From the NCBI RefSeq assembly GCF_000003815.2, contig NC_049986.1, positions 22,431,976 to 22,495,975 on the forward strand: 64,000 nucleotides of DNA, written 5' to 3'. A program made the position numbers and the translations under genes. Shown piece after piece: positions 1-64,000 of this stretch. The notes below the pieces were generated by a model that saw nothing but the letters and a program-made list of their open reading frames with translations, did not search any database and had not been told where the DNA came from. Each line of letters opens with the position of its first letter. The first letter of the stretch is position 1. The stretch is from Branchiostoma floridae (Eukaryota > Chordata > Leptocardii > Amphioxiformes > Branchiostomatidae).

Positions 1-180
1 CTAGCGATTTCGCCCCGGGGGGGCGATATCACTAGCGATTTCGCCCCGGGAGGGGGGGCGCAATCACCAGAGGGGGGCGAGATGGGGGGGCGAAATCGCT
101 AGTGATCCTGCCCCGGGGGGGGCGAAAACACGTAGTGATTTTGCCCCCGGGGGGGCGATATCACGGGGGGGCGAGAACGC
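1..180. repeat. G-rich tandem repeat array
   Basis: Degenerate tandem copies of a roughly 30-40 bp unit carrying ctagcgatttcgcccc followed by a run of seven to eight G and gcgatatca. Each unit is self-complementary around the C-run/G-run, so it could form hairpins or G-quadruplexes. CpG-rich compared with the AT-rich surroundings. No coding signal. Confidence 0.7.
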
Positions 181-227
181 TGTCACACCGGTATTATGAT
201 AATAGATGTTACATGTATGTTACTTTA

Positions 228-513
228 AGGTAGCTGGGTATGGGCAGATGGTGTTGCACTTGGACATTTTAACCAGTGTGGTCCAGCACAGCCCATCAAT
301 GCGTACGGCAATGATAGCCTGGGTACCATCCTATTTGTACCGGGGCTCCTTACACTTACTTCCCTAAAAAAAGCGAGTGTAAGGAGTCTAACCCTGGTAG
401 AATACGGATGATACTCAGGCTACGGCAATGAGGACTGTGCGCATTATTTTGCTGAAAGAGGAAACAGGTGTTCTAACCCCTTTCCGAAGTTCATTTGTCA
501 AGTTGCAAGTTGA
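228..513 (+). pseudogene. Copy 0: truncated C-type lectin exon relic
   Basis: This is the 3' half of the terminal C-type lectin exon seen at 15990-16393. It starts abruptly mid-exon (Gly-Ser-Trp-Val-Trp region), runs to the same FICQVAS end and stops with TGA at 511-513. Three defects are visible. The 5' half of the exon and all upstream exons are absent. A MITE is inserted at 315-421. A 15-bp in-frame deletion removes the Trp-Asn-Asp calcium motif. The sugar-site motif reads Gln-Pro-Ile instead of EPN. Downstream flank to about 770 also matches the copy A 3' flank (16394-16753), so this is a duplicated gene end and not a processed copy. Confidence 0.8.
315..421. mobile_element. MITE inserted in lectin relic
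   Basis: About 107 bp. Ends agcctgggtaccatcc and ggatgatactcaggct are imperfect inverted repeats, and an inner perfect pair ctccttacact/agtgtaaggag extends the hairpin. The direct repeat acggcaatga at 305-314 and 422-431 is the target-site duplication. No ORF. A 9-10 bp duplication would suit a Mutator-like element, but the superfamily is not established. Confidence 0.8.
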
Positions 514-1018
514 AACATCGTTCGTTGTGACAACTTTTGTCTCATGTCAAGGTGCCTACAGACAAATAGACCAATTAAGACACACGTTTGGTTGTTTGTT
601 TGAAGCTTGGTTTATTTATGAGACTCAAAGCGACTCGCATGCCGCTTTTCATTGAGGTCATGTTTTCTTTAATTTTGTTAGAGTCCTAATACTTATTGTT
701 TAAAAATAGGTATATGGCACAAAATACGTAAGAGTGAGAGCTGTGACATGATTCGAGTCCGTACTTAACTTATTCGTCATGTCTATTACTTTAAAGGATC
801 CGGATAGTTAACGTTGAAGCATGTGAGATGAATTGAGCACAGAACTGTTAGGTTTTAATTTAAGCTAAATATCCAACGTTGCCAGTCCAGCACTATCTAC
901 TCTCCAAGCAAAGGTTCGGCTCCGGTTGTTTTGACGCGTTAAGTGGTGTTTTCATTATGTCTATTTGGTCTTTTTGGACACACCGTGGCTAGAAATTCGT
1001 TTATACGACCCGGACATG
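514..1018. other. Copy 0 3' flank, noncoding
   Basis: The first 260 bases align by eye to 16394-16753, the 3' flank of copy A, with shared blocks such as ccgcttttcattgaggtcat and cacaaaatacgtaagagtga. The rest is unassigned AT-rich DNA with no convincing exon. Confidence 0.6.
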
Positions 1019-1428
1019 TCAAGTTCCACGGTAGTGTAAGAAACCAAAGATTGCCAGAAATTCTTGTTTTCGTGCAGTGGGTTCTGCGGTAGGCTCTGGC
1101 TGTAGGCCCCCTGTGGGTCCGCCGGCCGCTTCTTGGTCACCTATGGGCCCGCTGGTTGCACGTTGGCCAGCGTTGAACTCACTGGTCGCTTCTTGGCCAG
1201 GTGTGGGCCTGTTGGTCGTTGCTTGGCCATCTGTGGCCTCCCCGTCACCTGTCTCTCCGTCTCCATCTTCCATAGGTGCGGCGTCTCCACAGCCCTGCTC
1301 GTCCTCCTCCCCCAAACAGTCCGCGTCACCGTCACACCTGAACGCGTCAGGGACGCATGACGCGTTACCGTAGACGGACGGACAGCTGTAGCTGCATGAG
1401 CCCCACTTACGTCCGAGGGCCTCCTCAA
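1019..1428 (-). CDS. LDL-receptor class A module exon with Thr/Gly-rich tail (partial gene)
   Basis: Reading the minus strand, a good 3' splice site (tgttttcacag) precedes base 1428. The open frame then encodes an LDL-receptor class A module with the expected order of six cysteines and the acidic calcium-cage signature CDGDADCLGEEDEQGC. About 80 residues rich in Gly, Thr, Ala, Glu and Pro follow, with loose repeats of GxQxAT, resembling an O-glycosylated stalk, and the frame stops at 1019. LDLa modules bind ligands in extracellular and membrane receptors. Upstream exons would lie at higher coordinates on this strand and I could not identify them. Whether the stop is the true C-terminus or a donor lies before it is undecided. 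The module call is firm; the gene is incomplete. Confidence 0.55.
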
Positions 1429-1439
1429 CTGTGAAAACA

Positions 1440-2458
1440 GATGGAAATTTATTAATTAGAACAATACATGCGTTAGGCACATCCTCAGGATGCCACAAGA
1501 CACACCTGCACAAAAAGCCCCTGAATTCGCCATACTAGGTTCCAACAGATTTCAAGGCGCGCAAGGGAAGACACTGCGGTTACAGTTGAGAAAATGTCGC
1601 TTAATGCTAACGTCAATGGGAAAAAAAATCGGGACCGAGAAAAAGCGGTCGAAATGGCCAAGTGGTCGCTGAGAAGAGGTGGTCGCTCGGGCAGGTTTGA
1701 CTGTGCAGAAAACTAAGCATTACTCAGTACCTATCTAAAAGGCACGTTTTGTTTTGGCGAAAACAGCCCAGAATACTTCCTTATAGACTCCAGTGTACAC
1801 ACCTTACAATACTGTTTTGTTGACTTTCGGCTTAAGTCAATATTGTCGACACGGTCCGTGCACCTACTACGCTAGTTTGCCCTTCTCTTCTCTCACGCAG
1901 AATCAATTGCTCATGTCTCCTTCGCTTTTTGTCTTCCAATGTGTTGCCTTGTAACTTGGGATACTTTGCGCAACTGTTGATACATGGCCCTTGAAAAGGA
2001 AGTGGTAAGTAATAAGTTGTAAGTATGTAGAAGGAACACGGTCTCGCGTCTGAAAACGTTGTCAGCCCGAGAAGCACAAACGTCATATGTTATATTTAGA
2101 CCACGGCCGGTGCATGGAAGTAGTGGGGGAATAACCAACTCCGTCCGGTAATCTTGTTTTCCTGGTAAACCTCGTGAGAAAATACCGTCTTTTCCTTCAG
2201 CTCACATTTACACGGACAGACCCTACTTACAGGTTTGAAGCATAGGTACGTATCTCAGAATATTTAACCTAATGAAAAGTGCGGCTTGACTATGTATGTA
2301 TGTATGTATGTATGTATGTATACATGACGTGCAAAATTGTGTTAGTCGCTTGCCTTTGGATGTTCACTTTTACCCCGAGATTGACAAGTTTTTTGGTCAA
2401 AATGTACAATGTAGAAATTCATATCTATATTCACGTCATCGTGTCATACTTCAGAGAG
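1440..2458. promoter_or_regulatory. Putative 5' region of copy A
   Basis: No exon is convincing here. The blocks agaccacggcc (about 2098) and ggggaataacc (about 2126) recur in the same order upstream of copy B (17871 and 17897), suggesting a conserved promoter or 5' untranslated segment. A (TATG)n microsatellite lies at about 2292-2323. An acceptor-like ttcag directly precedes the start codon at 2459, consistent with an upstream noncoding exon. Confidence 0.35.
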
Positions 2459-5400
2459 ATGTCGTCCTCAGCGGGCAGCTCCAAGCTGCTCCCTCGGGGA
2501 GGGTCGCACCACGGCCCGACTAAAATAGCCTGGAGCACCCGTTGCGATCACCTTAAGCCTCGGGGTGGCTTAACCGGGCGGACACGGGTCAGACGGCTGA
2601 AGCCTGGACACAAGACTGTGGCTAAAGTGCCGACAGAAGACACTAGCCAAGTACCGGTAAAAACTTTTTACTATTCAATAGAAAAGGTGGGATCTTTCGT
2701 CTTCCACCCGTCTCCGAAAAAGACATCGAACCCAATAACCCAGCATCTAGATTTAGATTTTAGACTAGAGTAGAAACTTGTCATATTGTCTGTTTGAATC
2801 TCTCATGTTACCGGCAATTAGCCCATGGGCAAGAATTTGCAATAAATTTGTTATTTTTCTTTTGAAAAATGATCCGAGAAGAAATTTAATTTGTTACCTT
2901 ATCCTAGTCCCGTGTCATGTGCCATGGTGTTTGTTAATATGTTCACATTGTGTTGTGGTAACCTACAGCGCGTATCCCATTCAAAGAGACGTACATGAAG
3001 GGAGTTTTGCATCCTTCAATATTTTTTTTCTATGTAGATCAGGATCACACGTCCCAAAAGATTTTTCATGTGGCGAGACTTTAACATACCGAAGGACAGG
3101 CAGGAACTAGAGGTACGTGTAGAATGCGGTCACTTTACCACAAAGACTCTCATAGTTTGTCTTTGTGTGGTTTGTTGACAGTGAATGGGAGAGGGGCGTC
3201 GTTTGCAGAAGTTGTATTGACACAACAAGACTTATAGCGACTTCCGTATGGTCAATTACACAGCTAGGTTAAGAACTTTTTTGAGAAAGGCTAACGTCAT
3301 ATGTGTGTTTGTATATTTTTGCGTGTGCATGTCTGTGTGTGTGTGTGTATGCGTGCATGTATGTATGTCTGTGTGTCTGTATTTCTGTGATCGCAAACGC
3401 ACACAATGCTGCCCTATCAGCGCTGTTCTATTTTCTATGGGACTAAAGGTATAAACAGGGTTCATTGCGTATTGCATATACATCATCATGCGATGTAAAA
3501 CTTGAGCGCCAGACTTTTCGTATTGCATTCTCAAAATCCCAGAGGGGTGAAATGACAGATATCACCAAGAACGGCAAGGAGGTTGATACCACCCTTGGAA
3601 GTGGTGAAGAAGACATCATCAGCCACCCTCTACAACCCCAGTACCACTCTGCTGTTCGGTACGTAACGGGTTGCATACATCGTGACTTAATTGGTGTACA
3701 TTATCTTTGTTTGCATCTTTACTCGGAGTCTGTCCGTATGTATATACCTGATAACTTAGAGTGATTTTAATATGCATTGTTAATGTTTGTATACAACCAA
3801 CACAGTTCAATTTCAATGGATATGCTCTATACATCTGACACTGCTTGTTGATTCTCAATAGAATTGAATGTCATGAATTTCAACCTTGACACCCGTGGAT
3901 GGATATGTAGATAACAAACATGTACTCATTCACAGACCATGCTGATGTTTTTTTCTGGTCTGTTGCCATTGATCAGTTTGTATTGGCACTACGTACATGT
4001 AATGTAATCTCACATAAACGATTCATTTCTAGGAGTGTTGCCTCTGAGGAGAAGCATCGGCCGCTTGAAGAAGATTCACTGTCCGAAGAAATCGAGCACG
4101 ATGTAACTGTGATATCAAGGGAGAAACGGGTAACTACACGTTTCAGTATTTCACATTACTATTTTTTTTTAATAGCTGTCCTCAAGCCTTGCTGTGCTTG
4201 ACTCACTCACACCTACCGTATACAGTCTTGTTAATTGACGTCATCCGCGCCATGTTGGATTATTGTATAGCGTACGTCTATAAACCACACAAAAATGCTA
4301 CTGTTTCAGCCAACATGGTCGTCGGAGGATTCAATTTATATATAATTAGTACGACGTCGATGACAGCCCTGTATAGCTACCTACATGTACAATTATCGAT
4401 GAGTTAAATGTGGTTGGCTTTTTAAGTATAATTTACAGCTTAACATTTACAGCCATTTGAAGTGGCGTGGGATTCGAACTCTCGACATTTAATTAAAGAA
4501 GTGGGGTCTATCTTCCTCAGACCTAGTGTACGGTACGTGATTTAAAAGCGTCTCCGGTGGCATACATAACCTTACATTTATTCCTCTTGCAGGCCTCGCT
4601 GAAAAGACAGCCGAGCTGCGATTCCCTTTTCACCAGGAAGCACCCGAAGCCCGCCGGCGTCTGGAGGCCGTACGGTCCGCCACTGTACGGGTACGGCTCC
4701 GCCCTGAACCCGCCGCGCAGGAAAGGGCCGGACACGCTGGTCATCCTCGCCGCCATCTTCTACTGCCTGGCCGCCCTAACAGCTGTGGTGTTAGCTGTTC
4801 TGTTCAAAACCAGCGTCGTGACATGTTAGCAGCCATGTTACTCTTTTACTTGAACGTATTGGACCATTGACAGTGCATGTTACGACCTATCAGAAAAAAT
4901 CTCAATAACGGTCCTTGACCCAGTCTGATCAATCGAAATCCAGTATTCATAGTACAAAAAGATCAGCACGTCTCGTATATACTTCTGACTTGACTCCGCT
5001 TGTATATCACTTTGTTCTTTTCTCATTCCTTTGCCTTCTTCATAATATTATTCTCCCATTTTAAAACCGTCCGTTTTTAAATACCCCAACAGTCCACACG
5101 CCCCCGAAGCCCGTGCCCGCGTGGGTTCAGCAGTTTTCCCCGGAGATGCAGAGGTGGTACCGGTTGGCGCTGGAAGGAGGGCGGGACGCATCAGAGATAC
5201 AGCCTCCCGGCACCGTGCAGCAGCCGGCCTTGCCGCCTCCTGTAAACGAAAGTGAGTTTGTCTGAGTCACACAAGAGCAGTATTGTTGGGTTTGACATTC
5301 GAAGGAAAAAGGAGCATGACGAATGGATCAATGTTGATCCGCTGGCGCACAGAGCTCCTTTTGAGACGTCAAGTGCAGTGACGTAAGATGATGTTATAAA

Positions 5401-8400
5401 CAGCGAGTAGATTATCATCGGACGTGAGTTAGTAGAGCACTTTGGACTAATGCTGTTGATTGCTTACAGCTTAAAGTCACACTTCTGAAATCGGGACTCT
5501 TTCAAGGCAACTTTAAAAATGTCTTTAGATTTTTGCCAAGCATTTTCGAATTTTTCTTATATATCTCAAGATCAAGTTAAAACATCTCAAGATGAAGTCA
5601 GAATATCTCAAAATTCAACACAAAATCTTAAGAATTTCGGGATAAATCTCAAGAGTTTTTCAATTTCTATTTTTTTTTGCTAACAGTAAATGACAGACAA
5701 CGATATTTCCTTCATTCACATCCTCACTGTCTTACAGAAAAAGCTTGTTCGAGGTTCGACGTGCGCATGCGGTATGTGGTGCCTTGTGGATGATATGTCA
5801 AAGTTGAAAGAACTTGACCATTCAAAATCTGTTGCCATGGGGGTCTTCAACTTCGACATGTTATCCACAACACCTCGAACTACACATGCGCACTTTACAT
5901 TGTTCACTGCTAACTAGCCTGCAGTCTCGACTGCTTCCGATCGACATGATAAAGGTATTTGCACGTCGCACTTCATATAACTAAGGGTACTCATTACTTT
6001 GTCTATTTTGACCGAAATGTTCTTCTGGTGCGTAAATGGAGCTATTCTGATCTATTAAAATGCGAAACCTAGCCTTATATCCAGCCGTATTATAGCTCTT
6101 GTAAATATTTGCGGGGAGGACAGAAGTGACTCGGTAGCTCTGATACGGCTGGATACCAGGCTATACAAAACCAACAAAAAGGGGCCTTGAATTTAATTTT
6201 TTTTTTAAATTTATATATAAATTTCTTTTCAGTTTGCGGCAACACGTCCCTAACCGAGTCCCTCCCAGACCTGCGTCACGGCCACTTCAATTGCACCAGC
6301 ATCGCCTACTACAACACCTACGTCACCATGTGCATTGCCAAGTGTCACGTGGGCTACCAGACCGATGACGCAGGCCTGCTGTTCTGCAACAGCGGCCGAT
6401 GGGCGCCGATCCAGCCCGAAGTCGTGTCGACAATCGTCGGCGTCGGTCGGGCTGCCGACACGATGCCGAACACCGACCCTCGGGCGTTAGAGTACCTCAG
6501 TATCCCCGACGAAATTTATTCTGACGTGGCTTTTAACATTTTAGTGAAGCTTGACCAAGTCCCAAACCTTTCTATTGCGGAGACGTATCTAAACATGATC
6601 TCGGTGGACAACATTGTTGATCTGGACATGATTCGGCAGTTGTTGATCTGGATCGGTCCATACATCATGGACATCGTCACAAACCTGGACTTCCTGGAGG
6701 TTCTGTCTCGTCTAGGTAGGGAGACTAAAGCCATAAAAGTTATTTTGGTGAAGACACAGTGTAAAATTACCTAGATCTTGATAATCAGTCTCTTTCGTGG
6801 TAAGTTGTCTATAACATTATTCTCCAAGTAGAGGTTGGGTTGCGGATATAGCAGATGTCAGGGTTTTTACCGAATTTTTACCGGCTCTCTCCCCTCAGAA
6901 ATCCTAACATCAACTATCTCCGCGAACCAACCTCTGCTGGGAAAATAGATAACATAGCCATAAGTGTCATACTCAACATTTCTTCGTTTATATTTTCTTG
7001 AGTGAAAGTCAGTAATGCCATAAATTAGCTTTGGCTTTTTGTTAACTATTTTTAAGTCTTCTGCGCCTTTAGTTTTTTTCAACCTTTATTTAGCCTTGAT
7101 TTACATACAAGTAGCCCTTCGGCCTGAGCTGGTTTTCAAGGGTTCACGGTTTGGAGCGGGTCCAGAGGTGATTTCATAACCCACAGTCATCAACAATGAT
7201 ACAAACTTTGCTATTCCATAATCTCTTAGTCCATAGTCAATCTTACCTATGGTTCATCTTGCCACTGTCTGTTTGCAGAGACGTTTGGTGCGACGAGACA
7301 TCCTGTTTGCAGAACCGGGATTTGTGGGGGAGGCTTCAAGGTACTTGTTCCTAAATTATTTAATTCAAACAGACATACTTTAAAAATAAGACTAGTCATA
7401 TGTATTTGAGTGGTATCACATTTCATAATGCCACAGACAAAAATTTACTCACAAGTGGTCGGCAAATGAACAGAGTCTGTTAAGCAATACATCAGTTTCT
7501 AAACATGACAAGAATGAAGAAAACGAAAAATAACAATGATAATGCCAACAGATGAAAAACGATGAAATAGCAGAAGAAAATAATATCGATTTTTAAGCAA
7601 AATCTTACTTTGAAGGAAAATCGACTAACGACCAGTCTTTCTTCTATTCGAAGAAAGTAGCTCATGGCCAAGTGAACAGCAGCACAACCACGTACATGTC
7701 AGAAGCCCGAGTGGTCTGTGAGCGAGGTTACCTGCCCCGGCACCCTGTACTGACGTGCACGGCTTCAGGACAATGGGACAAACCCGCACTGTGCGACCCA
7801 GGTAGGGTGTTATTTCATGTGATTAATTGTCAGAAGCCAGAGTGGTCTGTGAGCGAGGCTACCTGCCCCGGCACCCTGTACTGACGTGCACGGCTTTAGG
7901 ACAATGGGACAAACCCGCACTGTGCGACACAGGTAGGGGTATGCCATGTGATTATTATCATTAGACTCGTCACCAATGCTACCGATTAAATAATTCCACC
8001 TCTAAGCTCTGCTAGAAATTGACAAAATGCGCATATTCTTCTAAAAAAACACGTCTTTTGCACGAGTTCGAAAATGTTTGACAAATTTGAACAAATCTAA
8101 ACTCGGCACAAAAAGTTTAGAATATCAACTTCGGTTGATCATATTTCTGTTGTTTTTGCATCAATTTTCATGTATTATATATCAATAGAAAGCTTGTGTG
8201 ATTTTCTTTCCAATGGTATCAAGTTCAATATCATTACAACTCATAGAACAAGCATCAGACCTGCTTACCTGAGTGGATCACCAATAAAGTGCCCAAAATT
8301 TCCCCGCTTCTGTTCAACACTGTATCGTCCGGTTGTTATGGCCGCGGGTAACATTGATTCAATCAATCGTTTCTTCGTGTACCTTTGGTATACAGAACAT

Positions 8401-11400
8401 CCCAGTTTAATTTTAACATATTTGAGTAGAGTATTTTATGATTGTAAATTTATGGAACGGGCACCAGGCCTGTTTTCGTACAGGGTGGTCATAAAAATAA
8501 AGTGCCGCAATTACCCTACTAAAATCAAACACTCCATTCAGCTCATTTTGTTCCATCAATATTGACTTGTGAATAAATGCAAGTTGAATAAGCAGGACAT
8601 GTCAATCAAAGCCGCTGTTACTCTTTATTCAAGCAAACAGTTTGAACCAAGAGGTGACAGCCATAAGCCGTAGGAAGGCTATTCCACCCCAAGACTGTAC
8701 TCCAGCATCCTGGAGGTAGTCGGTGATGGTCCTTGCTATGTATGGACAGGTGTTTTAATCTTGCAGAATGGAATTTGGTCCAATATTTAAGATGTAGCAT
8801 AGTCCGACTGGATGGAGGATTGTGTCCCTTTATCTCACCACATTGAAGTTGCCTGGAATGATGACGAGTCTTGTTTTTCCTATGGCGGTTATACCGCCCC
8901 ACACTATGACGCTGCCTCCACCACCAAACGCTGACAGTTACTCTTGCCGTGTAAGCGTGCGGTTCTCCTTGCCGCCTCCACGCACTTGATTCGGCCATAT
9001 CCAACTGCCGAAAGGGCAGACATACTCTACTGAAATGTGCTAAAACAAACTGGTATGTTTGTATTCCAAACGTGATGTGAATAAAGGATTGACTTTGTCA
9101 CGGACACAGGCACCAATACCAACAGGACGATACAGTGTTGAACAGAATCAGGGAAATTTGGGCACTTTTTTTGTTGACCTTCTCCTGTAAGCAGGCCTGG
9201 TGTTCTTTTCATGAGTTTGCAGTCATAATAAGGTTAATACTATAGAAAAGAAAATCACACAAGCTTTCAATTGATATATAATACATTGAAATGTATGCAG
9301 AAATAGTGGAAATTTGATATTAGAGTTTATAAAGTTCCACTCCATGTATCAGGTAATCACTTTCAATTCTAATTTTTCATTTTAAATGTTGGTCTCCTCG
9401 TTCGTATGTATTGTTCACTGCGTAGTAGCCTGCAGCATACCTGAGGACCCCCCGCACGGCTCGTACCTGTGCCAAGGTCACGTGTTCTCGGACCGCTGTG
9501 ACGTCAGCTGTGACTTGGGGTACGTACCGGAAACAGACTACACCCTGGGCTGCAGCTGGACCGGAAACTGGACCGCCTTTCGCAGCGGGAACACGACGGA
9601 AATGGAAAATGCTGTATCAGCAGGTTAGGAAATAAACACGTCATCAACTTTCCTTAGCATTAGGCTTTTAAGTCATATTGAATGTAGTAAGAAAAGACTA
9701 ACTTTACCTACTGTCTGTACTGTGTATGTGGCACTGTGATATAAGTTACTAACTGGAGTGCAGTGCCACATTGTCTTCGTCTGGCCACAAGGAAATAGGA
9801 AAAAAATATAGATTTAGTATCCCAGAGTACATACGAATACGATTATACATAAAGATCTTCTTCGTGATAATTTTCATTTCATTAATAAAGGGTTAATGCC
9901 CCGGCCCGAGGTGTATATGGTGAGATAATCCCTNNNNNNNNNNNNNNNNNNNNNNNNNNNNNNNNNNNNNNNNNNNNNNNNNNNNNNNNNNNNNNNNNNN
10001 NNNNNNNNNNNNNNNNNNNNNNNNNNNNNNNNNACCTGCCTGGCCTGAATCTACGTGTTACGGCGTCATAACCAACGTGGAACGGGGCCTTCTGATTGGT
10101 CCGCGGCGCCTGGCTATATGATAATGTCCATTACACCATATTTGGCCTCTTCTTCATTTATCCCCCTCGGGAAAGAATATGCATCAAAATTATTATTGAA
10201 TAATTAAGAATATTACAACGTCGAGTTTGTCTCAACACTATGGTGAAATGAAATATCAGACTGTTTCTTTGACAGACGTCGTCATCCCACAGACTCTGGC
10301 TTGTATCATTGCTGACTGTGGGATCATTTCGGTGAGTATTTCTGATTCATGTAATCTCCACGCAGGTCTACCGGCGGCATAATACCCGCCTCACATTAGG
10401 CGCGATTCGATCGGAAGACTAGTTTACGAGCTCTACATGACATTTTCGTGAGTAAGACGTCCGGTGTTCTCACGATCATCTTGCGATTTTTAGGGATCGC
10501 CGGCAATGTTCAGGAGTCTTACGACGGTCGCGGTGCAGCGAAACATGTTCTTAACACAAGCGACAAGTCGCAGGAGATCTCCGAGATCGCAGAGCTCGTT
10601 ACCCAGTCGCAGATCGTGCGTGCAAATCGTGCGTACCTCGCAAGGGTATCGGTCAATAGTCTTACGTCAATCCAACGATTGATGACCTATAGGCGAGCAC
10701 AGACATAGTTATTAATCATCGAACGCAAATCGGATGGCGAACGCCCGTTAGTCGGGCGACGTTCGGGCGACGTTCACCCGCCTTCCGAGGTCATGGGAGG
10801 TTCATTATCATAGATCTATTCACCGTCGATCGCACGAGTCTCGCTTATATGTGAGGGGAACAGGTTTTGGGCGAAAAATACGCAAGACCATCTTAAGATC
10901 TTAAAATCAGCCGACCTTCCTGCGATCGCGAAGTACGTCCGAAGATCGTATATAATGTGAGGCGGGTATAAGGAATTAAGCTGACCAAGGAGTGTTCTGA
11001 GCCACCGGGGCTCATCCTTGGCCAGCTTAACCCCTTATGCCTATGGTAGATTTGCTGGCGATTACCACTCATGCACACTCATCCTCTGGTGGTTATTTCA
11101 GTTCTGCTACATTGCCCGCTAATGTGCTACATTGGTATATTTTCGTTATCAATATATTGATCTAACGAATGTACATTGATGAGTCACCGTTTTCTACCTC
11201 AATCCGTTACAATCCAGAGCAGAAATATCCTTAGTCTCTAAGCAGATGTGTCAGCTGGATAAAAAAAAGAAGAATTTGGCCAAATAGGGACAAATAAATT
11301 TGAATTTTTAGTCAGCCTTTCGCAGTCTATCCAGCTAGTGGCCGACAGTTCACTTTTAACTGCGACTAGACTTTTATTCCGAACTTAGCCAAAGCCCCCC

Positions 11401-14400
11401 TATTACTATTCGGCCAGGCGGAAGTCTGGTAGAGACTAAGAAATCCAGACAGTTGAAAACATTTCACTCACCTCCTCTGCACACAGACGCCCGCACACGG
11501 TGACGTCAACTGTACAGGTACGACGTACGGTGAGACGTGCCATCTCGCCTGTCATGACGGTTACGAACGGCTGAGCCGAGACAACCTCACCTGTCAGGTT
11601 CACGGAGACAGAGCCACCTGGAGTGGGGAACCAGAGTGTATTCCAGGTGACATGGCATACATTACCGGGACATTAATAAGTTTATTGCAAATTCCTGCAC
11701 GAGGGCTAATTGTAAGTGACAAACAAATGACAGACAAATAATGGTAAACAGTATAATAAGTAACTACTCTAGTCTTACATAAAGATGTAACGTATTGGGT
11801 TTGACTTCTTTTTCTGAGACAGTGGAAGACGAAAGATCCCACTTTTTTGTTATGTGTGAGTTTTGCGACTTTTAAAGGAGAGTAGTTTTCTTTTTGTCTG
11901 TAAACGTGTACCATAACAATGATATACTATTATGGTACATATATGATTTATCAAAAGGAATATTCCCTTACTCTACACAACGCATTTTTTCTTAGTCTAC
12001 AATGTAGATGAGGAAAAGATAGTACAACATATTATATATCATGCCATGGGAAGAGGCACAGCATTTCGGATACTTCTTTAGAAAACGAAGAATGCGTTCA
12101 ATATTTTCCAACAGTGAGTTGTGGAGCCCCTCCCGAGTTCCCCCACACCGCCCTCCAGTGCGCCAGCGGACGTACCTACGGGAACACCTGCGGAGTCACC
12201 TGTGCGGACGGGTACGAAGGAACGAACCACCAGAGTGTCACCTGTCACAGTACCGGCAACTGGAGCCTACAGGCGGAAGGTAGTAATCTCCAAGCAGATT
12301 CCACCGATGGCATTAAAACAGTAACATAAGCTGGGGAAGGAATTAGCCGGCAAAGGAGGATAAATTGCCCCAGATTATGTTACTGCCACCGGACATTATA
12401 TTAATGCCACCGGAGGAATCTGCTTGGAGATTAGGAAGGTTTTCCAACGACCTTTTCTGCTTAAAAGACTTTAAGATAGCACAGGTCGTATCAGCAAAAG
12501 CTTCCTGACTTCTACGATCCCCCTTCGCCCACAGGAAGGTCTGGTTGAAGCTAGCTATATTTTATACTACAGGGTCAATGTCTTTTCGCTGTATACGTAG
12601 TACTTCAAACGATGTTTCCAATGATATGTTGTGCATTTTAGCGCTCCAGCCAATTGTTGGTGGACCGGATCTGTTCTGTCAGAGGAAGGACTGTGCCAAT
12701 CTCTCTGTACGTACCCTAAAGCTCGTCTAAGCTTGCACAATAGCAGCCAAATGCGTTCGTTTTCATTGATGATAATTACCTCCATGAAAATTGGAGGTAT
12801 AGTTTTTGGTGTGTCTGTCTTTCTGTGGGATTGCGTTTCCGGATATTTGTGGTCAGTAGAACTTTAGAACCTCTGGATGGATTGTTATGATATTTGGTAT
12901 GTTGATAGGAGTTAGCAACACAAAGGTCAAGGTCGATTTGGGGCCCCTGGTATGTGACCTTGGTACTGCAACATATCTTTTGGGTTTTGTATCTTTTGTC
13001 CCGAACATGCTGTGTTCTTGGGTCTTGATATTTTGTTGGTAAATAGCTTTTGATGCGAGGAAAAAGTTGTGTAGTTTTGGTCCCTATAGGGTTCTGCTCT
13101 GGAACTACCGGGGGGGGGGGGAGGGTTGTAACAAATGTTTCTTCAAGCGTTGAGAACGACGCAAAGGACAGTGAAGACTATATTTCCGATCACACAGCCC
13201 CCTGCCCACGGCAGCCTGACGTGCAGCGGGACAAAGTACCAGGACTCCTGCCGCCTGACGTGTGAGCCGGGATACAAAGTTGCCGACGAGAGCGGCCATC
13301 TTCTCCACGGTCTCTTCAACTTCAGGTGCACGGCAAATGGACAATGGAACAAAAAGCCAAGGTGAAGGGTTTTATTCGACTAGTTTTTCTTGAAAGTAAC
13401 TATACATTGCCTTTGTCTGCGGTGTAGATTTTCAAACTCAGAACTAGTCCTTCAAGACATTTTTTTACATAAGTCTGTATCATCCGACATTGAAATAACA
13501 TTGTGTTTCTGGGATTGATACTTTCGGCGTGTTTGCTTGTTGCGCCAATGTATTTTGATGACTTAGTCGAATGGTCGGTGTAAATCTAAGCAAGCATGTT
13601 CGACGGTCCCACGTTATATAACTTCCTGGATCTAAGGCAGTCAAGAAAAAAGTAACTATTGGCTTTTTGTACGACGAATCTTCAATAAATATAATTTCTT
13701 GACCGTTTTTTTTAGCTGCGTCCCATCAGACTACTGCCAGCTCGGGCTGCACGACTGCCACCCTGAGCACGGGGTCTGCAGCCTGACGGGTCACCAGGCC
13801 TTCAGCTGCCGCTGCCGGGTCGGGACGGTCGGGAACGGGACGCACTGTGAACGGACCCTCTGTCCGCCTTTCCCGGTCAGTACGGTTTCAACATCAGGCG
13901 CTGCTAATCGCACCGCCACGAAACACTCAGACATACACATGCACATGCACTCACACAAACACAACCAAAACGACAATTCAGATATTGAAGAAATATCGTA
14001 CAGCTTAACTCTGCAGTTGGCGAGAATGCTGAATAATCTGCAGTATTACATATTTTATATATTGTAGACTAAAAGAAGTTTCATGCATTTTGAATGCCAT
14101 CTATACACTACCGTGTTTCAAGGTGCCAATCGTGGTGTCATCGTAAGCACCAACTCATGTTCCTCACTGCTGCACATTAACAGGTCACTGAACCGGAGAA
14201 TGGGTTCTTCTCGTGTTCTATCCCGACATCCGGCTCCGCAGCCGACACCTGCCAATCAGCTGACAGCACACAGCCGGAGTACGAAGTCGTCTGCGTGCTC
14301 CACTGTAACCATGGTTACGACAGGCTGATCTATGCCGAGTACTCCTGTGGACACGATGGGAACTGGGACATTCCTTTCGACCCGAAGAGCCCAGGAACCA

Positions 14401-16393
14401 CACCCTGTTTAGGTACGTAAATCTTATAATGTTATCTCGTCTTCAGCACCAGGTTATTGTCTTTATTGTCCGGTACCTCAAATGATGACGCATTTTTTAA
14501 AAATCAATGTGGACCTTTTTGTTTATCTTTAACCAGCTCTTGTCGAACGTATGCTCCTACTAAGGCTTGGGTCACATTTCAAAAAAGGGGCCCGGCCGGG
14601 CAGCTTTCGGGAGTGAAAAGAATGATAAAACAGACATCAAATTACACAAAATATTAAAATAAGATTCATGGGCATAATTTGTGTATTTTTCTAGGTATGT
14701 AATTTGATTTTTGGTTTCTTGAAACATCCCGGCCGGGCCCAGGATTGGAAATGTGACCTCAGCCTAAGACGTGTTTGAATTTCAGCTGTGAAATGCCCGG
14801 ACCTGTCCAGCCCTCAGCACGGCAGAATGACCTGCAATAGAGGCTACAATTTCCGCTATCCCGAGGCCTGCAGCTTCGCCTGCGACCAAGGCTACGAGCT
14901 GACTCCCACAAGCAGCCGCGAAAGACATTGTCAAACTGACGCAACCTGGTCAGGAAACAATGCCGAATGCATTGGTAAGCGAAAGAACAACCAAAAACTG
15001 TCGAAAATAACCATAAGCAATCGAAAACAAAGCCATAACAGAAATCTAATTCCTATACCTGTTAAATCTAGTACCCATTTTATTTTCATCTACTTGTTAC
15101 ACTCTATTGAAGCATTTCAATGGATAATCATTGTTCATTGTAACGCTCAGGATTCTTTTACTGTTTAAATTTTCTACTCCAGCTGTGCAGTGCCCGACCC
15201 TGTACAGCCCCGCCAATGGAAGAATGTCCTGTAACCGCGGATACTCCTTCCGCTATCCCGAGACCTGCACCTTCAGCTGTAACCATGGTTACCAGCTGTC
15301 AGCCGGCAGTACCAGTCGGACCTGCCAGGCGGATCGCACGTGGTCGGGCAGCGCCGCCAGATGTACCCGTGGGTAACATTTTTCATGGACTAATTATAAT
15401 AAAGTTGGACAAGCAGATCGCATGGTCATTCACATCCAAAGGGGTAGATTATACCTTCTTTTTATCATCTTGGCCAGGAGGTTATTTTCCGGTGACGTCT
15501 GGATGTAGGTTTGGATGTATTTTTGTTTGGATCCATGTATGTATGTGTCATGGGAGCATAACTCATTGTCATGACACTAGGTACCTATTTTAACTTGAAA
15601 GTTCATCTGTGTAGGTAGAAGTCATTCTTGAACTAGTTGAACTGTAATTGTCACAACAGCAGTGGATTGTTCATTCCTTGACAAAGACTGATGCTGTGCA
15701 GTCGAAAATTTGGGTGAGTCTAATTTTTGTGTTGGAAATTACAGTTCAACTATTTCAAGGTATCTATTTTGTTTGGTCATATCCTGTCAAAGAATTGATT
15801 AATTTGGGGCCCCAAGCGGCTTTCCTTGGTTCTTCAGCAGAACTTTTTATATCTCGTTCTTGGTGCTTTATCACAAAAGCATCACGTTGTACGTATGTAT
15901 TCTTAAAGAATTTTATGTTTCCATTTAGTACAAGTTAATGCTGACCAAAAGCGAATGCAATAAAGTGAACCGTCCTCTCCCCGAAACAGGTTGCCCAGCC
16001 GGGTACGTTTACTACCAGCCTAAACAACTGTGCTACAAGGCCTTCAATCAGCACAGTAACTACGCAAGTGCAGCCGCGACTTGTTCTTCTGAAGGCGGAA
16101 CTCTCGCCATACCCCGTGATGCGGGCATTGACGCTTTCCTAATCAACCTGAAGAACGCTGTGGATAACAGCGCCGGGTTCTGGTTCGGACTGACTGATCG
16201 CGCCCGAGAAGGTAGCTGGGTTTGGGCAGATGGTGTTGCTCTTGGACATTTTAACCAGTGGAGTCCAGGAGAACCCAACAACGCGTACGGCAATGAGGAC
16301 TGTGCGTATTATTGGACAGAAAGAGGGAACAGGTGGAACGATGCGCCGTGTTCTGAAACCTCTCCGAAGTTCATTTGTCAAGTCGCAAGTTGA
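2459..16393 (+). CDS. Type II membrane sushi-EGF-C-type lectin receptor, copy A
   Basis: Twenty phase-compatible exons: 2459-2656, 3038-3112, 3543-3658, 4033-4129, 4593-4824, 5093-5251, 6233-6715, 7279-7340, 7654-7801, 9426-9623, 10276-10331, 11487-11646, 12115-12279, 12642-12706, 13198-13361, 13716-13875, 14184-14412, 14786-14974, 15183-15368, 15990-16393. They total 3546 nt, 1181 residues. There is no signal peptide; residues 1-209 are a charged cytoplasmic tail, 210-233 a single hydrophobic helix after a basic PRRKGPD anchor, so type II topology is inferred. Outside come a Pro-rich stalk, sushi half plus unknown helical domain (293-453), sushi modules (exons 8-9, 10, 11-12, 13, 14-15), EGF-like (exon 16), three sushi (17-19) and the lectin domain (1048-1181, EPN and WND intact). 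Likely a cell-surface carbohydrate receptor. Weak points: exon 1 could end at 2686, exon 5 uses a poor donor (gttagc), and exon 19 ends at gtgggt. Confidence 0.8.
3300..3400. repeat. (TG)n-rich microsatellite
   Basis: Mixed TG/TGTA simple repeat inside intron 2 of copy A. It creates open frames on both strands of only Val/Cys or His/Thr, which are not genes. Confidence 0.8.
5761..5893. repeat. Foldback repeat in intron 6 of copy A
   Basis: Two imperfect inverted arms of about 50 bp, beginning gtgcgcatg and ending catgcgcac, separated by about 35 bp. Both strands give similar short open frames because the sequence is palindromic. Probably a foldback/MITE element; no target duplication resolved. 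Confidence 0.6.
6070..6163. mobile_element. MITE in intron 6 of copy A
   Basis: About 94 bp with inverted ends tagccttatatccagccgta and tacggctggataccaggcta. The AGCCT terminus resembles the element in the copy 0 lectin exon. Confidence 0.6.
6233..6715 (+). CDS. Copy A exon 7: sushi-like half plus unrecognised helical domain
   Basis: A 483-nt exon, phase 1 at both ends. The first 60 residues look like a sushi module (CGN at the start, CxAxCHVGYQTDD, LFCNxGRW), but the fourth cysteine is replaced by an extension. About 100 residues follow that I do not recognise: they start with a Val/Gly/Ala stretch, then DTMPNTDPR, and continue as amphipathic helices rich in Leu, Ile and Asp. The block is conserved in B (21869-22339) and C (38208-38690), with most differences conservative, which argues for a folded, selected domain. 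Confidence 0.75.
6823..6941. mobile_element. MITE in intron 7 of copy A
   Basis: Inverted ends beginning tccaagtagaggttggg and ending ccaacctctgctgg, about 119 bp. A related half-end occurs near 17590. Confidence 0.55.
7834..7932 (+). pseudogene. Partial tandem duplicate of exon 9 in copy A
   Basis: Near-identical repeat of the last 100 bases of exon 9 (7703-7801), 32 bases after its donor. It has no stop, begins after tgtcag and ends at a gtagg donor, with phase 1 at both ends. The preceding intron would be only 32 nt without a pyrimidine tract, so splicing is unlikely. I treat it as a recent relic. Confidence 0.6.
8106..9335 (-). mobile_element. Tc1/mariner-like transposon remnant with long inverted repeats
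   Basis: Inverted arms of about 330 bp (roughly 8106-8445 and 9010-9335), both containing a tgttcaacactgtatcgtcc block. Between them the minus strand (about 8625-9000) reads, across broken frames, like the central part of a Tc1/mariner transposase: VWR-x-GE, a GGGGSVIVWGGI-like block, then CPYIARTITDYLQDAG resembling the NARPHTA-x3-x-DYL region. Several stops and frameshifts make it inactive. It lies in intron 9 of copy A. A solo arm relic sits at about 45025-45205 downstream of copy C. Confidence 0.65.
9934..10033. other. Assembly gap (100 N)
   Basis: Run of exactly 100 N in intron 10 of copy A; the true size is unknown. Confidence 0.99.
10382..10969. mobile_element. Non-autonomous DNA transposon in intron 11 of copy A
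   Basis: Perfect 17-bp terminal inverted repeats, atacccgcctcacatta at 10382 and its complement ending at 10969. The 588-bp interior is CpG-rich (many cgatcg/gcgat motifs) compared with the flanks, and has no transposase ORF. A separate hairpin with 16-bp arms (10976-10991 and 11015-11030) lies just outside the right end. Confidence 0.7.
11232..11438. mobile_element. MITE in intron 11 of copy A
   Basis: Inverted ends tagtctctaagcaga and its imperfect complement ending agagacta. Related to the taatctccaagcagat family found at 12284 and 21733. Confidence 0.5.
12284..12433. mobile_element. MITE abutting the exon 13 donor of copy A
   Basis: A 150-bp element with perfect 19-bp inverted ends (taatctccaagcagattcc). 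It starts five bases after the last exonic base, 12279, so only gtag of the intron precedes it. No ORF. Confidence 0.8.
12775..13120. repeat. Interspersed repeat related to 18382-19391
   Basis: Shares the phrase order 'acctcc... gtgtgtctg... ctggatggattg... gatatttggtatgttg' with the 18.4 kb element; another fragment occurs near 15450-15570. Lies in intron 14 of copy A and ends near a poly-G run at 13110. Confidence 0.45.
14560..14768. mobile_element. MITE directly upstream of exon 18 of copy A
   Basis: Inverted ends ctaaggcttgggtcacattt and the imperfect complement aaatgtgacctcagcctaag. Only 17 bases separate it from the exon at 14786. A second inner inverted pair involves ggcccggccggg and cccggccgggcc. 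Confidence 0.75.
15990..16393 (+). CDS. Copy A exon 20: C-type lectin domain, EPN type
   Basis: Terminal exon encoding a complete long-form C-type lectin domain. It begins at CPAGYVYY, has the WIGL-equivalent FWFGLTD, the EPN motif at 16271-16279, then WND and the closing FICQ. In characterised family members EPN plus WND coordinates the sugar-site calcium and favours mannose/fucose-type ligands. All ligands for binding are present here, so calcium-dependent sugar binding is expected, though not shown. Confidence 0.85.
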
Positions 16394-17247
16394 AGCGCCG
16401 TGCGTTTTTATGACAACCGTTGTCTCATGTCCAGGTCCCCTACAGAAAAATGGACCAATTAATACACACATTTGTAAAATGGTTTGGTTTTTTTACGTTT
16501 GAACCTTTGTTTATTCATGATACTCAAATCGACCTGGAAACCGCTTTTCATTGAGGTCATGTTTTATTTCTTTATTTTTTTATTTGGGTTTTTAACATAG
16601 TGAAAGGGAGGAAATAACAGGTGCAAAATTGCACTTTTGAGGGCTGCCCTCCCGTTTTCTTTCATTTTGTTCTATTACGTGTTGTTTTAAAGAAAATACG
16701 GCACAAAATACGTAAGAGTGAGAGCTGACACATGATTCGAGTCCGTACTTAAAGGAAGCCAGAGCTGTGCGTATATCTGTTCCAAGTACTGAGTCCATTT
16801 TGGACTATGGCTCTTCTGAATGTCTTTCGCCGGGGCTTTGGGACAACCAAGTGATTGCTTGTGCTTTATCTGGTTGTTCTTGTACTTTGGTCTCAGCAGT
16901 AGACAGTTCTTTACGGTTCTGTAGACGAGTACGGCATTGTAGTATTTGTGTGTTGTCTTAATGTTAAATGTAATTTTTGCCGTAAATGTTAAGCATGATA
17001 TTAAGCATTTAAGTATTGTCATCTCATAGTCTTATTTCACACATGGAAATAAACATGATTGTTAAAGACCTCATTTTATTAAAAAAAGTTACATTTAAAT
17101 AATTGTTTATGGAAGTACTTTCCCAAGGACACAACATCTAGCCATGAATGCTTGGAATTGAACCTATGTCCGCTAGCCGAGGTCATTCAAAGCCACACTG
17201 ATCATGACGATGAGAACCAAATTTACATAATCAATGACATCCAGGTA
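16394..17247. other. Copy A 3' flank
   Basis: Matches the copy 0 flank (514-770) with an extra segment at about 16565-16690. The AATAAA at about 17047 is a possible polyadenylation signal. No further coding exon seen. Confidence 0.45.
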
Positions 17248-17385
17248 AAAGCAGTTACTCAAGCAACTGAATATGGTTTTGGAAACGGTCAGAGGTTTCA
17301 GTGTTACTCACGAAAAACGCCGGACGTCTGCCTAAAACGTCTGACCTTTTCTAAAACCATGTCAAGTTACTTGAGTAACTGCTTT
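17248..17385. mobile_element. MITE with 'cagttactcaagcaactg' ends
   Basis: 138 bp with inverted ends aaagcagttactcaag and cttgagtaactgcttt, and internal ttttggaaacggtcaga/tctgacc. Relatives occur at 32340-32480, 48937-49025 and 51438-51664. Confidence 0.7.
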
Positions 17386-17869
17386 ATCGCGAAACAATGA
17401 GCATATTTAGTCACTCCCTCGCTTTGAACGATGGGCATGTGTGTTCAGTATGAAGGCAGGTTTGACAGACTACGACTAGGAACACCTAACAACAACTAGC
17501 TAGGTTTTGACACTACAAGACACAATGCAAAATAGAAAGCCCGATAAAAACGTCTAAAATAGCTATAGCGTCAACAAAAAACATCCGGAGCCTAACCTCT
17601 GCTTGGTGAATATGATTTATGATGGCAATGTATATTGCTTTCAATGCTTTATGTGTAAAGTAGCTTTGGTACATATGGTAAAGACGTAAAATCTAACTTG
17701 ATAACTATCTCATCTAACTCATGTCTCATACAATTCTTCGTGCCGCTGGCCGCCATGAATAAATCTTGTAGCCATCAGAGTAATAGGCCCATCAAATGGC
17801 AATTTCAACAATAATCAATCATCATCAATCTCTCTTTTGGCGAGAGGCGTGAACGTCGTGTGCTAATTA

Positions 17870-18093
17870 TAGACCACGGCCCGTAGGTGCAGGCAGCGGG
17901 GAATAACCCGGCATGTCCAGCTGTGGTTTTCACGTCATTATAAACACACATGCCAAGCAACGAGACAAAGTGTTGGTTAAACTTTAACCAGGGAATATAA
18001 ATCGTTATTAGCAGTGTTTTGTTGTGGTCAAGCCGTGTGCCTTATAAGCTGACAACAACACACACAGTCGGCACTTCCACGGGTGCGGTGTAG
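17870..18093 (+). promoter_or_regulatory. Putative promoter and 5' noncoding exon of copy B
   Basis: Starts with the agaccacggcc and ggggaataac blocks shared with the upstream region of copy A. A TATAAAT box lies at 17997. A strong donor, tag|gtgagt, lies at 18094, about 95 bases further on. A capped noncoding first exon ending at 18093 and spliced to the start-codon exon would explain the acceptor-like sequence before the ATG. This is inferred from sequence only. Confidence 0.35.
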
Positions 18094-18381
18094 GTGAGTG
18101 GGTCTTGTTAAAGTTAAGACGTTTGAGCTGTAGGTTCTATTAATTCTCATCCTCCAGAAATATGAGTGGGTTTACATGTGCGTAGATATGCAAGTCCATA
18201 TGAGGCCCGAATTCTTAGCCTCTACCAGGCCCCACAGGTGGTTGGAAAAAAAAGCCGAAAGTGGACAAATATGGACGGATAACAACACGCCAGAGAAGTT
18301 AGCTGGTGGAGGAGTATGGTTTGTGACCAGCTTACTCCTTTGGCATGTTTTCTGTGTATATTTGTTCTATTTCTACTATTT

Positions 18382-19391
18382 TTACCTTCGCCAAGAAGGT
18401 TATATTTTGGGTAGCGTTTGTATGTGTGTGTGTGTGTGTTTGTAGAAGACCAGCATAACTCGAGAATGTCTGGATGGATTGTATTGATATTCGGTATGTT
18501 GGTAGGTCTTGATGAGACCTGGAAACGATTAGATTTTGGGCCCCTAGCGGCCTGTTACGATACTGCAGTGGAACTTCCGGGTTTGCTATCTCGATTTCTG
18601 GACATCTGCGGCTATAATTGTTTTAGTGGTAGACAGCTCTTGGTGCCGAGAGTAAGTGGTATAGGTTTGGGCGCCCTAGCGGCTTGTTTTTGAACTGCAG
18701 GGCAGGTTAAGTGTCAGACTTTGAAAGGGAATAACTCAAGAATGGGTTGACGGATTGTCATGGTTTGTGGTATGTAGATAGCTTCAGTGATGCCTCATAT
18801 AATTACATATTAACCATGCAAATTGAATCTAATTAAAAATTTTAAATAAATTAATTAGGAAATCATCTAAACACGCTCAACTCAATTATAGGACCATTGC
18901 AACATGTGACACTAGTAACTGAGAAAGAGAAGAATATTGATAGATATATTTTATGTTAAATAAAGACATAATTTGCATAATTAATGAGAAAATTCTATAT
19001 TATCATTGTGGTAAATGACGGAAACTTCTGACTTGTAACATTTGGAAGTTATGTACAGGTGAACATCGTTAACCATTGATTATGCAAATGTGTAAATAAG
19101 TGGAGCTACAGATTGTGATGTCCAGCGCAATTCAAGATGTATCCAATTGGACATCTTGCTAGTCTGTACAATGTTGAATAAACAATGTTGAATAAATTAT
19201 AAGAAAATACGATAAAAGCCTTCTTTCTTAACATAGATTGTGTACGTCTGTTGTTTGGTGGAGGAGATGATCAGTTTATAGTATTTATCCAAATGAGATC
19301 CTTATTTGCTTAATTAATGACAAACACAATTAATACAGCAGTTGTAAAAGATAAAATCATTTGGCGAAGGTATGGGTTCGTTGAACTCTAG
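18382..19391. mobile_element. About 1-kb inverted-end repeat element
   Basis: Begins taccttcgccaa and has the complement ttggcgaaggta near its right end (19363), followed by gaactctagtt. Contains a (GT)n tract and low-complexity AT-rich DNA without ORFs. The terminal phrase gcgaaggtatg-n-gtcg with actctagtt recurs at 57975-58005. Confidence 0.45.
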
Positions 19392-19669
19392 TTCCAGCAT
19401 CATGTAGAGCCTAATCGTTCCATTCGGACTTGATATAAGAATGACACCTTGTGGTGTTGACGTATTAGAATCTTAAGGTTCGTGATTCGAATAAATATCC
19501 TAGATTTTTTTTATTTCATGCAGCACGTCTGTCGCAAGACGATTGCGATACGTTTCCAGGTTAGAACTATTGCAATTGCTAGTGTTATAAAGTCCGTTTT
19601 GTACAAAGAGATTTCCGCGCTTATACAGCATCATTACTTCATCATTACAAGTTTCCTTCAAATAGAACA

Positions 19670-19957
19670 ATGTTGTCGTTACCGGGCAACAGCCAGCTGC
19701 TCCCTCGGGGCAGATCGACCCAGGGCCCGACCAAAACAGCCTGGACCACCCGATGCGATCACCTGCTGCCTCGGGCTGGGCGGACTCGGAGCAGACGGCA
19801 CAAAGCTAGACACAAGACGAGGGCGACATCGGCAACAAAGGACATCCGCAATGTACCGGTAACAAATGTAAGCTTGATGCAGGGCTCGTCAACACGCCCT
19901 AAAAGTGTCTTCACGTTGGAATACATCTCCGTACGGGAGGACCGTCAGGAACCCCGA
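19670..19957 (+). CDS. Copy B fused exon 1/2
   Basis: In copy C the first two coding exons are separated by an intron of about 560 bp (35751-36314). Here they are continuous: the frame runs from the ATG through the residues VTNVSLMQ straight into GSSTRPKS without a stop. A 24-nt intron between gtaaca and atgcag would be too short to splice. The junction coincides with the copy C donor CAG|gt, so the intron has been lost. Confidence 0.75.
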
Positions 19958-22900
19958 GTAGGAAATGTTCTTGTTTGCTTTGTAGCGCATAACCAGCAGC
20001 CCATCTCATGTCTCAGTGTGCTTATTTTGTAACTGGATGTAGTTAGTACAACCTGCACTGGCTTGTAAGGGCAGATTGAGTTTTATCGCACCCCGAATGG
20101 TGCCTCTGCTAGTATGTGTGTGGTGGTGGTGCTGGTGGAGGTGGTGGTGGGGGGGTCATAGCAGGCATCTTCCCTTTTTGTCAAGGTAGAATATATTTGC
20201 TTGAAAAATTCAGCCAGAAAGCTTCTCATTACCTGCGAATATGTGCATTTTTATATCAAGTGTACAGCATAAATGTGTCGTGAAATGAAAGACAATTCCA
20301 TGTATATATGAAGCACCTGAAGCACCGTGCCGTAAAATACAAATCCACGTTCAGCTTCACCTACTTCGCGCTTCTTGAATGTCTTAGGCGGAAGGAACAT
20401 CCAGCAGTGAAAGTGATGACGAAGACATCCCCAGAGACCCTACTCTTCCCCATGACCTCACAGGTGATCGGTACGTCATAGGTTTTCCCACATGCTTTCA
20501 ATGGCGGAATTTTAATGACCTTGACCTCTAATGACCTTGACCTCGACATATGTAATCGTTATCTATTTCAATCTATGATAAGAGATAACCATATAAGCAC
20601 GTAGAACAGTGTCTATACACGTTAAATTATATATATTATCTGTTCTAAGGTGCGTTGCCGTTGACGAGAAAAAAGAACAACTACATTACGAAGAAACCGA
20701 CGAAAAGATATCAGTAGAGTCAAAGGTGGAAAAGGTAATGAGTGTGGTCTTTTTCTACCCTGCTGCCTCTCACTTTCTCTACAGCATTTCTGTTCTTTAT
20801 CTCAATTTAAAGTCCCTATATTTCTATAAGGATTTACATAAGAATAACTAATTTTTTTTACAATATCTCCTTTCTTTTTATCGTAAGAGTCTAATCCTTG
20901 TTATTCTTGTAGGCCGAATTGAAAAGACAGCCGAGTTGTGATTCTCTCTTCACCGGGAAGCACCTGAAGCCCACCGGCGTCTGGAGGCCGTACGGCCCGC
21001 CGCTGTACAGGTACGGCTCCGCCCTGAACCCGCCGCGCAGGAAAGGGCCGGACACGCTGGTCATCCTCGCCGCCATCTTCTACTGTCTGGCCGCCCTGAC
21101 AGCTGTGGTTTTCGCTGTTCTGTTCAAGACCAATGTCCTGTCGTGTGAGTAGAGTGGGTTAAAGGCTAGCTTCTGCCATCTTCCGCTGCCTTACCACTGA
21201 CGGTGTTAATATGTAGCAGTTGTGGTCTACCAAAAACTGTTCCTTACCAAGGAGCTTAGATTTCTTTCAGTTTGTACCTTATCACTTTTGCCACAAATGT
21301 ATGGCCATTTGGTTCTTCTGATTACTAATAGAAGCTGTTTTCCGAAGGATCGTGAAAATGCTTACTATGCTTTGATCAAACCAATAACTACTCTTTTTCC
21401 CGTCATATATCTTCTGCATCTCTTGTAGTATTTCACTCTTGGGAACGTTTAATTTCTTGTATTTTCAATTGTTTGACAGTGTACACGCCCCCGGAGCCCG
21501 TGCCGGCGTGGGTTCAGCAGTTTTCCCCAGAGATGCAGAGGTGGTACCGGTTGGCGCTGGCCGGAGGGCGGGACGCGTCAGAGATACAGCCTCCCGGCAC
21601 CGTGCAGCAACCGGCCCTGCCGCCTCCTGTGGAGGAGCGTGAGTCACCTGTAGTCACTTCTGATTTTGAGTGTTGGAGGGTAAAGCCTACAGCATGACAA
21701 AAGAGTTGACTTTAATTTCTAAAGGTTTTATTTAATCCCCAAGCAGATCTATCAGAGGCAAAGACAGTATTCGAGGGCTCTGACCAAGCTGGACACAGTT
21801 CAGCCCTTAGATACTTTACCCCACATAGATCTGCTTGGAGACTAGGTTTTCTTAACTTTTCTTTCCAGTTTGCAGCAACACGTCCCTCCCAGACCTACGT
21901 CACGGCAACTTCAGCTGCACCAATATCGCCCACTACAACATCTACGTACGCATGTGCATCGCCAAGTGTCACGTGGGCTACAAGACCGATGACGCAGGCC
22001 TGCTGTTCTGCAACCGTGGCCGATGGGCGCCGATCCAGCCCGAAGTCGTGTCGACACTTGTCGGCGTCGGTCGGGCTGCCAACACGATGCCGAACACGGA
22101 CCCTCGGGTGTTACAGTACCTCGGTATCCCCGACGAACTTTACGCGGACGTGGCTTTAAATATTTTAGTAAAGCTTGACTACGTCCCTAACCTTTCTATC
22201 GTGGAGTCATATCTAGACATGGTCTCGGAGAACAACATCATCGATTTTGACATGATGCGGCAGTTGTTGATCTGGGTCGGTCCAAACATCGAGGACATCA
22301 TCGCCAATCTGGACTTCCTGCATGCTCTATCTCGTTTAGGTAGGGAGACTGAGGCCAGAACATTTATATTCTTAAATTTAAGACGACGTATAAAAAACGT
22401 AGAAGAATCTATATTGCTAAAAAAGCTCCTTTTTATCATTTGTTTTAAATTATATCCATAAGTGTCATCGTCGTTAAGGCCTTTGTCATCATTGCGCAAC
22501 GTAGTCATTCTATCAAAGACATCTGTTTCTCATATATAGGCCGAGTTCATGTCGTTCATGTGTGTGGCATTATATGAGTACAGTCACAGCAAATCTTACC
22601 TAACATAAATCTTGTAAACGTTTGTGTAATTTGATACCTTCTGCTGACTGTTTGCAGAGACGTTCGGAGCTACCAGACATCCTATTTGCAGAACTGTGAA
22701 CTGTGGGGAAGAATCTGAGGTACTTATTTCTAATGCCTTTTCTAAACAGTTATGAATGTGAGGTATAGACATTAACAAGGCTGTACCTAAGTCTATCTGC
22801 AATCAAACTAAATTAAACATAATCTGTTCATTAGGGAAATTGATCAAAATAAGACATATGCATAGTTTTAATTGCTAAAACAGGTATAAAAGTCGTAAAA

Positions 22901-25900
22901 GAAACAGTTTCCAGTCTTTGTAGAGGAAACAGGTTTTCCTTTCATTGACAGAATTTAGCTCATGGTCGAGTGAACAGCAGCACAACCACATACAACTCAG
23001 AAGCCGGAGTGGTCTGCGAGCGAGGCTACCTGCCCCGGCACCCTGTACTGACGTGCACGGCTTCAGGACAATGGGACAAGCCCGCACTATGCGACCCAGG
23101 TACGGCGTTGATATGATTTCCATTCACTTACAAATATGATTTTCAATAAGAACTTTGATCTTATGGTCTAATCGTACGCATTTTACGTAGTAACCTGCAG
23201 CCCACCTGAGGACCCCCCGCATGGATCGTACTTGTGCCAGGGTCACGTGTTCTCGGACCTATGTGACGTCATCTGTGACGTGGGGTACGTACCGAAAACA
23301 GACGACACCCTGGGCTGCAGCTGGACCGGAAACTGGACCACCTTCCATGGAGGGAACACGACTGAGATGGAAAATGCTGTATCAGCAGGTTTGTGTGTGT
23401 GGGGGGGGGGGGGGGGAGGGGTGGTTGTTACATCAACATTCGCATCAAGCGTTTTAATCCACATCCAAATCGACAAAATGACTAAGAGGAATAAACAAAT
23501 GTTATTCCTGTATAGATACAAGCGAGCAATGCTTGTTGTACATCTGGAACTATATATACATTCGCTGAGGTTCGTAGATACACTGTAGTTCATATTAACT
23601 AAAACTTTTAGAAACTCTGATTGCTGTGTTGAAATGTTTTATGATTGTCCTTTTCTCTTTCTGGCAGATGTCATCATCCCACAGACTCTGGACTGTGTCA
23701 TCGCTAACTGCGGAGACATTTCGGTGAGTATCTCAGTATGTCAACACCAGTCATCAATTTGCATACTCACTGTATAAGCCTAATCTCCATTCAGATACTT
23801 CAAGAATACTAGTAAGTAGCGGTACAAGAAGGACGACTGGTCAAGAAAACCTACGCGAGACAATCTTCCATGCCGACATGGTTGGAGATTAGGATTAGCC
23901 ATCGCCGTATTTTCTTGATAAAAATGATGACGGTCTGAAATGATAATTCACCTCTTCCATTCACAGACGCCGACACACGGTGACGTCACCTGTACAGGTA
24001 CGACGTACGGCGAGACGTGCCATCTCACCTGCCATGACGGGTACGAACGGCTGAACCGAGACAACTTCACCTGCCAGGTTCACGGAGACAAAGCCACCTG
24101 GAGTGGGAAACCAGAGTGTATTCCAGGTAACATGGCATACACTACCGGGACATCAATAAGTTTATTGCAAATTCCTACACGAGGGCTAATTGCAAGTGAC
24201 AAAATATCTACTACTGAATATCGTGTTTGGGAGATGATGTACTCAGACAGTACGGGGTAATACAGAATATAAACTTTAATATTCCCTCTAAATAGTATTG
24301 TGCACCTTTTTTGTGCTAAATTTGAATGAGGTCCAATAACCTGCTGATAATTGATTGATACCACAATGAACTAAAGCTGATCTGAGATGAAATTTCAACA
24401 GGAGATTTGAATTATTCTTACCAGTGAGTTGCGGACCCCCTCCCGAGTTCCCCAACACCGCCCTCCAGTGCTCCAGCGGACACACCTACGGGAACACCTG
24501 CGGAGTCACCTGTGCGGACGGGTACGAAGGAACGAACCCCCAGAACGTGACTTGTCACAGTACCGGCAACTGGAGCTTACAGCTAGGTGGTAAGCCCAAG
24601 GCATGCCGTTGCTTGCGGACATTTTCCTCATACAGTCAATGTTTTTTGCAATTGTTATTGCGAACAATCCATGACGTTTGTACAAACATCCGTAGAAAAC
24701 AATAATTTTCAAGATGCTGTCAAACTCTGGATACGGATTGTAGAATTTCCCTGGGCAGTGAAACTTCTAATTACTAACAAAACTTTTTATACGGCTAATG
24801 GGATCCCTGGAACGAAAGAGATTTCTATACGTAAATGAGATATAATCCTACCATCATTGCCTTCTTATTAAGATAAAAGAAGCCTGATGTACATTTGCCT
24901 TTGTGATTCCAGCGCTCAAACCAGTTGTTGGGGAACCAGATCTGTTCTGTCAAAAGAAGAACTGCGGCAATCCTTCTGTACGTAGTCTTGTGTTTTGTCA
25001 GTAACTTTTGTTACATGTATAACACTTTCATACATTACTGCTTTTCACACAGGCTTTTCCGGTTATTGGCCCCTTAGCCAGATGTGAGGTACTCATTATA
25101 AATTGTCCATCTATCACCACAGTAACATCACAATCGGAAAAGCAGCATATAATAGTACTTTGATTTCAACTCAGTTACATTGCTTCTACCCACAACGATG
25201 AGGCCTGTAACGTTAAGAACATTCAAAACATCGACACTCCAGCATCGCCAAACATTAAAGAAAAACTATGAAAAAAACTGAGAATTAATGCGTAGAAATT
25301 GCACCACTGTTTCCTCTCAATAAACAGAACCCGGCTCACGGCAGCCTGACGTGCAGCGGGACCAGGTACCAGGACTCCTGCCGCCTGACGTGTGAGCCGG
25401 GCTACAAAGTTGCCGACGAGAGCGGCCATCTTCTCCACAATCTCTACAACTTCAGGTGCATGGCAAGTGGACAATGGAACAACCAGCCAAGGTGAAGGAG
25501 TAGTTTTTCCCATGTTAGTTTGTCTTTGGTGGCAAACATGCACAAAGCTTTTTGCACATAGATATATGAACCGACTGCAAAGAAGACAATAACGTTGAAC
25601 GTTTCGCTCCTACTGATTCTCGCGATCGGTTGGTCACGAAAAAATGCCTGCCTACCTGCCTAAGTGCCTAGGCCAGTGACTGGCCCCTTGCTCCCTCCGT
25701 GATATTTCTCCAGACTGCACGATTCGCCGCACTCCTCTCCGCCAACTTAATACTCTGTCCGACGTCTTTTTCAATCTGGTCTCTCCATCGTTTCGGGGGT
25801 CTCCCCCGTGGCCTGGGCTTTTGGAAATCTTGATGGTACGCTTTGTTGACATGTGTGTGTGGAGGTCTTCTCACAACGTGACCAAACCACTTCAGTCTTC

Positions 25901-28900
25901 TGAGTCTGATAGAATCGATAATGGTGTTTTCTATACCCAGTCTCGCTCTTATTTCCACATTCGGAATTCGGTGGCGAAGTGAAACACTGAGGATCGCCCT
26001 TAGGAATCTCATCTCGAAAGCCAACAGGAGAGACTCATCAGACTTTTTTAGAGTCCAAGTTTCACATGCATAAGTGGCAATTGGTAGTATGAGTGCTCGG
26101 AAAAGACGCATTTTAAGACATCTACTGAAACTTTTGCAGTTCCATACTGTTTTTCTTAGCCTACCAAATGCGGATGCGGCCAGAGAGATCCTTCTCTTTA
26201 TATCATTTGTGGTGCCAGGTACAACACTTCCTAGGAAAACAAACTCAGGGACTTTTTCAACATTTTTACCCTCTATGAAGATGTTTTCTTGTTCTATACT
26301 AGAGATGACTTTACATTTTGCAGCATTCACTTTCAGGCCCCATTTCTTGCATGCCACTTCGAGCTCTTTTGTCGAGAGCTGAAGTTTACTGAATATGGCT
26401 GCTATAAGTGTGGTGTCATCCGCATACCTTTCCTCTGTGGATAGGTTATCATGGAGTTGAAAAGTTGTGTCAAGACTTTTCAGCTCATCCAACACAAACT
26501 CCAGGAATATGTTAAACAGGACTGGGGACATGAGGCAACCCTGTCTGACTCCAACACCGACTTGGAACCAGTTTGTGATCTGTCTATTGATTGTTATTGC
26601 ACATTGAGTGTTTCTGTACAGTTCTTCAATAATATTTACAATTTTTGCCTCTACCCCAATCGCTCTCATCATTTTCCATAGAGCTTTCCTCCATACTGTG
26701 TCAAAGGCGGCCTTAAAGTCAATAAAATGGAAGTGAAGATTAACCTTTCTTTCCTTAGCTTTCTCCAGGATTTGTCTTACAACAAATATGGCATCAACTG
26801 TGCCTCTACCACTTCTGAAACCAAACTGGGATTCCTTGAAGTGAGCTTCTGTTCTTTCCTTCATTCTGTCAAGAAGTATCCTGGAGAAAACCTTACCCGG
26901 AATTGACAATAGTGAGATGGCCCTGTAATTCGCAGGGTCCATCTTACTTCCCTTCTTATGCACGGGTATGACCAGCATTTTAGACCATTCTTTTGGTGGA
27001 ATTTCCGAAATTTCACGAAAAAATTGATGACCTGAATTATGTTGTGTTAAGTATCAAGCTATTTGCATTCTTGTCTGGCTAGTATCCTATGCTATCAGTC
27101 AGTTATACAACGAAAACGAATATCAATGTATCGAATACCGATCGAAATGCCAATTTCATTTCTGAACGGTACTCGCTCTGCAGTTGTGTCCCATCTGACT
27201 TCTGCCAGCTCGGGCTGCACGACTGCCACCCTGAGCACGGGGTCTGCAGCCTGACGGGCCACCAGGCCTTCAGCTGCCGCTGCCGGGTCGGGAAGGTCGG
27301 GGACGGGACGCATTGTGAAAGGACCTCCTGTCCGGATTTTCCGGTAAGTAGCAATTGCCCCTTCCCCCTCTTAAAAAGATAAAGACTAAGGAAATTGGAC
27401 TGGTTTTATTTATCTTTTACCCGCAACTACAAACAGAAACTTGACTCGCTTTCGATCGAGTGGCAACAGCAAAATGTTCTGATTATGTCGGAAGGCTTGA
27501 ATCTGTAGATGACCAGAATGATGTATGATTTGCTATATGTCTATAACAAAAAGAAATACCAAGCGTTTTCAATAACAGGTAGCAATCTTGGATCTATGCA
27601 GTCGACCATCATGGCGGCTAAACCTTTTTGCAAGCTGTGACGTAAACCTTTACCCGCATGTCTCTCGCTGCTGCACCTTCGCAGGTCGCTGAACCGCAAA
27701 ACGGATTCTTCTCGTGTTCTATCCCGACATCCTCTGCAGCCAACACCTGCCAGTCAGCTAACAGCACAGAGCCGGAGTACGAAGTCGTCTGCGTGCTCCA
27801 CTGTAACCATGGTTACGACAGGCTGATCTATGCCGAGTACTCCTGTAGACACGACGGGAACTGGACTATTCCTGTCGACATTTACAGTGCAGGGAGCACG
27901 CCTTGTTTAGGTACAGCTTACTTTCCCTTTCTGTTCAGCTTTGACTTCTTCGTCTAATTACAATCGAGACTTTGAGCTCATTCAAATATGTGATTATCAA
28001 ATGCAATCAAAATTTCGGCTTGTAGCTGTCAATACTTTTCTCCTGGAAGTTTTTGCAATAGAATTGTACATACGTGTACCTCGTTTAGTTGTTAAAGTAT
28101 ACTCACTTTTTTTCGTGACAAAATGCCTATTAAAGCCTGTTTGTTCTTCAGCTGTGAAATGCCCAGACCTGTCTTGCCCCCTACACGGCAGGATGACGTG
28201 TGACAGTGGCTCCTATTTCCGCTATCCCGAGATCTGCAGCTTCGCCTGCGACGTCAACCCAGGCTACGAGCTGACTCCCACAAGCAGCAGTGTGAGGCAC
28301 TGTCAGGCTGACGCTACCTGGTCGGGAAACGACGCAGAATGTATCGGTATGTGCGACATCGCAATCATTCTAAAAATGACAAAACTTGCTCCCGTTGTCA
28401 TTTTAAACAATCTATGGTAATTTATATATAAAAAAGCTTTTCTGGTTCAGATGTTTTCAAATTCGACACTCGACTCATGTTCGATATGATGCTGCCCCTC
28501 CATCATTGTCGACGGGATCTGATAAAAGCTGCAATTTCGTATATGTGACTGCGTTGCCCTAAGATTCAGCATCTTGTTGCTGTAGAATCATGTACTTTAT
28601 ACTTCCATTTGTGCCGGGGAGGGAGGGGGCGTCGAAAGGAGATGTATAGACGTCTCTCTGCAGCCAGTTGGGTAGCATCCTTGAGAGTCAGATCATGTGC
28701 ACGGAGGGTCTCTGCTACTCCCTCTATCCACCTGCGGCGTAGGCTCGTAAGGCTGGCTGTGTGGTAGGCATTCTTATTAAGTGACCAAACCACTGATTCC
28801 TTTGCTTGGCAATTAACTGTAGGGCTGGTTTAATTCCAACCATCTCTCGGACCACATCGTTCTTAAACCTTGTCATCTTTGTCCTTCCAACTGCTCTTCT

Positions 28901-29856
28901 CAGGACCCTCATCTCACAGCTTGTGAGCTTCCTCTCCTGTCTATAATCACAAATGTTTCAAACGGTCAACGAACTATCTCCAATTCTAGGCGTGTGGTGC
29001 CCGGCCCTTTCAAGCCCCACCAATGGAAGGATGTCCTGTAACAGCGGATACTCCTTCCGGTATCCCGAGACCTGCACCTTCAGATGTAACCATGGTTACC
29101 ACCTGTCTGCCGGCAGTACCAGTCGGACCTGCCAGGCGGATGGGAAGTGGTCGGGCAGAGCTGCCAGATGTACGGGTAACATATTTTACTCCATACCACA
29201 GTTATTGGAGTGAAATATAAACACATTTCACTCCATATACTAGAGGTATGAGAAGGAAATGTATTGTTTTTTTCTAATATTCTAATAGCCTTTTTTGCAC
29301 CGAGGTTTGAAATATGTGTAACATTACGATATTTAACAAAGAAGTCTAAGTTTTCAGTTTAACTTAGCCAATGCTGACCAATACCGATAACACTACAATG
29401 AACTACATCAATCCTCTCTCCGAAATAGGTTGCCCAGACGGGTACAATTACTACCGGCGAAGCCAATTCTGCTACAGGGCCTTTAATCAGCGGAAGAACT
29501 ACAACGATGCAGCCGCGACCTGTTCTTCTGATGGTGGAACTCTCGCCATGCCCCGTAATGCGGGCATCAACGCGTTCCTCGTCGACCTGAAGAACGCTAT
29601 GGATAACACCGCCTTGTTCTGGTTCGGCTTGACGGACCGCGCCACAGAAGGCAGCTGGGTATGGGCTGATGGTGTTGAACTTGCCAATGAACATTTCAAG
29701 CAGTGGGGTCCAAGACAACCAGACAACGCGCATGACAACGAGAACTGTGCGCATTATTGGCAAAGAAATCACGAGCAGGTAGAAAGAAGGAACAGGTGGA
29801 ACGATCTTTTGTGTTCTGAAACCTTTCTGAAGTTCATTTGTCAAGTCGGTACCTGA
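19670..29856 (+). CDS. Type II membrane sushi-EGF-C-type lectin receptor, copy B
   Basis: Exons: 19670-19957 (exons 1 and 2 fused), 20388-20470, 20650-20734, 20913-21144, 21480-21638, 21869-22339, 22658-22719, 22952-23099, 23191-23388, 23668-23723, 23967-24126, 24425-24589, 24913-24977, 25328-25491, 27184-27343, 27685-27910, 28152-28346, 28990-29175, 29429-29856. The total is 3531 nt, 1176 residues, in phase throughout. Module order equals copy A. The cytoplasmic tail has acidic SSESDDEDIP and the conserved KRQPSCDSLF just inside the membrane; the helix LVILAAIFYCLAALTAVV follows. Oddities are loss of intron 1, a CTLA-type longer sushi spacing in exon 18 (two extra residues), an antisense LINE in intron 15 and a LINE fragment in intron 18. 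The lectin motif is QPD. Likely a functional paralogue. Confidence 0.82.
21733..21844. mobile_element. MITE in intron 6 of copy B
   Basis: 112 bp with ends taatccccaagcagatctat and atagatctgcttggagacta; same family as 12284-12433. It stops 24 bases before exon 7. Confidence 0.7.
23774..23897. mobile_element. MITE in intron 11 of copy B
   Basis: Inverted ends taagcctaatctcca and tggagattaggatta, 124 bp; no ORF. Confidence 0.6.
25640..27025 (-). mobile_element. 5'-truncated LINE (reverse transcriptase) in intron 15 of copy B
   Basis: A 436-codon open frame (25668-26978) opposite to the host gene, with homology starting about 15 codons earlier. Visible are NYRAISLLS, GFRSGRGTVDA, FIDFKAAFDTVWR, GVRQGCLMSP and the catalytic ERYADDTTL, then GRPPKRWRDQIEKD near the C-terminus. 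This covers reverse transcriptase and the C-terminal region of a non-LTR retrotransposon. The endonuclease part is missing, as expected for 5' truncation. Clade not resolved from sequence alone. The frame is intact, so insertion is fairly recent. Confidence 0.85.
28610..28945 (-). mobile_element. LINE 3'-end fragment in intron 18 of copy B
   Basis: Two adjacent minus-strand frames encode pieces typical of a retrotransposon C-terminus: LRRAVGRTKMTRFKND, QRNQWFGHLIRMP and ERRLYIS. A frameshift separates them. It ends about 45 bases upstream of exon 19. Confidence 0.6.
29429..29856 (+). CDS. Copy B exon 20: C-type lectin domain, QPD type
   Basis: Complete lectin domain from CPDGYNYY to FICQVGT. 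The sugar-site triplet is Gln-Pro-Asp at 29716-29724, and WND is kept. In studied members QPD shifts preference to galactose-type sugars. Compared with A there is an extra Asn-Glu before HFKQW and an insertion of about eight residues around NHEQVERR just before NRWND, that is, in the loop beside the binding site. Confidence 0.85.
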
Positions 29857-30830
29857 ATCGTTATGTGTTGATATGAAAATTGTTGCTTCATATCCATGTC
29901 ACGTACCTAAATTTGGTCCAATTCGACACACATAAATATATGTCAGGAAGGAGACTACGATGTAGAAATCGTGATCGTAGTCTCTGTTGACAAAAAATCC
30001 GATCGGGATCTCAACAGGCAGAATCGCAGATTTTGTCAACAGAGATCCCGAATGGAGTATATACTGGTATAATTGTCAATTCTGCCAGCAGAAGCTCCGG
30101 ACACATTGACTGAAGTACCTCTTTGAATTTTTACACAAGTTTTTAAGCTTTCAAAACCATGACTTACATGCCTTTGCACAGAGGAACTGGAACTATAATA
30201 TAGACACATATACTTGACACAAAGAGTTGCATTTAGACTTTCTTGGTAGAATGTTACCATTTTCTTATATCCTCAGCCACAAGTTCAACTTCACGTTCGT
30301 CTGAAAAGTGAAAATTAACTTAAAAAGCGAGCTGAAAAAGTGGCTAACCTGACAGGACTCCGGCTCAAAAATCCTGTGCTTTTCCCGAAAAAGGCGGAAA
30401 ATCTTTACAATGTCTGGATGAGGAAACGAATGGGGAAACGAATATCTACTAGGTTGAAAGGGCAAAGCTGAGAGATCGTCTGCCTGAATCTTCGCATCGT
30501 GTAGCAGTATATATATATATATGTCAGTTACACTATGATTGTTCAGTAGTTATCAAATCAATAACATTCAAACGTTTTGCTGTACAGAAACGTGCTAAAG
30601 AATCATTGACCGTACCGCATGTGGAAGGTTCAACAGAAGGTTCAACAACAGCCTGGTTACATGTACCCAAATGATCATTTGGGACATGATTTGTACAATA
30701 TAGAACTAAAGCAACGTACAAACTGACAGCATTTCCGGCGTTTTGATAACGTTATGTTTGAAAATACCTACAATACCTACCACCACCCTAAGTTCCTGAC
30801 CGCCCTGCGTATAAATATTAATGAGCTTAC
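29857..30830. other. Region 3' of copy B
   Basis: No exon recognised. A hairpin with about 17-bp arms (tctctgttgacaaaaaatc and gattttgtcaacagaga) lies at 29977-30045. An AT microsatellite is near 30510. Confidence 0.5.
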
Positions 30831-31260
30831 CATTATATAGATAACTTTATTGCACGACAATTGTACATGGTACAAAGTATGGCAACAACTAAGTACAAAA
30901 TAGAGGTATAGGATAAAGCTTAACATCATAGTTAACATAACAATAAGGGCTAATATGCATAATTCAATCATAATGAAGTAGGCTAATCATTAGCTTCAGT
31001 ATTCTTTCTAATAGCAGAGCAGTCCTTGATATGTTTGCCAATTTTTGCATTATGGGAGTGCTGACATCTAAATGAATGTGCAAATCTGTCTGTAGCATCG
31101 ATTCTTTTAAAATATGTTGTACTTGCTTCGAGAAACGTGAATAATTCATTGCGTAAACTAGCGTATCTAGAACATTCCATTATAAAATGAAATTCATCTT
31201 CAATATGATTTGGGCAGAATGGACAGAACCTTTGGTATATATGCGAGATGCCTTTTGAAA
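30830..31260 (-). mobile_element. LINE 3'-end fragment between copies B and the zinc-finger gene
   Basis: Minus-strand frames carry CPNHIEDEFHFIMECSRY, the Cys/His cluster seen near the end of ORF2 in the LINEs at 42857 and 58312, followed by a degraded tail with frameshifts. Confidence 0.6.
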
Positions 31261-32629
31261 ACTAAAAGGCAATCTATGATTGGCTGCTTTTTGGTGACGC
31301 CCACAGGAACTAAGGGTGACGGTTGAGAAAGTAGGGTACATCCAGACAGGCGGTTTCGCCGTTGGATGTCCCTGCGAAGGAGGATGCCAAAAAGAAAACA
31401 ATCTCCTGTCTTGGTTAGCAGATTTATTATGAAGAAACTCTTAACACGTTATAAAATTACAAACAAACAGTAAATGAAAATAGGACAAAGCTTCAGAAGA
31501 AGGAAATATAAATATTTTTATCATAAGAAATTTGTTTTAAGTGTTAAAGTGTTGAAAGCACTCTTTTGATATCCACTTTATATGTTATTTATACATGTAC
31601 ATAGGGTAACTTACGGAAGATTTCAATAACTTTTCTACACCTCCAACCTCCACACATTTGTCTGTAGAACGTCTGTAGTTAAATATAGCTATAAACAAAG
31701 TTAAATGTTTTCATATTACAGTAATAATAATTCCGTTATACATATAACTAATGATAAATCAATTAATACCATAGTTAATATCATCAGTATTACAGTTAAG
31801 ATGAAGCCAGCTATCAAACTTAAGTGGACGTACGTCTTAAGTGGATCGCAAAAGAACCTACAAGCGGTATAAAATAAAAAGAAGGAAAATAAATTTGCGG
31901 AAGTACATTTGAAAGCAAGGTTATAGAAATATTGAAAAGACAACGAGTTGTAAAAAAAAAAGTAAAAATTGTTTCAACGATCTCAGGTCGCTGAAGATTC
32001 TTGTCTATTTGCACACGTCTCTAATCCTCTGCACACGTCCCCAGTCCTTTGCACACGTCCCCATTCATTCCAGGAACGTTCCTTCGTAAAACTACGGTTT
32101 TAATTCCTGTTCTAAATAGAATATAGGGTTTCAGAATGACTCAAAATATCAAGGAAGCAATCTGAAAGTTAGAGGTCCTTATATCTCTCAGTAAAGTATC
32201 CTTATCAAGGCATTAATTAGAAGAAATACAAAAACCTTCGTCATTTGCTTCTCTTCAACACAATGATAATCGTTTCTTTCCCCTTGCTAAAATATTCTTT
32301 TTGACAAAACAAGGAATGTGATGCAAGTTAACACGTCGTTGTACGTTAGACATCCATAAAATACGCCAAAAAGTAGTTTACTCTTGAAAGCAACTGGACA
32401 TGATTTTGGAAACGGTCAGACGTTTCAACTACTATCCCGCATGCAGTCTTCGTCAGTGACACTGAAGAGATCTAGTTGGAGAGCTGTGAATTGAAATGTA
32501 AAAGATCTAGTAGAAGAACAGGATTACCCTAACTATGAAAGAATATGCAAAAATGCGTGGAAAACAATTTTTCAAAGTTAAGAACCCCTGATCCAAGTTA
32601 AGTTTGTTTCTTGATTTTTCACCAGGCAC
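31260..32629. other. AT-rich intergenic DNA
   Basis: No coding exon recognised. At about 32340-32480 there is a partial copy of the gattttggaaacggtcagac element family. The zinc-finger 3' untranslated region presumably lies at its right end. Confidence 0.4.
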
Positions 32630-34606
32630 TTACACACTGCTTCTGTCTTCGGCATGTCTGGCCTTGTGCCTCCTCAAGTGCGCGATCTGCGCTGCGGAGT
32701 AGTCACACTGGTCACACCTGTGGGGTTTCGTGTGTGTAGCTGTGTGCTGCCTCAAGGTACCCTTCGTTCCTGTCTTAAACCCGCAAACCTCGCACATGTA
32801 CGGCTTCTCACCGGTGTGCTTTGTCATGTGTATTGCTAAACTCCCTTTTTTCGTTGTGAAATAGTCGCACTCCTCACACTGGTAAGGCTTCTCCCCTGTG
32901 TGTTTAGTCATGTGCTCTTTCAAAAAGCACATTTCTGCCGAAGCGTATCCACAAACGTCACATTTGTAAGGTTTCTCACCAGTGTGCGTGGTCATGTGCC
33001 GCTTTAGATGGCTCCTTCGCGCTGTAGAAAAATCACAAAGTTCACATTTGTGTGGTTTGTCGCCGGTGTGTTTAGCCATGTGTCGTTTCAGGTCTGTTTT
33101 TCGTGCTGCAGAATAGTCACAGTATTCACAGTGGAAGGGTTTCTCCAAGGCGTGAACTGCCATGTGCTTTTTCAAATAAGTCATGCTTATGGTCGAGTAA
33201 TCACATACCTCACATTTGTACGGTTTTATGTTGGTGTGTGTGGCCATGTGACTTTTTAAAGATGATTTTGATGCACTAGCATAATCACAGACTTCACATT
33301 TAAAAGGTTTCTCCCCTTTGTGTTTCGCCATGTGCAGCTTTAACTTACCCTTTTGACGAGCGGAATAACTGCACAACTCACAGCTGTAAGGTTTCTCTCC
33401 AGTGTGGGTCGTCATGTGTTGCTTTAAAGACTTTTTGCTAACTGAAGAAAAGTCGCACAGAGTGCATTTGTGCGGCCTGTAGTTGCTGTGTTTAGCCATT
33501 ACGTGCTCTTTCAGATGGCCAGACTGTTGTGCCGAATAATCACAAAACTGGCACTGATAGGCCCTCTCCCCGCCGTGTATTGTCCGAATGTGCACGTATA
33601 GACCGTCCTTTCTTGCTGCGGAAAAGTCGCAGTGGCCACAGTGGTAAGGTCTCTCACCGGTGTGTTTACCCCGGATGTGCCGTTGCAGTTGCGGTTTCTG
33701 CGATGCTGAGTAGTCGCACTGTTGACACTTGAAGGGTTTCTCCCCGGTGTGGGTCCGGATGTGTTTTGTCATTGCTGTTGTACTAATGGTTTCATACTCA
33801 CAGTGCGGACAGCTATGTTTCTTTGGCTCCTTTTTAACCTTGATTTTAGGTTGTGTGTGTTTCAACATGTGTCTTTTCAAAGCTCCCTTTTGGACTGCGG
33901 AATAGTCACAGACATGGCACTTAAACGGTTTGTCGGCACTGTGTGTGAGCACGTGCTGTTTTAAAGTCTGCTTCTGATGAGTGGCGAAAGGACACACCTC
34001 ACACTTGTATGGTTTCTCCCCAGTGTGGGTAGCCATGTGGAACTTCAAACCCCTTTTCTCAACCGCAGAATAGTCGCACAGCGTGCACTTGTGCGGCCTG
34101 GTGTTGGTGTGTTTAGCCATAACGTGGTTCTTAAGTTGAGCGTTTTGCGCTGTAGAATAATCACAGTAAGTGCACTTATATGGTCTCTCACCGCTGTGAA
34201 CTGCTCTAACGTGGCTGAAAAGACCGTATTTCCTTGCTGCAGAGAAGTCACAGTGACCGCAGTGGTAAGGTCTCTCACCGGTGTGCACCGCCATGTGGCG
34301 TTTCAGTGGACCCTTTTTTGAAGTGGAATAGTCGCACTGGTCACACTGGTACGTTCTGTGGGACCTCATGTGTCTCCTCATCATCTGCTTGTGCTCCGTT
34401 TCATACTCGCAATGACGACAGATAAGTCTCCTCCGCTCCTCTCCACTTTCATTTTCACCTTGTCCACTTTCACTTTCAGCTTCTTCACTTTCACCTTCTC
34501 CACTTTCACTTTCAGCTTCTTCACTTTCACTTTCAGCTTCTTCACTTTCACTTTCCCAACTTTCAATTTTTCCACTTTTATTTTTTCCACTTTCACCCTC
34601 TCCACA
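32630..34606 (-). CDS. C2H2 zinc-finger protein with 21 fingers (5' end incomplete)
   Basis: One uninterrupted minus-strand frame. A Glu/Ser-rich acidic stretch with repeats of EAESESE lies at 34450-34570, followed by 21 C2H2 fingers mostly of the form YKCxxCDYSAxxKxxLKRHMxxH joined by THTGEKP-like linkers. The ORF ends at 32630. The first Met in frame (34384) lies inside finger 1 and so is not the true start; upstream the frame closes at 34607-34609 near the 866-base gap. The N-terminal exon is therefore missing or spliced from within or beyond the gap. Fingers 1-7 and 8-14 form two similar blocks. Expected to be a nuclear DNA-binding protein; target unknown. It lies opposite to the flanking lectin receptor genes. 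Confidence 0.85.
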   Translation of the reverse strand, partial: CGEGESGKNKSGKIESWESESEEAESESEEAESESGEGESEEAESESGQGENESGEERRRLICRHCEYETEHKQMMRRHMRSHRTYQCDQCDYSTSKKGPLKRHMAVHTGERPYHCGHCDFSAARKYGLFSHVRAVHSGERPYKCTYCDYSTAQNAQLKNHVMAKHTNTRPHKCTLCDYSAVEKRGLKFHMATHTGEKPYKCEVCPFATHQKQTLKQHVLTHSADKPFKCHVCDYSAVQKGALKRHMLKHTQPKIKVKKEPKKHSCPHCEYETISTTAMTKHIRTHTGEKPFKCQQCDYSASQKPQLQRHIRGKHTGERPYHCGHCDFSAARKDGLYVHIRTIHGGERAYQCQFCDYSAQQSGHLKEHVMAKHSNYRPHKCTLCDFSSVSKKSLKQHMTTHTGEKPYSCELCSYSARQKGKLKLHMAKHKGEKPFKCEVCDYASASKSSLKSHMATHTNIKPYKCEVCDYSTISMTYLKKHMAVHALEKPFHCEYCDYSAARKTDLKRHMAKHTGDKPHKCELCDFSTARRSHLKRHMTTHTGEKPYKCDVCGYASAEMCFLKEHMTKHTGEKPYQCEECDYFTTKKGSLAIHMTKHTGEKPYMCEVCGFKTGTKGTLRQHTATHTKPHRCDQCDYSAAQIAHLRRHKARHAEDRSSV

Positions 34607-34627
34607 CTAGCTTCCAGCATATTCGCT

Positions 34628-35493
34628 NNNNNNNNNNNNNNNNNNNNNNNNNNNNNNNNNNNNNNNNNNNNNNNNNNNNNNNNNNNNNNNNNNNNNNNNN
34701 NNNNNNNNNNNNNNNNNNNNNNNNNNNNNNNNNNNNNNNNNNNNNNNNNNNNNNNNNNNNNNNNNNNNNNNNNNNNNNNNNNNNNNNNNNNNNNNNNNNN
34801 NNNNNNNNNNNNNNNNNNNNNNNNNNNNNNNNNNNNNNNNNNNNNNNNNNNNNNNNNNNNNNNNNNNNNNNNNNNNNNNNNNNNNNNNNNNNNNNNNNNN
34901 NNNNNNNNNNNNNNNNNNNNNNNNNNNNNNNNNNNNNNNNNNNNNNNNNNNNNNNNNNNNNNNNNNNNNNNNNNNNNNNNNNNNNNNNNNNNNNNNNNNN
35001 NNNNNNNNNNNNNNNNNNNNNNNNNNNNNNNNNNNNNNNNNNNNNNNNNNNNNNNNNNNNNNNNNNNNNNNNNNNNNNNNNNNNNNNNNNNNNNNNNNNN
35101 NNNNNNNNNNNNNNNNNNNNNNNNNNNNNNNNNNNNNNNNNNNNNNNNNNNNNNNNNNNNNNNNNNNNNNNNNNNNNNNNNNNNNNNNNNNNNNNNNNNN
35201 NNNNNNNNNNNNNNNNNNNNNNNNNNNNNNNNNNNNNNNNNNNNNNNNNNNNNNNNNNNNNNNNNNNNNNNNNNNNNNNNNNNNNNNNNNNNNNNNNNNN
35301 NNNNNNNNNNNNNNNNNNNNNNNNNNNNNNNNNNNNNNNNNNNNNNNNNNNNNNNNNNNNNNNNNNNNNNNNNNNNNNNNNNNNNNNNNNNNNNNNNNNN
35401 NNNNNNNNNNNNNNNNNNNNNNNNNNNNNNNNNNNNNNNNNNNNNNNNNNNNNNNNNNNNNNNNNNNNNNNNNNNNNNNNNNNNNNNNNNNNN
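34628..35493. other. Assembly gap (866 N)
   Basis: Hides the 5' part of the zinc-finger gene and the sequence immediately upstream of copy C exon 1. Confidence 0.99.
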
Positions 35494-35525
35494 CTTCCCT
35501 TTTTCCTTTCCTTCAGAAGAGAAAA

Positions 35526-38500
35526 ATGTCGTCACCGGGTAGCAGAGACATGCTCCCTCGGGGCAGGTCAACTCACGGCCCGACTAAAACAGCCTGGACC
35601 ACCCGGTGCGACCACCTGCTTCCTCGGGGAGCTGGGCGGACTCGGAGCAGACCACAGAAGCTTAAGGCTAGACACAAGACGAGGACAACATCGGGTGCAA
35701 AGGACATCAGCCATGTACCGGTACCGGTAACAAATGTAACCTTTATGCAGGTCTATTTACTTTGCCCCAAAAAAATCCCCTATTTCTATTATACCTTGTA
35801 TAGTATATTATGTTTTATCTGTATTTGTCAGTACAATGTGTAATTTGCTTCTCGCTCACGAGTTTTTACAGCTTTCAGAACAGGAATGTTTCATTGCCGC
35901 ACTACTGATTTATAACTGCAAAGTAATTTTTGATGGAGGTACTTGTTGTTAAAATTTAAGGAAATTGAAATTGGATACAACACATTGCGGATAAATGATA
36001 ATTTGATAAAAGTAGTGTCAATTTGGCAATGTTCATGAAAACATCCTAGGTCACATTTTGCTAGATTTGCTTAAGTTTCGTGGTTGGAATCAGTATCCTT
36101 AATGTTTTCATTTCATGTCGCTCGTCTGTCACTAGACGAATGCAAGTTGGCCAAAACTATGGGCAAATGTCAGTGTGAAAAAGTCCGTTATTGGTACTAA
36201 GAGACTTTCGCGATTTCTAAAGTTAACACGCCGTATCCGAGGGGAGCGTAAGGAATATTCAATAGTGACCAATCGTTTCATATCCTCCCTAACCGTCAAT
36301 AATTTTCTTCCCAGGCCTCGCGCTCGTCAACACGCCCCCAAAGTTCCTTCACGTGGAAAGACATCTCCGTACGGGAGGACCGTCAGGAACCCCAAGTAGG
36401 AAATGTTCTTGTTTGTTTTGTAGCGTATAACCAGTCGCCCATCTCACGTCGCAGTAGGCTTATTTTGTAACTGGATGTGTGTCTATAATTTTGTGTCTAT
36501 ACACGCTGCAATATGCACTTTTCAGAGCAGATTGAGTGTTATGGCACCCCGAATGGTGCCTCTTTTAGTATGTGTTAGTGGGTGTGTGGTGTGTGATATG
36601 TACATAGCAGCCATAAACTTTCCATTACCAGCGGATATGCGCATTTTTATATCGAGTGTACAATTAAAGACAATGTCATGTATATATTTATTAAGCACAT
36701 AAAACACCGTGCCGTACAATACAATGGCACGTCCAGTTTTACCTACCTGGCCCTTTTCCATGTCTTAGACATTGGAATCCAGCAGTAAAAGTGACGACGA
36801 AGACATCCCCAGAGACCCTACACCGTCTCAGAAGCTCCCAGATGATCGGTACGTCATAGGTTTTTCCATATTCTTTCAATGGTGGAGTTTTAATGACTTT
36901 TTACCTCGTCAGATGCAATCGTTCCTTTCAATCTATGATAAGAGGTAACAACATAAGAACGTAGAACAGTGTCTATACTCGCTAAATCATACCTGTTTCA
37001 AGGTGCGTTGCCGTTGACGAGAAAAAAGAACAACTCCATTGCGAAGAAACCGACGAAAAGATGTCTGTAGAGTCAAAGGTGGAAAAGGTATTGAGTGCAG
37101 TTTTATTCTACTTTACTGTTTGTCACTTTCTCTACAGAATTTCTGTTCTTTATCTCAAGTCCCTGAAAGGGATTAACATACGAATAATTACTTTTTTCTC
37201 AGTTCCTTTTTATCGTAGACCCAAAAGAGTCTAATACTTGTTATTCTTGTAGGCCCCACTGAAAAGACAGCCGAGTTGTGACTCCCTCTTCACCGGGAAG
37301 CACTTGAAGCCCACCGGCGTCTGGACGCCGTACGGCCCGCCGCTGTACGGGTACGGCTCCGCCCTGAACCCGTCGCACAGGAAAGGGCCGGGCACGCTGG
37401 TCATCCTCGCCGCCATCTTCTACTGCCTGGCCGCCCTGACTGCTGTGGTGCTCGCTGTCCTATTCAAGACTAATGTCCTGTCGTGTGAGTAGAGTGGGTT
37501 AAAGGCTAGCTTCTGTCATCTTCTGCTGCCTTACCACTGACGGTGTCAATGTAGCAGTTATGGTCTACCAAAAACGGTTCCTTACCAAAGAGCTTACATT
37601 CATTTTAGCTTGTATCTTATCACTTTTGCCACAAATGTATTAAACCCCATTTGGTTCTTCTGATTAGGTAGAAGCTGTTTACCGAAAGATCGTGAAAATG
37701 CTAACTTTGCTTTGATCAAACCAATAACTACTCTTTTTCCTGTCATATATCTTCTGCATCTATTGTAGTATTCCACTCCCGGGAACGTTGAATCTCTTGT
37801 ATTTTTTTATTGTTTGACAGTGTACACGCCCCCGGAGCCAGTGCCGGCGTGGGTTCAGCAGTTTTCCCCGGAGATGCAGAGGTGGTACCGCTTGGCGCTG
37901 GCCGGAGGGCGGGACGCGTCAGAGATACAGCCTCCCGGCACCGTGCAGCAGCCGGCCCTGCCGTCTCCTGTGGAAGAACGTAAGTCTTTCGACCACTAAT
38001 TTCTGAGGCATACAAGAAGAGAGTAGACCCGTCCGGGCAACCCGCCCGTGATAATTATGATGATAATGAGTCACATATGAGCACAATACATCAGCTCTGC
38101 TACGTTACCTTCAGTCACTTCTGAGTCTCAGTGTTCCAGGCAGAGACCAGTACGGCAGAAGAGATAATAGAGACGAGATGACTTGAATTTTCTTTAATTC
38201 TTTCCAGTTTGCGGCAACATGTTTCTTCCCGAGACCCTACCAGACCTACGTCACGGTAACTTCAGCTGCACCAACATCGCCTACTATAACATCTACGTGC
38301 GCATGTGCATCGCCAAGTGTGACGTGGGCTACCAGACCGATGACGCAGGCCTGCTGTTCTGCAACCGCGGCCGATGGGCGCCGATCCAGCCCGAAGTCGT
38401 GTCGACACTCGTCGGCGTCGGTCGGGCTGCCGACACGATGCCGAACACCGACCCTCGGGCGTTAGAGTACCTCGGCATCCCCGACGAAATTTTCGCGGAC

Positions 38501-41500
38501 GTGGCTTTAAACATTTTAGTGAAGCTGGACTACGTCCCAAACCTTTCTATCGTGGAGTCATATCTAGACATGGTCTCGGAGAACAACATCATCGATTTTG
38601 ACATGATGCGGCAGTTGTTGATCTGGGTCGGTCCAAACATCGAAGACATCATCGCCAACCTGGACTTCCTGCAGATCCTATCTCGTCTAGGTAGGAAATA
38701 AAAAAAAGCCAGAAAAAAAAAAACATTTTTTATGAAGGCACCATATAAAACCAAGAATATGTATTTAAATTGCAAAAATCAGCTTCTTTTGCGTCATCTT
38801 TTCGCAACGTAGTGATTCTATCAAAGACATTTGTTATCTATCAACAAAGATATCTACAGGCCGAAAATGTCGGCAATGACTGTGGTATTATATGAGTAAA
38901 CGCAAATCATATCTAACCTAATCTTGTGTAATTTGACACATTCTGTCTGCCTGTTTGCAGAGACGTTTGGGGCGACCAGACATCCTGTGTGCAAAATTAT
39001 CAAGTGTGGGGAGGAATCTGAGGTACTTATTTCTAATGCCTTTTGTAAACAGCTATGAATGTGAGGCATAGACATTAACAAAGCTGTACCTAAGTCTATC
39101 TGCAATCAAACTAACTTAAACATTATCTGTTCATTAGGGAAATTGATCAGAATAAAACATATGCATAGTTTTAATTGCTAAAACAGGTAAAAAAAATCGC
39201 TAAAGAAACAGCTTCCAGTCTTTGTAGAGGAAACAGGGTTTTCTTTCATTGACAGAATTTATCTCATGGCCGAGTGAATAGCAACACAACCATGTACATG
39301 TCAGAGGCCAGAGTGGTCTGTGAGCGAGGCTACCTGCCCCGGCACCCTGTACTGACGTGCACGGCTTCAGGACAATGGGACAAACCCGCACTGTGCGACC
39401 CAGGTAGGGCATTGATATGATATTTGTTTACTTCCAGATCTGATTTCCAATTAGAAATTTGGTCTTATTGTTTGTACGCAATTTACGCAGTGACCTGTAG
39501 CATACCTGTGGACCCCCCGCATGGCTCACACCTGTGCCAGGGTCACGCGTTCTCGGACCACTGTGACGTCATCTGTGACGTAGGGTACGTACCGGAAACA
39601 GACGACACCCTGGGCTGCAGCTGGACCGGAAACTGGACCGTATTTCGGAGAGGGAACACGACGTTGAATGGAACTGCTGAATCAGCAGGTTTGGGAAATA
39701 CTACACATTTACTCGATTTGTGTTTTCCTCTTCTTCTTTAATTTATATACATACAATTATATACTATTGGAATTGTGTGTTATCAGCATGTTACACCATT
39801 GATTCCGACATGAAGTTGCTCTGTGAGCATTGTAGATCGTTTTCTTTTGGCAGACACTGTTACTCCAACGACTCTGGCTTGTGTCATCGCCGACTGTGGA
39901 AATGTTACGGTGAGTAGTTTATCCATCTGGCAAAGGGTTAATACTTCAGTCATGCTTGCAAAAAAATCATTATTTCATCAACATTGCCTTGTTTTTTTTC
40001 TAGTTACTCTATTTGAACCTATTGCTACACATGAGTCTTAGAGTTGAAAAATATTTTATTCACCTCATCTGTACACAGAAGCCCGCGCACGGTGACGTCA
40101 CATGTACAGGTACGACGTACGGCGAGACGTGCCATCTCACCTGTCATGACGGTTATGAACAGAGCCAAGACAACTTCACCTGCCAGGTTCATGAAGTCAA
40201 TGCCTTGGCCATCTGGAGTGGAGAACCAACATGCATTCCAGGTGATTTGACTTACGTTACTTGGAAGACACTATACTGTTGTGGTACATATGTATGATTT
40301 GTTCCTAAATGAGAACATGGATAATTGGTCCTTCACACTAAAATCGAATTAGCAGCAATCAAGAAGAACCAGTCGGAATGACGAATTTGCAAAATTCATG
40401 CCACATTCGGGGCCATTCCGAGTGGGACTTCCAAATGGACCTTATATCCCCTTCACACAAGAAGGAATGAGCCAGAATACCGTCAGAATAACTATTTACA
40501 CTTCGAAGTCCAAGGAATAAATGACCATTCTGACGACATTCCAACTCATTCTTGATCTCGCGCGAAGAGGCCTTTAGACACGCAGCCTTCCGGATTTTTG
40601 TAAAGAAACTAAGAAGGCATTGAAAAATTTTTACCAGTGAGTTGTGGATCTCCTCCTGAGTTCCCCAACACCGCCATCCAGTGCGCCAGCGGACACACCT
40701 ACGGGAACACCTGCGGAGTCACGTGTGCGGACGGGTACGAAGGAACGAACCTCCAGAACGTGACTTGTCACAGTACCGGCAACTGGAGCTTACAGGCGGG
40801 AGGTAGGGTCTACTGTTGCTTTTACAGCTACCCTTTCTACTAGAGTCCAGTTCATTGTATAACTGTTATATAGTAAACCAACTTGCATATTTTATGCAAC
40901 CTTTTGCTGAAGTAATTGCTAACGCTGTCCCTCTATGATTCCAGCGCTCCAGCCAGTTGTTAGGGAACCAAATCTATTCTGCCAGAAGAAGGACTGCGGC
41001 AATCTTCATGTATGTAATGTAAAGCTAAGCTAATTGAAGTCTAGGCATAAAGTGCCAAATACAAAATCATTGACTCGAATCATCCAGGCTATGGTCTCCG
41101 CCTTCGATAGCATACAAGCCTCAGAAACGTGAAGTATTTATTCTTATTAAAGTTTTATCTAACATCAATCAGAAGAACTGCGGACAGAACTATCTCAAAT
41201 TTTGCGCAAAAGTCAGCGCAATGAATAGAGATCAACTGAAAATTCACGGTGTGCTTCTCCTTTGTGTTGGAACAAATCTCAACTTAAAGACTATATATTC
41301 TATCAACACACAAGAGGTTTCATTCCGACGGACGTTTGTCTTAACACACAGAACCCAGCCCACGGCAGCCTGACGTGCAGCGGGACAAAGTTTCAGCACT
41401 CCTGCCGCCTGACGTGTGAGCCGGGCTACAAAGTTGCCGACGAGAGCGGCCATCTTCTCCACAGTCTCTACAACTTCAGGTGTATGGCAAGTGGACAATG

Positions 41501-44500
41501 GAACAACAGGGCAGGGTAAATATCCGCGCTTTATACATGCAATTCCTGATATGCCTCATTCAAGGTTTTTGTAGTGGCTATATAACAACACATGATACGA
41601 CATTAGAATAACACGGCGTTTTCGGGCCCAATCCATTCGGTTGGTCAGCAAAAAACGGCACTCGTGCAGCATCCTCTATTTCGGTTTTGCTATTTTGTAT
41701 TCTGACAAATCAGTCGGACTTAAGGTCTTCAACTAGTCAGAGTAATCTAATTGATACAGTTAAGTGAACCATGAACACGCCCTGTTCTGCAGCTGTGTCC
41801 CGTCAGACTACTGCCAGCTCGGGCTGCACGACTGCCACCCTGAGCACGGGGTCTGCAGCCTGACGGGTCACCAAACCTTCAGCTGCCGCTGCCGGGTCGG
41901 GACGGTCGGGAACGGGACGCACTGTGAACGGACAGCCTGTCCGGACTTTCCGGTCAGTAGCGGCCTGCCTTCCCTTTCCAAAAAGCCTATAAGATTCGAA
42001 GTTGTTTCTAACGGAGTAAGGAAATTAGACTGGTGCCCACGACTTGAAACTGAAACCTGACTAGCTTTCGAGTGGCATTTGCCATTTAAAGGAAAGCATG
42101 TTAGATTGTGTAGGAAGACTTGAATCCGCTGATGAACAGAAGGATAAATGATTTGCTGCATCTCTGTAATGAAAAAAATACGACGCGTTTTAAATAACAC
42201 ACGCTATACATGCATGTCTCTCGCTGCCACATCTCCACAGGTCGCTGAGCCGGAGAACGGCTTCTTCTCGTGTTCTATCCCGACATCCTCAGCAGCTGAC
42301 ACCTGCCAATCAGCCAACAGCACAAAGCCGGAGTACGAAGTCGTCTGTGTGCTCCACTGTAACCATGGTTACGACAGGCTGATCTATGCCGAGTACTCCT
42401 GCGAACAGGACGGGAACTGGACTATTCCTGTCGACATAAACAGCGTAGGGACCTCACCTTGTTTAGGTAAACCTTACTTCCCCTGTGATACTGTTCACCT
42501 ACTTTACAATTGAGACAGTCAGCAAATTTAACTGTGTGATGATCATACACCAATCAAAAGGTCAAGATCTCAATTTTCTTTAGCTTCGACACTGTAAATA
42601 CTTTTCACAACACCATTGTCCAGTGCTTCAAATATTGACAGATAGTGAGAATTTTGGGGATAGAAGTTTACAATGACAATGACAATGACAATGATCTTTA
42701 TTTGCATGACCTTGCCCATAGGCTAAATGCAGTAGTTACATAAAACTTTGCTGTAAAGAATCTTTACAGTGGCAGAGACAGAACAACTAAGGCTATGCTA
42801 CACTATAAGTACATCTATCGTTTACAAAATAGTCAAATATGTAATGCTATACTATTCTACAATTTACATGTCTCTTTTCTCTTCTTGAAACAAGTGTATA
42901 TGAATTCACAGAGTTTTTGCAGTACAATGTTGTCAGATGATTTCATTATGTATACAAAAAGCTCATCTTTTACTAACTGTTTAGCTCGTGTATCAAAATT
43001 CAGGGCATTAATAAAAGAGTTACGTATATCACTATATAACTCACATTCCAATACAAAATGAACTTCATTTTCAATATCTTTGGCGTTACAAAGTGTACAG
43101 ATTCTATCACTCGGAGGAGTCCGCTTGTATCTTCCTACTTCTATTTGTAAAGGGTGATCACTAATTCTTAATTTAGCCATGGCTCGGCGATGGCTGAAAT
43201 TATGTATATTTAGGTACTGTTCTCTTTCGTAGGTGTCTTTGAACTTCCTGTACGTTCTTAGTTTGTTTCCTTGATTTTTCTTTTTTCCATAAGAGTTGAA
43301 TTTGGAATAGAAAGTCTGTAGAAATATGTCTTTCAATCTTTGTTTCACTTGCGACTGAGCTGATGGTATATTATAGTCTTGGTTCAACAGTAGGTACCCA
43401 TAACCAGACTCCTCGAGAATCTTACTTACATTTGAAAGCCAACATGGTACCTTACGTCGGTGTAGATCTTGTTGTACAAGGAGTGCTTGATATTGTAAAC
43501 TATTTGTTGGTACTTCTCTAGTTAACCTGCTATAATAAGAGTAGAGCCTGCTGTAAGCCTCGATCCGCAAAGGAAACCTGCCAAGTTCCGCTCTTGTGGC
43601 GAGGTTACTAGCATTTCTTCTTACTCCAATGATAGCTTTACAGAATTTCAGATTATGCTTAGTAAAAGTATACATGTACTCAGATTTTATGATGTAATGC
43701 TTATCAAAGCCTGTTTTGTATTTCAGCTGTGAAATGCTCAAACATGTCCAGTCCCAAGCACGGCATGATAACGTGTGACCGCAACTACAATTTCCGCTAT
43801 CCCGAGGCCTGCAACTTTGCCTGCGACCGAGGCTACAAGCTTACTCACACAGACAGCCGCGAGAGACATTGTCAAACTGATGCAACATGGTCAGGAAACA
43901 ATGCCGAATGCATCGGTATGGGTAACATGTACAGAAACTTGATTTCATATGATAGAACCATGGTTTCAATATCACGTAACCAAAACCTGCTATAAAATCT
44001 TTTATACTATGAATTGATGAAAGGCGCTGAGAAAACGAAAATTATTGGACGGGTGTTTATAAGTTACACTTTCAAGTTGAACATTTTTGGATTGTTTAGA
44101 TTTTCTGTTCCAGCTGTGCCGTGCCCGACCCTGTCCAGACCTAGGAATGGAAGGATGTTATGTAACAGCGGATATTCCTTCCGCTATCCCGAGACCTGCG
44201 CCTTCAGCTGTAACCATGGTTACCACCTGTCTGCCGGCAGTACCAGGCGGACCTGCCAGGCGGATCGCACGTGGTCGGGCAGCGCTGCCAGATGTACGGG
44301 TAACATGTTTCACTTCATACCACAACTATGAGAGAGGCATCTATTGTTTTTCCTGACGTTCTTTATTTTGCTTGAAGGGGGGGGGGGGTCGACATATACG
44401 TGTACGGTGCTTATCAAATAAGTGTGATGTTTTCATTCAGTAACCATTAATACTGATAAAAACCGATTGATTGTAATACAATCACCCATCTTCTCTCTAA

Positions 44501-44911
44501 AAAAAAGGTTGCCCAAACGGGTACGATTACTACCCACCGAGCCAGTTGTGCTACAAGGCCTTTGATCAATGGAGTAACTATGACGATGCTGTCACGAAAT
44601 GTTCTTCTCACGGTGGAACTCTCGCCATGCCCCGTGATGCTGGCATCAACGCGTTCCTCATCAACCTGAAGAATGCCGTGGATAACAAAGCCTACTTCTG
44701 GTTCGGACTGACGGACCGCGCCAGTGAAGGCAGATGGGTATGGGCAGATGGCGTTGCTCTTGGACATTTTAACCGGTGGGGTCCAGGAAGACCCGACAGC
44801 GCGACCGACAATGAGGACTGTGCCCTTTTTTGGCCAAAAATAGACAACATGTGGAGCGATCTTCCGTGTTCTGCAACCTCTCTGAAGTTCATTTGTCAAG
44901 TCGATACTTGA
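35526..44911 (+). CDS. Type II membrane sushi-EGF-C-type lectin receptor, copy C
   Basis: Exons: 35526-35750, 36315-36395, 36769-36848, 37003-37087, 37253-37484, 37821-37979, 38208-38690, 38961-39022, 39256-39403, 39491-39688, 39854-39909, 40079-40241, 40638-40802, 40945-41009, 41352-41515, 41793-41952, 42241-42466, 43727-43915, 44114-44299, 44508-44911. The total is 3531 nt, 1176 residues, in phase. Exon 1 could instead end at 35726 (donor gtaaca), giving 1168. The order of modules equals copies A and B: cytoplasmic tail, helix, stalk, unknown helical domain, sushi array, EGF-like exon 16, sushi 17-19, lectin. Exons and several introns (2, 5, 8) are closer to copy B than to A. The lectin triplet is RPD with WSD, so canonical calcium-dependent sugar binding is doubtful. 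An antisense LINE sits in intron 17 close to the exon 18 acceptor. Confidence 0.82.
40330..40570. repeat. Inverted-repeat element in intron 12 of copy C
   Basis: Contains ccttcacac twice, and an inverted pair aagaaggaatgag/ctcattctt with gtcagaat/attctgac. Probably a MITE; termini not resolved. Confidence 0.4.
42659..43664 (-). mobile_element. LINE C-terminal fragment in intron 17 of copy C
   Basis: A minus-strand open frame of about 270 codons (42857-43664), homologous by eye to the end of ORF2 at 58312-59299: FCKxIxGVxRN, RAELG, a Cys-His cluster (CTLC...EVHFVLEC) and LQxLCEFIxxCFxKR. The element ends in a (CATTGT/CAATGA)n simple repeat at 42672-42698. It is 5' truncated, and its 5' end stops about 60 bases before exon 18 at 43727. 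Confidence 0.75.
44508..44911 (+). CDS. Copy C exon 20: C-type lectin domain, RPD/WSD variant
   Basis: Complete lectin fold from CPNGYDYY to FICQVDT with all structural cysteines. The sugar-site triplet is Arg-Pro-Asp (44789-44797) and the second calcium motif is Trp-Ser-Asp. Both depart from the ligands known to hold the sugar-site calcium. Ligand binding, if any, is probably not of the classical type. Confidence 0.85.
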
Positions 44912-45550
44912 ATCATCATGCGTTGTTATGAAACTTGTTGCTTCATATCCATGCCACGTACCTGAGATTGGTCCAATTTGATACTTTTTTATGCATGCTT
45001 TTGTACAGAGGAACTGGAACTAAAAAGTTTGGAATATTAAATTTGGTTATCATATTTCCGTTGCTTCTGCATCAATCTCAATTTATTATATATCAATAGA
45101 AAGCTTACCTTTCCATGGTATCAAACTTATTATCATTTTTAACTCATGGAACAAGCACTATACCGGATTACGTGAGTTGGTCAACAAAAAAAGTGTCCAA
45201 ATTGTGACGCATTACTTTATACCCAATCTACTATTGGACGGGATGCGCGGATGAATACTATGTACATAGGCCATAAATCTGTACATCCATATGTCCCCTC
45301 CCCCACCACCACTCATGGTATATATCTATTTCTTTTCAGCAAAACAGACTATTGATACAGTGATATTACGGTGACACAGTGAGCGCTGCAGTATAGTAAA
45401 TAATAATGTAGTTACGTCTCAGAAAGTCTTGAGAAAGCGTCAAAGGCACCAGAGACGAGCGAAAAGGTACCCAAAGCCGACTCAAAACCAAAATAGCGAC
45501 ACAGCGGATCACACGGACACCACAGGGTAAACATCAAAGTTGAGCTACCT
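44912..45550. other. Copy C 3' flank with solo transposon arm
   Basis: About 45025-45205 matches the left arm of the Tc1/mariner-like element at 8106-8345 without its interior. No exon recognised. Confidence 0.5.
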
Positions 45551-45555
45551 GATAA

Positions 45556-45924
45556 GGCCTAGGAAAAGAAATGTTGTGTTTCCTGTTTCAGTTCTGAAAA
45601 AATTAGGGTCGGTAGGTAGGGATTATCTTTTTTTCTTGTAATTGTTTTAGGCTAGCCAAAACTCTGTTGAATACATATTACAATATAGTTGAACAAAGTA
45701 AACTGAAATGCATGAGGACACTCGTATTTTAATGTCAAACTTTAATTTTGTGCATAACAGATACATTTATTCTTCATTAGATAGGACAAGCAGTGTTTTT
45801 ACTTCAATAAGAATCATGCTGGATAAAATTTCTAACTGGAAGCTTTGTGACTTCACTGACCACCCCCCAAAAAAGTCTAGGGTAGGTAGGGAAACAGGAA
45901 ACACAACATTTTTGTCTAGGCCTA
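45556..45924. mobile_element. MITE downstream of copy C
   Basis: Inverted ends ggcctaggaaaagaaatgtt (start) and aacatttttgtctaggcc (end), each followed inward by gtgtttcctgttt or its complement. Length 369 bp, no transposase. Confidence 0.65.
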
Positions 45925-46037
45925 ACCCACATTTGGCCAATAGTTGCAAAATGAATGCTGTATAGTGTTTGAGGAAAATATTAATGGATGGATGAATAAT
46001 CAATTCATGTCCCGTAGAAAAATGCTTTTCTATAGGA

Positions 46038-46574
46038 TTGATATCGGCTTTACAGTTGAGCCCCTGGTTCCGATTACTCTTAGTTAAACTGGGAGCCGCC
46101 GGTTTGACTCCGGTAAGGGTATCGATCCTGGTTGGAGCTTCATTTGCCTTTTCCCGGAAGGGACGTGAAATGGAATGTCCCGTGTTCGAGGAGGTGCCTC
46201 GAGCATGTAAACAACAAGGTGAATATATTATTTTTCCCATCCACGAATCTTTGTATAAATGTATAGTCAGTCCACTTGTTCCAAATGGTCTTTTGTCCGC
46301 TCTCCCTGTGACCGTTTTGAATAATACAGCCAGGAAACTCTTTCATCGGACAAACTCTGTAAAGACATCTACTATTGCCGTAGCAAATGACAAGATACTT
46401 CATGCACCTAACAAAGGGACCGATGTCCCTCTATGTTACCGTCATGCCACCGCTTCATGTCTGTATACAAAGCGAAACATAAACTTTTTCATTGTACCTT
46501 CCGACACGCTTGGTATTGGTGCTGTTTCTATTTTTGAGGGAAGCGTCCTGTCTGTGATATTTACAAAGACCTAA
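46038..46574 (+). other. Unidentified 178-codon open frame
   Basis: The longest non-repeat frame in this interval, with an internal Met at about 46167. The product is soluble-looking (no helix or signal peptide that I can see), with scattered Cys, and not like any family I recognise. No splice context or paralogue in the window supports it. It may be a single-exon gene, a relic of a mobile element or chance. Confidence 0.25.
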
Positions 46575-48123
46575 GGAAAAACAAATCAAAAAGGATGCAA
46601 GATCAAATCTCGATGTTGTTTGCTTTTAGAGCTACAAACTGCGGCTTTTAGAATAAACATTATTCTTTGATGTGCTCTTGATATGCACGTCAGTAGTGGT
46701 GGTATCAATCGATGTTCAAAGTCTTTTTGGACCGTATTGACACAACACATGATATTGGTTCTTGCGTAGGAAGTTATTCACTGACAACACCATGGATTCA
46801 TGTGTTAGAGCAGTCGTATCGCCGTGACTATGAGCTCACCACGTCCCTGGAACTGACGCAACCTAATCATGATAATTTATACCTGCGTCATTATCAACGT
46901 GGACCAATAGGAGACGTCCTGAATTTTGCCACGTAGCGATTTTTGCTCTACTTTTCAGCGTATTTCGTCGTGTCCCCTTATTCCAACCAGGCCGTTCTTG
47001 GGGGAGAGAGCTGTGATCTTTAGAATCAACACTACCGTGTTCTACGTCTCTGCATTTTCTGGGTGCATCTGACGGTACGTTTTGTCTCACGCCATAGTAA
47101 ATCATGTTACAAACATTTCTATAAGCTACTGTATCTTTTTTACCCTGTTTTATGTTGTTGAATTTTCCTCATACGTACCTACACAAGAGTATTTTCTGAC
47201 GGAGTATTTTGAGTATCCTCTTGCGTCCGCTGAGATACAAAAAATATTCAAAGATCTGCCGGCTGGCGTGCAGAATAATAGATAAATGTAGAAGACAGCA
47301 GGACGTACGTATTTGAGGGGTTCCCGGAAGCCGGTGTTTCTTGAACTCGCGCTACAAGAATTTACCTCGGTCGTCGTTTTGGTGAGCTCTAAATCGGCAT
47401 TTTCGGTCCAAGAACGACCGAAGTCTTGGCGATTACGTGGGCTTTGGGCGATATTAAGCATCTCGGTCGATGTTCCGTATAATTCAGCGAGGCCTCGGCG
47501 ACGATTTTTGAGCTCTAAATGAGATTTGGAATGTTCTTTCGCAGAATGTCTGAAAATATTATTGTTTGTAGGGCGCCCGTCTACTATACCTATGCCTTAG
47601 ATATTTCCCCAAACTCAGAAGTTAAAGTTGATCTGAATATTAGCCTTTGGCCGGGTCAGTCGATTCTCACTTCGTCCTTGTACAGGATATGCTGCCATCT
47701 CGAGTTTCGGAAAGACGTCACCCGAGCCCCGTCCAATTTGTGAAGGGGCAGTTTTTCAGCGAAAAATTACAGCCGATGCTCGGGTGATGTTGAAATTCGG
47801 CGAGCTCTGGCCGATCTAAAAATTTGGCCGGTATTCGCATGAATTGTAAAGCCGGCTGTAGCCTAATAATGATCCACGGGCTTGGCACAGTATTTGTTTA
47901 CATATCCCAGTCTTGCTGAACAGGACAACCAATTTTTTCTACAGCCTCGATTTTGATTGTAGGCATGATTTGGCTGCAACTACAGGGTATCTATATACTA
48001 CCCCCGAAAATTCGATCAGGATAGGACTATCATATGAAAATAACGCGAAACGTATAAAGGGAAAACTCTGTATCTGTATCAATACCTTTCTACGCTCTTT
48101 CACAGTCTACGCAAACCGGGGGT
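46575..48123. other. Unassigned DNA upstream of the Gla-vWA gene
   Basis: Several short open frames (for example 46712-46936 and 47519-47743) without recognisable homology. Around 47400-47830 there are repeated phrases such as gagctctaaat and ttcggcgagctc, suggesting a degraded repeat. The promoter of the next gene presumably lies in the final few hundred bases. Confidence 0.3.
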
Positions 48124-51100
48124 ATGTGGTGGAAAGTTTTGTTGTCCGCTTGGCTGGTGTCGATCGCCATGGGACCCGGAACTACTGGTAAGTACATACG
48201 TAGTGTAAATATGATTCCTTGCCAACAAAAAAGTCGGGCATAAAAATGATGTACATGAGTGATTAAGTCAGTTTTCCTGTGTTTTTCTGGCTTATTGTTT
48301 TTTTAATGAAATCCCTGGCACGTGGGCTGAGATTTAACATAAATGTGAAAGAATGGCTCAACCGGGCCATCCTATGGGATATGGATATGTAATAGGATAA
48401 GGTGCGCCCCTGCTCACTCGGTGCACGTGGGATCGCCCAGTTGTTAGCGTCACACAAGCCAGCCAGTAAAGCGTGGACTGAGCATGCTCTCTCGTCTCCA
48501 TCCGCATTTTAGCCACCCAGCCCTGCCCTGAAAATAATCTCTGTTAAAAGAACTTTTAAAAGAGACATTGTTTTTTTGTTGTACAGGACGAGACCTGCCT
48601 TGTTATAGTGCGGAGCTCTGAACCCGGGTGTAATGCTAGCTTTTTTTTATTCTCCTGTCGATTGGACAGATGAGGAGGCAGACAGGCATTTGCCTGACCT
48701 GCACATGACTTTTTATGGTGAGGGAGGGGTGTGCAATTCATTCTCCACCCTCTCGTCTATTGGAGCACAAAGTCTCACAGAGGCAACTGTATGCAACGTG
48801 TGAGGCGGCTCCAGCAGATGCAGTTAATAAAACTTTGGTGGCAAGTAGCCAAGCTTTTACAGATTTTACCACATCATTCCCATACAGCTTCCAATTAGTA
48901 AAAAAATAACTAATTCCTCTTATCTATGCCAAAAACCAGTTACACACGCAACTGGATATGATTTTGGAATGATATGATTTTTTTTACCATCTCCGAAATC
49001 ATATCCAGTTGCTTGAGCAACTGCTATTTGGCGAATCTTATTAACTGGATGTCTAACCTTCATAGACGTATTTTTTGCATGACTTACAGGAGAAAGTGTA
49101 AATGAATTGCAAAAGCAATCGCCTTTTCTAACAGAGAGGGATGCAAACAGCTTCATTAAACATTCGCGCCAGGCCAGAGCAGCCGATCATAATCTCCACC
49201 AGGAATGTGTTGTGGATGTCGGAGGTTGTGACTATCACGAAGTATACGAGGTTTTTGAAAATCCATTTAAAGCGGTAAGCAGGCAAATAAAGTAAAATAC
49301 TTTGATCATACATGTAGCTGAATAGATTTACTGCTTTGTTTGTCATTCGGTTGTTTGTGGAAGCTGTTTCAATATCACAATCTTCAAGACGATGCCAATT
49401 GGCTAGAAATATTATGTATTGCAAAGTGATTAGATATATAGCATTAATTGCTGGCAGACTAATCTATTCCTAGAAAAAACTCTTCAAGCCATCCTACAAC
49501 CCTGATAAATTACAGTTAGTTCGCAAGATATACATTGTATGCACTGGTTTTAAAATAGAGCAACTTGATACTTTGTATACCGCCCTTGTGTTGAATCTGA
49601 TATCTTCATACACACATCTTCTAGCTCTAGTTTTATGCTCTTTTGATGTCGATTAACGCGCTGACTATCAATACAGGATCGATGGCTTTATAAGAAAGCG
49701 TGTGAAGTATATCCTTGTGGCCCAAATGAGATATGCTGGAAAGTTACCTACTGGAAAGACAACGTTAGACCGAAATTCGGCCCCGAATGGCGAAGATGTT
49801 TAAAAGTTACTACTGAAGGTAAATATTGAGTTTGGTGCCTGAATTCCATAATATGTTTCATATACATCATTTTGAATGAGAAGTAGCAGTACGAGTGATA
49901 GTATTATCGACAGATTATGCAATTTATGATTTAAGTGAAGAACTGTTGTCAATAACCTAGGCCTTTAATTAAAACAAATGACAAAGTTTAAACGGTAGTG
50001 ATGACTACATTCAAGGAGGTTAAAATGTGACCTCCGTGCTACATTGAAAGATATTTCAAAGTTATACTAACTGCACATGTAGGCGGCCGCCAGACTAACT
50101 GTTCCAGTGACGTCGACCTAATGTTCTTGGTTGACGGATCTTCCAGCGTCGGAGAAGAGGGATTCGAAAGCGCCAAACAGTACATCATGAATGTCGTAGA
50201 CACTTTCAACTGCAGCAACGTAAGTCAATTTCGTTGCATCACCACAGGGGTTTGTTCCAGTAGCTGATTTGTTAAATGCGCAGCAAAACATGATATACGC
50301 TTGATAGTTAAGTGATTGGATTAGATTAAACTAGATTGATGTACATCAAAAGATAGATAGATTTAGGTAGATAGAGACATAGATAGAGATATAGATAGAT
50401 ACTATATATATAGATAGATAGATCAATTTACATAGATATAGATAGATTTAGATCGATATAGATGGCTTCGACAATAGTAGGAGTAACCCACTTTGCTTGG
50501 ACATTAAATTGGGCCATGGCGAGGTCACATTGCACAATCATCTACCTGAAAGACATCACACTTCTAAGTATAACGAGTCGAGCTTAACGAAAATAGAAGT
50601 TTTTATTTAAATTTTGAGATAAGTTGCCGACATTTCTTTGTCGCACACAGCCGTATTACATTCTGTTCTGTTCATTGCCACAGGTTGGGATGATCCATTG
50701 TAAGTGTGAAGCCAAGACAAGCATTCCCTTACGCAAGTTTGACGACATCCCAGGTCTCCAGGATGCTGTGGAAGGCGTCAACTTTAACGCCGCACCGACA
50801 CGTGTCGGCTACTGCATCAAACACATGCAGTGCACGGTGAGCAAACCCGTCTGTGTCGGTTAGCACAGCATTCCAGGCTAAAGAATTCTTACCCCCATGA
50901 AAAAATGTTACTAATACTGGATCTTGAAGTATGTTGCGTTCTTTTTTTACAGCCTCTCTTTTCCGGCAAAGTTGAATGTGTTTTATTTTTCGTCTGCCCG
51001 GCTGCCTTTACCTTAAGGCAGCTGCAGGAGAAAATTGCAAAAAGGCAACAATGCTGTGGTTCTGAGAAAACAACGGTAGTCTCATATGTTATAGAAAGCC

Positions 51101-54100
51101 GTAACCTTTAAGTTAAGATACACCATTTTGAATGCAGCTCACCTAAATTGCTATGTATTCTTATTATGTTGATGATGATGTTGACAATTGAACCTACGTT
51201 GCCTCTCATACTTTGCCTTTATATCTCCAGACGCGTTGGCGAGAAGATGTAGCCAGGATAGTGGTGGTACTGACGGACGGGCAGATCGACGATGGGCTGG
51301 TAAGTACTCTTACTTGATTGTCAAGTCTACTAAACATTTAGGTATCCCATCTTAACGTTGTAATTTATCAAGCTCCGATTCTATTACGACACAAAAGTAA
51401 TGATGATTGTTCACAACAGGCTATTTATTGGGCAAAACAGCAATTGCTCAAGCAATATGATTTTGGAAACGGTCACACCACTCACACGTTTCAGGTAGCA
51501 TCCACTATGACTATGTTTCGCCAATGACACTAAGGGATATCTGTTGCAAAGCAGGTTTTATACCCTAAGTATTAAATGATGTGGATAGGAGTTGAGAACG
51601 AGTAGACGAAAAATAGTGGATGCTATCTGAAAATTCCAAAATGATATTCAGTAGCTTGAGTAAGTCATTCAAAACTCACGTGGAAGTTTCACATAGACAT
51701 CATTTGTAAGAAAATTGCTAAGAATATTGGTATCATAAGAAAAGTCGCAAACTGCCTATCTCGTAAAATATTTATGACTCTTTACTACAGCTTGATATAC
51801 CCCTACTTAACATACTGCAATATAATCTGGGCTAGTACTTACACTACCTCATTAAAACCACTGCACCTACTACAAAAACGTTTTGTTAGAATTGCATCAA
51901 ACGCCTCTTTTATAGCAAATTCAGCAACTTTTTTTCACAACCTGAAGATTTTGACAGTATACGACATAAACAAATTGCAGTCAGCCATTTTCGTCCATAA
52001 AGTTATTCACAATAATTCTGTCTTACCAGTCCTATATAAAGACATTTTTAAGTACAACGCAGATATTCACAATCACAGTACAAGGCAGCAAAACAGTCTT
52101 AGACCTATTAAAACAAAATCGAACCTAACACAATTTACTATAATGTTTAGAGGCCCATCCATATGGAACACTCTAAGTCTTTCCCTACGAAATTGTCAGT
52201 CCCTTTCCATTTTCAAGAAACGTATGAAAAACAACCTTATAGAGAAGCCAACTATTTACTCCTGATTTGTTTTTTTTCCTTGTTTTTGATCATGTTATGC
52301 TCAATTATCATTTAGTATTATACCGTGTATTTGGTGCTCCTTTAACCTGTTTGTTTGCAGTCTTTGCACCCATTGTCTTGGTTATCTGTATTTGCTTTCA
52401 TTTTGTTTTGCTAGCATGATTAATTGTATGATTTTGACTAATTTCTTTATGATCTGTTGATCATGTTTAGTTTTGTCTAATTTCAGTTTTTGATGTTAAG
52501 ATTAATTGTAACGTTGTGTATGATCACTGAGTTATATTATTTTCACTTGGTTTATTATTGTTCGATGTATAATCTTCATGACCATTTAATTGTATCATGA
52601 TTTGTATATTTTGACGGGGGGAGAGTTTGTATAAGCCACATGGCTTTTTTCTCCCCCCTTGCACGTTCTGTTGTATTCTGTAATTTTCTGTATGTATCAT
52701 TTTTTAAAGTGCAAAATAAAATCAATCAATCAATCAATATCGATCTGTCGTATCTTAATATCCTTAATCCTATATTACCTGGATGTCTGACATTCATCGT
52801 CGTATGCAATAATTATTTTTGTATCTATTGACATTTTTCAAAGGAATGCGGAGTTTTTTTGTCTGACAACATCTCTTAGTACTACATGTTGTTATTAGTA
52901 CGACGCGTTCTTCCTAATTTGGTACAGCGCTGTAAATGATTCAAGCCATGAAAGCATTTTTTTTCAATTGGCAATTATGGCAAGTTTGTTCACGAAAGTT
53001 TGGCAAACTTCACAAGTATGCAAGACAAGGATTGCTTATTTATATATATAGTCGATTGGAGATAAGAAACAAGATTTTGAAGGACAATGTTCAATCTATT
53101 TGGAAACGTTTGGTCTCGGGGAAATATAAATGGGTAGGATGCATAATATTGCTATTTTTTTCCTTTTCCCGTCTTATTAGTACACAGATGACGTGGCAGG
53201 CTCTGTCGAAAGCGCCAGGAACGCCGGGATGGAGCTCTACGCAGGCGCAATAGGGCGCAGCAGGCTGATCGACATGAACGGACTGGAGACGATCAGCGGC
53301 AGCAGCTCGCGGGTCGTGGACACAACTCAGGAGGACCCGAGTTGGCTGATATCCACCATTACTGTCGAACACAGTGGTAAGACTGCTTTGTCATTACCGC
53401 TCATGGGTATAGTTCAAGTAGGTTCAAAATAACTTGTCCCTTTACATATCACCTTTACATTTGTTCAAAGTTGTTTGTACCTTTACATATCACCTGTACA
53501 ATTGTCCCTTTGCTTGTTACCTGTACAATTGTTAAAAGTAATTTGACCATTTAAATTTGCACATCACCTTTACATTTGTTCAAAGTAATTTGCCCCTTTA
53601 CATGTCAACTGTACAATTGTCCCTTTGCTTGTTACCTGTACAATTGTTAAAAGTAATTCAACCATTTAAATTTAACACATCACCTGTACACTTGTTCAAA
53701 GTAATTTGCCAATTTACATATCAACTGTACAATTGTCCCTTTGTTTGTTACCTGTACAATTGTTCAAAGTAATTTGACCTTTTACATTTACACATCAGCT
53801 GTACAATTGTTCAAAGTAATTTCTCCCTTTACATATTAAATGTACATCTGTTCAAAGTAATTTGTATATTTACGTATCTCCTGTACACTTTTCTAAAGTA
53901 ATTTGTACCTTTACATGATTTCAGGTTCATGCTATGCGCTGGTGGAAGCGATCACGGACAAACGTAAGTACCTACAGTTAGTTGCTTTGCCTGTAAACAT
54001 TGGAGAACAAATATCATGTGACATTGACAAAATATGGAACTTTTGAGTTAATCCCAACTTCTGTTGACTTATAATGCTACTTGTTCTATTGAGATACTTT

Positions 54101-55983
54101 AAAAAACTATGATGCAAGGAATAAATGAAAACACAGTTAAGTCGAGAAAGAAAACTTTGATGAACTCATTTTCTCAAGTATTGCTTTTTCGAGTCATAAT
54201 TTCCTGCAAATTACCTGAGCTATGTTCCTGTTACTTGGACTCGACTGAAAGGGAACAGAACAGGTGGTTAGAGAATTGATGTTTCAAGATATTTGTCTAT
54301 ATATCTAGGTCCTTATCCCTGGCAAGACGATTCTGGACCAAATGAAGGGTAGGGTATAAATATATATTTTGAATGAATTTTGTTATTCGACTTCCAGTAA
54401 ACGCTGGAGAACCGTAGACTATTTTGTCTGTATTCAGTATTGTTCTCATGGTTGCCTGCATTTTGCGTGTCAGTTGTGGTACCTTTGGTATGACTTATGA
54501 CATTGTATTTGTGATCAATTATTATTTACAAGATATAAGCCGTATTTGCCGTGCCGTTTTGCTTCACTGCTACGTTTGATTGATAAGTCTTCCCTTCATT
54601 TCTTTCTTTCAAGACAATGCAGTTTCGAGCCGAGGGAACTGCAGCAAGTCTGCAACGCCTTGACAACATCCGCCTGTATCGCCGAACTTGAGATGTACCA
54701 CAAAGCCATCTGGGACAGCATAAGTGACTTGTGGGATTACGCCAAGGACCACGTGAGGCAACTTTATGACAATCTAACTAGTCAACTCATAATGTAAATA
54801 TTATGAGTGAAGTCAGCAGTCAAGGAGACGAAAAATCAATAATATTCAGTTATTCAGTTTGGTTACAGGTCTGTTTACAAGATAAGGCCCATACTCAAAA
54901 GCAAAAACAACAGTATCAATTCATACGCAATGCTACACTATAGGCTATACTGACGATCATGGCATTGGCATTGCCCTGAAAAGTTTAACCACCCTAGCCC
55001 CTTATAGTAGTTTTATATGGTCGTTCATTATCTTATCTCAATATATATTGTTATTCTTATTTGGCTATTCTTTTGCACCATTATCACATCCAATGTGTTT
55101 CTCTTCTTTGTTATTCATCAACTACCTACATTTTGTTTAGTATAGAGGAGGACGGTATAGTGCAAGCTGTTTACGGTTTTCCTTCTGCACCTATTTTATG
55201 CATTATTCTCTGTATTGTTTTATGCATTTTGTTGTTCGAATGAATAAACAAATGATCGCATTTACATTTACATAGGACTCCTATCCTCCTGCACCTGTTT
55301 TATGCATTCTTTCCGATATCGTTTTATGTGTTTTGTTGTGTGAATAAATAAACAAATAATTACATTTACATGGAACTCCACATATCTTCCAGGTTACCAG
55401 CATCCTAAATAATGTCAACAACCGCGTCGACGAGCTCATCACTAGGCTGGAGGACGCCATTTCGCCGTCAAACACACACCCGACGGTGCTCGAACCAACC
55501 GAAACCGCCATCAGTGAAGCACGAAGTGCCATCGCCGACATCACATCTGTCGCTACAAACTTAATTCCAGATCTCAACAGCATTGTTGATGGTGTCTTAC
55601 AAAACATCCAAGATCTTATCTGTAATCTTGTCGATAAGGCTGACCGGTTGTATGGAGCTGTTGAGGAATACGTAAGAAACCTTTTTCAGGAAACACTTAA
55701 ACCATTTGGAGAATTCGTGCGCAGTCGAAAAGACAGCCTTAATACCATGGTTACTGGTTTATATAGCTCGCTGCCTTACTTCTATGAGGAATCTTTACAA
55801 CAAATCCTAGATGAATTTAGGTACATTGGAGAGTTCATTCTAATCGATTGGATATTTGGGGGAGGACTTGACCCTCTCGTCTGCCGTTTTCTTTGGTGGT
55901 TGATTCGACCGAATCACATCCCTTTCACCTACCCGGTACCTTATGAAATCCCCGGTATTCCTCCTCTCCCACCACCGTACTAG
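48124..55983 (+). CDS. Secreted Gla-like / von Willebrand A domain protein
   Basis: Eleven phase-compatible exons: 48124-48187, 49090-49274, 49677-49818, 50083-50219, 50684-50836, 51231-51299, 53181-53376, 53925-53963, 54309-54348, 54614-54752, 55393-55983; 1755 nt, 584 residues. Exon 1 begins MWWKVLLSAWLVSIA, a signal peptide. Exon 2 has a propeptide-like FLTER and then ANSF, NLHQEC, CDYHEVYEVFEN, the landmarks of a Gla domain but with few Glu. Exon 3 is a short Cys-rich EGF-like segment. Exons 4-7 form a vWA domain (about 140-315) with complete MIDAS: Asp148-x-Ser150-x-Ser152, Thr215 and Asp243. The C-terminal 260 residues are helical with a Pro-rich end. Role unknown; metal-dependent ligand binding outside the cell is inferred. 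ATTAAA near 56004 may be the polyadenylation signal. Confidence 0.8.
48937..49025. mobile_element. MITE in intron 1 of the Gla-vWA gene
   Basis: cagttacacacgcaactgg with tatgattttggaa, then the complement ttccgaa... catatccagttgc. Member of the family at 17248. Confidence 0.55.
50350..50470. repeat. (GATA)n microsatellite
   Basis: Interrupted agat/gata repeats with a short tatata core, in intron 4 of the Gla-vWA gene. Confidence 0.85.
51438..51664. mobile_element. MITE in intron 6 of the Gla-vWA gene
   Basis: Starts cagcaattgctcaagcaa with tatgattttggaaacggtca and ends with ttccaaaatgatattcagta then gcttgag. Same family as 17248, larger interior. Confidence 0.55.
51678..52740 (+). mobile_element. 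5'-truncated LINE in intron 6 of the Gla-vWA gene
   Basis: Sense-strand frame (51682-52265) encodes a retrotransposon C-terminus: YYSLIYPYLTYCNIIW, LLQKRFVRI and FRGPSIWNTL. A long AT-rich tail follows, ending in (AATC)n at 52719-52738, as in CR1-type LINEs, which end in short tandem repeats. No catalytic domain left. Confidence 0.75.
53430..53915. repeat. Minisatellite in intron 7 of the Gla-vWA gene
   Basis: About ten degenerate units of roughly 40-60 bp built on ttacatatcacctgtacaat followed by tgttcaaagtaatttg. Fills most of the intron and stops just before the acceptor at 53925. Confidence 0.85.
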
Positions 55984-56001
55984 AAAGGCCGACATTTTGC
56001 T

Positions 56002-56770
56002 CATTAAAAAATACAGAATATTTCAATCCATCTTCATCCAAATGCAAAAATATGTTCTGTTTCATATCATATCATTGCATAAATTGACCTATCCCAAAAC
56101 ATCATTCCACTCCAAATTTTGTTTTTTAAAAAGACCCCCTCAACAAGAATGGACATTTCAGAACACCCCTATCTATGCAAAATGGACCGGTCTATGTGAC
56201 CATTTTCCATTTCTAGTGCTTAAAGGGGGAGACGCAACCATTAGAATTTTCCACAGTTAATGCATGCAATCCAATGGGACAGTTGAGGAAACAAATATGC
56301 AATTATCTCAAGAATAAAAAGTTCAAGCCATACAAACTTACCCTCAAATGATAGCCTACTGGTTCAGTCTCATCTAATTCATTTGTCGGAATTTCTATAC
56401 GGCTAGGCTTTAGATACACCCCCCTAATTAGATCCCTTGGATGTATCCTTTTGGCTAAAAACAGCATCCAGGGGATGGTACCACTACATCATGGGGGTGC
56501 CTGAACCTCCGACCTGGTTGAAGGTCATTATTTAGGGTCTTTCCTACCGCTGCCACCCCCAAAATGCCCAGATTTAAATTCGACTAAGAAAGGCTTTTCA
56601 ATGGTTTAAAGCCTTGTTTTTATTTGCTCTCTCACGGGGGACTCTAAGCGTAGGCGCTAATTGTTGTGTCTCCCCTAAAACTACCACAATACCAAATCCC
56701 AGATCAGTTGGCTGTTTCATGACATAGTAACCCGAAATATACAGTTTTGGTAAAAAAAGTCCTACATTTT
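56002..56770. other. Noncoding DNA 3' of the Gla-vWA gene
   Basis: No recognisable gene. Includes C-rich/AT-rich stretches, possibly 3' untranslated sequence at the left. Confidence 0.35.
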
Positions 56771-56779
56771 ACAATTGTA

Positions 56780-57370
56780 AACGTAAATGTGCACGGAGTC
56801 ATGTGGGCACATATGATACGCACCCTCGTACCAAATTTAGGTAATTTGGATTTAATACAAAGGCATAGTAGCCAAACTATACATTATTAGTCTTGAAATG
56901 GAAAAAAATTCTCAAATAATGTTTGCCCAAAGTGAAAATAAACTACTGTTGGCACATGTCCTGCACACCTTCATACAACATTTTGGGTCATTTCGTTTTA
57001 AGAAAAGGGCATAGGAGCCAGCAATATATATTTGTTGTCAATAAAGGCCCAAAATTCCAAAATCATTTATTTTTGACGCCTTGTATTAAAAAAGAGTTGA
57101 TGGCGTCCTGTGGGCATATATGTCCTATGCATCTCTGCCAAATTTCAGGTCATTAGCGTCTAATATCAGTGCACATGGGCCCAAAATATATATTTGTGGT
57201 CTAAAACTGACAACAACAAAAAAAAAAATATAAAAAAAACTATAACGAATTTTAAGGCGTATACCAACAAAAGTTTTAAAAACGCATGGGTGTATTTGCT
57301 ATTTCTACCTTCTGTCGAATTTTAGCTCATTTGGTCAAGAAAAAGTTTAAAGATTTGTCAGGATAAAGAG
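56780..57370. repeat. Degenerate tandem repeat, period about 150 bp
   Basis: Phrases of the type 'gtgggcatatatg.cctat.cat.ctgccaaatttcaggtcatt' followed by 'ggcatagtagcca' recur near 56793, 56945, 57105 and 57270 with heavy divergence. A poly-C run lies at 57431. The terminal gcgaaggtatgaggtcg at 57975 matches the element end at 19365. Confidence 0.4.
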
Positions 57371-58189
57371 AAGATGAAACGCGACGAAAGACAATATATT
57401 GCAATTCATACTATAGCCCCGCCAACACAGCCCCCCCCCCCCCCCCAACACACACACACCTATTGGCTAAAGAAGAATAATGGAATTGTATAGGAATACC
57501 ATATGAAAGCAAAGTAATAAACTGGGGTTTTGGGGGCTGAAATTTGATCACCTTCTGCCAAACCACCTTGGCCCTAGTCGAAATACAATGTCACAAATTT
57601 GACTGTCTTCGTAAGACAAAATACTGGGGAAATCTAAAATGTGCAACGTTTACAAAAAAATTATAAGATACATTTGTAATTACACAGTATATCATACTAA
57701 AAGTTATGGATAACTAATTGCAATGATAAGCAATTAGGAAATTATAATTGACGACTTGATTTTCGGGTGTATATAGGCCTGGTGATGGTTTAAACATTTA
57801 AATGGTAACTATGCAAATACAGAGCAAACTTTGCATAATTCAAAAGGAAATTTCATTTACCCTCGTTTTATGACAAAAAACGTGGGAATATCGAAAGATA
57901 TTAATTATCACATAATCAAATTAACAATTTGAATAATCGTTGGGACTTGTAATGCTACGTCAGTTGTAAAGATTAGCGAAGGTATGAGGTCGCGAAACTC
58001 TAGTTGTTTTGCGTGATAGCCTATGGTTCACTCTTGAGGACTGGGAAGGCCTCTTTCCCGGTTCTGCAGTTACGCTAAATTATTATGGCTAATCTCAATT
58101 GAATATCTTCAACATGAAGATTAATATTGTTATTACATCATTATGTATTATATTCCAACGTATCCAAGTATTCGTGTACTACAATATAT

Positions 58190-59299
58190 TTTATTTATTT
58201 ATTTGCAAATCCATGCCCGTAGGCTAATTGCAATGATACAGACAGTGAAAAGTAACAAGTGTCTATTCTAAATACACACACGTCAGCGTCTATGTACATG
58301 CTTCTACTTCTTTACTGGGTGGTTTGACTTCTTCTTTGGAGGCAGTGGCTGATGAAAAGTCCCACTTCTTTAATGATTAGTGGGTTCTGTGATTTTAACA
58401 GAAATATAGTTTTTTTGAGGTCTACTAACTGGTGAAAAGTTGGAAATAATGTTTTGATTGTGTCAAAAAGGTTGTTTCTTTCGTCCTCATAATGGGGGCA
58501 GTTACATATAAAATGTATTTCATCTTCCACTGCATCCGTCGCACAGTATTTACACAATCTATCTTGAACTGGCACTTTTTTATAACGACCCTTTTCTATC
58601 TCTAGTGAGTGAGCACTGATTCTTATCTTACATGCATTGGATCTCTTGTCAGCGTCGTTCTGGTATAGATAGGTTTCCATGGCATATTCGGTTTTGATAT
58701 GTTTGTAAAATCTTAGTTTGCCGTTATCTTTAGACAATTGCTGGAAAAAGGTTTGGACATACACGTCTGACAGTCTTTTCCTTAACAATGTACAAATATG
58801 TTTGTTGTCTATTCTAGAGTGAGCATAGTTCCATAGATAGGAATAACCATTATCATCAAGTATTTGTTTTACATGTTGGAGCCAAGTTTTCTTATGATTG
58901 TTTAAAGGTACATTTTGTTGACAGAGTAGTGCGTCTATTTGTAAAGGGTGTGTAGAGTAATCTAACTGTTTAAGGCGTAGCCAGTACTTAACTATGCGGA
59001 TTGCTATATCTATGCCTGTTGGATAGACTCCGAGTTCTGCTCTACATGCGGAGTTACAGGAATTCCTGTGCACGCCAAGAATGTTTTTACAAAAGCGGGT
59101 TTGGATATTTTCCACTGGGCAGTTATCTTTTCCACAGTCTATACCCCAAATCTCACTACCATATAACATTATGGGCTTAATACACGTATTGAATAGCTTA
59201 AGTAGAGTCTTGGGGGACATCGTTGAAAGAGTGAGAGGTTTGAGGCCGAATACAGCTTTACGTGCCTTTAGAGACAGATTCTTTTTAGCTAAGGAATAA
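58190..59299 (-). mobile_element. LINE ORF2 C-terminal part (downstream of foldback insertion)
   Basis: Continues the ORF2 frame interrupted at 60523: SLAKKNLSLKARKAVFGL, then the Cys/His cluster (CKYCATDAVEDEIHFICNC) and the stop at 58312. The 3' untranslated tail carries a GCCTACGGGCATGG block, and ends in (AAAT)n near 58190. Resembles the fragment at 42659-43664. Confidence 0.85.
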
Positions 59300-60517
59300 C
59301 ACCCCGACCAATCGAATGGGGATGTCCCCCACAAATGTGCACACTCCTCTAGACAAGGGGACACCCATCGACTTTCAAGGGGATACTCCTCTTGAAATGG
59401 GGATGTCCTTCCCTTTATAAGGGGATGCTCCTCCGGAATTGGTATGTTTACCGCGCACATGGGACGTCCCTCCGTCACCCCCGCCGGCCCGTGGAATCGG
59501 CCGCTGACCCGACAAATTGCTTCCTAGTTCATCTAAATCACAACATCCGGAATTTTCAACCTGCCAGTGCTCTGGACAAACCTTACAGCTCGCAAGGTAA
59601 GGATATCTTTTTATTGAAAATTGAAGCATGTAGAAAATGCAGCCGACCGCGCGGCAGACCACCACTTCTGTTCAGTGTTTTAATGGCGGCGTATCGCACG
59701 TCCGGCAAGCACAACATCGAGTTTTAGCCTAAATATCTGCGTGTTTGTCGAGTTTTAAGGCCTCCCTCCCTAACACACGTAAATGAGAGATGTTTCTAAC
59801 ACAATAAGGTTAGTACATTTGTAGTAGTTATTGGGTATTTTCGTACAACGAGGCTTCATGGCCCGATACATGTCCGTGTGCTTGTCGAGACAGGCTTCCC
59901 TCCCCAGCACACGTACTCGCGCCGATTTCTGTCACTGTTAGCCGTCGTTGTCGGGCGTGTCATGTAACATTGTGGCCTTTTGACAGGCCATAACCAATAA
60001 CTACGACTAACATCGTGTTAGAAACTTCTCTCATTTACGTGTGTTAGGGAGGGAGGCCTTAAAACTCGACAAACACGCAGATATTTAGGCTAAAACTCGA
60101 TGTTGTGCTTGCCGGACGTGCGATACGCCGCCATTAAAACACTGAACAGAAGTGATGGTCTGCCGCGCGGTCGGCTGCATTTTCTACATGCTTCAATTTT
60201 CAATAAAAAGATATCCTTACCTTGCGAGCTGTAAGGTTTGTCCAGAGCACTGGCAGGTTGAAAATTCCGGATGTTGTGATTTAGATGAACTAGGAAGCAA
60301 TTTGTCGGGTCAGCGGCCGATTCCACGGGCCGGCGGGGGTGACGGAGGGACGTCCCATGTGCCCGGTAAACATACCAATTTCGGAGGAGCATCCCCTTAT
60401 AAAGGGAAGGACATCCCCATTTCAAGAGGAGTATCCCCTTGAAAGTCGATGGGTGTCCCCTTGTCTAGAGGAGTGTGCACATTTGTGGGGGACATCCCCA
60501 TTCGATTGGTCGGGGTG
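59300..60517. mobile_element. 1218-bp foldback DNA element inserted in LINE ORF2
   Basis: Terminal sequence caccccgaccaatcgaatgg is exactly repeated in inverse at 60517. The inverted arms run for about 500 bp each with only a few mismatches, leaving a central spacer of about 200 bp. Flanks carry the 5-bp direct repeat AATAA (59295-59299, 60518-60522); removing the element and one repeat restores the LINE frame. Both arms hold the same roughly 110-codon open frame, antisense to a short CRAVGC-containing frame. No transposase. Confidence 0.9.
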
Positions 60518-60522
60518 AATAA

Positions 60523-63137
60523 GTACCTGACGAGGACAACGTCAGGCCTAGGTAGGGATAGGAGTTTGCGATTTCGATGTTATCTACGCCAAATAAGAAA
60601 TTTATGTTCTTGAGGAGTCTCCCTGATTTGTTAAAGATCACGGCTTTAGTTTTCTTTAGGTTCACCTGCAGTTTCCATTTTTCGCAGAAGGAATGAAGCC
60701 TGTCAAGGGCACATTGTAAGCCGGTTTCAGACTCTGAAAGTAGTACTACATCATCTGCGTAAAGTAGACAAGAAACGAGGAGGTGGTGTAGGGAGGGTGG
60801 GTCGCAGTCGGGGGTATCTAAATCTTTAACTAAATCATCTATAAATAAGCTGAAAAGAGTAGGACTGAGGTTGCATCCTTGCCTTACACCTCTGTCAGTT
60901 GTAAACAGTGGTGTAAGGCCGGTAGGAGTTTTAACACATGTCATCGGATTAGAGTACATGGATTTAATCAATTTGTAAAACTTGCCGCCTATGCCCAGGT
61001 TAAGTAGTTTGTAACGTAGACCTTCTCTCCAGACGCAGTCAAAAGCTTTTCTGAAGTCTATAAAGCAGGTGTAGAGGCGTCTGTTGGTGTTGGTGTATTT
61101 TGATATCAGTGTGTCAATAACAAAGATGTTGTCGTTAGTTCCGAAATTCTTTCTGAAGCCAGTCTGGTTGGGGGAAATGAGGTTGTGATCATCTATATAT
61201 TCGGTGAGACGAGTATTCATTATTGTTGTAAATAATTTGGCAAGGCAGCTAATTACAGAAATTCCCCTGTAGTTGTTCGGGTCATCTTTTTGACCGCCTT
61301 TATGTACAGGTACAATGTGGCTTTCACGCCATTGTTGGGGAAAGTGCCCGGTTGAAAGGATTAAATTGAACAGTTTAGTTAATGGATATGTAAGGATATG
61401 TGCTGCGCATTTTAGCATTTCGTTCAGTATAAGGTCGTTACCTGGCGCTTTGTTATTCTTTAATTTGGAGATGGCTTGTCTAATTTCGTTCTGATGGATC
61501 TCGGAATCTAAGGGGTTGTAAATTGCAGCTCTGTTTTCTAATTCTACTAGTTTGTTACGGATCTGTGATTGGAATGGGTTATCGGTTTCTGGATCGTTGG
61601 ACTTAGTTTTTCCGTATAATCCTTGGAAGTACGTATGGAGTGTTTGTTTGTCAATTGTTTCTTCTGTTGGACTAGAGTCTTCTGTTTTTAACTGTTTTAC
61701 AAGGTTCCAAAACTCTGAGGGGTTGTTGGCGGATGAGTAGTTAATTTGTTGGAAAATACTGTTTTTGTAATCCTTTTTTGTTTTCCGGATTAGCCTGGAG
61801 TATTCTTTTTTCTTTTTAAAGTATTGACCTCGGATAAAGGGGTCCCGGGGATTTTTTGATAACAATTTGGCTAAGTCTTTTAAGTTTCTTCTGGTGGTGT
61901 TACATGTAGTAGTGAACCATTTCTTGGGTTTGGGTTTGTGACGGGTCTGTTTTCTTTGTTTCATGCATCGTAATGTTAGTGATTGTTTGCCTGCTTCTTG
62001 TAGGGGTACTATAAAATCATTTAGTGCATTTTCGACTGAGCTTGGGGATGTCTCGTAACTTCTTTTGTTAAAACTGTCTATAGTACGAGAGAATTCTGTG
62101 CTGTTTACTATGTCCGTAAACCTTTCTTTAGAGTCATCATTCCATACAAATTTGTAGTGGGGTCGGGCAGACAAGGTATCAGTAGTCTGTTCATTGTGTT
62201 GTCTAATGTTGCTATTTAGAATTAGGGACAGTTTACAATGGTCTGAAAGTGGGGTTAGGGGGTGGACGTGAAAGAAACAGCTTTTGCGTAAGAGAATTGT
62301 TTCGCTTGCCAGGACGTAATCGACCACACTAGAGCCGTTAGGCTGATAACTTGTGGGTTTCCCTAATACATCTCCAGGTGTCCTGCCATTTAAGATTCTG
62401 ACTTTACTGTTGATGCATAAGTCGATTAGGTTTTTACCAAAGGGAGAAGGGCTGCCTAAATCCATGTTGTTACGGTGGAACGGGTGATCGAAATCGTAGT
62501 TTTCGGGAAGGCTGTCGATTTGATAGTCGCCTGCTATGTAGTCTTTCAGGTCCCCTATCCGGGCATTGAAATCCCCCCCAATTATTACCTCTCCTTGTCT
62601 ACTGTATATTGATATTTCGTCCTCTAGAGTATCAAATATGTCATACATTCTGTTGTTGTGGATATTAGATCTGTTAGGACTGATGTAAACTGTAGCTAAA
62701 TAAGTATCTCTATTGGTGTTAAGTAGTCCTTTGCCTATTTTTACCCACAATATATCTTCTGATTTGCTGTCTAGCTTTGTAATAAACTTGCTATACTGCT
62801 TCTTAAACAGAAATATTATTCCACCAGAGTTCCGTCTTGCTCTCTTTGACTTTGTTCTGGTGCTAGAGAAATAAAGGAAATTAGGAAAATGAATCTTACC
62901 TGAGTGCCATGTTTCAACTAGAGAGAAGAAGTCAAACCCGTCTATTTCGCTAATGAAATCGCTATCGTCTACTTTTTTCCCTAATCCATGAATGTTCCAG
63001 AATCCGAATGAAAAGCCATAGTTCTTCTTAGAGTTTCTAGTTTTGTTGCCACAATGTGTAGTCCTTCTTGGGTCAGTTGGGTGACACATCACTTCATGAT
63101 CCGCGAGGTCTTCCGCTGGGTCCTGGGAAGGCTCCAA
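60523..63137 (-). mobile_element. LINE ORF2: APE endonuclease and reverse transcriptase
   Basis: One long frame. The N-terminal endonuclease shows FWNIHGLG, VETWHSG, GGDFNARIGD and LSDHCKL. The reverse transcriptase shows HIVPVHKGGQKDDPNNYRG, GFRKNFGTND, CFIDFRKAFDCVW, GVRQGCNLSP and CLLYADDVVLL. It overlaps ORF1 by about 44 bases in another frame. It is broken only by the foldback insertion, after which the frame resumes at 59299. CR1/L2-group assignment rests on the esterase ORF1 and the repeat-type 3' ends. Confidence 0.9.
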
Positions 63138-64000
63138 ACCACCCGTTGTTGAAGGGTGGATAAAGTGGTGGTCCAGTCCACATCGGGGGCATTCTGTACA
63201 TAAGCGAGTCCCCGTAGGCCTCGGTTACAGACGGCCAATCATTAGAGATAGGGTAGAAGGGACCCATGTCGGGCTGTCTCGGTCCACTGATGAACGGGCT
63301 TGGTCCCGTGCCGGGTTGTCTCGGTCCGCTTGGAGTTGGTGGGCGCTGGTTTGGCCGTGTACGAGACGCTCGGTGGTTGGTCTTGTTGTACCCTTGTTCA
63401 GTGGTTGGGTCATATGATGCCTGGCGTCCGCGAGAGTCTTGATGGTTATTCTTGTTATACGAGGTACGATCACGGTTTTCGTTACGACGCTGTTGGGACT
63501 GATTTCTAGGGACAAGACCTAGGGGCCCTGTGGCCTGTTTCTTTAGGTTATATCCTAGGACCCTGACGCCATCATCGCTAAGATGATAACCGTCCCGTAC
63601 AAACAACTTCTCGTTGCAATCACGGCCTTTCCAAAGTTGGGAATGGCTCACGAAAGTCATCGCGTTGTTTGTTTCGCACATGTTCCTTAGGTGTAGGTTC
63701 ACAGCGGTGATGTCGTCCTTCACGTTAGGGTGCTGGAGTGTAGCTCTCCTCGGTGGGACTGCCGATATAACCACGTCAGCGTTTGGGAACAGCGACTGTG
63801 TTGTGCTTATCGCTGTGTCAAAGTCGTTAATCACAGTGTCCTTGGACTTGGAAACGACATCGTTCGTACCAACGTGGAATATCACGGTGTTTGGAGCAGG
63901 CTGTTCCTCGGACAGTTTCTCCAGAACCGTTAGTGTGTCTGGGAGCGTCGGTGCCCAGATTGGTTTTGGGAAGTCTGCGGTTGGACTGAGGAGACTGGGT
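63094..64000 (-). mobile_element. LINE ORF1 with SGNH esterase domain (runs off window)
   Basis: Open to the window edge. Contains FHVGTNDVVS (the Gly-x-Asn-Asp block) and DGYHLSDDG (the Asp-x-x-His block) of SGNH/GDSL hydrolases. The nucleophile Ser block would lie upstream of 64000. A Pro/Arg/Gln-rich tail with repeats of SGPRQPGTGP-like units follows, probably RNA-binding. Some CR1-group LINEs encode such esterase ORF1 proteins. Confidence 0.8.

Follow-up and report, generated by a model that had tools for sequence, protein, structure and literature searches.

A tandem family of putative type II receptors in Branchiostoma floridae with a conserved scaffold and an apparently exchangeable tip

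Selectins bind sialylated or fucosylated ligands and mediate rolling adhesion. A 64,000-nt stretch of the Branchiostoma floridae genome (hereafter the window) carries tandem genes with the same kinds of module, which a preliminary description read as 'reversed selectins', anchored at the N-terminus, with the lectin at the C-terminus, and as an independent route to the selectin surface layout. This raises the question of what these genes encode, how their products sit in the membrane, and whether the lectin is a fixed part of them.

In-silico splicing yields three complete tandem copies, A (2459-16393), B (19670-29856) and C (35526-44911), as had been described, each with 20 exons and with spliced models of 1181, 1168 and 1168 aa, respectively. 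GT...AG ends are present at 57/57 introns, phases agree at every junction, and the only stop in each copy is the terminal one. The module order is common to the three: a predicted cytoplasmic part, a single helix, a stalk, the exon-7 module, sushi modules with an EGF in their midst, and a C-type lectin (Table 1). Over all codons, dN/dS between copies is 0.35-0.46, hence A, B and C evolve as coding sequence. For exons 1-4 the values are 1.08 (A vs B), 0.79 (A vs C) and 0.46 (B vs C), a weak conservation that makes the N-terminal portion of the gene model less secure. The DNA alignment across the copies covers 17 of the 20 exons (exon 1 and exons 5-20); exon 2 of A matches weakly (C, E=1e-4; B, E=0.06), no significant match to B or C was found for exons 3 and 4 of A in the DNA comparison, and for exons 2-4 of A the placement depends on their splice sites, phase and size. 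Other family copies contain matches to exons 3 and 4 of B and C. A genome search with exon 7 places further copies outside the window, so the array is longer than first described; the nearest upstream family member has its lectin exon at C8:22427960.

Table 1. Features of the three gene models and of a lectin-exon remnant, in window coordinates
Feature	Position	Strand	Remarks
A exons 1-4, predicted cytoplasmic	2459-2656, 3038-3112, 3543-3658, 4033-4129	+	ATG 2459; exons 2-4 less certain
A exon 5	4593..4824	+	LKRQPSCDSLF, YGPPLYGYG juxtamembrane; PRRKG; helix, protein 210-233
A exon 6, Pro-rich membrane-proximal stalk	5093..5251	+	gene model
A exon 7, family-private module	6233..6715	+	gene model
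A exons 8-11, sushi	7279-7340, 7654-7801, 9426-9623, 10276-10331	+	gene model, Pfam
A exons 12-15, sushi	11487-11646, 12115-12279, 12642-12706, 13198-13361	+	gene model, Pfam
A exon 16, EGF	13716..13875	+	gene model, exon scan
A exons 17-19, three sushi modules	14184-14412, 14786-14974, 15183-15368	+	gene model, Pfam
A exon 20, terminal C-type lectin and stop	15990..16393	+	EPN, WND motifs
B exons 1-4, predicted cytoplasmic	19670..20734	+	gene model
B exon 5, helix (protein 192-215)	20913..21144	+	gene model
B exon 6, stalk	21480..21638	+	gene model
B exon 7	21869..22339	+	gene model, family search
B exons 8-15, sushi	22658..25491	+	alignment to A
B exon 16, EGF	27184..27343	+	gene model, exon scan
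B exons 17-19, sushi	27685..29175	+	alignment to A
B exon 20, terminal C-type lectin and stop	29429..29856	+	QPD, WND motifs
C exons 1-4, predicted cytoplasmic	35526..37087	+	gene model
C exon 5, helix (protein 197-220)	37253..37484	+	gene model
C exon 6, stalk	37821..37979	+	gene model
C exon 7	38208..38690	+	gene model, family search
C exons 8-15, sushi	38961..41515	+	alignment to A
C exon 16, EGF	41793..41952	+	alignment to A
C exons 17-19, sushi	42241..44299	+	alignment to A
C exon 20, terminal C-type lectin and stop	44508..44911	+	RPD, WSD motifs
Lectin-exon remnant, truncated, interrupted	229..510	+	~4 kb downstream of the upstream neighbour's lectin exon

When copy A, the one scanned whole, is compared with Pfam, it returns eight sushi stretches (E=3.9e-52), Lectin_C at residues 1070-1178 (E=1.4e-17) and EGF_3 at E=0.0066, below its cut-off. 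Scanned alone, the EGF exon stays under the Pfam cut-off of 28.5 bits in both A (25.4) and B (24.3), and the EGF assignment is based on the Cys pattern together with these sub-cut-off scores. In all three copies this EGF is exon 16, within the sushi rod and separated from the lectin by sushi exons 17-19, which corrects the earlier placement. Exon 7 of A, the only window copy of this exon to be scanned, matches no Pfam entry at E-values up to 1; half of it is sushi-like and half is modelled as helical at low confidence, while a distant paralogue's exon 7 gives a weak sushi score (E=0.0089, below cut-off). AlphaFold models of exon 7 from the three window copies have a mean pLDDT of 44, too low for a fold search.

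Concerning the likeness to selectins (group IV), lectin, EGF, sushi and one helix are all present in A, with the lectin membrane-distal, and E-selectin is the best solved-structure match of full-length A, the best stretch of A (residues 906-1046, E=5.3e-23) being sushi. The differences are several. Selectins are type I with an N-terminal lectin, whereas here the lectin is the last exon and the helix starts at residue 192-210, in a topology that is probably the opposite one (see below); in selectins the EGF directly follows the lectin; and A, B and C have in addition the private exon-7 module and a long, putatively cytoplasmic N-terminus. Nor is A's lectin selectin-like: among the best 60 of 158 solved relatives no selectin lectin is seen, and the top ranks go to mannose-receptor family and collectin lectins (LY75, PLA2R, MRC2, collectin-11). 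This ranking favours chains with many lectin domains: the best domain of LY75 reaches just 24.5 bits, against 72.4 for the one domain of collectin-11. Mannose-receptor family members are type I multi-lectin proteins, and collectins are secreted and collagen-like. On both counts, the EGF position and the kind of lectin, 'reversed selectin' is a loose name.

EPN- or QPD-type motifs combined with a WND-type motif mark calcium-dependent sugar-binding lectins. Among the four of nine lectin tips read for these motifs (A, B, C and the two-tip gene described below), A has EPN with WND, B and the two-tip gene have QPD with WND, and C departs from the pattern with RPD and WSD. Between A, B and C, dN/dS of the lectin is 0.46-0.48, above the 0.05-0.35 of the helix exon, stalk and EGF; the dN of the lectin, at 0.18-0.19, is higher than that of all other parts except exons 1-4 of A vs B or C.

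Across the whole genome, 17 strong exon-7 copies are found (E<=2e-43). The EGF exon accompanies 17/17 of them and the helix exon, itself present in 16 copies genome-wide at E<=1e-8, accompanies 16/17, always in the same order; the linkage of helix exon and exon 7 persists even in the 53%-identical pair at C8:0.62-0.64 Mb. In a literature search, none of the matches listed (titles, abstract starts) describes this scaffold family.

What varies is the tip. Eight strong copies have a lectin only, three a VWA only, one a VWA fragment, one both, and in four (C175, C8:22.381, C16 minus and C164) no tip is recognised; for C175 and C8:22.381 the verdict comes only from the genome searches, in which a diverged tip would go unnoticed, and past the C164 copy lie two ORFs with Cys (112805-113300 and 115406-115835) that have no Pfam match. 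In the C16+ copy, counted as lectin, exons 18-19 were not found, and the lectin is preceded by an EGF array that may or may not belong to the same gene. In a lectin genome search in which 150 of 1198 candidates were scored, the nine best matches (at least 69% identity to the lectin of A) each have a strong exon-7 copy 6.1-17 kb upstream on their own strand; the next-closest lectins in the genome, on C18, C2 and C3 (61-65%), each adjoin further lectin matches. With the C7 VWA as query and 150 of 193 candidates scored, the VWA matches at E<=1e-20 (5/5) sit 6.4-12.2 kb downstream of an exon-7 copy, four of these copies being strong and the fifth the diverged C1 copy. By Pfam and by the DxSxS motif these paralogue tips are VWA domains: the VWAs of C7 (9.3e-32), C1 (3.7e-21) and C8:24.427 (4e-30) all have DVSGS, that at C8:0.645 Mb (E=8e-24) reads DITWS and the 113-aa piece at C8:0.632 Mb (E=6.9e-10) reads DITGS, both with T for the first S, and C15 has a fragment only (E=3.8e-5). 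No VWA remnant is present within the window at E<=1e-3.

The occurrence of the same anchor and stalk with a different tip domain in relatives indicates that the tip was apparently exchanged in evolution, and that the scaffold is not tied to a lectin. Together with the EGF position and the lectin relatives, the VWA-tipped paralogues speak against a strict 'reversed selectin' as a description of the family. We infer a direction from VWA to lectin, as VWA is the tip in both of the deepest lineages, C1 and the pair at C8:0.62-0.64 Mb. The scaffold tree on exon 7 has 2 of 15 inner branches well supported, and a concatenated tree rooted on C1 places the VWA copies C7 and C15 among lectin copies with low support.

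The gene with both tips, at C8:24.417 Mb, is apparently a snapshot of such a head exchange. An EGF exon lies between its exon 7 and a VWA ORF with stop, which is followed 0.9 kb on by a lectin ORF with stop; read by eye, both terminal exons stand behind phase-1 acceptors. It may use its two tips as alternative last exons. A more far-reaching proposal, in which the scaffold takes VWA or lectin through mutually exclusive last exons, at least this gene can change its outer binding domain through alternative splicing, and the window array came from such a gene by loss of the VWA exon, is tentative and rather doubtful. The contrary reading, in which the second tip is an artefact of assembly or recombination, or else a decaying exon, and not a used alternative, has a real chance of being right, somewhat short of even: this is a single gene, and its poly(A)-like hexamers (one ATTAAA after the VWA stop, against a background of ~1 per kb) do not discriminate. 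What weighs against an artefact is that both domains are intact in Pfam (VWA 4e-30, Lectin_C 2.1e-17) behind acceptors of the same phase, and that each shares 70% identity with a relative, the VWA with C7's and the lectin with A's.

It is less likely, though worth weighing, that these genes are ordinary shuffled members of the lancelet's vast set of C-type lectin and sushi genes, with no special meaning. That set is large: a first look gives 1565 C-type lectin candidates in this genome, and one survey (PMC10140915) counts 300 multi-domain genes of this class in B. floridae. Nevertheless, the family is defined at 16-17 loci by its private module together with a membrane exon that is conserved, and its tips recognised so far are VWA or a single lectin subfamily.

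Membrane topology is the second half of the question. Ahead of the single hydrophobic helix lies an N-terminal part of ~190-210 aa, and the helix has a mean hydropathy of 2.73-2.78 in A, B and C. Windows starting at residues 1-40 are all below -0.5 in the three copies, and no hydrophobic stretch is seen near the N-terminus there. N-glycosylation sequons number 0 before the helix and 11-15 after it, and Cys residues 2-4 before and 65-66 after. The basic stretch ahead of the helix reads PRRKG in A and B and SHRKG in C. Net charge before and after the helix is +2/+2 in A, +3/0 in B and +2/0 in C, so that charge favours type II only in B and C. Taken together, the sequons, the Cys counts and the hydropathy give good support to the prediction of a type II topology for A, B and C. 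The preliminary description thus holds for the module content, the C-terminal lectin, and the exon-5 helix with basic residues before it and Cys-rich modules only after it.

A type I or secreted protein, in which an overlooked 5' exon would encode a signal peptide that is cleaved off, leaving the exon-5 helix as an internal or second membrane segment, is improbable. The start ATG is kept in all seven copies read (A, B, C, C7, C15 and two on C16), and in 7/7 an acceptor-like AG, placed by eye, precedes it, which implies that an upstream exon exists or existed. AG and ATG are 4 nt apart in five copies but 9 nt apart in the other two, a difference that breaks any common upstream reading frame, and in-frame stops occur within 90 nt upstream in 4/7 copies (B, C15 and both C16); the frame is open over those 90 nt in A and C7, being hydrophobic and ATG-less in C7, and the 90 nt upstream of copy C are mostly N. 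An in-frame ATG lies upstream in A at 2402, which would suit a signal-peptide exon; the lack of sequons and the few Cys ahead of the helix would not. The gap difference and the stops make a non-coding 5' exon likelier than a signal-peptide exon.

A split into two transcription units, with exons 1-6 as a small membrane protein and exons 7-20 as a secreted sushi/lectin protein, is very improbable. In its favour, the two parts are unlike in character and intron 6 of A (981 bp) has one signal-peptide-like ORF of matching phase; against it, the exon 6/7 junction is in phase 1 in A, B and C alike, intron 6 is just 230 bp in B and 228 bp in C with no signal-peptide candidate found in either, and the helix-to-exon-7 linkage noted above is kept across the family.

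Among known proteins, a cytoplasmic N-terminus, a signal anchor and a C-terminal lectin would be common to A, B and C and to the type II receptors of C-type lectin groups II and V (ASGR, DC-SIGN and NK receptors among them), and the EPN or QPD with WND motifs of A and B are of their type. Their neck is a coiled coil or short, without other folded modules; in A, helix and lectin are separated by eight sushi stretches, an EGF and the private module. SVEP1-type proteins share VWA, EGF and sushi with the VWA-tipped paralogues, SVEP1 itself being secreted, much larger and equipped with a pentraxin domain. Among invertebrates, the insect furrowed/CTL15 proteins ('insect selectin') likewise combine a lectin, many sushi modules and one helix; the description in PMC9954269 gives one F5/8 type C, eleven CCP, one lectin and one helix, with no EGF among the modules named, and reports that a signal peptide was not found in TcCTL15.

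We therefore favour, at a probability of roughly 0.7, the reading of A, B and C as single-pass type II surface receptors on a conserved scaffold with an exchangeable tip. The exon-5 helix would act as an uncleaved signal anchor that leaves ~190-210 residues in the cytoplasm, and outside would stand the Pro-rich stalk, the private module, a rod of about eight sushi modules and one EGF, and the lectin at the tip. This putatively calcium-type lectin would most likely bind glycans on other cells or microbes, and the receptors may have an immune or adhesive role; the differing EPN, QPD and RPD motifs of the tandem copies would spread specificity over the array. The scaffold would be the conserved part, VWA-tipped in the most diverged paralogues and lectin-tipped in the window array, and the exchange plausibly passed through a gene like the one at C8:24.417 Mb, with both tips as alternative last exons at a phase-1 intron.

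The family thus provides a concrete case of a receptor family changing its recognition, which keeps its anchor, its stalk and the phase of the junction while a new terminal exon takes the place of the old, and the surviving two-tip gene makes the exchange step directly testable. Of the proposed independent route to the selectin surface, the convergent layout survives as a reading and the strictly mirrored module set does not: the placing of a lectin at a distance from the membrane, at the end of a rod of sushi and EGF modules, would have been reached by the opposite topology and with another kind of lectin, which suggests that the layout, not ancestry, may be what is selected.

Comparison of the window with itself revealed three collinear copies, A, B and C, and the corresponding models were built by alignment of conserved blocks, followed by joining at AG/GT borders. 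Each has 20 exons, open to a single stop and with consistent splice phases at every join (see table), in agreement with the three complete tandem paralogues of the preliminary description. Exons 1 and 5-20 (17 of the 20) are alignable as DNA across the three copies; exon 2 of A matches C (E=1e-4) and B (E=0.06) weakly, its exons 3 and 4 have no significant DNA match in B or C, and A exons 2-4 were placed on splice sites, phase and size. Donor choice is not unique for A exon 19, ended at GTGGGT because GTAACA, which serves B and C as donor, is incompatible with the frame of A, and for C exon 15, ended at GTAAAT. Pairwise protein identity of 76-82%, together with dN/dS of 0.35-0.46 (all codons), places the models far from chance. 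In copy A only, the second half of exon 9 is tandemly duplicated (131 bp unit, open in frame), possibly as an extra exon or a dead duplicate.

Pfam analysis of copy A, the sole full-length scan, yields eight sushi stretches and a C-terminal Lectin_C (1070-1178, E=1.4e-17), with the EGF under the cut-off (exon 16 alone, E=1.7e-05, 25.4 bits vs 28.5 required). The selectin module set proposed earlier is hence present, one helix included, but the EGF of exon 16 is separated from the exon-20 lectin by three sushi exons. Exon 6 is a stalk rich in Pro. Exon 7, private to the family and 157-161 aa long, is without a Pfam match up to E=1 in A, the copy scanned. Its first half shows sushi-like Cys spacing, and its second half is predicted to be helical, at low confidence (mean pLDDT 44). 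Exon 7 of the distant C8:0.62 Mb copy (C plus number denotes a contig of the same genome, or the family copy there) matches sushi at E=0.0089, under the cut-off.

Concerning topology, hydropathy, sequons, Cys and the basic N-side stretch suggest that A-C are type II membrane proteins, and the features first put forward for this were all recovered. The sole strong hydrophobic helix is that of exon 5 (mean hydropathy 2.73-2.78 over 19 residues in A-C; next-best window 1.22-1.69), with a basic stretch on its N-side, no sequons on the N-side vs 11, 11 and 15 on the C-side, and 2-4 Cys before vs 65-66 after it. Net charges of the 15 flanking residues (N-side/C-side) are +2/+2 in A, +3/0 in B and +2/0 in C, so that in A the charge rule alone supports type II weakly. 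The first 58 residues hold no hydrophobic stretch (in A-C, the highest value of any 19-residue window with its start at 1-40 is -0.52 to -0.72).

An additional upstream exon encoding a signal peptide is less likely than a non-coding 5' exon. Exon 1 begins with ATG in all seven family copies read, preceded by an acceptor-like AG (by eye) at 4 nt (five copies) or 9 nt (two), a difference that breaks any shared upstream frame, and in-frame stops lie within 90 nt upstream in 4/7 (B, C15 and both C16 copies). Over these 90 nt gene C is mostly N and the frames of A and C7 are open; that of C7 reads hydrophobic, which is the chief observation against a non-coding 5' exon. Separate transcripts for exons 1-6 and 7-20 are disfavoured by the consistent phases and by intron 6 of B (230 bp) and C (228 bp), without any signal-peptide-like ORF of matching phase; intron 6 of A (981 bp) contains one such candidate.

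A genome-wide exon-7 search returned 21 matches, of which 17 are strong (E≤2e-43). The EGF exon lies 3.4-7.5 kb downstream in 17/17 strong copies and the helix exon 0.7-2.5 kb upstream in 16/17, the exception being C7, with 200 N in the 30 kb examined. The helix exon of the C8:0.62-0.64 Mb pair, at only 43-47% identity, still retains LKRxPSxDSLF, the YGPxxYGY stretch and the basic run before the helix. The C8:0.62 Mb copy is the same scaffold with a far longer stalk; one of its additional EGF ORFs was checked against Pfam. The contig-end C175 copy is probably decayed or cut.

The tips recognised, i.e. the binding domains after the last sushi exon, are of two kinds. Searching with the lectin of A, 150 of 1198 candidates were scored, all at E≤1e-20, and the best nine (E≤3e-53, at least 69% identity) each follow a strong exon-7 copy at a distance of 6.1-17 kb, in the same orientation; those ranked 10-12 (C18, C2, C3; 61-65%) have other lectin matches beside them, on contigs with no exon-7 match. 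In C7, C1 and the C8:0.62-0.64 Mb pair, VWA domains were first spotted in the sequence beyond the final sushi exon, and then confirmed by Pfam; with the C7 VWA as query (150 of 193 candidates scored), all five matches at E≤1e-20 are downstream of exon-7 copies (four strong, plus C1). C15 has only a VWA fragment. The 17 strong copies thus divide into lectin only (8), VWA only (3), VWA fragment (1), both (1) and none recognised (4). The latter are C16 minus and C164, by genome searches and downstream sequence, and C175 and C8:22.381, by genome searches, which are blind to diverged tips. Downstream of C164 lie two Cys-bearing ORFs without Pfam match, which may be a third type of tip or belong to an adjacent gene. 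C16 plus was counted as lectin-tipped, though its exons 18-19 were not found; the EGF array between its exon 17 and lectin might belong to another gene.

Both tips occur in a member at C8:24.417 Mb, where a VWA ORF is followed after 0.9 kb by a lectin ORF. Each is preceded by a phase-1 acceptor of its own (read by eye), ends in its own stop and scores as an intact domain. The exons seen, namely 5-10, the EGF exon and both tips, follow in order on one strand, over 11 kb from exon 7 to lectin. As read from this arrangement, a transcript would carry either tip, never both. The direction would be from VWA to lectin, because VWA is found in C1, used as outgroup, and in the C8:0.62-0.64 Mb pair. Remaining branches of the scaffold tree are poorly resolved, and the weak grouping of C7 and C15 among lectin copies makes several exchanges or gene conversion possible.

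Lectin motifs are EPN and WND in A, QPD and WND in B and in the two-tip gene, and RPD and WSD in gene C, which deviates from both; EPN is associated with mannose-type and QPD with galactose-type selectivity. Among the best 60 of 158 solved chains for the lectin of A, LY75, PLA2R, MRC2 and collectin-11 rank top and no selectin appears, a ranking that favours multi-lectin-domain chains (best single LY75 domain 24.5 bits vs 72.4 for collectin-11, with one domain). Full-length A best matches E-selectin among solved structures, the best stretch (906-1046) being sushi modules. The earlier label of reversed selectins therefore holds for layout only, since topology, EGF-lectin adjacency and the lectin's relatives all differ. 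In module order A-C agree with the definition of type II C-type lectin receptors, but their neck consists of sushi, EGF and private module. Published work names the selectins as group IV and, for the Fugu genes, locates the lectin in the 5' and the helix in the 3' exon (PMC514892). Insect CTL15/furrowed is described as combining CCP modules, a lectin and a helix, without EGF or signal peptide (PMC9954269), and for B. floridae the number of multi-domain lectin genes is reported as 300 (PMC10140915).

Features of the window and of the family in the genome (positions without contig name are those of the window)
Feature	Position	Strand	Remarks
LDL-receptor class A ORF	1019-1513	-	borderline, 24.2 bits vs cut-off 24.1; upstream of gene A
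Gene A	2459-16393	+	20 exons, 1181 codons before stop
Exon-9 duplication	7697-7954		copy A
Gene B	19670-29856	+	20 exons, 1168 codons before stop
Reverse-transcriptase ORF	25668-26978	-	RVT_1, 436 aa; inside gene B intron 15
C2H2 zinc-finger ORF	32630-34384	-	long, 584 aa, up to 20 matched stretches; between genes B and C
N gap	34628-35493		near zinc-finger ORF
Gene C	35526-44911	+	20 exons, 1168 codons before stop
Endonuclease and reverse-transcriptase ORF	60465-63137	-	890 aa, LINE-like
Adjoining ORF	63094-63885	-	GDSL-lipase match, below cut-off
Strong exon-7 copies	C8:22.32-22.47 Mb		seven, A-C among them
Strong exon-7 copies	C8:24.39-24.42 Mb		two
Strong exon-7 copies	C16		two
Strong exon-7 copies	C175, C7, C15, C164		one each
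Strong exon-7 copies	C8:0.62-0.64 Mb		pair, 53% identical
Weaker exon-7 match	C1		diverged copy, 32%
Weaker exon-7 match	C8:19.50 Mb		partial
Weaker exon-7 match	C175:153881-157446	-	contig-end piece; span is that of the family copy, with a TGA inside its EGF exon
Weaker exon-7 match			one, chance level
EGF ORFs, C8:0.62 Mb copy	C8:625980-631453		>12, calcium-binding type, between sushi exon 17 and VWA tip
EGF array, C16 plus	C16:18272802-18276999		11 ORFs, near-identical units ([37 protein letters not shown])
Cys-bearing ORFs	C164:112805-113300, 115406-115835		
Two-tip gene, VWA and lectin ORFs	C8:24.4265-24.4284 Mb		

Among the matches listed from the open-licence PMC literature, no title or abstract start describes the family, but public annotation may well contain lancelet proteins of this type without a name. 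At the sequence level, the scaffold is conserved and keeps its order, with a tip that appears exchangeable at a phase-1 border. The juxtamembrane stretches conserved on the cytoplasmic side hint at possible regulation from within the cell. The proteins would be displayed at the surface with the tip outermost, and the lectins would bind glycans in a calcium-dependent manner, with specificity varying among tandem copies, for a putative role in recognising microbes or cells.
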